Shown here in pieces: positions 1 through 64,000 of a stretch of 64,000 nucleotides of DNA (position 1 is the stretch's first letter; every line of letters begins with the position of its first letter). This stretch comes from Pseudisothecium myosuroides. Taxonomy: Eukaryota; Streptophyta; Bryopsida; Hypnales; Lembophyllaceae. The stretch spans positions 496,001-560,000 of the forward strand of contig OX637297.1 in the NCBI GenBank assembly GCA_951799445.1. The letters are read 5' to 3'. Both the position numbers and the translations under genes were made by a program. The notes beneath the pieces were generated by a model. It did no database searches. It saw only the letters and a list, made by a program, of their open reading frames with translations, and was not told the origin of the DNA.

Positions 1-394
1 TGGTCAAGGGAGAATTAAATTTTACAATCTCCCTTAATTGTCAATTTAAGGGAGTCTTTTACATAGAAAGAACTCTCGGCAAAGCAACTTTGCCATCAAG
101 CTTCCAATGTAATTTATCCCTAAAATATCGTCTTTGAATATAAAACCTCCTTCATCAGGTTGTGCTGCGTTTCTTCAACCTGCAAGCTAACAATTGGAGT
201 TTCTACGGAAAGTGAAAATTGATTGGAACTTGAAACCTATCCGTGAACTGGCTTCTAGGTTTCTCACCAAGTTCTCTCGGACCAATTTTAGCCAAATTTT
301 GTCACATGCATGGTATTCTCAGGTAAATTGGCCTTTTCTACTAAATGTCTACAATTTGTACAATTCACAGGTTTCTATCCTATTTACATGTGAT

Positions 395-572
395 AATTAG
401 TTTAATTTAGGGAAATACTCTATTTAAGACCAAATACCTATAATAGCATGTGACATACATATTTTGGTTTTACACTCTTTTTTGGGTTTTTTGTATATAA
501 AACTACACTCAAAATAATTAAAAACAGAAAAAAGATGACTGTGAGTCCCAAGTGACAAACAGGGAGCTCACA
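395..572. repeat. Fragment of an LTR related to element A (terminal part)
   Basis: The stretch resembles the terminal ~190 bp of the element A LTR (26300-26485). It shares a 'gaccaaatac' block, a 'ttttacactctttttt' block, and the end 'gtcccaagtgacaaa' followed by 'gggagctcaca'. It ends in CACA at 572, as the element A LTRs do. The left limit is uncertain. Bases 1-394 show no gene that I can support. Confidence 0.55.
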
Positions 573-577
573 GTGAT

Positions 578-1489
578 CTAGACCCTCTTCCAACTTCGCC
601 TATCTCAGCGTGCTGTACAACAATTAGGTCAAGGACACTCTTCGGATCAACCCAGTTCATAGAGGCAAACAAGTACAAATTTGAAATGCAACCGAACAAA
701 GATGTCAACTTCTATCAGAAATAACGAAGCTAATAAAAACTTAAGAAAACATTAGGAAGAAAAGAAACTCACAGTTACAATTTCAAGCAGCTCCTATCGG
801 AAAACATTAAGAAGAAAATAAACTCACAGTTACAAGCAGTTGTCATTGGAAGAGGTTGGCCGCGATCTAAGTCAAGTTGTCGGAACATGTACGCGTGTTG
901 CACCAAAATCGCAGAAACTCTTTTCTTCTCCATTCTAAACTCCTGTACTCTTGCTTTGTAAGCGCCGTCGAAACTTGTACTTCCATGTTTTGTAGCGTCT
1001 TTAGCGTGGTCACCTGTCTTCCCCGGTAGCAAAGTAACCCAAGACCCAATTTCCACTCGCACTGGAATAAAATCATTGTTTTCATCTGTTCTATTGTATA
1101 ACAACACAGCTTGTAAAGTCGATCGCCGGGGCATTGAATTAGAACACGTAGAATCAAAAGACAAGGAACTGAAGAAGGAGGAAAATCAAATAGCGCAGTT
1201 GTGGGAAACCAAAGAGACGTCGCAAACCCGCAACAGCCGCGCAGATAGCCGCAACAGCAAACCGGATTCCCTGGATTCATCGTCCTTTAACTCACAGAAG
1301 CCAACATTCATCTATTTGCGTTGACGTACCGTATTGGCCAAGACCCTATCGTGTTATGAATCACCCGCGTACTGGGTGATGTCAGACGTCATCATGACTG
1401 CCGTTATCATTAGCTGTGAAAGCAAGGATCGCAAGGGAACAGCACTGGGAACAAGCGGCCCTTGTGAAGGCTCCTTCTCTTCCTAATGC
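578..1489. other. Non-repetitive-looking segment with open frames, no gene call
   Basis: Two overlapping minus-strand open frames occur here (1164-775 and 1280-867). The segment is richer in GC than its AT-rich surroundings. Neither frame shows a motif I recognise. The frame at 1164-775 contains lysine/arginine-rich runs and could be an exon of an unknown gene or an old insertion. Around 1378-1400 there is a 'gacgtc' palindrome. I see no splice pattern that would join these frames into a longer product. Confidence 0.2.
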
Positions 1490-3912
1490 TAAATGATATT
1501 TTGGAGTTTTTGGGATAAACTAAGCAAAACAAACTAAACTAAAACAAAAGCTAAACTATCAACTAACATCCATAACTTGACAATTGAGCGTATAAACAAA
1601 CTTTGAGCAATTTGCAGCGGAAAGAAAGGGAGTCACATGGTGAGGTTCTTTGGCTTAAGTAGGCCAAAGAAGCCAAGGATTTTTCTCCAAACTTTCTCCT
1701 TCAAGGTAAATGGTTTTAAAGTCAAAGCTCCTCCATGCGGGAGCAACCCCAGGAAAACTCGTATAATATGGTCCAAAGTGGTTCTAGAATGTTTTAAATC
1801 TTAAATGAGGTGCATATGACAATGCTTAAACCAAAATTTAAAGATCAAAGAATTTCCAAAGTACCAAATAGTTTTAATTTTTAAATGAGGTACACATGAC
1901 AATGTTTAAACCAAAATTTAGGAGTTAAGTCAAACCAAACTCTGTTATACAACAAGGTTTGGCCGGATTTTGAGTATTAGAACCTTTTGGTGAAGACTAG
2001 TTTCACTGCCTTAAGAATTCTGACTCAATGGCTGTTTCAAAACTTAAAATTAGTACGCAGACAAAGGTATGCAAGTTTTTTGGGGATAAAACCTCCCAAA
2101 AGTGTGTTTTTAGTGTGACTTTGATGGTTGAAAGGGAACCCCAAGTCCTTTAACCAAATCCTTCACTAAAAGAAAGCAAATAAAACAAAATGAGCAAAAG
2201 ATGATCAAAATTTGGCTTAAATAAATGCTTCCAACAAAGCCAATAAGCAAATTGAACAAAAGAGAGTCTCTACACTCCGACAAAATGTTGGTGAGCAGAT
2301 AATGGGGTATAAGAAACTTCGGAGAGGGCCTTATATACTCGTTAGAAGGCCCCACCACTTTAGTTTACCATGAGATATTAGTTCTTTAATTCTAAAATTA
2401 TTTTAAGCTAAATCCTAAACTACACTAAGATATTTGCTAAAAATAGTCTTTATTTAATCTTTAGAATTTTCTAGAACAAGCCTTAATTAGCAAGGAAATC
2501 TTGTTCAAATAAAATCTAAGATTTTTTCCAAAGATATTTAGAAAATTAACTATTCTGACCTTGAAATATTTTGTGAATAACCCTAGAATATTTTCATATA
2601 TTCTTAGTTTAATCTAAATTGGCTTTTAAAGGAAAGATTTGAAATCTTAACCAAATCCAATCTTCAACTTTCACTAAGATATTTTGCAAATTAACCTCGA
2701 ACTACCACTAATTACTCTAAAAAAGTCAAACTTACGATTGAACTCTTCCTATCTTCTTCAGAACAACTCCAAATTGAAAACCAATTGCGCCATCGTGTTC
2801 AGAATACCGCAATTAGTTTTTGAGAATCCTCCATCCCCTTCTCCCAGGCTGTAAATACTCGTAAAAACCACTAATGGTAATTCCAAAGAAAAGTCAAAAT
2901 TCCAACTAATGGAATTTGCATTTCCCGAGGAATCTGACTAGCTAGGGTTGCCTGGAAGGTTTGTGAGAGTAAAAAAACATTCCTTGTTTGCGACATTTGG
3001 ACACCACTAGCTCCTGGTTTGCTGGTCAACTCGCTGCCATGTTGCAAATTCTTATTAAATTCGATATTGTTGCCGATTCTGATACTTCTAACTATCAGAA
3101 AGTCTTCAAACTTGACAAGTTGCTTATTTGGCATACAAAACTTTAATCTAATTTTTAGTGAGATTTTACCGCACTCTGGATAATTTCTATGAAATTACCA
3201 TCAGTTTCAAAGGCGGTTGACTTCTTATGGAGTCATCGTGGAGTTTTATAAAATCCCGAAACTTTTGGGTAATCTTCTAGGAAGTGTCCAAAAGCTAAGG
3301 GCAAAACCAAACCTCCAATAAGAATGCTAAATTTAGCAATTCCTTAATAATTTTCACCCGAAGGGAAAATTAATGTAGTACCGGGGTTTGTCGTGGATGA
3401 CTAGCTTCGCTGGATTTCTTGGCATGCTTTTATTCTAAAAGCACCTTTCTATAAGCTCCAATCACCTCGCCCTTCTTCTACTTTGCATTCTAGTTCATAT
3501 CCTTTAAACACCTGCAAGTTTTCACATAACTAGTCCAAATTCCACATGAATTGAATTTAGATACTTCTAAACTTGAATATAGACTCTTATGATTTAGCCA
3601 GGCTGTCACATGCACTCACATGTCGAGTTTTACATGGACAAGACACTAGAACTGGCTAACTTTCACATCCTCACTTCTCTCTAAGACGTTAATCTGGACT
3701 CTAAGACACTAAACTAAGACCTAAACATAGGAAAGTAGAGTATTTTGTACTTTCCATGATTTTAGGAAGACTCCTCACTAATCTAATAGGGACTTCTACC
3801 AAACTGCTCTCAACTATTAATTCATACTATTTTGCATGAATTGACACTGAAAACTAACAATAAATCACAAAAAATAAACCCAAAGCTCCAAGTACTAACT
3901 TGAGGGCTCACA
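1490..3912. repeat. Diverged LTR of the element A family
   Basis: Several blocks match the element A LTR in the same order. 2765-2815 ('attgcgcca', 'cagaatacc') resembles 25350-25400. 3140-3225 ('taatttttagtgagatttta', 'tttctatgaaatt', 'ggttgac') resembles 25730-25800. The segment ends 'gggctcaca' at 3912, like the LTR end. A Pol-II-promoter-like 'ccttatatactcg' lies at about 2329-2341, where the element A LTR has 'ccttatatagg'. The left boundary is not resolved. It is probably an old solo LTR or a truncated copy. Confidence 0.5.
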
Positions 3913-5679
3913 TCATCCTAGTAAATTTTGTTGAAGTTATAATTCTTATTTTTATTCAATATCAAATTAGATAGATGCAACTATACTCTATTAAATAATG
4001 GTTAATTTTATTGATTGTATAGATAAATACATTAAAACAACATTTGAAGAATTTGATTCCAATTTTTGAGATGAAGTCACTAGGAATTTTATTTTATAGA
4101 AAATGAAGGTAGAAAAAAATATATGTAGTCCATATTTGACTCATATTTGAAATTTTGTCAATAAAATAGACAAATGTAGAAAATTGTTACCATTACTAGA
4201 ATTTACAATTCCCAATTTTCTATGAAAATCAATAGCAATTTATGATGATTTTTCATTTAATACTAATGACCCTTTTTGAAAGTATGTTCAAGATGAAAAC
4301 TATTGTGTTATTGCTTAAAATTATTTTCAAGTGGACACAATCCATTTTGCTATGGATGGAATGAAAAGCACAAGACATGGGACAATTCTTTATTTTGCTA
4401 CAAATATTGGAAGGCGGATGTGTTTCACTATGTCAATGAAGAAGTGAAGAACATGGTGGATGGATAGCCATTGTACGTCCTTCACTTCCTATTATCAGTT
4501 GGTGTGCAAGAAGTGGATTTGTGCAAGAGATCAATGTACTAGTTTATAGAGAGGTAGTGGAGAAGAAAGTTAGATTCCAGAACTAGGAAAACCTCATTTG
4601 CTAGAGTACATTGCAATGTAGCTAGAAGAGTTGGACAATGAACAATTGTGCACTGATGTAAGTGCATACTGAAGTAGAGTATTATATTTATGAGGACTTA
4701 GAAAAGTGGTATATTTAATATAAAACCATTGTAGTAGTAGACTTGAACTTGGCCTAGTAGAATATAAAAAACTTTAAAACAATTTGTACTTTCAAAGAGA
4801 AAATATAAAATTGGTCTACAATGTGCAATTTTCTACTGAAATGCATTAGCAACATTGTGAATTTGAAAAAAATACTTTATATTTTCCACTACAAATGGAA
4901 AAAAAATTGGCACAAATGCAACCATTGCATATATAAGAATTCATGTTTTTTTCTACAATTTTGTATTGTACAAAAAAACAAAAGTGGACAAACTACCCCC
5001 CTCTATTGATGATGAGGTAAATTTTGCTTGTACGATGAGTAAGTGCAATTTTATATGGCCAAGTGCAAAAATGACGAATTGTGTGTTCTTAGTGTTGCCT
5101 ATATTTATCTTTGCTTTCAACAACTTATCTTTGAAATGAAGGGCCTTAAAGCCTAAATAGGACAGTTCTTTCTCATTTTAATGAATATAGCTTTAATGGC
5201 AAATGAAGGGGCTTTGAGAAAGAGACTTTTCAACTTTTTGGCCCATTTGTTTTTGATATAAACCAAGCCTACAACGTCAAGCTCGTTACTATAAAAATCA
5301 TCCTTTTTGATATTGTGTGAATCAATTGCTTAAATAACTCTTGTGCAAGACCCCCTTTTTACACAAAATTCCAAGGATGAATTATTGCAATCATTACAGA
5401 GAAGGATTCTTTGTCATCCATCCCACACTTAGTGTCCGTAGCGACGTGACAGGGTTAACTAGCAGAACAAGCTTTTCAGACAGAGGCTCACTGGTTTGCT
5501 GTTCCTGTTAGTATTGTGTGAATTGATTGTGGTGAGTATTGATCTTGTGGGAGTGAGAGCAGGTGGTGAAGGGTTTCTAGGGTGGTGAGACTTCTGGGAG
5601 CTGCTGGAGGTTAACTTACGGCAGCGCCATTGAGCGTTTCGGTATTAGGAGGCGGAGGAAGCGGAAGAGTTCGAGAGGG
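3913..5679. other. AT-rich intergenic DNA upstream of the LisH-CTLH gene
   Basis: No open frame with recognisable motifs was found. The last ~250 bp (5430-5679) become less AT-rich and contain a purine-rich stretch 'ggaggcggaggaagcggaag' just before the gene's ATG. This fits a 5-prime untranslated region and core promoter of the gene that starts at 5680. Confidence 0.4.
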
Positions 5680-8600
5680 ATGGATGTGGATCCTCGCCTT
5701 TTTGAAAATGTGGTACGATTTTTGGGCGTTCTTTGCCTGTTTATGCGCAAATGGAAACCAGGATTTGCAGGTTTTAAGGTTGAAGGCTGGGTGCTGAGAG
5801 AGATTATGTCCTTTTTTGAAGATAACTGATTTGATTAGAATTACCGCATCAAGTGTGTACTATCGGCACAAAGAAATCTTATGCTTGAAGAGTTTTTTTA
5901 TTTGTCTAGTACTATCTCGAATCACAAGTCCACTGTTTAATTTGAGCCAACAACTCAATCACCATCACTGGATGTTGCGCGATACTTTTTAGTCAATATC
6001 TTCTCAGTTGCATGACTGGAAGATGACTTGATAGTGTCCGATAATGCATTTGCTTCGCTACACCTGGGTCTCATTGGGTTGGACTAGCATTTTGATGGAA
6101 TAGCATGCAAACGTTGCATTCTGTTAATGAAAATTGCTTCATTTGGTGTAGTAGTACCTGTCAATTTTGGAATCTGTTAGCTAGGGACCCGAGACTAGCA
6201 AGAGATCCGTCTCGGGTTGATTGATTCTTATCGGTGGTATTAACATCTCTCTTATACCTTGTTTCGAATTTAATGGTTTGGTAGTAGTCAATGAACGCTT
6301 ACACTTGAGGAGGTTCAGAATTCCTGAGATGTGTTGTGGGATTGGGCAGAAGGTGAGCGACAATGAGGTACGCAAGATCGTGTTGTCGTACCTCGTTCAT
6401 AACTGCTTCAAAGAGACAGCAGAGACATTCATTGCCTGCTCTGACATGAAACGCACTGCTGACTGTTCCGTCGATATCGACAAGAGAAAACGTGTGTTCC
6501 TATGCTAATTGCATGTCTTTGTCTGTTTAGATACTGCTACAATTTGCTTGTTTATTTTTATCTCACGTGATTTTTCATTGGAGATTCAAGTCTTCTACTG
6601 TAGATGAACTCACATTTATTTCGAATTTTTAAAATCAATTAATTATCGTTAGCCAGATGTGCCACAGATGTTGCTTTCACAAAGTCTACCGATGTTTATG
6701 TTACACTTGGGAGTTCACTTATATAACTGTTGCAAGCGCTGATAGAATGATATCTTGCGTGAACACTAGCTTATTTGCATTCATTAATACATGCAGGATA
6801 TACGTTGGATATTTGATAGATTCGCATTTTCTAATCTTGTAGTAGTCTTCATCTTTGTCCAAGAGATCCACCCGGTTTTGTAAATGATTTGTCATTAAAC
6901 AAGCACAGCTTAGAACTTCTAGAGAAGGCTCAGGCAGTGCGCCTCGAATATCTTAGGTGGGTCCGTAGTGTCAGACTAGCTCTTAACTCTTGCTAACTCC
7001 TATTCGTACCATGATACGCTTCACTATGCTTGCGGAAGTGCAGATCGGATTGTCACTACGTGGTACATGAGATTTACTACCTGAGTCTTACATACCATTT
7101 ACACAATGTGTAATTGGGTGTCCTTCTCCCTTTGCATGTCTTACGCTGTACATCTATAATTGTCTTTTTCTTTACGGTATTGTAAATATTTTGAGTTGAT
7201 TTTGGCGTGTGAAGCAGCAATCTACAATCATGTACTGGAAGGCAACGTCTTGAAAGCTATTGAGCTCACTGACCAACTTGCTGTGGATCTGCTGGCCTCG
7301 AACCCGGATGTACATTTTGCACTTTTGACTCTTCACTTCGTCGAACTTGTTCGAGCCAAGGATTGGTATGATATCATACCATCCAGGAGTATTGTTTGAA
7401 TTTTTTGGGGGCTTTTTTATTCCTGGAAGTACAGATCCTGGTCATGAAATTTGTCTTGGAAGTGTTTGGTTATGCCTAGTGGACTGAGTAGATGTTTGTG
7501 ATAGCACAGAAAAAAGAACACCTTTGCTTGTAATGTTTTTTTGTGTGGTAGTAAAGTCTTGGTCAGAGGGTGGCTTAAAGCAGTAGTTGAAGGGGTTTTA
7601 TGAATGCAGTGCTAGTGCGTTAGAGTTTGCACAGGGAGAGCTCCGACCTTTTGGCAAACAACAAGATCGATATCGGGAGAAGCTTCAGGTCTGTTCGTCT
7701 TGATCTTGACTGTGGATTTCATATTTTTGAATAAGTTGTCTTAAGCACTATCGTACGCAGTATTTATTAATAAAAATCTTCATATTATGAAATTGTATGT
7801 GCTTGAATTTTTCCTGGGTAACGGATGGCCGATCTAAATGTTGGAGGTCCTACAACCCCCAATTCGCTAATCATCAAGCCTTGATAAAGTTCGTCAGTCA
7901 GTTTCTTGTGGTCATGAGTATCAATTTTATTGCATCGGCTGCCAAGTGGTCTATGTGGCTGATTAACAAAGACAATCAGATTCCTGACTGATGTATGTAA
8001 CGTTTTTGAAGCTGTGCACAGGATTGTATGGCATTGCTTGCGTATGAGGAGCCTGAGAAGTCGCCTTTATTCCAATATTTGACCGATGATTATCGCCAGA
8101 CTGTTGCAGACGAGTTGAACAGTGCTGTTCTTGGTATGCTTCTAGTGAATTTTAGTAAATGTTTGGCAGAGGTAGTTGCGGAGAATTACATCTTGCATTG
8201 CAAATTTATTTGTGTAGCAGTATAGTTGCGGAAGGTCATCTATCTTCATCCTTTTCTTCACACTTTTTATCTTTTGAGCCTGCAAATTCCTTCTTGTACG
8301 CGTTGCAAAAGGATAATGAAGAGATTTCGTCAAAAGGATTGGAAATTCTGGTACAGTTTCTAAATCATGTCCTGCTGCGACTCTGCAGTCTTAAGTTCTG
8401 TGTGTACCATGAACTTTTTAACGCGGCATGAATTGTTTTCAGGATTGTTTGCACACAAGTGGCTATTATGTCTTGGTTCTCGTTTGCCAAATGAATTTTT
8501 GGGTCCTGCGTCTTATGTGTGTCTTGGTGGTGCAGCACATGCCAATCTACCAAGCTATACATCAATGGAGAGATTGCTGCAGCACACCACTCTTGTAAGG

Positions 8601-9078
8601 CAGCGGCTTAATCAAGAACTTGGGAAGGTAGGACTCGAATCCTGAATTAGAATTGATGTCAGCCTCACCCCAAGGAGTTTTGAACTTGTTTTCTCCTGGA
8701 ATTTCTCAAATGTTTTGAAGAATTTCTCACGTCTTTTGGAGATTCAGCGATAATGTCCATCTGGGGGCTGATATAATCCGTTGTGCATGTTGTCCATACG
8801 GAGGATGTTATCAGCACTGCTGGCTGGATGTGTGAAGCATGGGTGGGTACAATATAGCGTGTCATTTTGCTTAGAGAACATGCATTTTCAGCAGTGTGTT
8901 TTGATTCGTTAATTTCGACTTGCATCCATCATTCTGACCTTGTTTGTGCAATGCCTAAGTGTATGTTTAGTCTAGCTTCGAAATTTAACTTCTCCAGGCT
9001 TTTGGCAATTTAAACTATCAACTCGTTTTGCAGGATGGACCTCCAACCTTCACACTGAAGGCGTTTTTGAAAAGTTAA
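5680..9078 (+). CDS. LisH-CTLH-CRA domain protein (RanBPM/GID8-like), 7 exons
   Basis: Reconstructed exons: 5680-5712, 6350-6491, 7218-7365, 7610-7688, 8022-8133, 8536-8627 and 9034-9078. All six introns (637, 726, 244, 333, 402 and 406 bp) begin GT and end AG, and the phases agree. The joined frame is 651 nt, or 216 residues, ending TAA at 9076-9078. The protein starts MDVDPR. LisH lies at about residues 14-46 (VLSYLVHNCFKETAETF), CTLH at about 50-107 (LEGNVLKAIELTDQLA, HFVELVRAKD), and CRA at about 108-210 (ALEFAQGELRPFGK, MALLAYEEPEKSP, MERLLQHTTLVRQ). The length and the spacing around every junction fit the short plant LisH-CTLH proteins. Related proteins are scaffold subunits of the GID/CTLH E3 ubiquitin ligase; that role here is inferred from the family. 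The exact partner complex is unknown. Exon 6 has a poor polypyrimidine tract, and its start was chosen to preserve the family spacing (ANLPSYTSMERLL). Confidence 0.9.
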
Positions 9079-9405
9079 ATAGGTCAGGTTTCTGAATCAA
9101 CCCTGCATTTATGCTTCCAGTTTGCAACAGTTTCCACTGTTTATATCCAAGCATGTAACCAAATTTCTGTCCTACCTTTTTGAATTTCACTGGAAAGTCG
9201 TGTCATACAGCGTCCTTTCCCAGGATCTCACTAAACTGCACCAAGGTACTTTGCCAAAAATGATCCGTTTTATGAACGAACAAGAGCATCCTTCTTACGG
9301 TTAACCCCGAAAAGATGGACACGGGTGGCCGTGTGAATTGTGTGGGGTCGGAGCCTATGACAGTGGACTTGCAGTCAACGGTAGATTACATTGTTGGTAT
9401 TCGAG
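9079..9405. other. 3-prime flank of the LisH-CTLH gene
   Basis: This is the presumed 3-prime untranslated region and downstream flank. I see no coding potential with recognisable motifs and no clear polyadenylation signal. Confidence 0.35.
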
Positions 9406-9468
9406 GAATAGGATTGTGATTGGTTCTGGAGGATTGTGATTGGTTCTGGAGGATTGTGATTTGATGCT
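9406..9468. repeat. Short 20-bp tandem repeat
   Basis: The unit 'ggattgtgattggttctgga' is repeated about 2.6 times head to tail. It looks like a local minisatellite with no evident function. Confidence 0.8.
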
Positions 9469-10077
9469 ATTGAGGAATATCATCATTGACAAGTCTTGGT
9501 GCTTTGGATTTCAATTAATCACATTCGAAACGAATTTCTAGTGAGTTCTTGTCTTTCCAGTTTCTGATTTTATGAAGGAATCTCTAACCACAAACAGTAG
9601 TGTAGGGCAGACCGGGGCACCTACCAGAAGTCTCTTTGAGAATTGTAGCAAGGATGATACTATGTCTAACCTAACGACTGTCAAGTTGCCTTGAAAGACT
9701 TGACAGCTACCCTTGGCCAACTGCCAATTTTTGCCTACCTGATGGTTTGACGCCACGTTGAAAATCTCGCAATCCTCCTTCCAGCTGCCCCTTCCGCCGC
9801 TAGGGTCTAGAACTGTCGAGAGGAGAGGGTTGCACCGTAGCATCTTCCCAGAGACGTTTATGTCTTGGCATTCCAAGTTTCAGGGCTTTGCAGTGCCTTC
9901 AGACACTAGACATGCATTGTGTCTTTACTTCACCTAAATTTGGACTCCACTTGGGACCAAATTTTCCAACTTTCTTATCCTAAGATGAAACACCCAAAAG
10001 TGTTCTTGTTCCATTCTTGTACCTTAGATTATCACTAAATGTGTCCCTAGGCTTCAGTTAATGTCTTCTTCAAATGC
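9469..10077. other. Intergenic DNA, no supported gene
   Basis: A 112-codon open frame exists on the minus strand (9876-9538). It has no recognisable motif and no neighbouring exon, so I do not call it a gene. Confidence 0.3.
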
Positions 10078-10641
10078 TTAACCCCTAGAGGATCATAAGG
10101 CCATCATGTAGCTTCTACAACTACATTTGTAAAAAATTTGATATGTGAACCTCACTAACTCTTTGCAAGCAAAAAAGAGACCTTAGATGGTTTTCTTTGT
10201 TAAATCCATTGGCACAATTTGATTGAATAATGATTGGAAAAGGCATTGTTGCCTGTTACTTCACATTCTCATATCTTTTTTCTATACTCTAAAATGATTT
10301 GAAAAAATATACACATCAATATTATGATATGCATATGTAGAAAAAAAATCAAAATTTTTGGAGCACTTTTGAGCGTTCCAATTCCAACATTTTAATTTTA
10401 GCGTACACAGGAAGTATTCCCTAATCAAATATCTTTCATCAATCTTGTCAACAATGGCACTTTCTCAAAAATTATGTAATTTTGTTGATTTTTTTTCTAT
10501 AGGAAAGCTAAATAAGTTGTTTCACTTCAACGGTGGCGATCATGAAAATTATTCTATACACATGAGGAATTATGCTTGTTACAAGAGCTAGTAAAAAAAA
10601 CAAGGACTATGTTCGAACACTTGTAGTCTTTTAGGGGTTAA
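10078..10641. mobile_element. TTAA-bounded miniature element with CCCCTA termini
   Basis: The left end reads TTAA then CCCCTAGAGGATC. The right end reads TTTTAGGGG then TTAA at 10638-10641. The termini are inverted copies of each other, and the same TTAA + CCCCTAAAGGACC ends occur twice more near 46 and 48 kb. A TTAA duplication with inverted termini is the hallmark of piggyBac-type transposons, although other TTAA-targeting elements exist. There is no coding capacity, so this is a non-autonomous (MITE-like) copy. Confidence 0.6.
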
Positions 10642-11274
10642 TTTTGACTCATTGATACATTTGAAAGACATATATATTTAACTTTGATTCACTGACTATT
10701 GCTTTTTGCGGATTTCAGTTAAGGGTCCACTTATGTGACAGTTTTGGTAGTTTGGTTAGCTAGTATTTTGAAAAATCATAGAAATTACATACAGCATTTA
10801 AAAACTCTAATTTTCTTAAAATATTCATGATTTTCACTTGCTAATACTACCAAAATATTATTTAAGAAAAGACACCTCCAACTATGCTGAATTGCTTATG
10901 TTGATGGTTTTGGATGTTTCTACAATATATGCAAAGTGTGAATCCCAATCATATAGAAATTCAGAATTTCTTAGTTTGAAGGTTTTAGGTGTTTCCATTG
11001 TATAAGCGAAGTTTGAGCCCTAATCACATAGAAGTTTATATATGCATAGTTTAGTGCATTTTAGATATACATGCCAGTATTTTTTAGGGCATTTGATGAA
11101 AGTTTCCTAGTCTTGCCATTTGCTACAATCTATTTTTCCCTCTGATAGTTGGAAATGTCTCCAAAAATCTTTGAGTTTTATTGGTCCATTTAGTAGTTGA
11201 CTCCTCTGCAAACTGTAAGTGAAATTCCAAGTCCATTTTCAGGTCAGTCAATAAATGTAAACTTACATTAAAAT
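10642..11274. other. AT-rich DNA, nothing recognised
   Basis: Low-complexity AT-rich sequence. A pair of similar phrases (about 10870-10945 and 10960-11025, 'aggtgtttcc', 'agtttgagccctaatcacatagaa') suggests an old local duplication. Confidence 0.35.
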
Positions 11275-12065
11275 GTACAATGCCCTCTAGAAAGTAAAGT
11301 AACCCCAATTTTGACTTGTAGGAATATCTTTCAAAATTTGCCCTTTTAGACCTAACTTTCTAAACTAACCTATTAAATTCAATTGTTTATGCAATCCTAA
11401 TCAACATGCCAAATTTCACTTTCAAAAAACAAAAATTCTATTTTTGATAAATTATTTAAGAAACATCAATGCTCACATTTCACTATTAAGGAAAAAAATC
11501 ATTACCCAAGAAATATTTTACACTACAAAGAATTCAATGTCAAGGTGTTACCTTTCTAATTTTTATGAAATAAATATTTTTAAGTTGTAATTGTTTTTTA
11601 CTAATTGATCCTTGTTTTATAACTACTTTTATACCTTTGAGCATGATGGTGCAATTGGTTTATTAAATCCTAATTATAATTTAGAGAAATTTGTTGTACA
11701 AGTTTTTGATTAGTAACACCTTAACATTGAATTCTTTGTAGTGTAAATTTTTTTTCTAGATAATGGTTTTTTTGCCTGAAAGAAAAATGTGTACATTGAT
11801 GTTTCTTAAATATTTGCATAATAAAATTTAAAAAATTCAACACCAATATTTTTCAATTAATTATTTTGTATTACAATGAAAAACACACAAAATAATTTAT
11901 CAAAAAAAAATTTTGTTTTTTAAATTTGAAATTTAGCATACTGATTAAGATTGCATAAAACAATGAATTTAATAAGTTAGTTTTGAAAGTTGAATCTAAA
12001 AAAGGTCAAATTTTGAAAGATATTCTTACAAGTCAAAATTGGGATTACTTTACTTTCTAGAGGGT
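11275..12065. mobile_element. Fold-back element with ~0.3 kb inverted arms
   Basis: The left arm, from about 11282 ('ccctctagaaagtaaagtaa', 'ttttgacttgtaggaatat'), is mirrored by the right arm ending at about 12065 ('atattcttacaagtcaaaa', 'ttactttactttctagaggg'). The pairing continues inward, for example 'cactacaaagaattcaatgt' near 11521 against 'acattgaattctttgtagtg' near 11725. The arms are diverged but collinear over about 290-340 bp, leaving a loop of roughly 150 bp. There is no transposase. It is probably a non-autonomous DNA transposon of the fold-back type. The exact ends and target duplication are unresolved. Confidence 0.7.
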
Positions 12066-13660
12066 ACTATACAATCCAAGCATTGACAATTGTAATGTCT
12101 AGACAGGGGGGCAGATGAAGAGACTGTTCGTGAAAACTGAATCTAGGGTTTTATTGTCTAGTAGGTTGCTTTCTTGATTTCTCCACGCTGGTTTGGGATT
12201 CCGCAGATAGCATTTAATCGAATCGTAGTATTGATTGAACTACGCTTCTTTTGAGCCTCCAATTGTTGGATTTGAGTCCGAATATCGTCAGATCGAGACT
12301 AAAGGTTCCAGACGTGCTGGGGTTTTGGTTGGAGCGTTGCGCCGCATTTGAAGATTTCTTGCTCTATTGTCTTGATTTCAGTTCCAAGTCTCCAAAATGT
12401 TATTGGATTTGGTGGTGCGAGGTTAAGCGTTGGACAACGTGGGAAACCAATCTTGTTGATTCAAAATCCATACGGTATGCACATTAGGGCAAGGGTTCGA
12501 AATAACCGGATCTAGAATTCAAGTTTGATAACTGTTTTTTCTGTATGCTCCATTTTGGTTTCTGATTTTGCTCGTAATCTCTGTCAATACTTGATCTGTA
12601 GGAGCTGTATCAGGACCTTGTAAGTCTTAAATAGTAGGTTGGTGTTTCGATTAGAGTTATGTTCGGAGTCTTGAATAGGAAGTGTGTGCTTGGTATTTCG
12701 GTTAGAGTTCTGTTTGGAGGCTCAAAGTTCTTGGTCTATCTTGAAAGTTCGGATCTGAAGATGCCAAACTGCAACTAGACTTGATATTGCGATATCAAGC
12801 GTTGGGCAGCTTGGAAAAACAATTTTGTGTAGATTCTAAATGGTGTGCATGACGAGGTAACGCTCCATGTCTATTGAATCTTGGTTCCCTTTTCGGTAGA
12901 TGGTGTTCTTCATGCCTGTTTGTAACTTGGCACACCATTTTTCTCGAGATTTGACTCGACGGAGTTCAGTTAGGATATAGTAATGATTGGATAGTAGGCT
13001 GGAGGTGTGATCTGGTCAGAGCTATGATCTGGATTTGCAAATTCATTGCTATGTCTCAAGAGTTTGGCGAGTAAACGTTTCATCTGTTTCAACCACCCTG
13101 TGTACAGTTTCAGCCACTTATATATGGACCATTCCTATTACCTGCTCCTGTTGTTAAAGTAGTGAATCTCCTGGTGAATTTAGTGAACTTAGCAAAGTCA
13201 GGGATTGTGCTTACTCAAAAAATTAAAAAATTAAAAAATTAAATTTTTGTGAATGGTCTGCATGTACTCTAGCCTTTGATCCGCATATTTGCATTCCAAG
13301 AAGGGTTGTCGACATTCTCAATTGGAGCTACTGGTGTGAAGTCAAGCGTTGGGCAGCCTTAGGAACCAACTTTGGCTCTAGATTTTGCTCGTTGTGCATG
13401 ATGGGACATCCGTCCAAAACATTCATTGCTTGAGCTCCCTATTTGATACTTGGTTGTTTTGATTTTTCCATATAAGACTTGGACCCCACAAGATTTGGAT
13501 ACCGTAAGATTGGATACCATCAAGGTATCGTAAGATTTGGATAGAAAGTTGGAGCATGATGGTATGTCGGTTGGAGCATTGATCTGGGCCTGATAATTCT
13601 TGTTGTAACAAGATTATTGTGTTCTCTGGACAAGGGCTGCTGTCGATGTTAGTCTGCGCA
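12066..13660. repeat. Degenerate repeated block with a recurring 'aagcgttggRcaRc' motif
   Basis: A ~70-bp phrase recurs three times in the same orientation: near 12418 ('gttaagcgttggacaacgtg'), near 12790 ('atcaagcgttgggcagcttg') and near 13340 ('gtcaagcgttgggcagcctt'). Each is followed by a 'gatt..aa..' phrase and the second and third by 'gtgcatga'. The spacing is irregular (about 370 and 550 bp). The block is less AT-rich than its flanks. A 78-codon frame at 12251-12487 has no motif I recognise. It may be an old tandem duplication of part of a transcribed sequence. Confidence 0.4.
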
Positions 13661-14277
13661 CACCAAGGATGTACGAGTGGTCGTTTGCATTGAACAACTC
13701 GGACTCATACAATCAATCTTTGTAGCTTTTGTCCAAACCTAAAATTCATCTCCTATTTAGTTCAGACTGTTGCTAAAGCCAGATTAAATTTATATATAAT
13801 AGGGTCATATAGGGACGTAGTTAGAAATGGTCCCCGCTACTCTGGTGATCAATTCTTGTAGCTACACCAAAAGCATACAAGGAGCCTTAGCTCATGTCAA
13901 TAGAACCCTAAGGAGGTTACTAGAGATCATGGCATGTCACGAAGAGGAGAACCAGACCACTAGCGTAGCAACCAAGGTTGGCCATTATTTCACAATGGCC
14001 ACAGGCATGATGCAACAAGCCTGCCACCAATGCACATTCTGCCAGAGGTGCGTAGGAGCAGCCATGATTGGTTAGCAATTCCAGAGGCGCGCAACAGCTT
14101 TTGCAGAGATCAGCAGGGGTATGATGGACAAGCACCATTGGTCACACTTCTCAATCCCTTTTTTAAACAGAATGAAGAATCTCTCCCCCCGCTCTAGTTT
14201 GTAATTGGGTGGGGCTACTTGTTCAGCCAAGCAAGGTACTCTCATATGCTTGTGTTGATTCTGTTATTCTTTCCTAG
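13661..14277. other. Segment upstream of LINE ORF1, possibly LINE 5-prime region
   Basis: It lies directly 5-prime of the LINE ORF1 frame. An 82-codon plus-strand frame (13827-14075) contains several Cys/His residues but no canonical zinc-knuckle spacing that I can confirm. It could be the LINE 5-prime region or an earlier part of ORF1. There is no independent evidence for a gene. Confidence 0.25.
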
Positions 14278-15012
14278 GAAACCATACATATCAAGGAGCA
14301 TGTTGCAATTGTTAGCTTCATGGAAGGACTAATTGGTGAACAAACTAGAAAGGCATGGCTTCAAGACCTAGATCGGCTACTCTATCCAAATTACATCATA
14401 CTTTACAAACCTGTGGGAGGTAGATTCTATTATGTCAAACTTGACTGTAGTCAAGCTATGGATAAAGCCATAGGTCTTTTTCTTCATCAGTTTCCAGGAG
14501 GGGAAGCTACTTATCAGAGATGGATACCTTCATTTAACCCTGATTCTCCAATCGGACCATTTGTTCCATGCTGGCTCTCGATTCCAAATCTCCCTTCAAA
14601 ATTTATTTCTTGCTCTGAGTCTTTTGTCCAAACCCTAGGTCGAATTGTAGCCTATGACATTCTTGATCCTGCTCTTAGTCCACATCGTTATTGTGTGGCG
14701 TTCAATTTGTCTCAAGGTTGGATATCAAAACTCCAAATTGCAAAACCGTCAAGAGGCTTGATTGAGCTTCAAATCCTCTATGAGGAACCTTCACTGCACT
14801 ATTACCATTGCTTTGCCTTCTTCCATTCTCTTGATCAGTGCCCTACCCGTGTTGATTTTCCCTCAGTGGATTTACAAGAGAACAACCGTGATCCAAGTTT
14901 TAAAATCTATATCCATCCCCTGTCTGCAGGTATGATTCATTTTCACACCCAAATTTCACAGCCAGGGATCCACCTCAAAGAGAAGTTCTTCTTGACGTTT
15001 CAATCGTCATAG
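14278..15012 (+). pseudogene. LINE ORF1, nucleic-acid-binding protein (DUF4283-type), N-terminal part
   Basis: Open from 14278 (just after a TAG) to TAG at 15010-15012. The translation has the pattern typical of plant LINE ORF1 proteins: an RNA-binding-like fold (YIILYKPVGGRFYYVKLD), then the linker 'YQRWIPSFNPDSP' and 'VPCWLSIPNLP', then 'LGRIVAYDILDP', 'RYCVAFNLSQGW', 'LIELQILYEEPSLHYYHC'. In the family this protein binds the element's RNA and acts as chaperone in retrotransposition. The terminal Cys/His cluster (HCFAFFHSLDQCP) resembles a degenerate zinc knuckle. The frame is cut by a stop, and downstream sequence (15013-15600) continues in other frames with Ser/Pro-rich coding character, so it is a pseudogene. 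Confidence 0.75.
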
Positions 15013-15633
15013 CAATACCCGCAACCTTCCCCCTAGATCCACTCCATTACTAGATGTGGATGGATTTCTTCCAGTCCCGACTTGTAGACAAGGGCGTTCC
15101 TTCAGGAAATCTTCCACCCCATCTAGCTCTAGTCATTACTAGGCTTGTTGGGTTTCTATAGAAGGGAAGGATGATCCCAATTACCTTGACCAACCCTTAG
15201 TGTTTCATCAGGTCCCATCCCGATCACGTCAAACCTCAGACAAATCCCAAAATTACTCTATTGCAGAGGTTCGTAACTACCCCGATACACTCTCCCTCTT
15301 CCCCCTCCCCTTATGGCTCATCACAATCCATTCTATAGCTCAAATTACTTGGACCATATTAACCCGCAAGATATTTCTACCTTTGATAGATTAAAAAGTC
15401 CAAAATTCCCTCCGTCACCTCCTCTTTTTCCTGTCTCCACTGACCAACAGTATCAAGCAGGTCCAACTTCCAACATACTTCCGTCAAGTATTCCTAATAC
15501 CAATTTTACTACTCTGAAATTCCCCTCCCTGACCCTATTGCACCTCCTTCTTGAATAACCCGTAGCCAAACTAGATCTCACAGATTATAAGAGGATTCTT
15601 CTCCTATTTGCTAGCAAAAATGTAGCATGTCAA
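15013..15633 (+). pseudogene. LINE ORF1, Ser/Pro-rich middle part (frameshifted remnant)
   Basis: It follows directly on the ORF1 frame. Several short frames (for example 15313-15558) are rich in Ser, Pro and Gln, as is usual for the linker part of plant LINE ORF1. No single frame stays open. The right end at 15633 is set by a small inverted-repeat element. Confidence 0.5.
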
Positions 15634-16259
15634 GGTAGATGCATGGATGAGTGTCTCAATAAACCGGTCACAAAGATGTTTTCAGAAAATGTTAGCATTA
15701 GAAAGGCTCTAGGCCACAAATGGTCACATCTTTTCACAATTTTTTTGTCTAAAATACTTAACAACTTGATTATAAAGATATTTATGTAGTTGGTTTAAGA
15801 AATTTCAATTTTTATTAGGTGTATGGGACTTTTGAAGTGTAGTATATGGACTTGTCACAACTGAACAAAAATTACATATGGACTTTTTTGAGGATATAGA
15901 TATATTTAAATATTTTCTAGTGACTTTGTTATGAATGCTCCAAAGGTTTTGCTTGAGTGAAATGCTTTCTATATTACAAGATTTTTTTTTAATATAGAAT
16001 TAGGGACTTTTAATAGTTAAAATGAAGGTTTAATTTTGGAGAAGTTTTTTGGATAAATAATTGTTATTATCATTATTATTTTTTTTCTATTGTATTTAAT
16101 TTTAGAAGATTAAGGTGGGCCGCCCTTCATTTTTCACTTTTTTCTATTTTATTTCCAATATAATAGCCATAAAAGAAAATAGACTTCAATTTTAGTAACT
16201 TTTTGAGTTTTTGTGAGGTCATGGGTGCTGCTTTTGAGACACTCATCCATGCAACTACC
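15634..16259. mobile_element. 626-bp miniature element with 26-bp terminal inverted repeats
   Basis: The left terminus 15634-15659 begins 'ggtagatgcatggatgag' and ends 'tgtctcaa'. The right terminus 16234-16259 is its inverse with one mismatch ('ttgagacactcatccatgca' then 'actacc'). The interior is AT-rich and non-coding. I found no convincing target-site duplication. It interrupts LINE ORF1. Confidence 0.75.
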
Positions 16260-16553
16260 CGTCAGTAGTAATTATTCCCGAGTCGCCTTGTAGCCCATCC
16301 ATGAGGAATGACAACATGATTCTTGACTCTATTATCAATGATGCTCAAACCAACAACACAAAAAATAATGTATTAGAGTTTAGTGGACTCTCCATTCTTT
16401 CTTCACCTTTGTCAAACATTGGTACAACTTTAGCCCTCCAAGTTTTTAACAATGTTACGGGCTCAATACTGCAATGGGTAGTGACTAATCCATCCCCCGA
16501 GGAGATCACTCCTTGTAATTTAAGGTATACACCTGAGTTAAAAGGGTATTTGA
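16260..16553 (+). pseudogene. LINE ORF1, further part (remnant)
   Basis: An open frame at 16301-16558 (MRNDNMILDSIINDAQ) with ordinary coding composition lies between two insertions in the LINE interval. It is called ORF1 by position only. I see no motif. Confidence 0.4.
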
Positions 16554-18190
16554 TGTAGGGCTATTTACCTTAATTATTATATTTAAAATGATCATATTTT
16601 TACATAAAAAGCTACGAGGGGTATATTTCCAATACCCTATATTTTTTTATAAATTCATTCATGCAATTTTTTAAGTGGGTCTATCTTACATATAAAATTT
16701 AAGTGTACAATTGATTAGGTTAAAAGACCAATTGTCTGTTGAATGATCAATTAAAAATCTAGATAGGATCCTATGAAATCAATTTTTGTTGGATGTTCAC
16801 AAAATTTTGATACAAAATGTCAACATGTTTCTCCTCGGTGAGAATATATTTTTTCTTGAATGAGTACCCAAATTAGAAGTTATATTGCTTTGAATTTTTT
16901 TAGTAGCCTAGACAATTTGGGCATCTTTAAGCACCTTTTGCAAAAATACTCATCAACTTTTGAAATTTGGCATGTACGTAACTAATAAAATATGGCATAA
17001 AATTATCAAAAAAAATTTAATTCTCAAGTTACATATTAAGAAGAGTCAAACTTCAATAGCTATGTTGGGGGGGCTTTGTAAAAAAACTTTTTTTTTTAAC
17101 TTCAAGCCCTATTATCTTGCAATATGTAAAGTCAAAGTTTTGAAAATTTCCCGCATATTCCAAATGTTTGTCTCTAATATTTTATCTTTTAGATTTCAAT
17201 AAAAAATTTTTGATTGCACAAGAAATCATCAAAAAATGACTAGTGTATTGCCAATGCATTTAACCTCCTTATATTGCAAGTTGATTTAGAGTAAGTTAGA
17301 CTCCATATTTGCTTTTGAATTTTTTTTATGGATAAACTTTATATCATTATCATATACATATGAATGGCTAAAATCAAAATTGTTATTTAGAGAAAAAATT
17401 TTACTCCAAGAGGGCTTGAAGTTTGCTGACTTTGTTTTGCAAGAATAAGAAAAAGTTTTTTTTCTAACTTCAAATGTTATAATCTTTCAATTCACGTGGT
17501 CAAATGGGCTGAAATTTTTTCCTAACATTGCCTTATTATTTTAATACACTTTTGTATGGTTGGTTTAAAAAAAAATTAATTAATTAATTTTGGACAATGC
17601 ATCAAAAATGGGTAGTTTTGGACTTTTCCTCTTTCAAAACACCCTTTGGCCTTTAGGGATTAATAATAGATTTACCATTGAATAGTTCAAAACCCCATTG
17701 AAACTATTCCATGAACATTTTATTCAATATGAGTGTGTTTAACATTTATAACCTCGATGAATGAAGTTAAACAAGCTATAAACTTTATCTTGATGGCGTA
17801 CAGTTTTTAGTTCATTGAACTCACTAAGAGAAATCTTCCTATTTGTACAATGTGACAATTTTTCCCACTTGTGGTCAATGCCTTACGTTTACATTTCATT
17901 TTGTTGATATATACACTACTAGTATTGTGACACAATTTCAATCAACCATCCTTTATTGTAGATTTTCTTGGCTATGTCCATTTTATCATCCACATGAAAT
18001 TATCTGTCTACATCTATACAACTATACTCATTGTACTAGGAAAAATTTGCACGGCCCCTATTTGTCAAGGCTAACTTATTAATAAAAATTCCTACTGCAT
18101 GATGTTTTTATATACCCTATTATATACATATATATATATATATATATAATAGAGTATGTAGTTTTTTATGGACCCTATAGTAGCCCTACA
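16554..18190. mobile_element. AT-rich insertion with short inverted termini (probable MITE or compound)
   Basis: It begins 'tgtagggctattta' at 16554 and ends with the inverse 'tagtagccctaca' at 18190, a 12-13 bp inverted pair. The interior is strongly AT-rich with no coding sign. It includes a (TA)n run at about 18126-18150, and a 'cctttagggattaa' phrase at about 17651-17664 like the right end of the TTAA elements. It separates LINE ORF1 coding sequence from the ORF1/ORF2 boundary, so an insertion is likely. No clear target duplication was seen. Confidence 0.4.
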
Positions 18191-18478
18191 TATTATATAA
18201 TTTTGTTTTGTTTTGAATTAAATGGACCCTATCTTTTAACTCACGTAGTTTTTAAAAAACCGAGAGTGACTTCCTCGGGATCCATCTTCTTTTAGGACTC
18301 AGCCTAAAATCAAAATCTCTACTCGTCAGTTGAAGAATTCGGCAAGACAATCTCAAGTTTCTTAGGTTAGAATTGAAGTAGTGGCGACTGACCCTAATCT
18401 TGATCCGTGGGGCCTTAGACATACCCACCCTAAAGATTGCGTAAGGAGCGCTCGGCAATCTCTTGATCCACGCAGCCT
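18191..18478 (+). pseudogene. LINE ORF1 C-terminal tail and ORF1/ORF2 boundary
   Basis: The sequence immediately precedes the ORF2 start. In one plus-strand frame it reads Arg/Lys/Ser-rich coding sequence with one stop (about 18284-18360), as expected for the tail of ORF1. It is called from position and composition only. Confidence 0.4.
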
Positions 18479-18520
18479 ATGAAATTAAAAATCTTATTCC
18501 AAAATGTCCGTGGGTTAAAT
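18479..18520 (+). pseudogene. LINE ORF2 start, AP-endonuclease N-terminus (piece 1 of 3)
   Basis: ATG at 18479 gives MKLKILFQNVRGLN, the first endonuclease strand motif (family consensus around NVRGLN). The frame is interrupted by unit B copy 1. Removing that copy and one TAAAT duplication (18516-18520 / 38660-38664) joins it in frame to piece 2, giving NVRGLNDP, the usual family sequence. Confidence 0.85.
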
Positions 18521-18988
18521 TGTGGGAGTATGTAAATTCAAAGTGCATAAAAATAGATTAGAATAGAATTATAATAGAGCCAAAAAATTTTGAATTTTAA
18601 TAAGACATAGAGAATTGGATCCAATTACGGATAACTTTAGAATAGTCAGTTTCTATGTTGCTAGAACCGTTACGACTGGTTTATCACCAACAGTAAGACG
18701 GATCCGAAATCCAGAATTTTCCGGATGAATGGAACCTATGGTCTAGAATTCTGGCCTAGGAAACTAGGGTACCGTTACGGGAACGGTCTCCTATCCATTC
18801 TCCACCGAGAACGGTCGGCTGCTTGTTGGGTACTTAAGTCCACCGCCACTCCATTCTTCTTCCTTTTTCGCAGCACTCTGCGCGCATGTAATGGAGAGAA
18901 AGAGTGGTGAGTTAGGCATCGTGCCAGGGAGAGAAAGGTGAGGTCGATGCTGATTGCACCGGATTAGCATTCTCCGTGTTGGTGAACC

Positions 18989-20926
18989 ATGGCGGAAAGT
19001 AGCGATCCGAAAACCCATAAATATACGGTCACGGCCCAAATAGTTTGTTCGGCTATTTCTGAGGACTCGACCATGCGGAGGCAGTTAGAGGAGGATCTAA
19101 TGCGTATGGGATGCGTCGGATTGTTACATAGGTTGTGGAATGTCAAGGACTAGGAGATGACTGAGGAGCTCATCTCAGGGGTCCCAAATCAGTATGAGTT
19201 GACGGTTAGAGGTCGACCCATAGCTTGGACAGAGGACGTCTGGGCGGAATTATATGAGTTCAAGAAGTACGGATCCAGATTAGCCTCCTGGACGGATAAG
19301 TTCTCGAGCGGAAAGTTCCAAAGTCCGATCAATTCGAAGGACAAGTACGCCACTAGTGAATGTAAGAGCAATAGGCATAGACGGGTGCTGGAATTTCCGA
19401 TTCCGCTTTTGTATCCGGAAAAGTCTACCCGTGTTACGGTCACGGTGGCTAACATCATCTTTGGAGCTATGGAAGATAGGTTTGTGCATTGGGGTAGGGT
19501 TATTGCGGGTGTAGTCACGAAATTGGTGGACCATGTGTCGAAGAGCAAGTACAATCCTCTCAGCCCGTACTTGTTCCACCTCTATTACCAAAATGAGGTT
19601 CTGAATAGCCATGAGGTGATAGCGTACGAAACTAGAATCCAAATCCTAAAGTATGGCTTTATGGATGAAGCTAAGCGGGAGTAGCAGGAGTCGGAGTCGG
19701 AAGAAGAGCAGGAAGAACTAGTCGATAAATGGGATAAACGGAGGAAGTTGACCGGTCTGTCCTCAAGAGGAAAGTTGACGGAACCGGAAATTGGAGAACC
19801 CAGCTAGATTTTGGTGAAGGAAGAACCTTCGACTTTCTTTGATGCTAGAATCGAATGGGTACGGCAAGCTCGGTTGCTACACGACAACATAGCGGATTCC
19901 GTAATCAAAATTGGTGATGAATTGAAGGTGAAGTCGGAGAATATTTTGAAGGAAATCAGGCAATGACTGAGTCCAGATGTGCCGCACAAGAAGGATGAGT
20001 GGATCCGGAACTTGGAGAACGAGTGGGATGACTTTCAATCCCCGACGCTTTTTGCGAAAGGAGATGCAGCAGTAGCAAGACAGAAGGAGACAGAAGCTCT
20101 CCAGGTCGTCCGGAATTTGACAACGTTGGTTTTTCAGCCGACGGATCTCGTGGTCAGATCCAAACTCTTCAACGACTAGCTGATAAGTGAAGGGCACCTA
20201 TCCGGATTGAAAGTAGTGACAATCTTAGTCAACTTTCAAGCTCGGATGGATGCGATGTTGAAGGAAATGGGTAAGCTGTTGGGACACCTTGAGACGGGTA
20301 AGGTCATGGATTTCACAATGTTTCCGGATGTTCCCGGCACCGAATTCCTGAATACTCTGATCAAGCAAGGTCTGGGGTCCATTCTGCAAATACCAGGTTA
20401 TCGGCAGGTCCATCCACGAGCCAAGCGCGGATACGACGGACAAGTTTAAAGGATGTATGCAAACTTGAGAGGGAGACAAGTGTGAAGCCGGTTCCGGTGC
20501 CACGTGAAGTTTCCGTCTCACCAACAATTTCGTCAATCTGGATTACTGGGACAGCATCATTCATGCTACCCGGATGGGAAGTTCGCAATGATCTCGTTGA
20601 GCAAATGGGGCCTTGTCAAATCTGGCCCGGACCCATCCGGAAAAGTTCCCTCACATGTAGCAACTTTCGCCTAAACGAGACAGCGCGACAATAGATCTTA
20701 GAGAGACGTTGCCAAAGAAGGAGCTTAAGGTTGAGATGATTGATAAATCAGAGGAGGAAGATTTCAAATCTGGATCCGAGACAGAATCGGACGAGGATGA
20801 CTCGCCCCCACCAATCAAGTGTAAGATTCAAAATCGGGCTACAGTTAAGTTGACTCAGTGAAGTCCGCGAGCAAGCCACTTGCAGGTCCCGGTAGCAGTT
20901 CAAAGAAGCCGCGGAAGGGGAAGTAG
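18989..20926 (+). pseudogene. Unit B protein gene, copy 1 (broken)
   Basis: The ATG at 18989 aligns with the ATG of copies 3 and 4 (MAES/MAESS start), and the TAG at 20924-20926 aligns with their ends. In-frame stops occur near 19151, at 19682-19684, near 19804 and elsewhere, and there is at least one frameshift before 20480. Conserved pieces are 'LISGVPNQYELTVRG', 'GKFQSPINSKDKYA', 'RVLEFPIPLLYPEKSTRVTV', 'IIFGAMED' and 'LSPYLFHLYYQNEVL'. Function is unknown. Upstream there is a TATA-like 'gtacttaag' at about 18828-18836, in the same place as in copy 3. Confidence 0.8.
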
Positions 20927-21789
20927 TTAGTTAGGATTTTTGAATTTTAGTTCCGAAACGGGTTTTCTGTGTGTGGGCCCTAGTTCTGGATTTTTAGGGA
21001 CAACTGGCATTTGACTCTCCGGATATCACGGAAGGTCATTGTGTGGTCACCCCGGTTTTGGGGTGGCTTTTCAGCTTTTTGGCTTTTTGTTTTAAGTTTT
21101 AAAGGGAGGGCAGTCTGTTGTCCTCTCATTCCATCCAAGCCCATTTCTATACATTTATTTATGTTCATCCCTTTCTTTAATCTAAGATACTGAGTGAACA
21201 TTCTGATTTTGACTATGTGTACGATTTTGTTGGTTTGTTTATGAGTGTGTTAAGGTGCAAGAGGGGATGTGGGCGCTAGATTACCCACCCTTGGTAATAA
21301 AGCGAACACCGACCAGGTTCTATGCTTTTATCCACATTTTTTAATATATGGGGGTGATGTGAGCGCGGTCCACTGTGCCTTCCAAGCAATGGATCTTTTT
21401 TGCTAACGTTTCCTAAGTGTCGTGGATGGCAGCGAATAATTAGTAATGCATGTAGTAACTCACAAGTTAACTGCGATGTTTAGAGTGATGGTGAAATCCG
21501 AACTCCCTAACTATCTATCCTATGTCGAGGGTCGACTGAGTAGTCGGCGTCATTTATAACGTCCCTAACTACATAAAAAGGGGAACCCCTATGTTCCTTC
21601 CATGAACCCCTAAGACTATCTTGGGTTTCTAAGACTTCACCTAGGAGTTCTACTTTTAAAAACTACCCCTAAAGTTCCAACTTCGGAATGTAACTCTAGA
21701 TTTTACTTCTTTAACTTGATTCTTAAATATTAACTACCAACTTGTGCTCGATGTTTTGACTTTTGACTCTAGGTTTCTATTCCTAAATT

Positions 21790-22073
21790 AACTCTAAGAT
21801 TTACCCTTGAATTTTAACTCTATGTTTTAACCTTTAACTCTAAGTTTTTACTCCTAATTTAACTCTAAGATTTACCCTTGAATTTTAACTCTATGTTTTA
21901 ACTTTTAACTCTAAGTTTTTACTCCTAAATTAACTCTAAGATTTACCCTTGAATTTTAACTCTATGTTTTAACTTTTAACTCTAAGTTTTTACTCCTAAA
22001 TTAACTCTAAGATTTACCCTTGAATTTTAACTCTATGTTTTAACTTTTAACTCTAAGTTTTTACTTCTAGAAT
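21790..22073. repeat. 71-bp tandem repeat in the left LTR (4 units)
   Basis: The phrase 'aactctaagatttaccc' starts at 21790, 21861, 21932 and 22003, a constant 71-bp period. The surrounding 21600-22750 is a degenerate sea of 'ttttaactcta' phrases. This suggests that the array grew from an older short-period repeat. Confidence 0.9.
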
Positions 22074-24529
22074 TAATTCTAAATTTTAACCTCTAGGTTT
22101 GACTCTATGTTTTCACTTTGACTCTAGATCTTTTCTACTTCCAACAACTAACTCTAACTTTAACTTCTACCTCTTAACTTTTAGCTTCTACTTTTAGCCT
22201 TTCACTATAACTTTTTACTCCCCAATTGACTCTAAAGTTTAACCTTTAAATTTAATCTTAACTTTTGACTTTTGACTTTTGACTTTCTACTTCCAACTTT
22301 AATCCTATCGTTTTAATCCTAGTTTAACTCTAAGTGTTATCCTCCTAAATTTAACTCCAACTTTTTAACTCTAGGGCTTAACTTCTAAACTTACTTCCAC
22401 AGTTTACTCTGAGTTTTGACTTCTAATTTTAACTCTATTTCTAACTAAAAATCTACTCGTAATTTCTACCCCCTAAATTTAGTCCAAGGTTTTACTTTTT
22501 AATTTCTACTTCCCACTCGGAATTTTTTACTCCTAATTAACCCTAACTTCCTTTTCTAAGCTACCCTAAGGTTTCACTGGAAATTTTAATCCCCTAAGTT
22601 AAACTTCCAAATTAATTCTACTTTTTAACTTCCCAAAGTTAACTCTAGATTTTGACCTTAGAATTTTAACTTTAAGAAATAAAATGTAAATTGATTCTAA
22701 TTCTAACCGCTAATTAATCCCTAATTTTAATCCTAAATTCTCTTTCTAATTTAAACCCCTAAGGTCCGTCCATGATTCTTTTTGGATGATTTCTACTCAA
22801 AATTCCTCCGTCCTACCTCCTACCGCTTAACTTAGCCTAACGCGGTCAGTTTACGGTCAAATCTTAATTATAAGATGTTTTCGGAAACCCCTATCACTAA
22901 TCTATAGACTTTTGAATCTAAACTTCTAATTTGCACTAATCACGGCTCGCTAATCACACTTTTAGGGCTGATTAAGGAAATCAATGCTAATTAGGGAAAA
23001 TACCAAGGGTTAATTTCAAAAACTCACCTCTTCACTACCGGTTTCGGAAATCACTTCGTCCACGTCCACGTAGACATCCTCATGCTCCATAGCAATCCTT
23101 TGTTTTGTTTGATTTTTCCCAAGCTCACCGCTTAATTTGAGAAAATATTACACCCTTGCAATCTAACTTCCTTCTTTCCCTTCCTCCTTCTTTTTCTTTC
23201 TTCCTCCCTTCTTCTACACTAGTACTATTCCACCTAAGCTTTTATGAGTCTTACACTATGGTCTCCAATTTCAAGGAGGTTTTTAAGATGCCAACTATCC
23301 TCTTACACAATTTTGCCTTTGTGTCATCCTAATCCTCCTCCCAACGGTCACCACGAATTCTCAAGATTTCCTTTTCTAATCCTACCTAAGCCTAAGCCTA
23401 GGTCACTATTTATCGTCTCTCTCACCTCTCCCCTATTTCATTCGATTGTTCTCTATCCTTCCTCCATTGTGTGTAAGAGTGTTTTGTAGTTGTTGGTGAG
23501 GGTGAGACTTCCTTGTGTGCAGGTACGGTGGTGCTCCGCTCTTTTCTCCCTTCTCCCTTTTTGATTTTAGACCCTAATCCCTACTTAGCAATAGGTCAGC
23601 CCCCCATTTTCCTTTGTTTTGTTTATCTAGTGTGAGAGAAACCAAAAATCAAGAAAAAAGAGAGTTCAAAAATGGGGACCGAATTGGGGCCCCAACTGCC
23701 TGCCGAATCAAGCCTGGCCTCTCGGCTGGCTGGCTAGCTGCTGGGGGGTCGGGTTCAAAAATAAATAAATTATTTATTTATTTGTTTTCTTTTGATGTTT
23801 GGATGATGTGGCCTGGTCTGGTTCGGTTCTCGACTTGATCTGGTCTGTTCTGGCTTCCGACTTGATCTGGTCTGTTTGGTTCTCGACTGATCTGGTCTGT
23901 TTGGTTCTCGACTTGATCTGGTCTGTTTGGTTCTCGACTTGATCTGGTCTGTTTTGGCTCTGGACCTTGACTACTAAGGGAAAACTGGATTTTTGGGCAA
24001 ACTGGATTTTTGGTGAACTAAGGGAAAGAAAACTTGGAGAAAATAAAACTTGGGGAAAATAGGACTTGAGGGAAATAGAACTTGGGGAAAATAAGACTTG
24101 GGGAAAATAAACTTGGGGAAAATAGGACTTGAGGGAAATAGAACTTGGGGAAAATAAGACTTGGGAAAAATAGAACTTGGGGAACAACTTAGTCACACTA
24201 AAACTTGGGGAGCAACTTAGACACACTAAACTTGGGGAACACTCAGACTCACTAAACACTTGGGAAACAACTAAACTAAAGAAAACGTTGGGATTAACTA
24301 AACTTCACTAAATGCAAAGGAACCTACATATCTTGGAAGCTAAACTCTGGAGGTTTCCACAAAGGTCTTGGAAACTAGACTTTGGAACTAAACACGAGGG
24401 AGGTGCAAAGCTTCGCCGTTAGATTGGTTTTAACACCAACTTTAGGACTTCTTGGCACCTCGGGGGTTCAAAGCTCCGCCGTCTACACTTTTAACACACG
24501 CTTTAGGACTTCAACTTTGTCACTAGTTT

Positions 24530-24765
24530 AAAGCTTCGCCGTCCCGGAGGGGGGTCCACTCAACAAGGAGAAAATTAGAAGAAGGTTTGGAATAACTTAG
24601 AAAACATGCGCAAAGGAGGTTCAAAGCTTCGCCGTCCCGGAGGGGGGTCCACTCAACAAGGAGAAGATTAGAAGAGGGTTTGGGATAACTTTAGAAAACA
24701 TGCACAAAGGAGGTTCAAAGCTTCGCCGTCCCGGAGGGGGGTCCACTCAACAAGGAGAAGGTTAG
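24530..24765. repeat. ~94-bp tandem repeat in the left LTR (3 units)
   Basis: 'gcttcgccgtcccggagggg' starts at 24533, 24626 and 24720. The units differ by single bases. A counterpart exists at about 35925-36160 in the right LTR. Confidence 0.9.
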
Positions 24766-26485
24766 AAGAAGGTGTAAGAAAAAAAACAAAGAGAAAACAC
24801 ACAAGTTAGACCACGTGGCAACACAAAGCTCACACGCTAAAGGCCCCCCAAAGCGGCATCGCCAAGGTACGGTGGGGGGTGACTTTAGGATTAGTGCAAG
24901 ATACAAAAAGACTCTTAAACTTCACAAGTTAGACCACAACACGTATAAGAGGGAGAGAGAGGCTCTCCACTTACAACAAGGTATCAAAAACTTCACAAAA
25001 GAGTACACAAAGCAAGGTAGAAGGACCCCCAAGGACCTTCAAAGCTTGAAAATAAGCAACAATGGAGCCAAAAGTGCTCCGAAAACACCGTAGAGGTTTT
25101 TGGCTTTAAACGCCAAAATATCCAAAATAACTTGGACCCACGGACTCAAAACAAGAATTGGGGGTGTTCTAGAGAGAGAAATGGGGCCCTTATATAGGTT
25201 TCCAAGGGCGCACCCCTCCCTCTAGAGTTCTAAGGTAACCTTATCAACGGGGATTTTCATCCTCATCCTCAAAGATTTTCATCCTACATCCTAAATTTCT
25301 ACTTCTACCATTTATGCTGAACCAACATCCTAACTTTTGGAGATTAGCTCCAATCGCCGAACGGATTGCGCCGTTGGATCCAGAATGCCGTGTTTAGTCT
25401 TAAATCCTTTAACCCCCCGTACCGAGGCCAAAAACCCATCGTAGGCTAATTTAGTTTAAAAACCAAATCGTGGTAAAATCCTAGATCTTGGGGGTCTCCT
25501 ATTTTGAGAAATGTGAATAGCCTAGGGTCTCCGGTAGGTGCGAGAGAGTCGGGAAGGACTTTTGGTTGACTTCGTTTTGCCATCGTATGGTCCTGGAATG
25601 CCGGTCAACGTGGCGGGGACCCCGCCACGTGGTTAATTTCCGAGGAATCTTGCCGGTTCGGGTACTTGCCGCTATCGGAATGTCGTGAAACTTCACGGAG
25701 CGCATTATTAACATAAAACAAGCTAGTCTAATTTTTAGTGAGATTTTATTGTAACCTGGGTAATTTCCATGAAATTCCCGTTGGAGGTTAGGAGGGTTGA
25801 CCACCCGGAAAAAGGTTCTTCTGCAAGTCGGAAGATGCCGGGATTTTTCACGTGACCTCTCAGGGAGTCGCATGAAAGACGTGCGGGTGTGTTTCCGTAC
25901 CTGGCACGATTGGTCAATGGAGATTTAAACTGGACATCTCCTTGAAGTAGTGACGGTGCGGGAATCTTCTGCAGGTGGAGGAATCTTGGCCAACCGATTT
26001 CGCCGTTGGACTCCTGGCATGGGATTCACCTTAGAACACCATCCTTGGGCTTTAGATTCCTCCACGGCCCGGTCTTGCGTGAGTGGCTCCTGCATGCTAA
26101 CAATCGGGATTTTGGGAATTCGTTGATCTAATGGGGAATTCTAAATCTAACTCTAGGACCCAACCTAGTGGCCTCGCTGTGGATCCCTTGGACCGACCTA
26201 GCCATGAATCGCCACATTCATGGTGGGATTTAGCCCTTTTGGGGCTGTGTGACTCGAATCTTCCAAATCTAACCTTTTTGTTATTTCTACACTCTTTTTA
26301 GGCAAGGTTTGGGGGATTCTAAGTAAAAAACACAAATCTAGACCAAATACTATAATGGGTATGACACAACCCTATTTCGGTTCTACACTCTTTTTATGGA
26401 TTTTTCTATACTTTTATCAACTTTAAATTGCAAATTTCCAAAAAAATAATTCTACGAGTCCCAAGTGACAAATTGGGAGCTCACA

Positions 26486-27165
26486 TATGGCGTCCATCTG
26501 TGGTATGATTTGCAAAATCATGACGACCCAGCATCTCTTGCTACCGCTATTTGGGTACACGGTGAATTTCGAGATCAAACCTAATGACGGACTAGAAACC
26601 AAGATGTGACTCTATCTAAAGGGATGTTATTCCTATCAAGAGACTCTTGATGGATTAACTGACAGGGGGGGAAGAGAGCAGAGGGAGTAGTCCTCCTTCC
26701 AAGTGGAAGGGCTAGGGGTGGTCAAAGGAAGTTTGACCCCCGTAGACTTATCACTCATATATTTGTTCATTTTCTATTTATTCTAGTTATTAATTTTCTT
26801 GTTGTTTCCCCATCCGCCTCGAACGGAGTCGACTTGGATCTATAGATAAAAAATATAAAAATCCCGCCATCCGCCCTCAACGGAGTGAGTTTGGAACTAA
26901 GGGGGAGATAGAAGTAGAGAGAGAAGCCCCTGTCCTCCTTTGATACAGCAAATCGGGACACTATAGATAAAAAATATTTCAAACCCGCCTTCCTCCCTCA
27001 ACGGAGTGAGTTCGGACTAATGAGATGAAATAAAAGAAAATAGAAAAACAGAAAGGAAAAGCATAAATGGAAAAGGCAAGTGGTCTGAGACCTCAATGCT
27101 CGGGAGCTTCACTTGGAAAAGTGTCTTCCGTCGTGGAGGCCGCAGCATTTCTTGCCATCTTGTCA
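26486..27165. other. Element A interior, non-coding end next to the left LTR
   Basis: No open frame was recognised. Three diverged copies of a phrase around 'cctcaacggagtgag' occur at about 26818, 26876 and 26996, with 'ctatagataaaaaatat' at about 26840 and 26962. I could not find a clear polypurine tract next to the LTR boundary at 26486 on the coding (minus) strand. The plus strand begins 'tatggcgtccatctgtgg', which superficially resembles a primer-binding site, but the coding evidence favours the other end. Confidence 0.4.
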
Positions 27166-28098
27166 CTAGCTCAGATAGGAGGCGCCCCGGTGCCTGGCTC
27201 GAGGTTCAAACCTGCGTCGCCAAGGGAAAATTGAGGTATCTTTACCGCGATGAGGCTGTGGTCTACAGGCTGCCGGCTGCCGCGGCGGAAGACGTCCGTC
27301 GGTTTGCTTTGGTGGTATATAAGCCGGTGCCGGTGCCGGACCGGTCCCTCCCCTGTTGCACGGTGGCAAGGATTTTTTTTTTTTTTTTTTTGAATAAGTA
27401 TATACATGGGCGGGAGGGTTTATATCTTGCCCAGAATTAACGCTATGTACAAAGAGGCTGGACCAACTCATATTCCAAAGAACACGCAGTTGGTCCAGGA
27501 CCTCAAAGATGTAGCGAGGATACTGGCCTTGACTGATAGGCTGGAGCTCTGGTCCGCGGACTGCCAGCAAGTGGCCGCCGGCCACGGAGTTTCTTGTGAT
27601 GCTGATGGCGGGGCGCTCACTCGAAAATTGGCCCGTCACCATAAAGTGGTGGCCCAACAAGATGTCGTGATCCTCCACAAGAATCATAAGTGAGCGGATC
27701 CCGTTTGGCCTAGGTTGCCTAATGTCCCTGGCTAGAGGGTTTCTTGCCAGTGGAATCTCGCAACCCGGCTGCTCCTCCTCGTCACGTAGTCGCCGTCGTG
27801 AGTTAGGCAACCTGTCCGGAATTGCAAGTCCGTCTCCAGCAGGGTTAGCCGTTGGATCGAGTGCGAGTTCTTTCGGGAGTTGGAGTGGAAGCTCCTCAGT
27901 CGGTGTGGATGGTTCGTCTGTTGATGTAGATAAGGTGGTTGGTAATATGAGGACGCCTCTCGCCACCTCGTCCACCGAGGTTGGGGTCAGTGACGACGAC
28001 CTGGCCCCCGTGGGGGTGGTAGGTGAAGATGAAGAAGAGGGCGAGGATGGCGGAGCCGCGGGTGAGGTCCCCAGGGACCCGTTGTCTCTGACCGACAT
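27166..28098 (-). CDS. Hypothetical Pro/Ser-rich open frame in element A
   Basis: 310 codons from ATG at 28098. The N-terminal ~90 residues are Ser/Thr/Pro-rich. The middle holds a less biased part (about residues 125-225, for example 'DHDILLGHHFMVTGQF'). Codons 238-243 are a lysine run created by a 19-base homopolymer (T on the plus strand, 27373-27391), so the frame across it may be fortuitous. It lies downstream of the protease frame on the same strand. I do not recognise it. It could be an extra element gene or a remnant. Confidence 0.3.
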   Translation of the reverse strand: MSVRDNGSLGTSPAAPPSSPSSSSSPTTPTGARSSSLTPTSVDEVARGVLILPTTLSTSTDEPSTPTEELPLQLPKELALDPTANPAGDGLAIPDRLPNSRRRLRDEEEQPGCEIPLARNPLARDIRQPRPNGIRSLMILVEDHDILLGHHFMVTGQFSSERPAISITRNSVAGGHLLAVRGPELQPISQGQYPRYIFEVLDQLRVLWNMSWSSLFVHSVNSGQDINPPAHVYTYSKKKKKKSLPPCNRGGTGPAPAPAYIPPKQTDGRLPPRQPAACRPQPHRGKDTSIFPWRRRFEPRARHRGASYLS

Positions 28099-28729
28099 GA
28101 CATCTACACTACCCTATCCCCTTGTCCTCCCCAAATGGAGTTGGTTTGGACCTGCAGTGTGAGGGTTTGATGTAGCTATCTGCCAAAGCAGATTTTGAAA
28201 AAGAAGAAGTCTTGAAGAGACTGAACAGCGAGGAACGATGGTAAACAAGGAAAGCAGGTAGAGATCAAGCAAGGAGAAGATAATCAAGACAAGGCAGGGG
28301 GGAGATAGAAGGGCGCCGGCGCCTGAAGACTGTGAAATCACTCCGCTGTTCGAGAGAATGCTAGACTAGGACGTAGATGATGCTTTCCCAGATCTCTCCA
28401 TAGTTAACAACGGGAATCTGCACAGGCCAAGGATGCTGAAGCACACGGAGGAAGAAATTAAAACCAAAGTGAGAGATGAGGAAGTGGGAGAAGCTGCGTT
28501 TCTCAACACAGAGAATTTTGATCTGAAGTGCGACTGGTAAGACGGTTGGCGGGTTGAACCATCCATGATCCATGTGTTACTCAAGCGGTACCTGCACATG
28601 ACGCTGCCAGTAGCTTAAAAGTACGAGGGCTGCCCCCCCCATTCTTATACCCTAACGTGGGGGACATGATGTAAGGTGTCAGTCCTAAACTAGCCGTTCT
28701 TTAAGCCTTCTGCATTATTACAACGGTCG
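28099..28729. other. Element A interior, no gene recognised
   Basis: Only short frames are present on both strands (the longest is about 75 codons at 28341-28114, minus), without motifs. Confidence 0.35.
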
Positions 28730-29016
28730 AGCGCCCATGCCCCTTCTTAAACTAGCCGCCTCGTTAGCATATCAGCAGGTTCGACGGTCTAGCAAGGGAC
28801 GAACGCCAAGGCCCCTTCTTAAACTAGCCGCCTCGTTAGCACATCGGCAGGTTCGACGGTCTAGCAAGGGACGAGCGCCAAGGCCCCTTCTTAAACTAGC
28901 CGCCTCGTTAGCACATCGGCAGGTTCGACGGTCTAGCAAGGGACGAGCGCCAATGCCCCTTCTTAAACTAGCCGCCTCGTTAGCATATCAGCAGGTTCGA
29001 CGGTCTAGCAAGGGAC
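28730..29016. repeat. 72-bp tandem repeat (4 units) in element A
   Basis: 'ctagcaagggac' recurs at 28789, 28861, 28933 and 29005, an exact 72-bp period. Because 72 is a multiple of three, the plus strand stays open and reads a 24-residue repeat (PLLKLAASLAYQQVRRSSKG and variants). That strand is antisense to the protease gene, so translation is doubtful. Confidence 0.92.
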
Positions 29017-29143
29017 AAGTGTCAACTTTCAGCCGCCCTTTCATCCGACTATGTGGCTTCTATTATGACGGTCTGACAAGTACCTAATCTAAGTGAAAGG
29101 TCATCTGTCTTCCACATGACGCTAACTCTGACAGGTTGGTGAT

Positions 29144-29219
29144 GTGTTGGGCTCAGGTCTGAGCAGTTCCCAACACACTCATGTGTTGGGCTCAAGTGTG
29201 AGCAGTTCCCAACACACTC
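29144..29219. repeat. Duplicated ~38-bp palindromic unit
   Basis: 'gtgttgggctca' ... 'tgagcagttcccaacac' occurs twice head to tail. Within each unit GTGTTGGG pairs with CCCAACAC, so each can form a hairpin. A 'ggcttttggccacgc' duplication follows at 29283-29315. Confidence 0.85.
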
Positions 29220-29755
29220 GACGTATTCCTGTCCTACTGAGAGTTAGGCAAGCTAGAACGGTCAACAAAGTTGGTTGGTCTTGCGGCTTTTGGCCACGCG
29301 GCTTTTGGCCACGCGGCTTTTACTTTTACGTTAGATGTGAACCATCTTCAAGAATCTTAATATTCTTGATTCTTCCCAAGTGTAGATGGATTAGTCCCGA
29401 AATAACAACCACCACTCTGTGCCAGAGAGTGGAGGATGTTAAAATCTTGACCTGGCTCCGAAATAACGACCACCTCTTTGTGTTTTTCCTAATTCTAAAA
29501 TCCCATAGGGATTTGGGAGATCATGCAATAGTGAACTTTTAGAACCTTCAATTTTTTTAGGATTTTCAAAGATTTTTCAAGCTTTCATTTTTTTGGTATT
29601 TTTTGGGGTTTTTTCTAGCTTTCTTACTATCCGTCGTGAATAACAAGAGGTTAGCTATTAAATTTTTTTGTCTGGAGGGCTAAATAGGCCTTTTACACAA
29701 TCATCTATAACATAAGGCTAACCTTATATTATTAATAATCGCAACCAGTTACGGT
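29220..29755. other. Element A interior between the protease frame and the repeats
   Basis: Non-coding as far as I can see. It is T-rich at 29550-29630. Confidence 0.4.
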
Positions 29756-32197
29756 TTAGGCGCCCAGAAACCAACAAGCTATGGTTTGGAAGAGAGTTGT
29801 GGCAGAGATACCTCGTACCTGGCCAGTGGGTGGTTGCTCTTTGTTATCAGGCGTGGTAGGTGCTGCAGGACTTACCAGTGGCTGCAGCTCGTCCTCTTCC
29901 TGCCCCCGTGGCGCTTCTAGAGCTCTTACTTGCTGCTGCCAAGCGTGCGGAGCATTATGTATTCCGTAAGGGATGTCTTCAAGAGAGGCTGTTGCTACCT
30001 TGTGTGGGGCAGCTAGGGTTTCCGCAATTTCTTCTTCGTTGGTCAGCTCTAGGACTTCTCCCCATTCGCCATGTATTCCCGGAATCCATCCCTCTGGAGG
30101 ATGGCAGTTGAATGGGAAATCGCGGATCGTAATAGGGCTATTGTTTTCGTCACTAAGATAGTCCCCTGGTTGCGGGTCACCATCTTCCATCTCTTGGAGT
30201 TGGCAGCGCATCGGCTCGGAAGCGTTTGGAATGAACCTTAGCGCAGGTAGTACCGTGTTTGAAGTCGGGGGTAGATCTCTGCCCATGATGTGGATGGCGT
30301 TGCTGGGCGAGGCCAATGTTCCTCCCGTGTCGCAGTAATGGACTCTAGGAGGTGCGGGGCAACGGAAACATGTGATTTGGAGTGGCCCGCGTTGGTGGGG
30401 GAGAGTGATACCTGAAGTCATGACTGTGAAGGCTATTCGCGTCCCCTCAGGACCAAGTTGCAGCCAACGTGGTGGCCGTGGAGCAACTATTCGGTGTGGG
30501 ACGTGCTGGACTCGGTGGTCGCCTCCAAGGTGGTGGTTGGCATTTACCCTGACCTCGTGGTTGGGTATCATGCTCTGGCCGGATCCTAGTGTAGGAGCTA
30601 ATTCGGACCTTTCTTCAGAATCCAAACTATTATTGGAGACCTCGATGGCTGTGCCCGATGTGGTGTCTTGGTTATTTTGAATCCCAGAAGTGCAGATGAT
30701 GACCATCGCATCCTCGCTTGAGTCAGGGTGCTCTCGAAGCCAATCCTCGAATGGGGTATTGTCCTCTAACCCATATAGACCCAATCCCAAGAATTTCATC
30801 TTGCCTAGGTCAGTGGTTGCCGTGGCCTGCATGGTTTGGACAGTCGTGTAGACAAACTCTTGGGGCCCCCGTAGAGCTGGGTCGTTGGAGACGATTGGTA
30901 TCTTCGTCCTTGCCTCGTTTGGCCCGTAGGTGAAGGTGGGTTGGGCCTTCCCCCAGTCTACTACCCCGCCACATTGGCGAAGGAACCCCCGACCCAAGAG
31001 TAAAGGGTAGGGACTGGTGGCCTCCTCATTGAGTGGCAAGACTTCAAAGGTGACAATGTAATCGACTCCCCCGGTCTGAATCCGGAGGTCTTTGATTCGG
31101 CCAATGGTCTTGACCGATCGCTAATCAGCGCATTTGAGTGTCACGCAAGAAGGGTGCGTGATCTCTAGATCTAACTTGTGCATAGTATAAGCTGGCATGA
31201 TGTTGACGCCGCTGTTGTCATCCACCAGGGTCCGGGGGATGATTTTGTCAACTATCTCGACTTCAATCTCCACCGCTTCGAAGCTCTCCAAGGCAGTTCG
31301 AAGGTCCTTGCAGGACGTCTTGACCAGTGGGGTAGATTCTTCAAAGTCCGACTCCAACTCTTCAGGAGTGACTCGGGACGCCACTCAGTTAACAGAGGCG
31401 AGCTTAGGAGCGCGGGGAATGGTGGCCCCCTCCTTTAGCTGCTTGCGTAAGGCGGGAGAGGTCTTGACCGGCTGTCCAAAGGAAATGTTTGCTTTGGTGT
31501 GTGCCAAGTCCCCCCACAAGTCATAGGGGCCAGAGGGGTTGTTAGTTCTTTGGGCTTTAGGCCGATGGGGAAGAACCCTGGAAGGAAAGGCATCTCCCTG
31601 ATGGACAAATTGGTATTCGTTCTCGTCCATCTTAGTGCAAGTGGGGAGATTCTCGTAGGAGCGTACCTCCTTCGCAGTGTCCCTGAGCGTACTCTGGAGG
31701 TCAGAGAACTGAGAGGAGTCTTGAGAGGACTCAAACGGGATGCCACTATGGGAGCTAGAGTCAAGGGAATCTATGTTCCCCGGCTCGGGTAGTGGAAGAG
31801 GGATCATTTGTGCCCCTCCTCTAGTGACTACGAGAGCGGGTAACACTTCTTGGGATGAAGCATCCTTTGCCGGTTCGACTTCCTCTGGTTCAACTGCCAC
31901 GTACATACTCCGGTGACACTTGTGAGCCCTTGAAGACTCTGCCATGGTAGCCGCCACGAATCTAGCATCCTGTGTTACTTGAGGAGGCAAAGCTGAGTTT
32001 AATGGAATGGTCCCTTTTTCTTCCTCCAAGGTCTCGACTTCTTCTAGGTCTAGGAGACTAGCGAGATCGCCTACCGCTTCAAAGGTTTGGACGCATAGTC
32101 CATACAGCCCAACCGCACAAGCACCTATCGCGCTCCAACGTTTTCTCATTAGGGACGACTGTTGGTGAGAGGCGATGGAAGCCGCGCCTTGAAGCAA
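29756..32197 (-). pseudogene. Element A gag/protease polyprotein frame (two in-frame stops)
   Basis: One minus-strand frame runs from 32197 to 29756, broken only by a TGA at about 31387 and a TAG at about 31120. The first 270 codons are acidic and gag-like. Next comes a retroviral-type aspartic protease: 'RTLVDDNSGVNIM' (active-site D-N-S instead of the usual D-S/T-G or D-G-S), 'HPSCVTLKCAD', 'GRIKDLRIQTGGVDYIV' and 'SPYPLLLGRGFLRQCGG'. The family enzyme cleaves the Gag-Pol polyprotein in virus-like particles. The region after the protease (about 350 codons) shows no reverse transcriptase motif such as YxDD. The stops make a functional polyprotein unlikely unless readthrough occurs. Confidence 0.75.
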
Positions 32198-32595
32198 TCT
32201 TTAATGAAGAGGTTCTCGTAATTCCACAAGGCCAATACAATGACCCAGTAGTCTACCAAATGATGGGTGAATTAGTGAATAGGGCCCCCAAATGACCTAG
32301 CTGCAACTGCGTAAGCAATTGACAGGGTGTACCGGTTTAGATCGTGCAGGTAGAATTGGGCCAGGTAGTACCAGAACTCAAAAGAGAACCTTAATGTTCT
32401 TGGGCCGGTGAGCAGGTCTCTCAAGGTGAGGGCCTGACCGTTTCGTCCGTTATCAGCGGCCAGCTCACCACCTGAGTAGCTTTTGAGGGGGAAGCCTTGG
32501 AAGTTTACGTCCCAAGCCTACAGCTGGGAATCGCCTCTAATATGAAAAAATGGCTCAGATGATCCCGAGTCAGAGTCCTTCACATGCAATACTTG
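32160..32595 (-). pseudogene. Element A gag N-terminal region (remnant)
   Basis: It lies just inside the right LTR on the coding strand. A different minus frame reads coding-like sequence: 'SEPFFHIRGDSQL', a stop, 'AWDVNFQGFPLKSYSGGE', 'LTLRDLLTGPRTLRFSFEFW', 'YYLAQFYLHDLNRYTLSIAY', then a stop and 'HHLVDYWVIVLALWNYENLF'. The position and helical character fit the start of a gag. It overlaps and is out of frame with the 32197-29756 frame, so at least one frameshift separates them. Confidence 0.55.
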
Positions 32596-32630
32596 TTAGT
32601 GAACATGCATTTGCAACCTAATGTTTTCAG

Positions 32631-32648
32631 CTCCCGGCAAACGCACCA
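32631..32648 (-). promoter_or_regulatory. Probable primer-binding site of element A
   Basis: On the minus strand, four bases inside the LTR end, the sequence reads TGGTGCGTTTGCCGGGAG. It starts with TGG, which pairs with the CCA end of a tRNA, and resembles the 'TGGCGCCGTTGCCGGGGA' class of plant Ty3 elements. The position supports right-to-left transcription. I did not identify the tRNA. Confidence 0.6.
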
Positions 32649-32652
32649 AAAC

Positions 32653-35600
32653 TGTGGGCGCTAGATTACCCACCCTTGGTAATAAAGCGAACACCGACCA
32701 GGTTCTATGCTTTTATCCACATTTTTTAATATATGGGGGTGATGTGAGCGCGGTCCACTGTGCCTTCCAAGCAATGGATCTTTTTTGCTAACGTTTCCTA
32801 AGTGTCGTGGATGGCAGCGAATAATTAGTAATGCATGTAGTAACTCACAAGTTAACTGCGATGTTTAGAGTGATGGTGAAATCCGAACTCCCTAACTATC
32901 TATCCTATGTCGAGGGTCGACTGAGTAGTCGGCGTCATTTATAACGTCCCTAACTACATAAAAAGGGGAACCCCTATGTTCCTTCCATGAACCCCTAAGA
33001 CTATCTTGGGTTTCTAAGACTTCACCTAGGAGTTCTACTTTTAAAAACTACCCCTAAAGTTCCAACTTCGGAATGTAACTCTAGATTTTACTTCTTTAAC
33101 TTGATTCTTAAATATTAACTACCAACTTGTGCTCGATGTTTTGACTTTTGACTCTAGGTTTCTATTCCTAAATTAACTCTAAGATTTACCCTTGAATTTT
33201 AACTCTATGTTTTAACCTTTAACTCTAAGTTTTTACTCCTAATTTAACTCTAAGATTTACCCTTGAATTTTAACTCTATGTTTTAACTTTTAACTCTAAG
33301 TTTTTACTCCTAAATTAACTCTAAGATTTACCCTTGAATTTTAACTCTATGTTTTAACTTTTAACTCTAAGTTTTTACTCCTAAATTAACTCTAAGATTT
33401 ACCCTTGAATTTTAACTCTATGTTTTAACTTTTAACTCTAAGTTTTTACTCCTAAATTAACTCTAAGATTTACCCTTGAATTTTAACTCTATGTTTTAAC
33501 TTTTAACTCTAAGTTTTTACTTCTAGAATTAATTCTAAATTTTAACCTCTAGGTTTGACTCTATGTTTTCACTTTGACTCTAGATCTTTTCTACTTCCAA
33601 CAACTAACTCTAACTTTAACTTCTACCTCTTAACTTTTAGCTTCTACTTTTAGCCTTTCACTATAACTTTTTACTCCCCAATTGACTCTAAAGTTTAACC
33701 TTTAAATTTAATCTTAACTTTTGACTTTTGACTTTTGACTTTCTACTTCCAACTTTAATCCTATCGTTTTAATCCTAGTTTAACTCTAAGTGTTATCCTC
33801 CTAAATTTAACTCCAACTTTTTAACTCTAGGGCTTAACTTCTAAACTTACTTCCACAGTTTACTCTGAGTTTTGACTTCTAATTTTAACTCTATTTCTAA
33901 CTAAAAATCTACTCGTAATTTCTACCCCCTAAATTTAGTCCAAGGTTTTACTTTTTAATTTCTACTTCCCACTCGGAATTTTTTACTCCTAATTAACCCT
34001 AACTTCCTTTTCTAAGCTACCCTAAGGTTTCACTGGAAATTTTAATCCCCTAAGTTAAACTTCCAAATTAATTCTACTTTTTAACTTCCCAAAGTTAACT
34101 CTAGATTTTGACCTTAGAATTTTAACTTTAAGAAATAAAATGTAAATTGATTCTAATTCTAACCGCTAATTAATCCCTAATTTTAATCCTAAATTCTCTT
34201 TCTAATTTAAACCCCTAAGGTCCGTCCATGATTCTTTTTGGATGATTTCTACTCAAAATTCCTCCGTCCTACCTCCTACCGCTTAACTTAGCCTAACGCG
34301 GTCAGTTTACGGTCAAATCTTAATTATAAGATGTTTTCGGAAACCCCTATCACTAATCTATAGACTTTTGAATCTAAACTTCTAATTTGCACTAATCACG
34401 GCTCGCTAATCACACTTTTAGGGCTGATTAAGGAAATCAATGCTAATTAGGGAAAATACCAAGGGTTAATTTCAAAAACTCACCTCTTCACTACCGGTTT
34501 CGGAAATCACTTCGTCCACGTCCACGTAGACATCCTCATGCTCCATAGCAATCCTTTGTTTTGTTTGATTTTTCCCAAGCTCACCGCTTAATTTGAGAAA
34601 ATATTACACCCTTGCAATCTAACTTCCTTCTTTCCCTTCCTCCTTCTTTTTCTTTCTTCCTCCCTTCTTCTACACTAGTACTATTCCACCTAAGCTTTTA
34701 TGAGTCTTACACTATGGTCTCCAATTTCAAGGAGGTTTTTAAGATGCCAACTATCCTCTTACACAATTTTGCCTTTGTGTCATCCTAATCCTCCTCCCAA
34801 CGGTCACCACGAATTCTCAAGATTTCCTTTTCTAATCCTACCTAAGCCTAAGCCTAGGTCACTATTTATCGTCTCTCTCACCTCTCCCCTATTTCATTCG
34901 ATTGTTCTCTATCCTTCCTCCATTGTGTGTAAGAGTGTTTTGTAGTTGTTGGTGAGGGTGAGACTTCCTTGTGTGCAGGTACGGTGGTGCTCCGCTCTTT
35001 TCTCCCTTCTCCCTTTTTGATTTTAGACCCTAATCCCTACTTAGCAATAGGTCAGCCCCCCATTTTCCTTTGTTTTGTTTATCTAGTGTGAGAGAAACCA
35101 AAAATCAAGAAAAAAGAGAGTTCAAAAATGGGGACCGAATTGGGGCCCCAACTGCCTGCCGAATCAAGCCTGGCCTCTCGGCTGGCTGGCTAGCTGCTGG
35201 GGGGTCGGGTTCAAAAATAAATAAATTATTTATTTATTTGTTTTCTTTTGATGTTTGGATGATGTGGCCTGGTCTGGTTCGGTTCTCGACTTGATCTGGT
35301 CTGTTCTGGCTTCCGACTTGATCTGGTCTGTTTGGTTCTCGACTGATCTGGTCTGTTTGGTTCTCGACTTGATCTGGTCTGTTTGGTTCTCGACTTGATC
35401 TGGTCTGTTTTGGCTCTGGACCTTGACTACTAAGGGAAAACTGGATTTTTGGGCAAACTGGATTTTTGGTGAACTAAGGGAAAGAAAACTTGGAGAAAAT
35501 AAAACTTGGGGAAAATAGGACTTGAGGGAAATAGAACTTGGGGAAAATAAGACTTGGGAAAAATAGAACTTGGGGAACAACTTAGTCACACTAAAACTTG

Positions 35601-37878
35601 GGGAGCAACTTAGACACACTAAACTTGGGGAACACTCAGACTCACTAAACACTTGGGAAACAACTAAACTAAAGAAAACGTTGGGATTAACTAAACTTCA
35701 CTAAATGCAAAGGAACCTACATATCTTGGAAGCTAAACTCTGGAGGTTTCCACAAAGGTCTTGGAAACTAGACTTTGGAACTAAACACGAGGGAGGTGCA
35801 AAGCTTCGCCGTTAGATTGGTTTTAACACCAACTTTAGGACTTCTTGGCACCTCGGGGGTTCAAAGCTCCGCCGTCTACACTTTTAACACACGCTTTAGG
35901 ACTTCAACTTTGTCACTAGTTTAAAGCTTCGCCGTCCCGGAGGGGGGTCCACTCAACAAGGAGAAAATTAGAAGAAGGTTTGGAATAACTTAGAAAACAT
36001 GCGCAAAGGAGGTTCAAAGCTTCGCCGTCCCGGAGGGGGGTCCACTCAACAAGGAGAAGATTAGAAGAGGGTTTGGGATAACTTTAGAAAACATGCACAA
36101 AGGAGGTTCAAAGCTTCGCCGTCCCGGAGGGGGGTCCACTCAACAAGGAGAAGGTTAGAAGAAGGTGTAAGAAAAAAAACAAAGAGAAAACACACAAGTT
36201 AGACCACGTGGCAACACAAAGCTCACACGCTAAAGGCCCCCCAAAGCGGCATCGCCAAGGTACGGTGGGGGGTGACTTTAGGATTAGTGCAAGATACAAA
36301 AAGACTCTTAAACTTCACAAGTTAGACCACAACACGTATAAGAGGGAGAGAGAGGCTCTCCACTTACAACAAGGTATCAAAAACTTCACAAAAGAGTACA
36401 CAAAGCAAGGTAGAAGGACCCCCAAGGACCTTCAAAGCTTGAAAATAAGCAACAATGGAGCCAAAAGTGCTCCGAAAACACCGTAGAGGTTTTTGGCTTT
36501 AAACGCCAAAATATCCAAAATAACTTGGACCCACGGACTCAAAACAAGAATTGGGGGTGTTCTAGAGAGAGAAATGGGGCCCTTATATAGGTTTCCAAGG
36601 GCGCACCCCTCCCTCTAGAGTTCTAAGGTAACCTTATCAACGGGGATTTTCATCCTCATCCTCAAAGATTTTCATCCTACATCCTAAATTTCTACTTCTA
36701 CCATTTATGCTGAACCAACATCCTAACTTTTGGAGATTAGCTCCAATCGCCGAACGGATTGCGCCGTTGGATCCAGAATGCCGTGTTTAGTCTTAAATCC
36801 TTTAACCCCCCGTACCGAGGCCAAAAACCCATCGTAGGCTAATTTAGTTTAAAAACCAAATCGTGGTAAAATCCTAGATCTTGGGGGTCTCCTATTTTGA
36901 GAAATGTGAATAGCCTAGGGTCTCCGGTAGGTGCGAGAGAGTCGGGAAGGACTTTTGGTTGACTTCGTTTTGCCATCGTATGGTCCTGGAATGCCGGTCA
37001 ACGTGGCGGAGACCCCGCCACGTGGTTAATTTCCGAGGAATCTTGCCGGTTCGGGTACTTGCCGCTATCGGAATGTCGTGAAACTTCACGGAGCGCATTA
37101 TTAACATAAAACAAGCTAGTCTAATTTTTAGTGAGATTTTATTGTAACCTGGGTAATTTCCATGAAATTCCCGTTGGAGATTAGGAGGGTTGACCACCCG
37201 GAAAAAGGTTCTTCTGCAAGTCGGAAGATGCCGGGATTTTTCACGTGACCTCTCAGGGAGTCGCATGAAAGACGTGCGGGTGTGTTTCCGTACCTGGCAC
37301 GATTGGTCAATGGAGATTTAAACTGGACATCTCCTTGAAGTAGTGACGGTGCGGGAATCTTCTGCAGGTGGAGGAATCTTGGCCAACCGATTTCGCCGTT
37401 GGACTCCTGGCATGGGATTCACCTTAGAACACCATCCTTGGGCTTTAGATTCCTCCACGGCCCGGTCTTGCGTGAGTGGCTCCTGCATGCTAACAATCGG
37501 GATTTTGGGAATTCGTTGATCTAATGGGGAATTCTAAATCTAACTCTAGGACCCAACCTAGTGGCCTCGCTGTGGATCCCTTGGACCGACCTAGCCATGA
37601 ATCGCCACATTCATGGTGGGATTTAGCCCTTTTGGGGCTGTGTGACTCGAATCTTCCAAATCTAACCTTTTTGTTATTTCTACACTCTTTTTAGGCAAGG
37701 TTTGGGGGATTCTAAGTAAAAAACACAAATCTAGACCAAATACTATAATGGGTATGACACAACCCTATTTCGGTTCTACACTCTTTTTATGGATTTTTCT
37801 ATACTTTTATCAACTTTAAATTGCAAATTTCCAAAAAAATAATTCTACGAGTCCCAAGTGACAAATTGGGAGCTCACA
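32653..37878 (-). repeat. Element A LTR, right copy (5-prime LTR in coding sense)
   Basis: Partner of 21268-26485. It carries five instead of four 71-bp units (about 33180-33530) and lacks 63 bp of the 'acttggggaaaata' array. The net length difference is 8 bp, which these two changes fully account for. The 94-bp x3 array is at about 35925-36170. Confidence 0.93.
33178..33533. repeat. 71-bp tandem repeat in the right LTR (5 units)
   Basis: Same unit as at 21790-22073 but with one additional copy. The copy-number change must postdate insertion or have arisen during reverse transcription. Confidence 0.9.
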
Positions 37879-38664
37879 GGGGACGGGTGAGGAGGAATCC
37901 GGATCTTAGGTAACTAGGACTGATCGGTAGTGTACGTGTGTGACGAAGCTTGTTGATTTGTGAATGAGGATTAATGCATAGTGCCTTTAATCTACCGGAA
38001 CGGTAATCTGATACTTAAGAGTGGTGTGGATGCAAGTCCGGAATCTAGGGAGGGTTTTGTGCAGAGATAAGCAACCGCTAGCGGAAAATCCCCACTCATT
38101 GGAAGGTCTGCCAACTACAAGATCAATCTAGCAACTAAAAACACGAGCCCTTGCCGGTTTTGGATGTCTTAATCTGTTGTTGTAGTAAAGGACGTAGGTC
38201 ATAATTCTGAGTGACCTGCTTTCCGGATAGGCCATCCGGGAAATTGTGAGAATTGCTACTTTCCCCTTCTCTATTACAAAACTTTGTTCGATTTGTTTGT
38301 TTGTTTGTGTGTTTGTTTAAATGTGAGTGGAGAGAGTAAAGATTACGAGTGGTGAAGTCCCTACCCCTCTAAAGATCAATAGCGGACCCCCTGAGGGTGA
38401 AACAAGGGTATATAAAACCAGTAATAGGCAGAGACGGAACCGAATTCCAGGTGAGGGCGGATCCAAATTGGATTCCGGATAGTATTGGTAACCGGAAAAG
38501 ATAGTAAGACGTTGAGACGGATTACTTGGGTGTTTGGGAAGAGATCCAGATACCCTTAGCTTGCGATAACATACTAGAATTCCCTGGGACGATATTTCGT
38601 GTCATCTTACCACGTGTTTGTGTGGTAAGGATACTTATGCCTAGACCGCGCGTATGACATAAAT

Positions 38665-39305
38665 GACCCTAGTGCAGTTGACAATCTTAGAAACTACATT
38701 CATAGAGACCCAGTAGACATTTTCTTTTTGCAAGAACATAAGCTTAGAGGTTCTAGTGCTTCTAATATTTGTAAGAGATTGTGGAAACAGACAATTATCT
38801 TGTTCACAAAAGCTGAACTAGGTTATACTGTAAATGAAACCTCAACTGGCAAAGGTGGATTAGCTATTTTAGTTTCTCCTAGATGGTCAAATTTGATCTC
38901 TAAGTCAAGATCTAACTTGGTAGCAAAGCTCAGTGGCTTATATTTTCTTAAATTCAAGGTGGGGACCTTAGATTTATTAATATCTATGCCCCTTGTGATT
39001 CCTTATCCCGCCGTATACTTTAAGAGACAATGAAGAGTGAATTACCAACAACATGCCGTTGGATTATGCTAGGAAACTTCAACATGGTGGAATATAGGGT
39101 GGACAAGTCAAGTTCATGTGGTAAAATTTTATCTGCGCCAGAATGTTTGCTCTTCAATTCTCTTAAAGACACCATACAAGTTTCAGAGTTTCCACAAACC
39201 TCTCCTAGCATGACATACTCATGGGATAATCTTAGTAGTGACGGGGCTAGAATTTTGGCCAGATTGGATAGATGTTATATTTTTTCTGACTTAGATACAA
39301 GTAGT
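38665..39305 (+). pseudogene. LINE ORF2 AP-endonuclease, central part (piece 2 of 3)
   Basis: The translation continues with 'DIFFLQEHKLRG', the catalytic-Glu motif, then 'GKGGLAILVSPRW'. After a frameshift near 38970 it gives 'INIYAPCDSLSRR'. After a stop it gives 'GNFNMVEYRVDKSSSCGK' (the GDFN motif with N for the usual D), 'SMTYSWDN' and 'ARILARLDRCYIFSDLD'. The motif order matches the plant LINE endonuclease, which nicks target DNA for priming. It is broken by at least one frameshift, one stop and two insertions. It ends at the left junction of unit B copy 4 (duplication GTAGT 39301-39305). Confidence 0.9.
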
Positions 39306-39938
39306 TGTCGTACGCGCAGTCTAGGCGTAAGCATCCTTACAACACAAAAACGTGGTAAGATGACATGAAATATAGTTCCAAGGAATTCTAGTATGTTGTC
39401 ACAAGCTAAGGTTTCTGGATTTTCTCCCAAACACCCAAGTAATCCGTTTCAACGTCTTACTCTTTCCAATTACAAAGCTATCCAAAATTCAATCCGGATT
39501 TTGGTTCTATCCGGTTTTTGGTTTCTAGTTTTCTTCCAATTATTGGTTTTATATACCTCTGTTTTACCCTCAGGGGGTCCACTATTGGTCTCTTAGAGGG
39601 GTAGGGACTTCACCACTCTTAATCCTCTCTCACTCTCCACTCACACTAAACAAACACACAAACAAACAAAGTTTTGCAATATAGAAAGGGAAGGTAGAAA
39701 TTCTCACAACTTCCCGGATGGCCTATCCAAAAAGCAGGTCACTCAGAATCACGGCCTATCTCCTTCACTACAACGACAGATCAAGACACCCGGAATTGAC
39801 AGAGGTTCGTGTTTCTAGTTGCTAGACTGATCATGTAGTTGGCAAACCTTCCAATGACTGGGGATTTTTTGCTAGCGGTTGCTTATCTCCGCACAAAACC
39901 CTCCCTAGATTTTGAACTTGCATCCACACCACTCCTAA

Positions 39939-40316
39939 CACTATAAGAAAGCTGCGTTTTTAGTGACGTTAGAATGAAACATTAATGCCTGGCTAAACAT
40001 GACCCAGTCACTGAAGCTTTGGCCATAAAACCCTGAATTTTGGGTGATGTTCCTGAAAACATGGAGATGCCATATTGAAAACGGAAAAATGTCACATAAA
40101 TCGTGCATGTTGTGAAGGTCATTTTTGAAAACAGTGTTGCGTTTTTATAAACATCATTTAGACAAGGTCAGTGACACGTGGACATATGATTGCCATTTGA
40201 GTTCGGTTGACTTCAGCAAAAGTTAGGTGGACAGAATCTGACCGTGGACCCGAGGCACCACATGAGAAAAAAAGGGCAGTGGACTTCTGGAATTTTGCAG
40301 AAAATAGGTGCCTCAG
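39939..40316. repeat. CACTA left subterminal region
   Basis: It carries short repeated 'gttttt', 'acgtt' and 'aaaac' phrases in both orientations (for example 'gcgtttttagtgacgtt', 'gttgcgtttttataaac'), consistent with CACTA subterminal repeats that bind transposase in characterised members. Confidence 0.5.
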
Positions 40317-40548
40317 TGTCGCAAGGTAAATTTTTGGTTTTTTGTAAGTTATCTAAATCTTGGAACGGAAACCGTGATCTGGGATCCGGATTCGAGTAGG
40401 AGGTAACCGATAACCGGAAATTAACTAATGGAACGGAATAGATGACAATCCGGATTTGATCTGAATCTGAACCGGATTAGAGTTAGAATGGATCTGAGTT
40501 GGATCGGAATGGGTCAGGAACGGATCTGGTCATGATGACAGATTAGAC

Positions 40549-40558
40549 TATATATGGG
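40549..40558 (+). promoter_or_regulatory. TATA box of unit B copy 2
   Basis: 'ctatatatgg' lies 282 bp before the chosen ATG at 40831, in a region without coding potential. Copies 1 and 3 have 'tacttaa' at the corresponding place. The call is from sequence and position only. Confidence 0.5.
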
Positions 40559-40830
40559 CTGACCAATCCAGTGGCCACTCTTTTCAATCTTCATTTGCGG
40601 AAATCTCGCTCCAGCGCATACTTAGCCTCTCTTCCCAGCGTTTTGCTTTCTTATTTTGAGTTGGTTTGTGTGTGCGTGTTAGTGTGTTAGGGCGCGCAGC
40701 GCTTTAGTGTGCGTTGCAGGTTTAGAGGTATTCCGGTTGAGATCGGAAGAGCGAAGGTGAGAAACGGGACGTGCGGCTAGGAGAGGGAAAGGTAGCCACA
40801 GTCAGGATCCGGTTAGCACAATTTGTGTCC

Positions 40831-42600
40831 ATGCCTCAGCTCAGTAAGAGTAGAGCAGGGCCGTCCAGTTCCTCCGCAGCAGAAGTAAAACTCCGGAAGG
40901 TGTGTCCGGTTATTCCAACGGACGAGAAGGAAAAGGACAACCTGATGGAGGATTTGGCCAAGATGGGCTGCGGAGGACTGATCGATAAACCCTGGGCGTT
41001 TCGGGAGGAGCAGATGATTCGAGAGTTACTCGGAAAGCTCTCCAACCAGTTTGAGAGAACTCTCCGCGGAAGTCCGGGCAACTGGAAGGAGGAGATGTGG
41101 AAGGCCGTGTATGAATTCCGGTCTGGAGGTCGAGGGATGGCCTCCTCGAAGGAGGGTTACACTTGGGGGAAATTCCGGTGCAACGTGGACTCCAAGGATG
41201 GGCACGCGGTGGCAGACTGTCTGGACGACCGGCATCGGAACCTTCTCCAGTTCCTGGTTCCGATCATCCACCCGGAGAAGCCGACGAGGGTGACCATCGC
41301 CATCGGAAACCTCATTTTCGGAGCCCTGAGCGGGGAACGGAAAGTGGACTGGGCCAGGATTTTGTTCGACCTGGTCAACCGGCTCAATCCGAAGATCGGA
41401 GGAAGTAGACCGACTCCGTTGAGTCCCTACCTTGTCCATCTGTACAAGCACCATCAACTCCTCACGGATACGGAGGAGAAAGAGTGGAAGATGCATGAGT
41501 CACTCCTGAAGTATGGGGAATCGGAATCGGAAGAAGAAGAACAGAAAGAAGTATCCGGTTCCGAGGAGGAAGAAGAGGAAGAGGAGGAGCTACACCGGCT
41601 GCAGCACAAGCGGCAGAAGACGACGCCTCCTAACCGGAGAGGAACCCCAACCCCTCCGGTTGAGACCTCCAGCCCAGGGAAGAAACCGGTTTCTGAAGAA
41701 CCGGGTCCTTCCGGATCGGATCCGACGGATCCGTTCAACCAGCTGGTCAACATCCTGAGTGATGTGCGAGTAGACTGGACGGTGAAGAAGCTGATTCTGA
41801 ATCAGATCAGCGAGCTGGTGGGAGCACCAGTAAACAGCAACCTGGCAGGAGTGGTTGCAGATTTTATCTCCAGCCCGGATGAGATCCGGAAGCAAGAGGC
41901 GGAGATCCGACGACTCCAGGAGGAGAACGAGTCGTTGAAGACGGAAATGTTGCTCCTCAAGGAGGACATGGCTACCACCCGGGAGATGGCAGAGGCTACC
42001 CGGAAAGTAGCGGAGGACGTGAAGGCCACATTCGGAGCAACCGGAGAGGCCATCACCAAGTCAAAGTTGTTTGACGAGGGAGTCCTCAAGGAGAATAAGA
42101 TATCCGGGACCAGGTTGGTCCGGATTTTGACAGACTACTCCGAAAAGGTGGAGTTAGTCATAATGGACGCGCGAGAGGCTGCAAACCGGATGGAGGAGAG
42201 CAGCAGGAAGCTGAACGGAGTGACGTTGTCACGGTCGTTCCATCTGTCCGACCTTTCAATGCCCGGATCTTTTCCGAACGTGGGCATTCCAACGGAAGGA
42301 AAGGATCGGACTCCCCAGTCCAAGAAGAGTGGGAGGAAACTCGCGCACACCATCAACCTGGATTCGTCACCGGATCTCCCAGAACGTGAAACAGGGGAGC
42401 GGAACCGGAACCTGACGGACGTTTTCGAGCAGCTTGGAACGGACCCGCCAAGAAGTCCCACACTGAACCCGGGGAAAGATCAAAGTATGGATCTGACCCC
42501 AGATCAGGGTGAGGATCAAGAACAGAGCGTGCACCAAGGCGAAGACGAAGTCATGGACGAAGGAACGGATCAAGGAGTAGATCCGGTTATGGTAGGGTAG
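40831..42600 (+). CDS. Unit B protein, copy 2: intact 589-residue protein of unknown function
   Basis: The start is the first ATG of the frame (the frame itself is open from 40771), ending TAG at 42598-42600. Residues about 23-230 are the domain shared by all four copies: 'DLAKMGCGGLIDKPW', 'NQFERTLRG', 'GKFRCNVDSKDG', 'FLVPIIHPEKPTRVTIAIGN', 'IFGAL', 'LSPYLVHLYKHHQLL'. Residues 229-253 are acidic, followed by a basic KHKRQK-like patch (near 258-262, possible nuclear signal). Residues about 350-400 and 435-465 predict coiled coil. The tail (about 470-589) is Pro/Asp/Gln-rich and disordered-looking. There are no protease, polymerase or integrase motifs. The layout recalls accessory or gag-like proteins of plant retroelements, but I cannot assign it. 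The lack of stops over 589 codons in a mobile repeat suggests recent activity or selection. Confidence 0.8.
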   Translation: MPQLSKSRAGPSSSSAAEVKLRKVCPVIPTDEKEKDNLMEDLAKMGCGGLIDKPWAFREEQMIRELLGKLSNQFERTLRGSPGNWKEEMWKAVYEFRSGGRGMASSKEGYTWGKFRCNVDSKDGHAVADCLDDRHRNLLQFLVPIIHPEKPTRVTIAIGNLIFGALSGERKVDWARILFDLVNRLNPKIGGSRPTPLSPYLVHLYKHHQLLTDTEEKEWKMHESLLKYGESESEEEEQKEVSGSEEEEEEEEELHRLQHKRQKTTPPNRRGTPTPPVETSSPGKKPVSEEPGPSGSDPTDPFNQLVNILSDVRVDWTVKKLILNQISELVGAPVNSNLAGVVADFISSPDEIRKQEAEIRRLQEENESLKTEMLLLKEDMATTREMAEATRKVAEDVKATFGATGEAITKSKLFDEGVLKENKISGTRLVRILTDYSEKVELVIMDAREAANRMEESSRKLNGVTLSRSFHLSDLSMPGSFPNVGIPTEGKDRTPQSKKSGRKLAHTINLDSSPDLPERETGERNRNLTDVFEQLGTDPPRSPTLNPGKDQSMDLTPDQGEDQEQSVHQGEDEVMDEGTDQGVDPVMVG

Positions 42601-43801
42601 TTAGGATTTTAGTTGTAAATATTTGTTAGTTAGGACCGGACCGGATTTGATCCGGATGTGTCTGGTCTGGATCGGATGTTTTCCGGTCTGGCCGGCTCGG
42701 CGGGGACCGAAAGTTCCGCGCGGACTTTCCGGGCCGCTTTATGTTGACTTTTTGAGTTTTAAAATGTATATAGTCAGTCTCTGCGAAGGAGACTGGGAGT
42801 CTTTTCCCTTGAGTTTTTGTGCATTTTCTATTGATTGCTTGTTGTACGTCTCTCCCGTGCGTGGCAGAGCTGTTTTGATGAGGAGTTAGGAAAGTGTGTG
42901 CAGATTCTAGAGAGATTTCTCCCCTTCGTGTGTTTGTTTTGCTCTTATGTGCATGTGAGTGGGTTTTCTAAGTGTTGGGAGCGGATTTCAGTTCCTCAGC
43001 GCCTCTACAGTTCACGATTCCGGGCGAGAAAACCGTTGTTAGGCTAGGCGGATAGGGAAGGAGTCCTTAAACGCGCTAGAACTCCTGGATAGGAAATCCG
43101 GTTGAGTGCCCGATCTCCCGTGAGGTCTCGCTGCCCTAGTTGGTAAACGGAAGAACTTTAGTTGATGTTGGAACGGACGAGTTCGCTTGTAACCACCTAA
43201 CTCCGCACGGAGGGAACTTGGCATCAAGGTCGTTGTAGTATGAGAGGATCGTACGGGGGGTCTTTGTGTGACCTGCAAACCGGATCGCTGTCCGGGGGGC
43301 TGTGAGAGATCAAACCGGATCCGCGCTAGTGTAGGAAGTAGTGGATTAGAGAAGTGGGTCTTCAGCCACTATAAGTCACGGAAGGAGTGGCGGGCCTGCC
43401 ACTCTCAAAAGCAAGCGGCGAACCCTCTGATGGTGAAACAGAGGCTAAACTAAACCGGAGTGGAGTGAGAGTATGTGTGTGAGGACCGGATCAGATCGGT
43501 CCAGAGGAGTTCCAGGATCAGAAGTGTTAGGATCCTGGGTTGTGGAAGTTTTACGGGACCGAATAGCTTGACAGACCGGAAGAAATAGAGAGAGGTCTGG
43601 TCGTTGTTTTCGGTGTGTGGTTGTTTCCGGTTTTAGATCTAGGACCGGAATGTAGGAATTGGATACTGGCTGAGCTTAAGTTGGAAATAATGCTAGACAC
43701 TTCACAGAATCTCGTGGGTTCGATCTTTAGAGTCATTTTGTTATGCTTTAAAGTGATTTTTGGGAGTATAACAGGGAATTCGCTTACTCTGTGCTGCGAC
43801 A
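42601..43801 (+). other. Unit B copy 2, 3-prime tail (U3/R/U5-like)
   Basis: Non-coding. It is collinear with 20927-21267 + 37884-38659, with 59074-60211, and with the inverse in copy 4. Shared landmarks are a 'ttagttaggattt' just after the stop, an 'aatccggttgagtgcccg'-like block, the 'ggtgaaac' block and the U5-like end. A polyadenylation site is expected here but not identified. Confidence 0.5.
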
Positions 43802-43806
43802 CTCAG

Positions 43807-44397
43807 GATGAAAAACGTTGAACTGAATGAAAATTTTAAGGAAAACCGAATTCCATATACGAAGTGGATGGAATTAGAGCAATTGCACATTATCGAATAA
43901 AGAAGGTTGGAATATGTAAAAATCGTGGACCAGTAGAAACCAACGGTCTTCTCTGACATTTTCATATCTCGCTATAAATAGAAGTTTCTTTTCAAAACAA
44001 ATGAAACGGGATAAATTGAAGTTTCACGGTCCATTTCAATCTACTTTTAGTTTTAATTAAAAATTGTAAGCGTGATGTTCTGAAGTCACAACATACTGGA
44101 TTATTCTGGGCCCATCAAAAATAAAAATAAAATAAAAAATAAAAAATTTATCCACCTTCAACCACACATAAGTTAAGTATTCTCGGTTCTTATGAAAGAA
44201 TGAACCACTTCTGAACTACTTATTGCTGAAATTTGGAGTCAAAAACCCCCTGCATTGTTATGTAAGTATAATAGTAAAATACTGACTTAACTTTTATGGC
44301 TTGCAAAATAACTTCTTTGGTATAAGGCTACTTAATTGTAAAGACAACATAATTTCATTATTTTATGTAAACTTACAACAACTATACCTTAAGTTAA
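43807..44397. other. CACTA interior, AT-rich, no gene
   Basis: No motif-bearing frame. Low-complexity 'aaaataaaa' stretch at about 44116-44150. Confidence 0.4.
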
Positions 44398-45720
44398 ATT
44401 GTTTGTTTTGTTTTGTTTTGTTTGATATGTTGAGATCAAAGAAACCGTGAAGCGGCTGCGGCGCTCTTTGAACCATTGGAAAGCTCTTTGTGCTCAGAAC
44501 TAGTGCACGGACTATGTTATGTGGTGTTTGGACATACAGTGTGAAAGTTATTGGATTTCAAAGTTTTTATGAATAGAAAAATTGAATTAAATTAAATTTT
44601 ATTTTTGAAAAAAACATAACTTTCACATGGTGTGCCCAAACGCCACAAAACAAAGCCACTCCTTTGTGCCAGTTTTGTGGTGTTTGGACCTATAGTTTAA
44701 AAATTATGAATTTTTTTAAATTAAAAATTAATTAAATTATCTTTTTTTTAGAAAAAACATAACTTTTACATTGCATATTCAAACGCGATGAAAGAAAGCC
44801 CTTGCACTCCTTTGTGCATAAAACTTTCTACTCATATCAAGAATGCAACCTCTTACTTACCAACAAAGCCATTGCACTCCTTTATGCATAAAAGATATTG
44901 AATTTCAAATTTTTTACAAATTAAAAAATTAGAAAATGATCTTTACTTTTATTTTGATTATGGCAACAGCATAGGACACACTAGTCTATACCTTAAATTA
45001 AGTTGTTTGTTTTGTTTTGTTTGTTTGATACGCTGAGATCTAGGGAATCGTAAAGCATCCGATAGAGTTTTCAGTATTGTTGCAAAGTTCTTTGCAAAGA
45101 GGGGTGCATAGACTTTGTTTTGTGGCCTTTGAACCTACAATGTGAAAGTTATTGAATTTCAAAGTTTTTATGAATTCAAAAATTAAATTAAATTATCTTT
45201 TATTTTGAAAAAAAAAAACTTTTACATCGTAGGTTTAAACGCCATAAAACAAAGCCTTTGCACTCCTTTGTGCATAGAGCTTTGTATTTGTGCCAATTTT
45301 TTGGTGTTTGGACCTGTTGTATGATAGTTATGGATTTTTTTAAATTAAAATAAAATTAATAAATTTAATTATCTTTCATTTTGGAAAAAGCATAACTTTC
45401 ACATCGCATTTCCAAATGCCACAAAACAAAGCCTTTGCACTCTTTTGTGCATAAAGCTTTCTATTTGTAACAAGAACTTAATTTCCACACTACAATGTGA
45501 AAGTTATTGAATTTCAAAGTTTTAATGAATTAGTAAATTAGAAAATTATTGTTACTTTTATTTTGGTTGTGGCAACAACATATAGCATACTAGAATACAA
45601 CCTCTCACACCGCAACAAAGCCCTTGCACTCCTTTGTGTATAAAAGGTATTGAAATTCCAAGTTTTTATAAATATTTAATAAATTAAATTTGTTTACTTT
45701 TACTTTGGTTGTGACAACGA
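44398..45720. repeat. Tandem ~600-bp repeat made of hairpin-forming subunits
   Basis: 'gttgtttgttttgttttgtttg' with 'gatatgttgagatc' at 44398 returns at 45002 as 'gatacgctgagatc', a ~604-bp offset. Between them, and after, a subunit recurs around 'gcactcctttgtgcataaa' (near 44813, 44875, 45260, 45437 and 45624). Paired arms such as 'tttgtggtgtttggac' and 'cccaaacgccacaaaacaaag' are inverted with respect to each other, so each subunit can fold back. Confidence 0.65.
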
Positions 45721-45871
45721 CACAAAAGGGACACTAATAGCACTTGAAATTAGGAAACGTGTATACAACATATAATCACTAACAAAAAAAATTTATCTTT
45801 GTGAGATTATTGCACCTACGCTGCTTATGTGAAGTCTTTCAATCTTGTTTTTACAACTCATATCTAAAAAA

Positions 45872-46773
45872 TTAACCCCTAAAGGACCAAGGCCTTTTTT
45901 CTGCCAAAAAACACTCAAAACTGCCATTTCTACAGCAAAAAGTAAAAAATTAAATTTCTTTTCCACATCTAACCATAGGATCTTACATCCAACTAATATA
46001 AAAGTATGTGGAAAAAATTTCAAAATTGTTTATTTCTCAGATTGCAAGATATTTGCGTATAAAGTGAAAAAAACAAGTTTTTCAGCACATTACAGGACTA
46101 GATTTTTTGGCTTTTTAACTTTAAATTTTTGCACTAAAAAATTTTGAGCTTTAAATATTTATGGTATAAAATTGAGTTGAGAGTTCAGGGGGAAAAAAAT
46201 TCAAAAAAATTTAATTTTCATTCCTCAAAAAATTATTAAGTAGAAGTAGGTACAAGATAGAAGGGAAGTCAAAATTATTAATATCTCTAAAATAGAATAA
46301 AAATGCACTAATCCCAATGATGAGATTATTCTAGCAAGAAAACAAAACCATGTAGAAGTTAGTTTTTTTTAAATTGTAAGAATTGCATTCAGAAATGAAT
46401 CCTACAAGTTATTTTTTCAAGAAAATGCTCTAAGTGCCCCAATAACAAGATTGTCCATAACTTTCTCATAACAAATTTAAATGGAATGAATCAAAGATTT
46501 CCATGTAGACAAAAATATAATCTATGAGAAAAGAAATTTAATGAGAATTTCTTTTTAATTTTTTTTGCTGCCCCATCCCTTGTTTTGAGCTCATTGGGGC
46601 ATAACTTTTGTTCCTGGGCACTGATTGAAAAAATAATAATATTCCCACGAAGCTAATCAATTTTTCCATCTTCAAAAAAAGTTTAAAAAAATCAGGACAA
46701 AATTTCAGCCCATAGGTACGTACCCGAAATCTCATTTGTCCCCTGAAAGGGACAATGGTCCTTTAGGGATTAA
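45872..46773. mobile_element. TTAA-bounded element, copy 1 (~0.9 kb)
   Basis: Left end TTAA + CCCCTAAAGGACC, right end GGTCCTTTAGGG + ATTAA, with TTAA at 46770-46773. It is collinear, in inverse orientation, with 47913-48833. Small frames inside have no recognisable motif. It is non-autonomous. Confidence 0.65.
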
Positions 46774-46873
46774 TGACCTACCACTTTTTACTTAATGTGG
46801 TCAAACTGTCAAAAATCACATCAAAAAATGGCTTCTTCAACTTTTGTCAACTAATAGCTTTCATGAATGTATA

Positions 46874-47276
46874 AGGTAGTCTGCTCTAAAAGCAATTGGC
46901 CTCTTTAAAGTACTCCTATAATTAAGTGTTGAGTGGACATGAGGTCTTTAAATGGACCTCTTTAACCATTGATTTAATCAAGGAAAATCTCTTAATTACT
47001 GTAGGAGCCAATCAATTGCCTTGGTTTCTTCCCATCTCTTTACAAGGGGTAGGTGGGCGGTTCTTGACAGATCTAGTCATAAATGGGTCTCTATGCCCCA
47101 AATCTTTGAAAAATCATAACTATTTCAAAAATGCTTGGAAAAATACAAAACCACATGTGTTAAGTTCCACTTCTATTTTCTTTCTCTGAAAAATGAGCTA
47201 AGAATATTTATGCCCACAAAAACCTAAGAAAAATGCAAACCAACCCGTAAATGGTTGCTTTTAGAACAGACTACCT
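46874..47276. mobile_element. 403-bp miniature element with TA duplication
   Basis: The left terminus 'aggtagtctgctctaaaagc' is mirrored by 'gcttttagaacagactacct' on the right. TA flanks both sides (46872-46873, 47277-47278). A TA duplication with short inverted termini suggests a Tc1/mariner- or Stowaway-like MITE, though the termini do not match the usual Stowaway sequence. Confidence 0.65.
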
Positions 47277-47912
47277 TAGTGACCGTACTTTAGCATAGCT
47301 TTGCACACTCATTTTTCGTAGTACAAAGAAATAGAGAAGTATGTTATGCAGTGCACACCACTTAAAGACAATTTCTAATTTAACCCCTAAAGAAGCAAGG
47401 ACCTTTGTCTCGGCTTTTATAAAACTTTGTCACTTGCTCGTGACTTCTTAATTTGGAATGTATGCATGAATTTCTAAAAAGAATGCAAGTCATCATTATT
47501 TACATTTCAAGCAGCGTTTCATATAACTACAATAAATTTTGTTGAAGGGAGAAGTTTTATTTTCATTAAAATGTCCAACCGGGGAGCTCAAAATGCATTA
47601 AAATAAAATATTCATTGTTTTTTTGGAATTCTTTAACTACACTAAAAAAATAGAAAACATTGTATTTCAAATAATCATAAAGAGGAGTTTTTTTACCGTG
47701 CGTAATGAAGGGATGTTAACCATGTATAGTGTATAGTCATGTTTTTGTTTTCACTTTAGAAAATGTCCTCATTTTAATTAGAATTAATTAGAATTAGTAT
47801 TGGAGAAAATATTTGCACCATTGGGATAATGAATTTTAAATCTGATGCTCAAACTTTTTGCTAATTTGTTTTTGGGGATAAATTTCGAGTACCTTCCGTA
47901 ACATAATTTCTA

Positions 47913-48833
47913 TTAACCCCTAAAGGACCGTTTGTCCCCTCGAGGGACAATTTGGGTCCGGGCAGGTTCCTACTGTCTCAATTTTTAGTGATATTTTCTG
48001 GAATTTTTTGAGGTTGTGTATTTTTGCGAGAGCTTTGTGAATATATATATTTTTTTTAATTGATGCCCATGAAAAAAAGTTATGGCAAAATAAGCAAAAA
48101 TGGAGTTTGGCAAGCAGCTCAAAAAAAGTCATAGAAAATCAAAACAATTTTTTTTCAAATTTTTTTCTCAAAGATTATATTTTTGTCTAGATGTGAAGCT
48201 TTGTTTCATTCAATTTAGACTAATAATGAGAAAGTTATGGACAATCTTAGTTTTTTGGGCAATCTAAGCATCTTCTTGGAAAAATAACTTTTAGAATTCA
48301 TTTTTGAATGCAATTTTTAGAAAATTGTTAGAAAAGGTTAGATTTTCTTGCTAGAATAATCTCACCGTTGGGATTATTGTGATTCAATTCCATCTAAAAG
48401 CTATTAACAATTTAATTTTTTCTTCAATCTTGAAACCACTTCTACTTAACAATTTTTTAATGAGTGAAAATTAAGTGCTTTTTTTCCTAATTTTTTTTTG
48501 TAGATTCTCAACTCAACTACTTAACATAAATAAGTAGAAAATCAAAAATCAGTAGTGCAAAAAACTTGAACTAAAAAGATTCAAAGCCAATAAATCTAGT
48601 CAAACAAGGTGCAAAAAAACTTGTTTCTTTCACTTTAAATGCATATATCTTGTAATCTACACAGTCAAAGTTTTTGAAATTTCTTCCACGTATTCATATA
48701 CTAGTCAAGTATAAGATCTTACGGTTGGATATGCAAAAAAAAACAATTTTTAAAGTTTTTTGCTCTTCATAATAGAAATGGCAGTTTTGAGTGTAGTTTG
48801 ATGGGAAAAAAGCCTCGGTCCTTTAGGGGTTAA
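47913..48833. mobile_element. TTAA-bounded element, copy 2 (~0.9 kb, inverted)
   Basis: It starts TTAA + CCCCTAAAGGACC (47913) and ends GGTCCTTTAGGGG + TTAA (48830-48833). It is the inverse of 45872-46773, for example 'gattttcttgctagaataat' near 48342 against 'attattctagcaagaaaac' near 46325. Together the two copies form a ~3 kb inverted repeat with a 1.1 kb loop. Confidence 0.7.
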
Positions 48834-51590
48834 GAAGAGGATGGAAGTATTTGAAGTTATAATTTTAATCCTATGCTTTCAACCCATTTCCTTACATATG
48901 GACTAAAACATTATGGAAAAATTGACACTTACATGTTCCTTTCTATGTATGGTGAAACTTCACCTTCAACTAGGGCTACATGATTATACTTGGGTCAATT
49001 CATACACACAGATATCTCCATTGTTGTGGATGTTCATGCAAACATTTGTTTCTTATGGTGCCTATTTTTATGTTATTGTGACTTCTATTATCCAATTGGA
49101 TGAGTTTTTCAAAATTGGTGAGCCACTTTCTTCATTGGCATGTACTGTGGTAATTTTGAGCGAGAGCTGGCAAGTATTTCTTACAACTACTTTAAGGTGA
49201 AAGAAAATAAGATAAGTGTTTGTTGCAGTCACGTGTTTATTCACAATTGAATCCTACAAATTTTCTTTATTTTTAAAATTATTATCAAATCCCTCTTCAT
49301 TGAATAATTTGTAGCTTTCGCATCAACAAGAAAAATGCTTTGAATAAAAGGTGAACATGCAGTGCATAATAAGATCTATGAAAAAGAATTTGTAGAAGAC
49401 TTAATTTCCTGTTCATGAAGAATTGTTTTCCAGCTTAGCTATGTATAAAATTGTCTGAAAATGCCTAAACTTTTGCTTTAAGAAAGCAATTGGAGAAATA
49501 GAATTTTCTTGCGTCTTTAATGCTCACAAAAGTACTTGTACGCAATATCATTTTAGACCATGACATATTGCAATTGTACAGCTAAAGATAACACTTTGAA
49601 TACTAAAAAATTATTCATTCAATATCCAAATAAGCATACTAAAGTTTATTGGAATCCTCTTCATTTGTCAATAAGGAAATCAAAAGGAAATTATATTTAA
49701 TAATAACAACAATGCTTTGTAATTTCTGATGATTATAGGTGCACGTTCTCTAATGTTTGATCTTGACGGTATTAAAATCATGAAAGTGATTTGAAGTCAA
49801 CCAGTTCTTTTTTTTAAATGTCAAATATAAAATTTAGGTCATAAAAAAATACAAATTTGAAGGACATAATATGAATAACCACAATCAATTTATGAGTTTT
49901 CAAAATTCGACTTCCTTTTTTTTTTAAATTATGAATTTTCAACATAGGATTTTCTAAAATAATTTCATTCCAAGATCTAATATATTTGAGGATTTTTTCT
50001 AAGAGCCCTTGATACTAGAAAATTATGATTTGCAATGGATACTCATATACAAAATCTTGAAATGAAAAATTGTGAACATTCATTTTCAAAATGATATTTT
50101 TTATGATGATAAAATTAGACTTTAAAAGGTGTTCACCTAAAATGAATTAAAAAATAAAAGAATAGTATTTTGGTAAGATTTTATTTAATCTTTGAAAAAA
50201 TTCTACACCAAAATGTGATGTCTTAGGCATTAAGTGGCATTTGGGAGTGGAGATGTTTTATTGAAATATGATTATTAATATTTATGTATTGGTATTTCCT
50301 ATATCTTCTAATTTCTACATGAATTGGATTGCATGTTTTAAATGATGAATGTATTTTAACATTCTAACTTATGACACCTACAAGGTTTGGCATGATCACT
50401 TTGAATGATGAATGGGCTCTAAAATTCCAAAACTTGTAATCACAAAGTTTCTAGAAATCCTCATTAATAGTGAAAAAAATCCAAATCCTTGCTTCATATT
50501 ATAAGCTACAAGTTGCTTCAAATTACAAAGTGGTCCAAACCTCCTTACTCCCTAATGACGTATCCATGACCATTGATTTCAAGCCTCACTGCCTATCACT
50601 CAATTTGTTGTCATTTTGCAACTAGATATGTATGAAATATTTTATATTTATTTTTCAAAGATGAAATTATATGTCTTCTTTATTTCACAAGAAATTTAGT
50701 TTTTTTTGGTAGAAAATTGATTTTTTTGAGAATTTTTGAAGAAAAAGTGAAGAAAAATCACATCAAATAGAAATTATTTCAAAAAATCTGAAAATTTCAC
50801 CATGAATGTATATTACAATGACAAAAATCATGGTGTAAACTCAATTTCCATTTCATTCTATAATTAGAAAATAATAGACATTGAAAATACATCCAAAGTT
50901 CAAACTGCAATAAAATATTCAATATTAGAAATTTTTCCAAAATTCAAATTGGAGTAGAAACTAGAATAGATGACCTTCATTTTATTAGTTGGGCTCAAAT
51001 TTTAAAAAAATCATTTTTGTGGAGAAATTTCAGATTTAGAGCAAGGAGCAACAACTTCCCAAAATACTCTAAAATAGCATATTCTATGATTCATTTTTTT
51101 AACTAACTTCTCATTTACATGAAGACTAACACTTGCAAGACTATAAACTCAATTGAATACTCTTCATAGCCCACCATGAAAGGTCAACAAAAAAAATATG
51201 GATGAAAATACGCTTTTGAGCTCTCTCCATCTCACAATGTTGTCATTGGTACACCATAGAATGGCACCCATAGTGCTCTAGGGTTAAAGATTTAAAAAAT
51301 AAAATAAAAATGTTTTATATGAATATTAACAACATATGTAATTTTGAAATTCACCTCTTTCAATTTTCAATCAATTATCATGTTAAATCATGAAATTTAA
51401 TTTAATAATTATCATCAATAATAGAGTTCTGTTTTTTTGAAATTGAAATTCAATAGGCTTCATTAAAATTGTGTAACAATGCAATGGTATAGGAATTGCA
51501 TGAGATTGCCTGTGTTTGTAGGGGAACAAAGGAGATTTTTCATACCCTACTGTCCAGTAAAATGAAACGGACATGTCCCCCCCGTCGTTC
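48834..51590. other. CACTA interior, strongly AT-rich, no gene recognised
   Basis: I saw no frame with protein motifs. A 95-codon frame at 48913-49200 looks fortuitous. Confidence 0.4.
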
Positions 51591-54500
51591 CTCCTTGTCG
51601 TCCATTTTTTCTCCTTCTCTTGCAGGTCCAATTGCAAGAGTTGTTCTCCCCAATTGCTAGGGTTCTACTATCCAGTCTTTTGCCAGATCTCCATGTAGGA
51701 GCGAGCGTACTTTGGAGCTCTGGCTATGGCCGACACACTTGTCATCGCCCGTCCTCTCCCGGCACTGAACTTGGAAGGGCTCGAGTCTCGTAATCTTCGT
51801 TCGCATGTCCCAATTTGGTAGAATCCACCGATTTGTAGATTATTAAGCTATCTCCGACGTTCATTGTGGTGCAAAGTCGATTGGCATTCATTTTCTTGCG
51901 GGCTGGCTATGCCCACCCAGGTTTATTTAACCTCTGGGAGAGACGACTTGAGGTTCCGTAGGTTTTATCAAGGTTCCGGCGAATACAACGCAATTAAGAC
52001 ACAGAGCTTGTAGTCCAGATCCTGGTTGTATAAAATTCTCAATTCTGCAGATTTTTTCTGGTTGCAATCTTTATCATTTTGGTCCGCAGTCGACTCACAT
52101 TTCTTCTTCAGAGCTTGCTGTGACCATCCTGGATTTAATCAACTTCCAGGAGTGCCTATGTGAGGTTCCAAGGGTTTGTTCAAGTCGAAGTGCGTAGAAC
52201 GAACTTCATACGCTGAGCTTGTAGTTCCAAGGGTTTGGATACTGTGGATTCTTTTTGTTTTGGTGAAGGGATTTTGACATTCCTGTTGACATGGATGTGA
52301 CCCGCCGAGGAGGTCAAGCAGAAGCAGTTCCGGATTTGCAACGTCTTCACGACAGATTAAGTACAGATTACTTGAAAATTGAGAGTTTACTACAATAGGG
52401 TTTGAGTTTTTGGTTTGTGACTCACACTTAACATTGGCTTTATCACGCCGCATTAGAATGCATCCCAAATTTTTGCATCAAGTTATGCTCTTTTGTATCT
52501 GCATGAGATGAAGCCTATGCATCGTGAACTTCAGATTGGAATTGCATGCTTGTCCTTTCTTACATAATTAATCTTGGTTGGAAATGCAACATACATGATT
52601 AATCTTAATTAGAAATGCTGCAAAATTGCTTTCTTCATTTTTTAGGGAGGTTGTTTGCCTACACTGAGATGTACAAGTGGCTGCACCAAAGCTTCGGCTC
52701 TGCCTCCATTCTTATGAAGTGAGTAGCAATTCCCCTGTGTTTTTGTATTAGTGAGATTGTGGCAGCTTGTCATGCATAGCTAGCGACTTGCAATTTATTA
52801 AATAATTTTCGTTGGTTTCATGACATGTGCCTGTTATTCTTTTTCTGAATCGAATTGTAGTGAAGGAAAAGAGGCTTTTCAAATTCCCTTCCGTATTATG
52901 TTAATATCATTCGGAATGACTTTGTACATGTACCTGTTTATGTTTGAATCTACTATTTGGATTGACTTTTGAGAAACCGGAAGTTGTGAATGGGCATCAC
53001 AACATCTATAATTATAGAGAAGGAACGATACCATACATGAGTGAATAGTTTTTGAGCATTTGTGAGTAACGTAATTTAGGTTTTAAAGAAACCATTGGCC
53101 TTCGAATTGATCATAAGTGAACTTATAGTGTAGGTGTAGGTGAACTTTCAAAGTGTAGAACACATTTGCCAACTTCAAGTCCACCGATGAATGTCGAAAA
53201 ACCAGTATCTTGTTGGCCAGAGTGTTCTGTTCCTTACTCGATGTCATAGATCACAAAAATGATTTTAATTGACCATGAATTTTGGTGGAAGTGGACATCC
53301 GGAATAGGGAGGTTCCACATTGGAAGAGTTTTGGGAGGGATGGAGAAACAACGTGGCTTCCGTTACTCCAGATTCTGTTATCTATCCAGAATTTGCAAAC
53401 GTTTCGGAAGGGTTGTTGCACAGACCGGCTATTACAAAGTAACAAATTATTTTACTATAAGAGCCTTCGGCATCGCAGATGACATGTACGCAATCTCATT
53501 GTGATTGATCTGCTGGTTACCAGGAGCATCTCATATATTTTGAGTTAGATGAAATAAAGTTATTCTATGCTTTTGTAATGCCTATTTGTTTGACAAAGCA
53601 AAGAGCCTTCAGCCAATATTTGATAGATGTTAAGCTCATAATTTTTTCCATTCAACTCTACAAAATGAATATTGAAGTAGCATCACATCGCATCATCGGA
53701 GTTTGATTAGTGTTACATTAATAGTGAAGACACTAAATTATTTGACTCAATCTTACATCGACTTTAAATGGATGTCATTGTGTTGTCAAATTTAGAGGAG
53801 GTTATTGATGATCTAGAAGGTAAGTTTTAAGAGGAGTAGGACTCTACCATGAACCCGAGAACATAGTAAATGTTTATTTTTGCAGATATGCTAGAGGCTT
53901 GTTATTAGCATATATGGTCCTTGTTCCAGTTTGTGAGATTGGCAGCAGTGGTGGTCCTTCATTACAAGTAAGGAAGCACATAGTTCAAATGTTCTTGTCA
54001 TTGCAATTGCAGAGTCCTCTAGTTCTAGAGTGATTCTCTACCATAGAGTTTTAGAGTTTGAGGTGGCAGACAAGTTTGTCTGCATCAGGGTTTGGAACTT
54101 GGATTTGGTGTTCAGAGATTTTATTTAGTTTCTATACTTACTCTTTTTTTTGCTATGGTTAGAAGAGACTACATTAGTAGTCGACATTGCAGTTGTTCGT
54201 GAGTAAGTGTCAAAAAACCCTATTGGAATCGATATAATGGTTCCTTGAAGAATTGTGATGGTGTGATCATATCAGCCAGTATTACACTTAACTGCAATTA
54301 ATACCAAAGATATACTGGAGAGCAGTCTCCGGTCTACCCCATCCAGTCTGCTTAGTTATTGGACCAATTTTTGGTAAGTTTAATGCTAATTCAATCACCA
54401 TCTTCTAGTAAGTATATTGCTGAACAGCATTTACTAAGTTTTTGATTTTGTATTAGCCACTTCAGGCTTCAGTAAGTATCTGTCTATTCACCTTCATTCT

Positions 54501-56400
54501 TGATACTGCTGCACATCTAACTAATAGCTTCACAAAAAAACTAAGATATTTAATTTAATTAAGCAATGGCGTTACATAAATGCATGGATGACACATAATT
54601 GAATGAATGGTGTTCTCTGTGTCACAATAAAAAATGAGGACGCTTCCAGTTTCAGATGCTCATTAATTATTTGTGCAAAATTTTGAACCAAATTAATTGT
54701 TTTGTGATGGCAGGTTGGAATCGCCAGCAAGTTATTATTCTCTGAACTGCTAAATGTGCAGGTCTTGTGCCTGTGCAGTTGATGACAGTTGGAACAAAGC
54801 TGTGGAATTAGTGGATTGAGATGATGATGCACGATGGCACCTTAATGTGTGAGTTCAGCTTCATGTGTATTCTATGAATGATAGTCCCAAGTTCAAAAGT
54901 GTAACTGAATGTTCATGGTGAGCTAATTTTTTTGTTAAAGTGCCGAGCATGATTTAGTAATACTTGTCAAGGATTTGACATAATCTTCTTCATGGGGATG
55001 TAGGCCATGGTCAATCCTGAGTGTAGATCAAGCCCCACTATACATGCCATTTAGTCTGACATTTTGGTAATAGGAGCATCTTATTGCTTTTACAAATGTT
55101 TTGGGAAAGTGCAATTTGTAGACTAATGCAGATCTTGCTTATACTAAAGTGGGATGTGGTGATGAGCAGCGGGCCTCAAGTGTAGGGCTTTGCTCTAGGA
55201 GAGAACAAGAAGGTTTCTTGGAACTACTTGTACGCACATATGTGTATGATGCTACACTTCAGTTCAGTGTTTCAATGTCCGGCATGCATCATCCACTCGA
55301 GCTTTGATTCACGGACATTACAATTGTGAGTTTATAGGGCTTTAGTAGTGACATTCCGTGTAGAAAGCAACTCTGGTTTGTTTGTATGGTTTTCACTTAC
55401 AAATGGTCTTACTGGATTTCTGTAAAGGACTGACACATACAAAGCTGTACATGTTATTTTTCTTCTGCAGGAGGGGCTGAGTTATTTTCATTTTGAATGT
55501 TCATATTCTCTTCAACTGTAAGTGTTCTAGTATGAAGGAAGGCAGCTGTTAGGCATGAATGATGGAAGCGTTCTAGTAGGTTTCAAAATCACGAACTTCT
55601 AAATTTTGTTCATTAATTCTTTGTACAGGAAAAGCACGGTTGACTACGTCTGGCGAATGTAGCACACAACTCTTTCTTTTCATGAAGTAGCTCAGAAGAT
55701 TGTGGGACACAGCTGTTAGGGTTGTCATACGACCTTCCATTTTATGGATAGCTCAAGCATTCCATTCCTTTTCAATTTCTATTCAAAACTACTTAGAAGA
55801 AGAGTCCTTAAACTAAGTTCTAGAAGTTCGAGACTTTGCACAATGATACAGAGAAATGCAAGATGGTCTTCATTTTATGGTGCTTTCATGTATACAATAT
55901 ATGGTGAAGGACTTTTTAGACCACAGGTTTAAGGTCACTTAGTCGGAGGTATGTCAGTCACTTGAAGTGTGCATGTAACAAGAAATTGGATTTAATGGAA
56001 TGATTTCTTTTACCAGAATTTTTATTGCTTTGCATTAATTAAGTATATATACTCTTGCCAAATGTGGCTCTGTGTGAGTGCAGATTGAGGCTTGAACAAG
56101 GCAACGGATTCTACAATAGCTGCTGCAGCAAGAGAGTTCAGTGTGTCGAGGTGCCCAGGCCATGCACGTTTCCACGCCCTGTGCAAAGGCCATTCATTCA
56201 TGACAATGGCAATGGACGTACGTGCTGAAAACAAAGAGTGTTTGTCAATGCCTACAGGGACGTACACATACCAACGTCTGCATGTCTGTCTATGGTGCCT
56301 TGTGGAAACATCCTTGCATTTTATTTTAATGTGCAATCACGTGAACTCCACGTCAATTGGAAGGTTGTAGAAACAATTTTGAAAATGTGTTCCAATTGTG
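51591..56400 (+). other. Gene-like, less AT-rich segment inside the CACTA element
   Basis: Base composition rises from AT-rich to near-genic at about 51590. Two ATG frames occur: 51727 (MADTLVIARPLPALNLEGLE, 33 codons) and 52289 (MDVTRRGGQAEAVPDLQRLH, about 36 codons). A possible exon at about 52649-52718, with AG before and GT after, reads 'RLFAYTEMYKWLHQSFGSAS'. The phrase is weakly reminiscent of the N-terminal part of eukaryotic DNA primase small subunit. I could not follow that protein further. Later sequence shows scattered splice-like signals but no continuous frame. It may be host gene sequence captured by the CACTA element, or a non-coding transcript. Confidence 0.3.
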
Positions 56401-56697
56401 TTGTGTTTCGTTGTTGTTGTAGCCAATGTCATGAAAGTGCCTCGTGCATGTTACATGATAGGGTTGTACCCACATTTTAATGACATTTGATGCACTTTTT
56501 GAAAATAGAAAGATGTCTTGCAACATGTTGTCGTTGTGAGTAAAGTCATTTGCGATGTTATGGGAATGTGGATCCAAACAAGTTTTTCTTGATGCGGTGT
56601 CATTGTAGACGCCATAGGTGGGGGTGCGTCTAAAATGATGATGCACCATGTATTTGATGCAATACCACATTTGATGGTAAGAAAGCACTTCACATGC

Positions 56698-59600
56698 TGT
56701 GGGAGCATGGAAACTTAGAATAAAGGAAGATAGCATAGAAATAGGTTAGGAGTTAGTTAAAAATTTCAAAACTTTGGTAAGAAGTAAGAAATTAGATCCG
56801 GATACAGATAAATTCCGGATAGTTAGAATCCGAGATTCTAGATCCTTTAAACCGGGTTCTTTCGAGACCAGGAACGGATCTTAAATCCGAGTTAGGTCGG
56901 ATCGGAACGAGCTACGAAATAGGTATCCAACCTACGCCGCTAGGGAACCGTTACGGGAACGGACCTCTTTCCGTTCGCCAAGGGGAACGGTTGGCAGCTC
57001 GACTAGTACTTAAACCGTCACTAGACCTAATCTTCCTCATTCTCCACTTTGCTGATTGTCTTACGCACTTAGCTGAGAGAAAGAGTGGTGAGTTAGAGAT
57101 CGCGACAGGGAGAGAAGGGTGAGGTCGGTGCCGATTGCACCGGATTTAGTGGTCGGTGTCGGTGAACTATGGCGGAGTCTAGTAATCCGGTAGCGCGTCG
57201 GCCTTCAATCACAACTCGGATAGTTAGACCGGCTATTCCCTCCGACCCAACTCACCGGAAGGAGTTAGAGACAGATCTAATCCGGATGGGATGCGTAGGT
57301 TTGATTCACCGGCCATGGAATGTTAAGGACCCAGAGATGCTGGAGCAGCTGATCTCAAGGGTCCCAAATCAGTTTGAGTTGACTGTGAGAGGCCAATCCG
57401 GAGCATGGATGGCGGATGTATGGGCTGACGTATATGGGTTCGAGAAGAACGGGTCCGGATTAGGTTCTCGGGTAGAGAAGTACGGGATTGGGAAGTTCCG
57501 TAATCCGGTTACCACTAAGGACGGATACCCCGTGAGTGACTGTAAGGACGCTAGGCAGAAACGGGTGTTGGAATTTTTGATTCCGATCCTGTATAAGGAA
57601 AAGCCCACCCGAGTTACGGTTACGGTGGCCAACACTATCTTTGGGGCTTTAGAAGATAAGGTAGTTTACTGGGGGAAAGTCCTAGCCGGTATAGTGAAGA
57701 AACTGGTATCACACGTAGGGAAGGGGAAGCCGAGTCTTCTCAGTCCGTACCTGTTTCACCTGTACCACCACCAGGAAGTGCTGACTAGTGAAGAGGTGGT
57801 GATTTACAACATCGGATTGGAAATAGTGAAGTATGGTCTCACGCACAAAATTCCACCGGATACTCCAATCGAGGGAGAAGAGGAAGAAGAAGAAGAAGAA
57901 GACGAAGACGAGGAAGAGGAACCGCAGCAGCAGGACCTGGTCGACAAACGGGAGAAGAGAAGGAAGTCGACCAATCCGAACTCGAGGGTGGAACAGTCGA
58001 CCCCGGAAAAAGGAGAGTCAAGTCAGCCCTTGGGATCGGAAATGCAGTCGGACTTCTTCGACGTCGGAACGCAGTGGATGGAGGAGGCTAAGCACATGCA
58101 CTTTGGCATGTCGGATATGATCCTGGGGATTGCTGCGGAGCTGAAGGTGGAGCCGAAAGATATCATAAAGGAGATCCGGCGACTACCAAACCCGGATCTG
58201 CTTCGTGAAAAGGACGAGCGGATCAAGAGCTTGGAGAAGGAAAGGGATGACCTGTTAGGTCGGGTGAATTGGGCGGAGATGGATGCCACAGTTGCATGGC
58301 AGAAGGAGACGGAAGCTCTCCAACTCATCCACAATTTGACCGCGTTGGTGGAGCAGCCCTCGGAAGCTGTGATCAAATCCCGATTCTTCAGCAATCAGCT
58401 AAGTGGCACAGGCCACTTATCCGGGTCCAAGGTGGTAACCATCTTGGTGGACTTCTAGGCCCGGATGGAAGGAATTTTGAAGGAGATGGCGCAACTGTTG
58501 GGGCACCTCGACCCAAACAAGCCCTTGGACTTCACCCACTTTCCGGAGCTGCCCAACGTTGACTTGTTGAAGACGCCCCAGAAGCCGGGGCCAGGGATCA
58601 GTCTACAGCCATCTCCAAGACCTACTCCAAGTCAGACACGGATCCAGACGAAGACCACTAAGTTCGGCCAGACGAGGAGTATCCAGTCGATTCCGGTAGT
58701 AGCAGGAAGTACCGTTCCGACATCCGGAACATCCGTCCGGAGCGATTTAATCCACCGGATGGGGGCCTTGTCAAACCCGGCTCGGACCAATCCGGTCGAC
58801 TTTCCACATATGCAGAAGGCATCGCCCAAGAAGAATACAACACCGATTCAGCTGGACGATTCATCAGAGAGAGAGACCAGAGTGGAGATGATCCAGGAGT
58901 CCAAAAAGGGGGAATTCACTTCCGGGGATGAGACGGCCTCGGATGACGACCCGCCGCCGATCCAGCGGAAGATTCCGACCCGGGCTGCAACGAAGTCCAC
59001 TCCACCGAAAACGAGCAGGAAACCACCTGCAGGGCCGAGTAGCAGCTCGAAGAAATCAAAGCGGGGAAAGTAGTTAGTTAGTATGTTTGCAGTATTAGGA
59101 TTTTGAATCTGGAGCGGATTTTTCATGCGTGGGGCCCGGTTCCGGATTCTTAGGAGTAGTTGACTTTGAACTTTCCGGATATTACGGTTGGTTGCTGATT
59201 GGTCACCTGGATTTTCAGGTGTTCTTTTTTTGGCTTTTTGTTTGGGCTTTTTAAGTGGAGGGCAGCTTGTTGCCCTTTCATTCCAGCCTTGCCCATTTTG
59301 TGTGCATTAGTTTATGTTCATATTCTCTTTTCTCTAATCTGAGCCACTAAGTGCACATTCGGATTTTTGGCTATGTGTGCGTTTTCTTGAGTTGTTTATG
59401 GAATGTCAAAAGTGTGAGAGAAGGCGGGTAAGGGGGAATCCGGGTTGAGAATTAGTTGGACCTGATTTGAGTGAGTAAGTTTGTGAGGAAACTTTACTAG
59501 ACTTGTGAGTAAGGACTTGCGCGTGGTACCTTTAAATTGCCGTAACGGTGATCCGGTTCTAAGGAGTGGTGCGGATGCGAGTCCGGAATCCAGGGAGGGT

Positions 59601-60211
59601 TCCGAGTGGAGATAAGCGACCGCCAACGGAAAATCCCCACTCACCAGAAGGTCTGCCAACCATAGGATCAGTCTGGTAGATAGACGCACGAATCTCTTTC
59701 AGTCCCAGCTGCCTTGATCTGTCGTTGTAGTAGAAGTGGAAGGATGCAATTCTGAGTGACCTGTTTTCCGGGCAAGCTACCCGGGGAATTGTGAGGATTA
59801 TTACTTTCTCTATTCTACAATAAGAACTCGGTTAGGATTGTTTTGTGTGGAGTTTTGTGCAGAGAAATAGATGTCTATGAGTGGTGCGTTCCTACCCCTC
59901 TAAAAGATCAAAGGCGGACACCCTGAGGGTAAAATAGGGGAATAGAAAACCAGTCGAAGTTAAGAAGTAAGACTCGGAATCCGGATCAAACCGGAAACCG
60001 GAAAGGGATAGATCCGGATTGGGATCCGGAAGACCATTGTGTCAGAAATAGGAAAAGAAAGAGGTGTTGCTTGGGGTTTTGTTGTTTTGATTACGACCCG
60101 AATACTCCTTAGCTTGCTGAAACATACTAGAATCTCCTGGGACGATATTTCGTGTTATCTTATCATCTTTTTGGTGTTAAGGATACTTACGCCTAGATTG
60201 CGCGTACGACA
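56698..60211 (+). mobile_element. Unit B copy 3 (3,514 bp, near-intact gene)
   Basis: It starts TGTGGGAGCATG and ends GCGCGTACGACA. Flanking 5-mers are CATGC (56693-56697) and CATAC (60212-60216), one mismatch. The order of features equals that of copies 1 and 4: 'tacttaa' TATA-like site at about 57007-57013, gene 57169-59073, tail with 'acccctctaaaagatcaaag' and the U5-like 'cctgggacgatatttcgtg'. Confidence 0.85.
57169..59073 (+). pseudogene. Unit B protein gene, copy 3 (one nonsense codon)
   Basis: ATG at 57169, TAG at 59071-59073, 634 residues if the single in-frame TAG at 58456-58458 is ignored. At that codon copies 1 and 4 read glutamine ('NFQARM', 'DFQARM'), so one C-to-T change explains the break. 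The N-terminal conserved domain reads 'LISRVPNQFELTVRG', 'GKFRNPVTTKDGYP', 'VLEFLIPILYKEKPTRVTV', 'TIFGALED' and 'LSPYLFHLYHHQEVL'. An acidic stretch follows at about residues 236-257, then a basic patch (KREKRRK), a coiled-coil-like segment at about residues 340-375, and a Ser/Thr/Pro-rich tail ending in a lysine-rich end. The function is unknown and the same as copy 2 by homology. Confidence 0.8.
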
Positions 60212-60843
60212 CATACCATGAATTGCATCGACAAACGCCATTGGACATGTCTACGCCGGTCGTGTAGAATTGGGGAAAACATCTAGAATGTGCAAAACAA
60301 CGTCCATTTCTTTGTTTGAGCATACATGCAATACTACAGAAAGCATCTGCCAGAACACAAAATGCTCAATGTGAATGTCTTTAGACACATTTTTTTTTAA
60401 CATTGTAGCACATACAAAAAAACGTCACATAGAAGATCTTAGTAAACTGCCACGTCAGACTGTGCCACCTCCAGGTCACACAACAAAATTTCATTGGGTA
60501 GTTTGCCAAAAAAATTCAAAATTCAAAAAAAAAAAATTTGAATTTTTTTTTTTAATTTCAAATTTTTTTTCAAAAAAATAAATTAGGGGCAGCCGGGTGG
60601 GCTGACATGTCCACCACGTGGCAGCCACGTGGCAAGTAATTTGAACCTTCTACCACTACGTTTCCAAAAACGTTTTCCAAAAACGTGTTGAAATTCTTTC
60701 TTGTTTTTTGTGATTTTGCCACGTTTTTGGCTTGTCAATAGAGACGCATTTTTGTGGACATTACAGTTGACTACCCAGAAACAAGACAAAACATGATTCA
60801 ACGTTTTTTGCTAATGTCAAAAAAACACCGCTTTCTTATAGTG
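60212..60843. repeat. CACTA right subterminal region
   Basis: It contains repeated 'aaaaacgt' / 'acgttttt' phrases in both orientations ('ccaaaaacgttttccaaaaa', 'ccacgtttttgg', 'caacgttttttg'). There is an A/T hairpin at about 60514-60572 and a duplicated 'ccacgtggca' at 60614-60634. This fits the subterminal repeat zone of a CACTA element. Confidence 0.55.
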
Positions 60844-61350
60844 TAAGTATCGGATTACCGTTCCGGTAATTTAAAGGCACTATGCACTAGTCCTCATTCA
60901 CAAGTCCAAAGCTTCCTCACAAATGTACCCTACCAATCAAACCCAGTTGTCTAAGGTCCGGATTCCTCCTCACCCGTTCCCTCTTACACTTTAACACTCT
61001 TATAAACAAACTAACAAAATCGTGCACATAGCCGGAATTAGAATGTCCACTCAGTATCTCAGATTAAAGAAAGGAAATGAAACAATCATTAAAAATGTGC
61101 TAGGATGGAATGAGAAGGCAACAGATCTGCCCTCCCTTTAAAACAAAAAACAAAAAACAAAAAAGCCAAAAAGCCACCCCAAAACCAGGGTGACCGCACA
61201 ATGACCTCCGAGATATCCGGAGAGTCAAAGGCCAGTTGTCCCTAGAAATCTAGAACCAGGGCCCACACACAAAAAACCCGTTTCGGAATTAAAATTCAAA
61301 AATCCTAACTAACTGAAAACATCCTAACTAACTGAAAACATCCTAACTAA

Positions 61351-63285
61351 TTACTTCTCCTTCCGCGGCTTCTTTGAACTGCTACCCGGACCTATAGGTG
61401 GCTTGCCAGCGGATTTCACCGGAGTCAACTTAACGCGGCCCGGGTTTGAATCTTACGCGTGATTAGTGGGGGCGAGTCATCATCATCTGATTCCGTCCCA
61501 GATCCGGATTTGAACTTTTCCTTCTCGGATTCATCGATCATCTCAATCTCAGGCTCCTTCTCTGGCAACGTCACCTCAAGGTCTATCGTCGCGCAGTCTT
61601 GTTTAGGCAAAGGCTGCTGCATGTGAGGGAAACCTTCCGGATGGATTCGGGCCGGATTCGACAAGGCCCCCATCCGATTGATGAGATCGCTGCGGACTTC
61701 CCGTTCGGGTAGCATGAATGACGCTGTCCTAGTCATCCGGGTTGACGGAACCGTTGGTGGGACGAAAAATTCCCGCTGCATCAGAATCGATTTTACACTT
61801 GTTTTCCTCTCAAGTTTGAGTAAATCCTTTGCACTCGTCCATGGTATCTGTGCTTGACTTGAGGACAAACCTGCAGGTGGTTGCAGAATGGACCCCAGCC
61901 CCTACTTGATCGGAGTCTTCAAGAATTTAGAGCCAAAGACTTCCGGAAAAATTAAGAAGTCCATGACCTTATCCGGATCAAGGTGTCCCAACAGCTTGCC
62001 CATTTCCTTCAACACCGCATCCATCCGGGCTTGAAAGTCGACTAGGATTGTCACTACTTTCGATCCAAATAGGTGCCTTTCACTTATCAGCCGGTCATTG
62101 AAGAGTTTGGATCTAACCACAAGACCTGCCAGCTGCAAAACCAATGTCGTCAAATTTCGGACGACCTGGAAAGCTTCCATCTCCTACTGTCTTGCTACTG
62201 CCGCATCTCCTTTTGCCCAATGCACCCGGGATTGGAGGTCATTCCACTCCTTTTCTAAGTTTCGGATCCGCTCATCCTTCTCGTGTAGCACATAAGGGCC
62301 CGGTCGTCGCCTGATTTCCTCCAAAATATTCTTCGGCTTCACCTTCAACTCTTCACCGATTTTGATTACAAAATCTGCCATGTTATTGTGCAGTAACCAA
62401 ATCTGCCGCACCCATTGGGTTTCGGCATTAAAGAACTCCAAAGTTTCTTCTTTTGCCGGAGTCTGGCTGGGTTCTCTAATTTTCGGTTCCGTCAGCTTTC
62501 TTTTTGCGGACGGATTGGTCGACTTCCTCCGTTTATCTCGATTATTGACCAGTCCCTCTTGTTGTTCTTCCGACTCCAACTCCTGCTGCTCCCGCTCAAC
62601 CTCCTCCGTAAGGCCATACTTTAGGATTTGGGCTTCGATTTCGTACGCTACCACCTCTTGGCTATTCAGAACCTCCTTTTGGTGATAGAAGTGGAACAAG
62701 TATGGGCTGAGAGGACTGTCTGTACTTATTTCTTGACACGTGTTCCATCAATTTTGTTACCACACCCATGATAACCCTTCCCCAAAGTACCAACCTATCC
62801 TCCATAGCTCCAAAGATGGTGTTAGCCATCGTGACCGTAACCCCGGTAGGCTTTTCCGGATACAGAAGCGGAATCAAAAATTCTAGCACCCGTCTATGCC
62901 TATTATTCTTACATTTACTAATGGTTTACCCGTCCTTTGAATTGGCTGGACTCCAAAATTTTTTGCTCGAGTAGTTATCCGTCCGGGAGGCTAATCCGGA
63001 TCTGGACTTCTTGAACTCATACACTTCCGCCCAAACATCCTCGGTCCAAGCTATGGGTTGACCCCTAACCGTCAACTCATACTGATTTGGGACCCCTGAG
63101 ATGAGCTCCTCAATCATCTCCTAGTCCTTGACGTTCCACAGCCTCCGTAACAATCCGGCACATCTCATACGCACTAGATCCTCCTCTAACTGCTTTCGTA
63201 TGGTCAGGTTGGCAGGAATAGCCGGACAAACTATTCGGGCCGTGACCGTATATCTATAGGTTTTTGGATCACTACTTTCCGCCAT
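61351..63285 (-). pseudogene. Unit B protein gene, copy 4 (broken)
   Basis: ATG at 63285, aligned stop TAA at 61353-61351. Conserved pieces are found in several frames: 'ISGVPNQYELTVRG', 'MLEFLIPLLYPEKPTGVTV', 'NTIFGAMEDRLV', an acidic linker near 62580, 'VHWAKGDAAVARQ', 'VDFQARMDAVLKEMG' and 'GSGTESDDDDSPPLI'. Multiple stops and frameshifts are present, so it is not functional. An 18-bp phrase 'ctaactaactgaaaacat' is tandemly repeated just after it (about 61304-61350). Confidence 0.8.
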
Positions 63286-63754
63286 GGTTTACCGACACCA
63301 AGAACACTAATCCGGTGCAATCGACACCGACCTCACCTTTCTCTTCCTAGCACGATCCCTATTTCACCACTCTTTCTCTCAACTATACGCACGCAGAGTC
63401 TTGCATAAAAAGAAGAAGAATGGAGCAATAGTGGACTTAAATACCCGATGAGTAGCCGATCGTTCCCAATGGAGAACGGGTAGGAGACTATTCCCGTAAC
63501 GGTACTTTAATTTCCTAGACTGGAACTCTAGGCTATAGGTTCCATCCATCTGGAAAAATTCCGGATTCCGGATCCGTTTTACTTCTGGTGATAAACCAGT
63601 CGTAACAATTCTAGTAATACAAAAACTGACTATTCTCAAGTTGTCCGTAATTAGATCCAATTCTCTATGTCTTACCAAAATTCAAATTTTTTTGACTCTA
63701 TTCTAATCCTATTCTAATCTATTTCTATACATTTTGAATTTACGTACTCCCACA

Positions 63755-64000
63755 GTAGCAAATTTATTGAATACCGGATCCGTGGAGACCATACACGCTT
63801 GGACCATAGCACATGTTAGTGGTTCTTGAATTGGCGCTAGTCACACCCTGTCCAAGTAGATGGATAATTTCATCTGCATTCCTTGATGAAGTTGCTTTAC
63901 TCATTCAAGAAACTTGGTCAGCGGCACTAGTGGAGGCTCTTTTTTTCTCCAAGTTGAAATTGGTGGTACGCAACTACCGTAGATTATGTATCTGGAAGGC
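63755..64000 (+). pseudogene. LINE ORF2 AP-endonuclease, C-terminal part (piece 3 of 3)
   Basis: It resumes right after unit B copy 4 (duplication GTAGC against GTAGT on the other side). The frame reads 'KFIEYRIRGDHTRLDHS', which holds the catalytic DH pair of the SDHSP motif. After a one-base frameshift it gives 'VVLELALVTPCPSRWI' and 'LDEVALLIQETWSAAL', the usual linker between endonuclease and reverse transcriptase. It runs off the window. Confidence 0.85.

Follow-up and report, generated by a model that had tools for sequence, protein, structure and literature searches.

The four units of about 3.5 kb found in the window, a stretch of 64,000 nucleotides analysed here, belong to two related Ty3/gypsy families (A and B), probably of a plant. 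They are LTRs, most of them solo, and in both families the LTR is also a gene. Both families are saturated with the word TCCGG/CCGGA beyond what composition and codon usage explain, and its density has been kept while most of its positions have turned over between the families. The best explanation as a whole, which stands at about even odds, is that these are coding-LTR families whose LTR protein acts in a VANC-like manner on TCCGG. The units and their parts are as follows.

40317..43801, + strand: family A LTR, solo, 3485 bp, TGTCGCA...TGCGACA (97-99% full-length matches elsewhere in the genome, where pairs flank gag-pol)
40312..40316, + strand: left target-site duplication of the A unit, CTCAG
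43802..43806, + strand: right target-site duplication of the A unit, CTCAG
56698..60211, + strand: family B LTR, solo, 3514 bp, duplication CATGC/CATAC (other genome copies, full-length ones at 89-95%; B LTRs elsewhere adjoin a PBS or PPT)
18521..21267, + strand: unit C, an older B-type LTR, left part, gene decayed
37884..38659, + strand: unit C, right part, duplication TAAAT/TAAAT
60900..63754, - strand: unit D, an older B-type LTR, 5-prime part, inner edge approximate
39306..39936, - strand: unit D, 3-prime part, inner edge approximate, duplication GTAGT/GTAGC

The units and their flanking 5-bp duplications lie where the original prediction had placed them, and a single nested LTR element, flanked by a GGGGA duplication of its own, interrupts unit C. 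The prediction had treated the four as copies with the same ends, which is true of B, C and D (start TGTGGGAG, end GACA) but not of A, which starts with TGTCGCAAGG and ends with TGCGACA. There are thus two families, and blastn finds no similarity between the A and B LTRs, while B and C are ~73% and C and D ~82% identical where alignable (blastn). Each unit had also been credited with one gene; the frame is open in A, but that of B has one in-frame stop and those of C and D are broken into pieces of fewer than 200 aa.

Chance does not account for the units, since their ends, length and duplications are seen again in dozens of copies across the genome. With up to 3 mismatches allowed, a 25-nt pattern of the A end has 694 matches in the genome, corresponding to A LTR starts, against 0 for the reversed control. 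The ends are therefore conserved genome-wide. Among 40 scored A copies, the best-scoring of many, 13 are LTRs of six multi-LTR elements and 27 are solo, 23 of the latter being surrounded by a perfect 5-bp duplication. Rather than running on into element sequence, 25 of the 40 A copies and 14 of 20 examined B copies end at a duplication with at most one mismatch. The presence of several solo copies with no full-length one had been called striking. No full-length element does lie within the window, but paired A and B elements exist in the genome, and the pattern is in keeping with it: 19 of 100 listed A ends (perfect matches on contigs C1-C5) have a same-strand partner 7-15 kb away.

The paired units, mostly spaced at ~9.38 kb in family A, enclose gag-pol between a putative PBS, which is a TGGCGCCGCTGCCGGGGATT-like site after the 5-prime LTR, and a PPT-like GAGGAAGGGGTAA tract before the 3-prime LTR, both in the expected places. 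The outer 5-bp duplications match perfectly in all five A pairs and in one three-LTR array, and the LTRs within A pairs are 99.4-99.9% identical. Pfam matches on one A copy (L010) give gag followed by RT, RNase H and integrase in that order. One B pair, with AATTC outside both ends, likewise encloses a putative PBS, gag, pol and a PPT-like tract, its internal region matching that of A at 63% (gag) and ~71-72% (pol) of amino acids in tblastn searches with A gag, pro and pol. Target duplications are varied (e.g. CTCAG, GATAG and TTGGT). Of the two readings originally offered, that of solo LTRs of a retrotransposon with a protein encoded in the LTR is borne out by these pairs, and the gene, which sits within both LTRs, is not an internal gag or accessory gene between ordinary LTRs. 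The other, that the units are independent integrase-mobilised gene units, draws on the fact that most examined copies are single with duplications; it is not needed, is refuted for A and B by paired elements in which the same units enclose gag-pol and the PBS- and PPT-like sites, and retains next to no probability. That the units are coding LTRs of a Ty3/gypsy element is very nearly certain.

The features of the LTR-encoded protein are as follows.

40831..42600, + strand: LTR-encoded protein of A, 589 aa (open frame, homologues, pN/pS)
40882..41523, + strand: largely helical N-terminal domain (structure prediction, mean pLDDT 93)
41608..41619, + strand: basic NLS-like cluster KRQK following an acidic stretch (pattern in relatives)
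41731..42231, + strand: long predicted helices or coiled coil, residues 301-467 (prediction; weak coiled-coil type matches in Pfam and PDB)
57169..59073, + strand: frame of the B LTR protein, 634 codons, interrupted by a single in-frame stop (58456-58458)

Of the 40 best-scoring copies, 29 keep the A frame open, a fraction biased upwards because these are the best of many. Searches with the protein returned 51 homologues, then 67 by profile, all unnamed, and the B LTR protein is homologous to that of A even though the LTRs lack blastn similarity. The pN/pS of the A frame is 0.39, 0.41 and 0.26 by allele class (35 copies), which, as judged from this variation, shows purifying selection; singleton and shared variants do not differ significantly in this ratio (p 0.19). 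Between A and B, dN is 0.815 for the LTR protein, 0.525 for its N-terminal domain and 0.208 for pol, so that the LTR protein evolves 2.5-4 times faster than pol. The KRQK cluster is of the NLS-like motif class, and among 41 proteins at least 400 aa long, 24 have such a pattern within residues 220-400. The N-terminal domain of A is not clearly basic (34 K+R versus 31 D+E). Pfam gave no convincing match to the A protein (4 matches at E <= 1), none to its N-terminal domain at E <= 10 and no known DNA-binding domain, and PDB searches with the predicted N-terminal domain found no match.

Transcription of the LTR frame may start from its own promoter, based on a scan for TATA-like words.

40549..40554, + strand: TATATA, putative upstream promoter P1, LTR position 233 (word scan)
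42767..42772, + strand: TATATA ahead of an inverted repeat, putative second promoter P2, for genomic RNA (word scan)

In A, the 252 nt between the assumed start and the ORF lack ATG (4.5 expected), as does the presumed B leader (2.6 expected); the leaders of the decayed copies contain 3 (C) and 1 (D), and the scan for TATA-like words found none upstream in D. It is possible, though the less probable arrangement, that the LTR frame is the first cistron of a genomic RNA starting at the upstream TATA, with a U3 of only ~260 bp and the protein a leader product, as the TATATA at position 233 and the ATG-free stretch up to the frame would allow. Such an mRNA would put gag-pol far downstream, and past the frame each of the four units has a second TATA-like site, which is TATATA in A, TTTTTAAG in B and TTTAAA in both C and D. 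An inverted repeat comes next, shown by folding in A and B and by eye in C and D. This is the layout to be expected of U3-R if these putative promoters have the roles suggested.

In A and B, coding and noncoding DNA of LTR and gag-pol alike carries 9-14 TCCGG/CCGGA per kb, dispersed and not in tandem, compared with 0.41 and 1.45 per kb in other sequence sampled and 1.14 per kb in the nested element; the window plus 62 kb of other sequence is the basis for calling the word specific to the two families. Counts in A, B, C, D and the A internal region are 49, 47, 32, 36 and 72, against shuffle means of 11, 10, 7, 7 and 15.5 and maxima over 100 shuffles of 24, 19, 18, 14 and 26. Codon-aware expectations are likewise exceeded in gag-pol (70 observed versus 29.8), A pol (33 versus 12.5), B pol (33 versus 13.9), the A LTR frame (25 versus 13.7) and the B LTR frame (25 versus 10.3); taken by itself, the A LTR frame shows a modest excess (P 0.004), and some control words reach similar ratios within the two LTR frames. 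The pol cores have 27 sites in A and 25 in B, 10 of them in common, and the LTR frames share 3 of 20. Retention at individual sites is weak: between A and B pol, CCGG is retained at 10 of 33 places and other CG 4-mers at 82 of 406, and between the decayed C and D at 5 of 18, less than the others at 0.35.

The density of the word could instead be a response to the host, either to DNA methylation context at CCG sites or to one of its factors. CCG sites in plants show their own methylation behaviour, the core of the word is CCGG, and A and its internal region are also enriched in words that contain TCCG alone (e.g. TCCGT). This explanation is unlikely, however, as the enrichment is flank-specific (A/T adjoining CCGG) and confined, in the sequence sampled, to the A and B families, whose preferred flanks differ: ACCGGA:TCCGGA is 52:24 in the A LTR and internal region versus 11:14 in B (p 0.035), and 19:37 in B, C and D pooled, which share ancestry (p 1e-4 versus A). 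Alternatively, the coding LTR could be real and its protein a particle or RNA accessory factor, acting in assembly, packaging or transport, with the word abundant for some other reason. The long coiled coil with disordered tails predicted beside it would suit such a factor, as would the failure of Pfam to reveal a DNA-binding domain and the uneven orientation of the word in internal pieces (45 versus 67 overall, p 0.047); extra frames of unknown function are, moreover, common in plant Ty3/gypsy elements, according to the available portion of one source (PMC6317226). The word is nevertheless kept with turnover in two families beyond codon usage, and its non-palindromic forms are evenly oriented in the LTRs (16:19 in A, 10:9 in B), which suits recognition of double-stranded DNA better than RNA packaging and leaves the accessory factor improbable.

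That the LTR protein acts through TCCGG has a little under an even chance; it would then be a VANC-like sequence-specific activator or anti-silencing system surviving in solo LTRs. The upstream promoter would transcribe the LTR frame, and a second promoter past the frame would start the genomic RNA. The protein, with its globular N-terminal domain, often an NLS-like cluster, and long coiled coil, may oligomerise in the nucleus and bind the dispersed TCCGG sites. It would thereby shield its own family against silencing or switch on its LTRs, in the way that VANC proteins serve VANDAL transposons. Counting against this are the absence of a known DNA-binding domain among the matches, the N-terminal domain that is not clearly basic, the NLS-like pattern in only 24 of 41 proteins, the weak retention of individual sites and the uneven orientation of the word in internal pieces. 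With the gene inside the LTR, any solo LTR that recombination leaves behind can go on supplying the protein. More tentatively, an LTR retrotransposon may have taken up into its LTRs a gene for a sequence-specific activator or anti-silencing protein and spread the word recognised by that protein through all of its DNA, including the enzyme genes. Protein and word would then co-evolve, and each solo LTR could stay both a functional helper gene and a target.

Solo LTRs are usually read as protein-less scars. With 694 LTR starts and the frame open in most of the best-scoring copies, many solo LTRs here can still be genes, so conflict with the host need not end once gag-pol is lost. If the protein reads TCCGG, an LTR retrotransposon would here encode its own system of sequence-specific anti-silencing or activation, whose word is dense even within coding sequence, and protein-word co-evolution could be followed as a natural experiment. 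The element-wide saturation of A and B with TCCGG/CCGGA is new here. Each LTR unusually contains a conserved protein gene, and a plant LTR encoding a conserved protein was not found in the accessible text of the literature searched.

Sag of mouse mammary tumour virus is likewise a protein encoded in the LTR of an element that moves by reverse transcription; the virus is an animal retrovirus, its protein has another function and it is not known to have an element-wide word. The non-chromovirus plant Ty3/gypsy lineages Athila, Tat, Phygy and Selgy, as far as the available text of PMC6317226 describes them, share with A and B the RT-RNase H-integrase order, gag CCHC knuckles and 5-bp duplications, along with a PBS and PPT that are putative in A and B, and in Phygy and Selgy, as in the A element, the internal region is nearly all polyprotein. 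A and B differ in carrying an extra protein within both LTRs. Chromoviruses have a chromodomain at the integrase end, and none was found among Pfam matches at E <= 0.01 in the pol frame of L010, the one A copy scanned. The same portion of PMC6317226 gives Tat an additional RNase H (aRH), whereas hmmscan on L010 reported the RT-linked one alone, and gives Phygy an insertion preference for NCGN, whereas A and B duplications are varied. Rice Retrosat2/RIRE elements with ORF0 are likewise Ty3/gypsy, with LTRs of >3 kb, a length of >12 kb and an extra protein more divergent than gag-pol; in the accessible part of that report (PMC3485330), ORF0 is described upstream of gag-pol and not within the LTR, and is not found outside grasses. 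Anti-silencing by extra frames of LTR elements was posed as an open question in 2026, in the text available from PMC12844716. The functional parallel proposed here is VANC of the Arabidopsis VANDAL transposons, an anti-silencing protein that binds its word, with loss of methylation (PMC5735166, available text, as for the following points). VANC has DUF1985 and DUF287, neither of which is among the A protein matches at E <= 1 or among the matches listed for relatives of the LTR protein (best 25 of 66 and 25 of 78 families). VANDALs are DNA transposons with words in noncoding tandem repeats, whereas A and B are LTR elements with TCCGG dispersed, also in coding DNA. The two systems have in common an element-encoded, fast-evolving protein next to a more conserved enzyme, and a dense, short, family-specific word that differs somewhat between related families.

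The four units of the window, each with a protein frame inside an LTR of about 3.5 kb, were originally predicted to form a single family, and their ends, sizes and 5-bp duplications were borne out in the window sequence. Membership of one family holds for B, C and D, which are mutually related (B-C identity about 73% and C-D about 82% over the aligning parts by blastn); A has no blastn similarity to any of them and constitutes a second family. The units are as follows.

40317-43801: unit A, solo LTR
56698-60211: unit B
18521-21267 plus 37884-38659: unit C, split copy
63754 to about 60900 plus about 39936-39306, minus strand: unit D, split copy

C is interrupted by a single nested LTR element (21268-37878), which has its own GGGGA duplication and LTRs of about 5.2 kb, at 11.39-kb spacing, that contain 71-bp tandem repeats. 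Minus-strand frames of this element at 27166-28113, 29756-31120 and 31385-32200 gave no Pfam matches. LINE-like remnants at 14278-15012 and 38629-39033 have weak DUF4283 and endonuclease matches, both under Pfam cut-offs.

The units were predicted to be either solo LTRs of a retrotransposon or a distinct integrase-mobilised unit, and a search with A of the 388-Mb genome (window at C11:496001-560000) found matching pairs with outer duplications, plus 27 solo copies among the 40 full-length copies scored (97-100% identity, window copy included). Flanks were checked for all 40, namely the window copy and fetched stretches L015-L048, L051, L052, L054, L055 and L056. Perfect 5-bp duplications flank 23 of the solo copies, two have one mismatch (L029, L040) and two lack a duplication (L019, L041). 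The other 13 belong to six elements with two or more LTRs each. All five simple pairs have perfect outer duplications (TTGGT, GCCGC, GGTAC, CTTTG, CATAT) and 5-19 LTR-LTR mismatches over 3486 bp. The sixth element, an array of three identical LTRs separated by two internal regions (G000:C5:4258765-4280984) and flanked on both outer sides by GTCTG, probably arose by unequal recombination or assembly duplication; it lies inside a B-type LTR (B matches 93-94%) at whose ends no duplication was found. A 25-nt A end pattern, with up to three mismatches, occurs 694 times in the genome versus 0 for the reversed control. Among the first 100 of these places, all perfect matches on C1-C5, 19 have a same-strand partner at 7-15 kb, a minimum figure for pairing. 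The A LTR starts at G000:C2:273681/286515 and 399998/412833 form two pairs with a near-identical spacing of 12.83 kb versus the usual 9.38 kb or so.

The search with B scored 40 candidates, which gave a list of 49 stretches, and flanks were read for 20 of these. Solo copies with a duplication at no more than one mismatch account for 14, counting numbers 7 and 8 with the right end shifted by 2 nt and TA as the last two bases; the flanks of numbers 10 and 11 are the same, so these two may be one duplicated locus. Of the remainder, one is solo with two mismatches, one is followed by a PBS and four come after a purine-rich, PPT-like tract. That B is also an LTR was upheld by one pair flanking gag and pro-pol, with AATTC outside both the PBS-bearing LTR (C11:12327912) and a PPT-bearing one (C11:12353687). 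The 22 kb between them, sampled as two 3.5-kb stretches, encode gag (298 residues aligned to A at 63% amino acid identity) and pro-pol (identities of 64 and 71%), with four in-frame stops in pol and nested A-type LTR sequence. At G000:C1:31616200-31623209, B-type LTR pieces lie head-to-tail with no internal region in between.

Most A elements have an internal region of about 5.89 kb, which in L010 contains the Pfam domains Retrotrans_gag, Ty3_capsid, zf-CCHC, RVT_1, RT_RNaseH, Integrase_H2C2 and rve; neither a chromodomain nor a second RNase H was found by the Pfam scan. In four of seven A internals the junction of gag and protease could be read in the gag frame; all four have an in-frame stop there, which may be a regulated one. 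Sequence features suggest a transcription layout with TATA-like elements on either side of the LTR frame. TATATA occurs at A LTR positions 233 and 2451, flanking the frame; the upstream word in B and C is CTTAAA or CTTAAG near LTR position 312, and no word of either type was found upstream in D. With the leader assumed to start 30 nt past the upstream site (position 340 in D), the 252 nt before the frame in A and the 130 nt in B contain no ATG, where 4.5 and 2.6 would be expected; the decayed copies C and D have three and one. Downstream of the frame, each of the four units has a TATA-like element and, after it, an inverted repeat, which was folded for A and B and judged by eye in C and D. A repeat thus stands at the matching place in all four (42767-42800 in A, TATATA included) despite A being otherwise unalignable to B, C and D.

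A second feature common to these elements is the word TCCGG/CCGGA, which numbers 49, 47, 32, 36 and 72 in A, B, C, D and the A internal region, versus dinucleotide-shuffle means of 11.2, 10.4, 7.3, 7.1 and 15.5 and maxima, over 100 shuffles, of 24, 19, 18, 14 and 26. CCGG is the most over-represented 4-mer in A, D, the internal region and B (there tied with TCCG), and the second in C. The word occurs at 0.41 per kb in window 1-18520 plus 43802-56697, at 1.14 in the nested element, and at 1.45 in 81 pieces (62 kb) around the fetched copies, all A-D and internal-region similarity in these pieces being masked. One of these pieces reaches 2.9 per kb over 5.5 kb (L052:1-5485), above background; it adjoins an A copy and is perhaps a decayed relative.

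The excess extends to coding sequence, where expectation was calculated analytically by combining the protein sequence with the codon usage of the gene itself: 70 observed versus 29.8 expected in gag-pol (P 2e-10), 25 versus 13.7 in the A LTR frame (P 0.004) and 25 versus 10.3 in that of B (P 8e-5). It is absent from four other window frames by the same expectation. Among 29 control words of the same composition, ACCGG, which has the same core with the other flank, is alone in attaining a comparable ratio in gag-pol (2.7). Counts in the two LTR frames are small, and a few further controls attain comparable ratios there: AGGCC and GGCCA, and in B also GCGCA. Density is maintained while the majority of positions turn over. 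Pol has 33 occurrences in A (12.5 expected) and 33 in B (13.9 expected); 10 cores are common to the 27 of A pol and 25 of B pol, and in the LTR frame B has three of the 20 aligned A cores. CCGG retention between A and B pol is only slightly higher than that of other CG 4-mers (10/33 versus 82/406), and between decayed C and D it is lower (5/18 versus 0.35). Orientation is even in the LTRs (A 16:19, B 10:9) and uneven in the internal pieces (12:26 and 7:13; overall 45:67, p 0.047). The preferred flank of CCGG differs between families A and B.

A protein frame in the LTR is known from an animal retrovirus. Plant Ty3/gypsy elements can carry extra frames, which are sorted by their place on the 5-prime or 3-prime side of the polyprotein region (PMC6317226), in available text that does not say whether any of them lie in LTRs. 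ORF0 of Retrosat2 sits upstream of gag-pol (PMC3485330). Nothing comparable was found in the available text on moss elements (PMC7466625) or in that of a meeting report (PMC12859917). Within the literature searched, which misses most subscription journals, neither a conserved gene in a plant LTR nor a word spread over the whole of an LTR retrotransposon was found.

The LTR protein may be a sequence-specific activator or anti-silencing factor of its own element. Several observations count against this proposal: an NLS-like cluster was found in only 24 of 41 proteins, the N-terminal domain of A, though confidently predicted as a domain, is not clearly basic, site retention of CCGG is weak, and internal orientation is uneven. 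The proposal follows the logic of VANC, the anti-silencing protein of Arabidopsis VANDAL DNA transposons, which a fast-evolving protein, a dense word and the difference in flank would fit. Unlike VANC, the LTR protein has none of its domains by the tests run here; like VANC and VANDAL (PMC5735166), it is a fast-evolving protein encoded by the element, together with a dense family-specific word, which is here on both strands.
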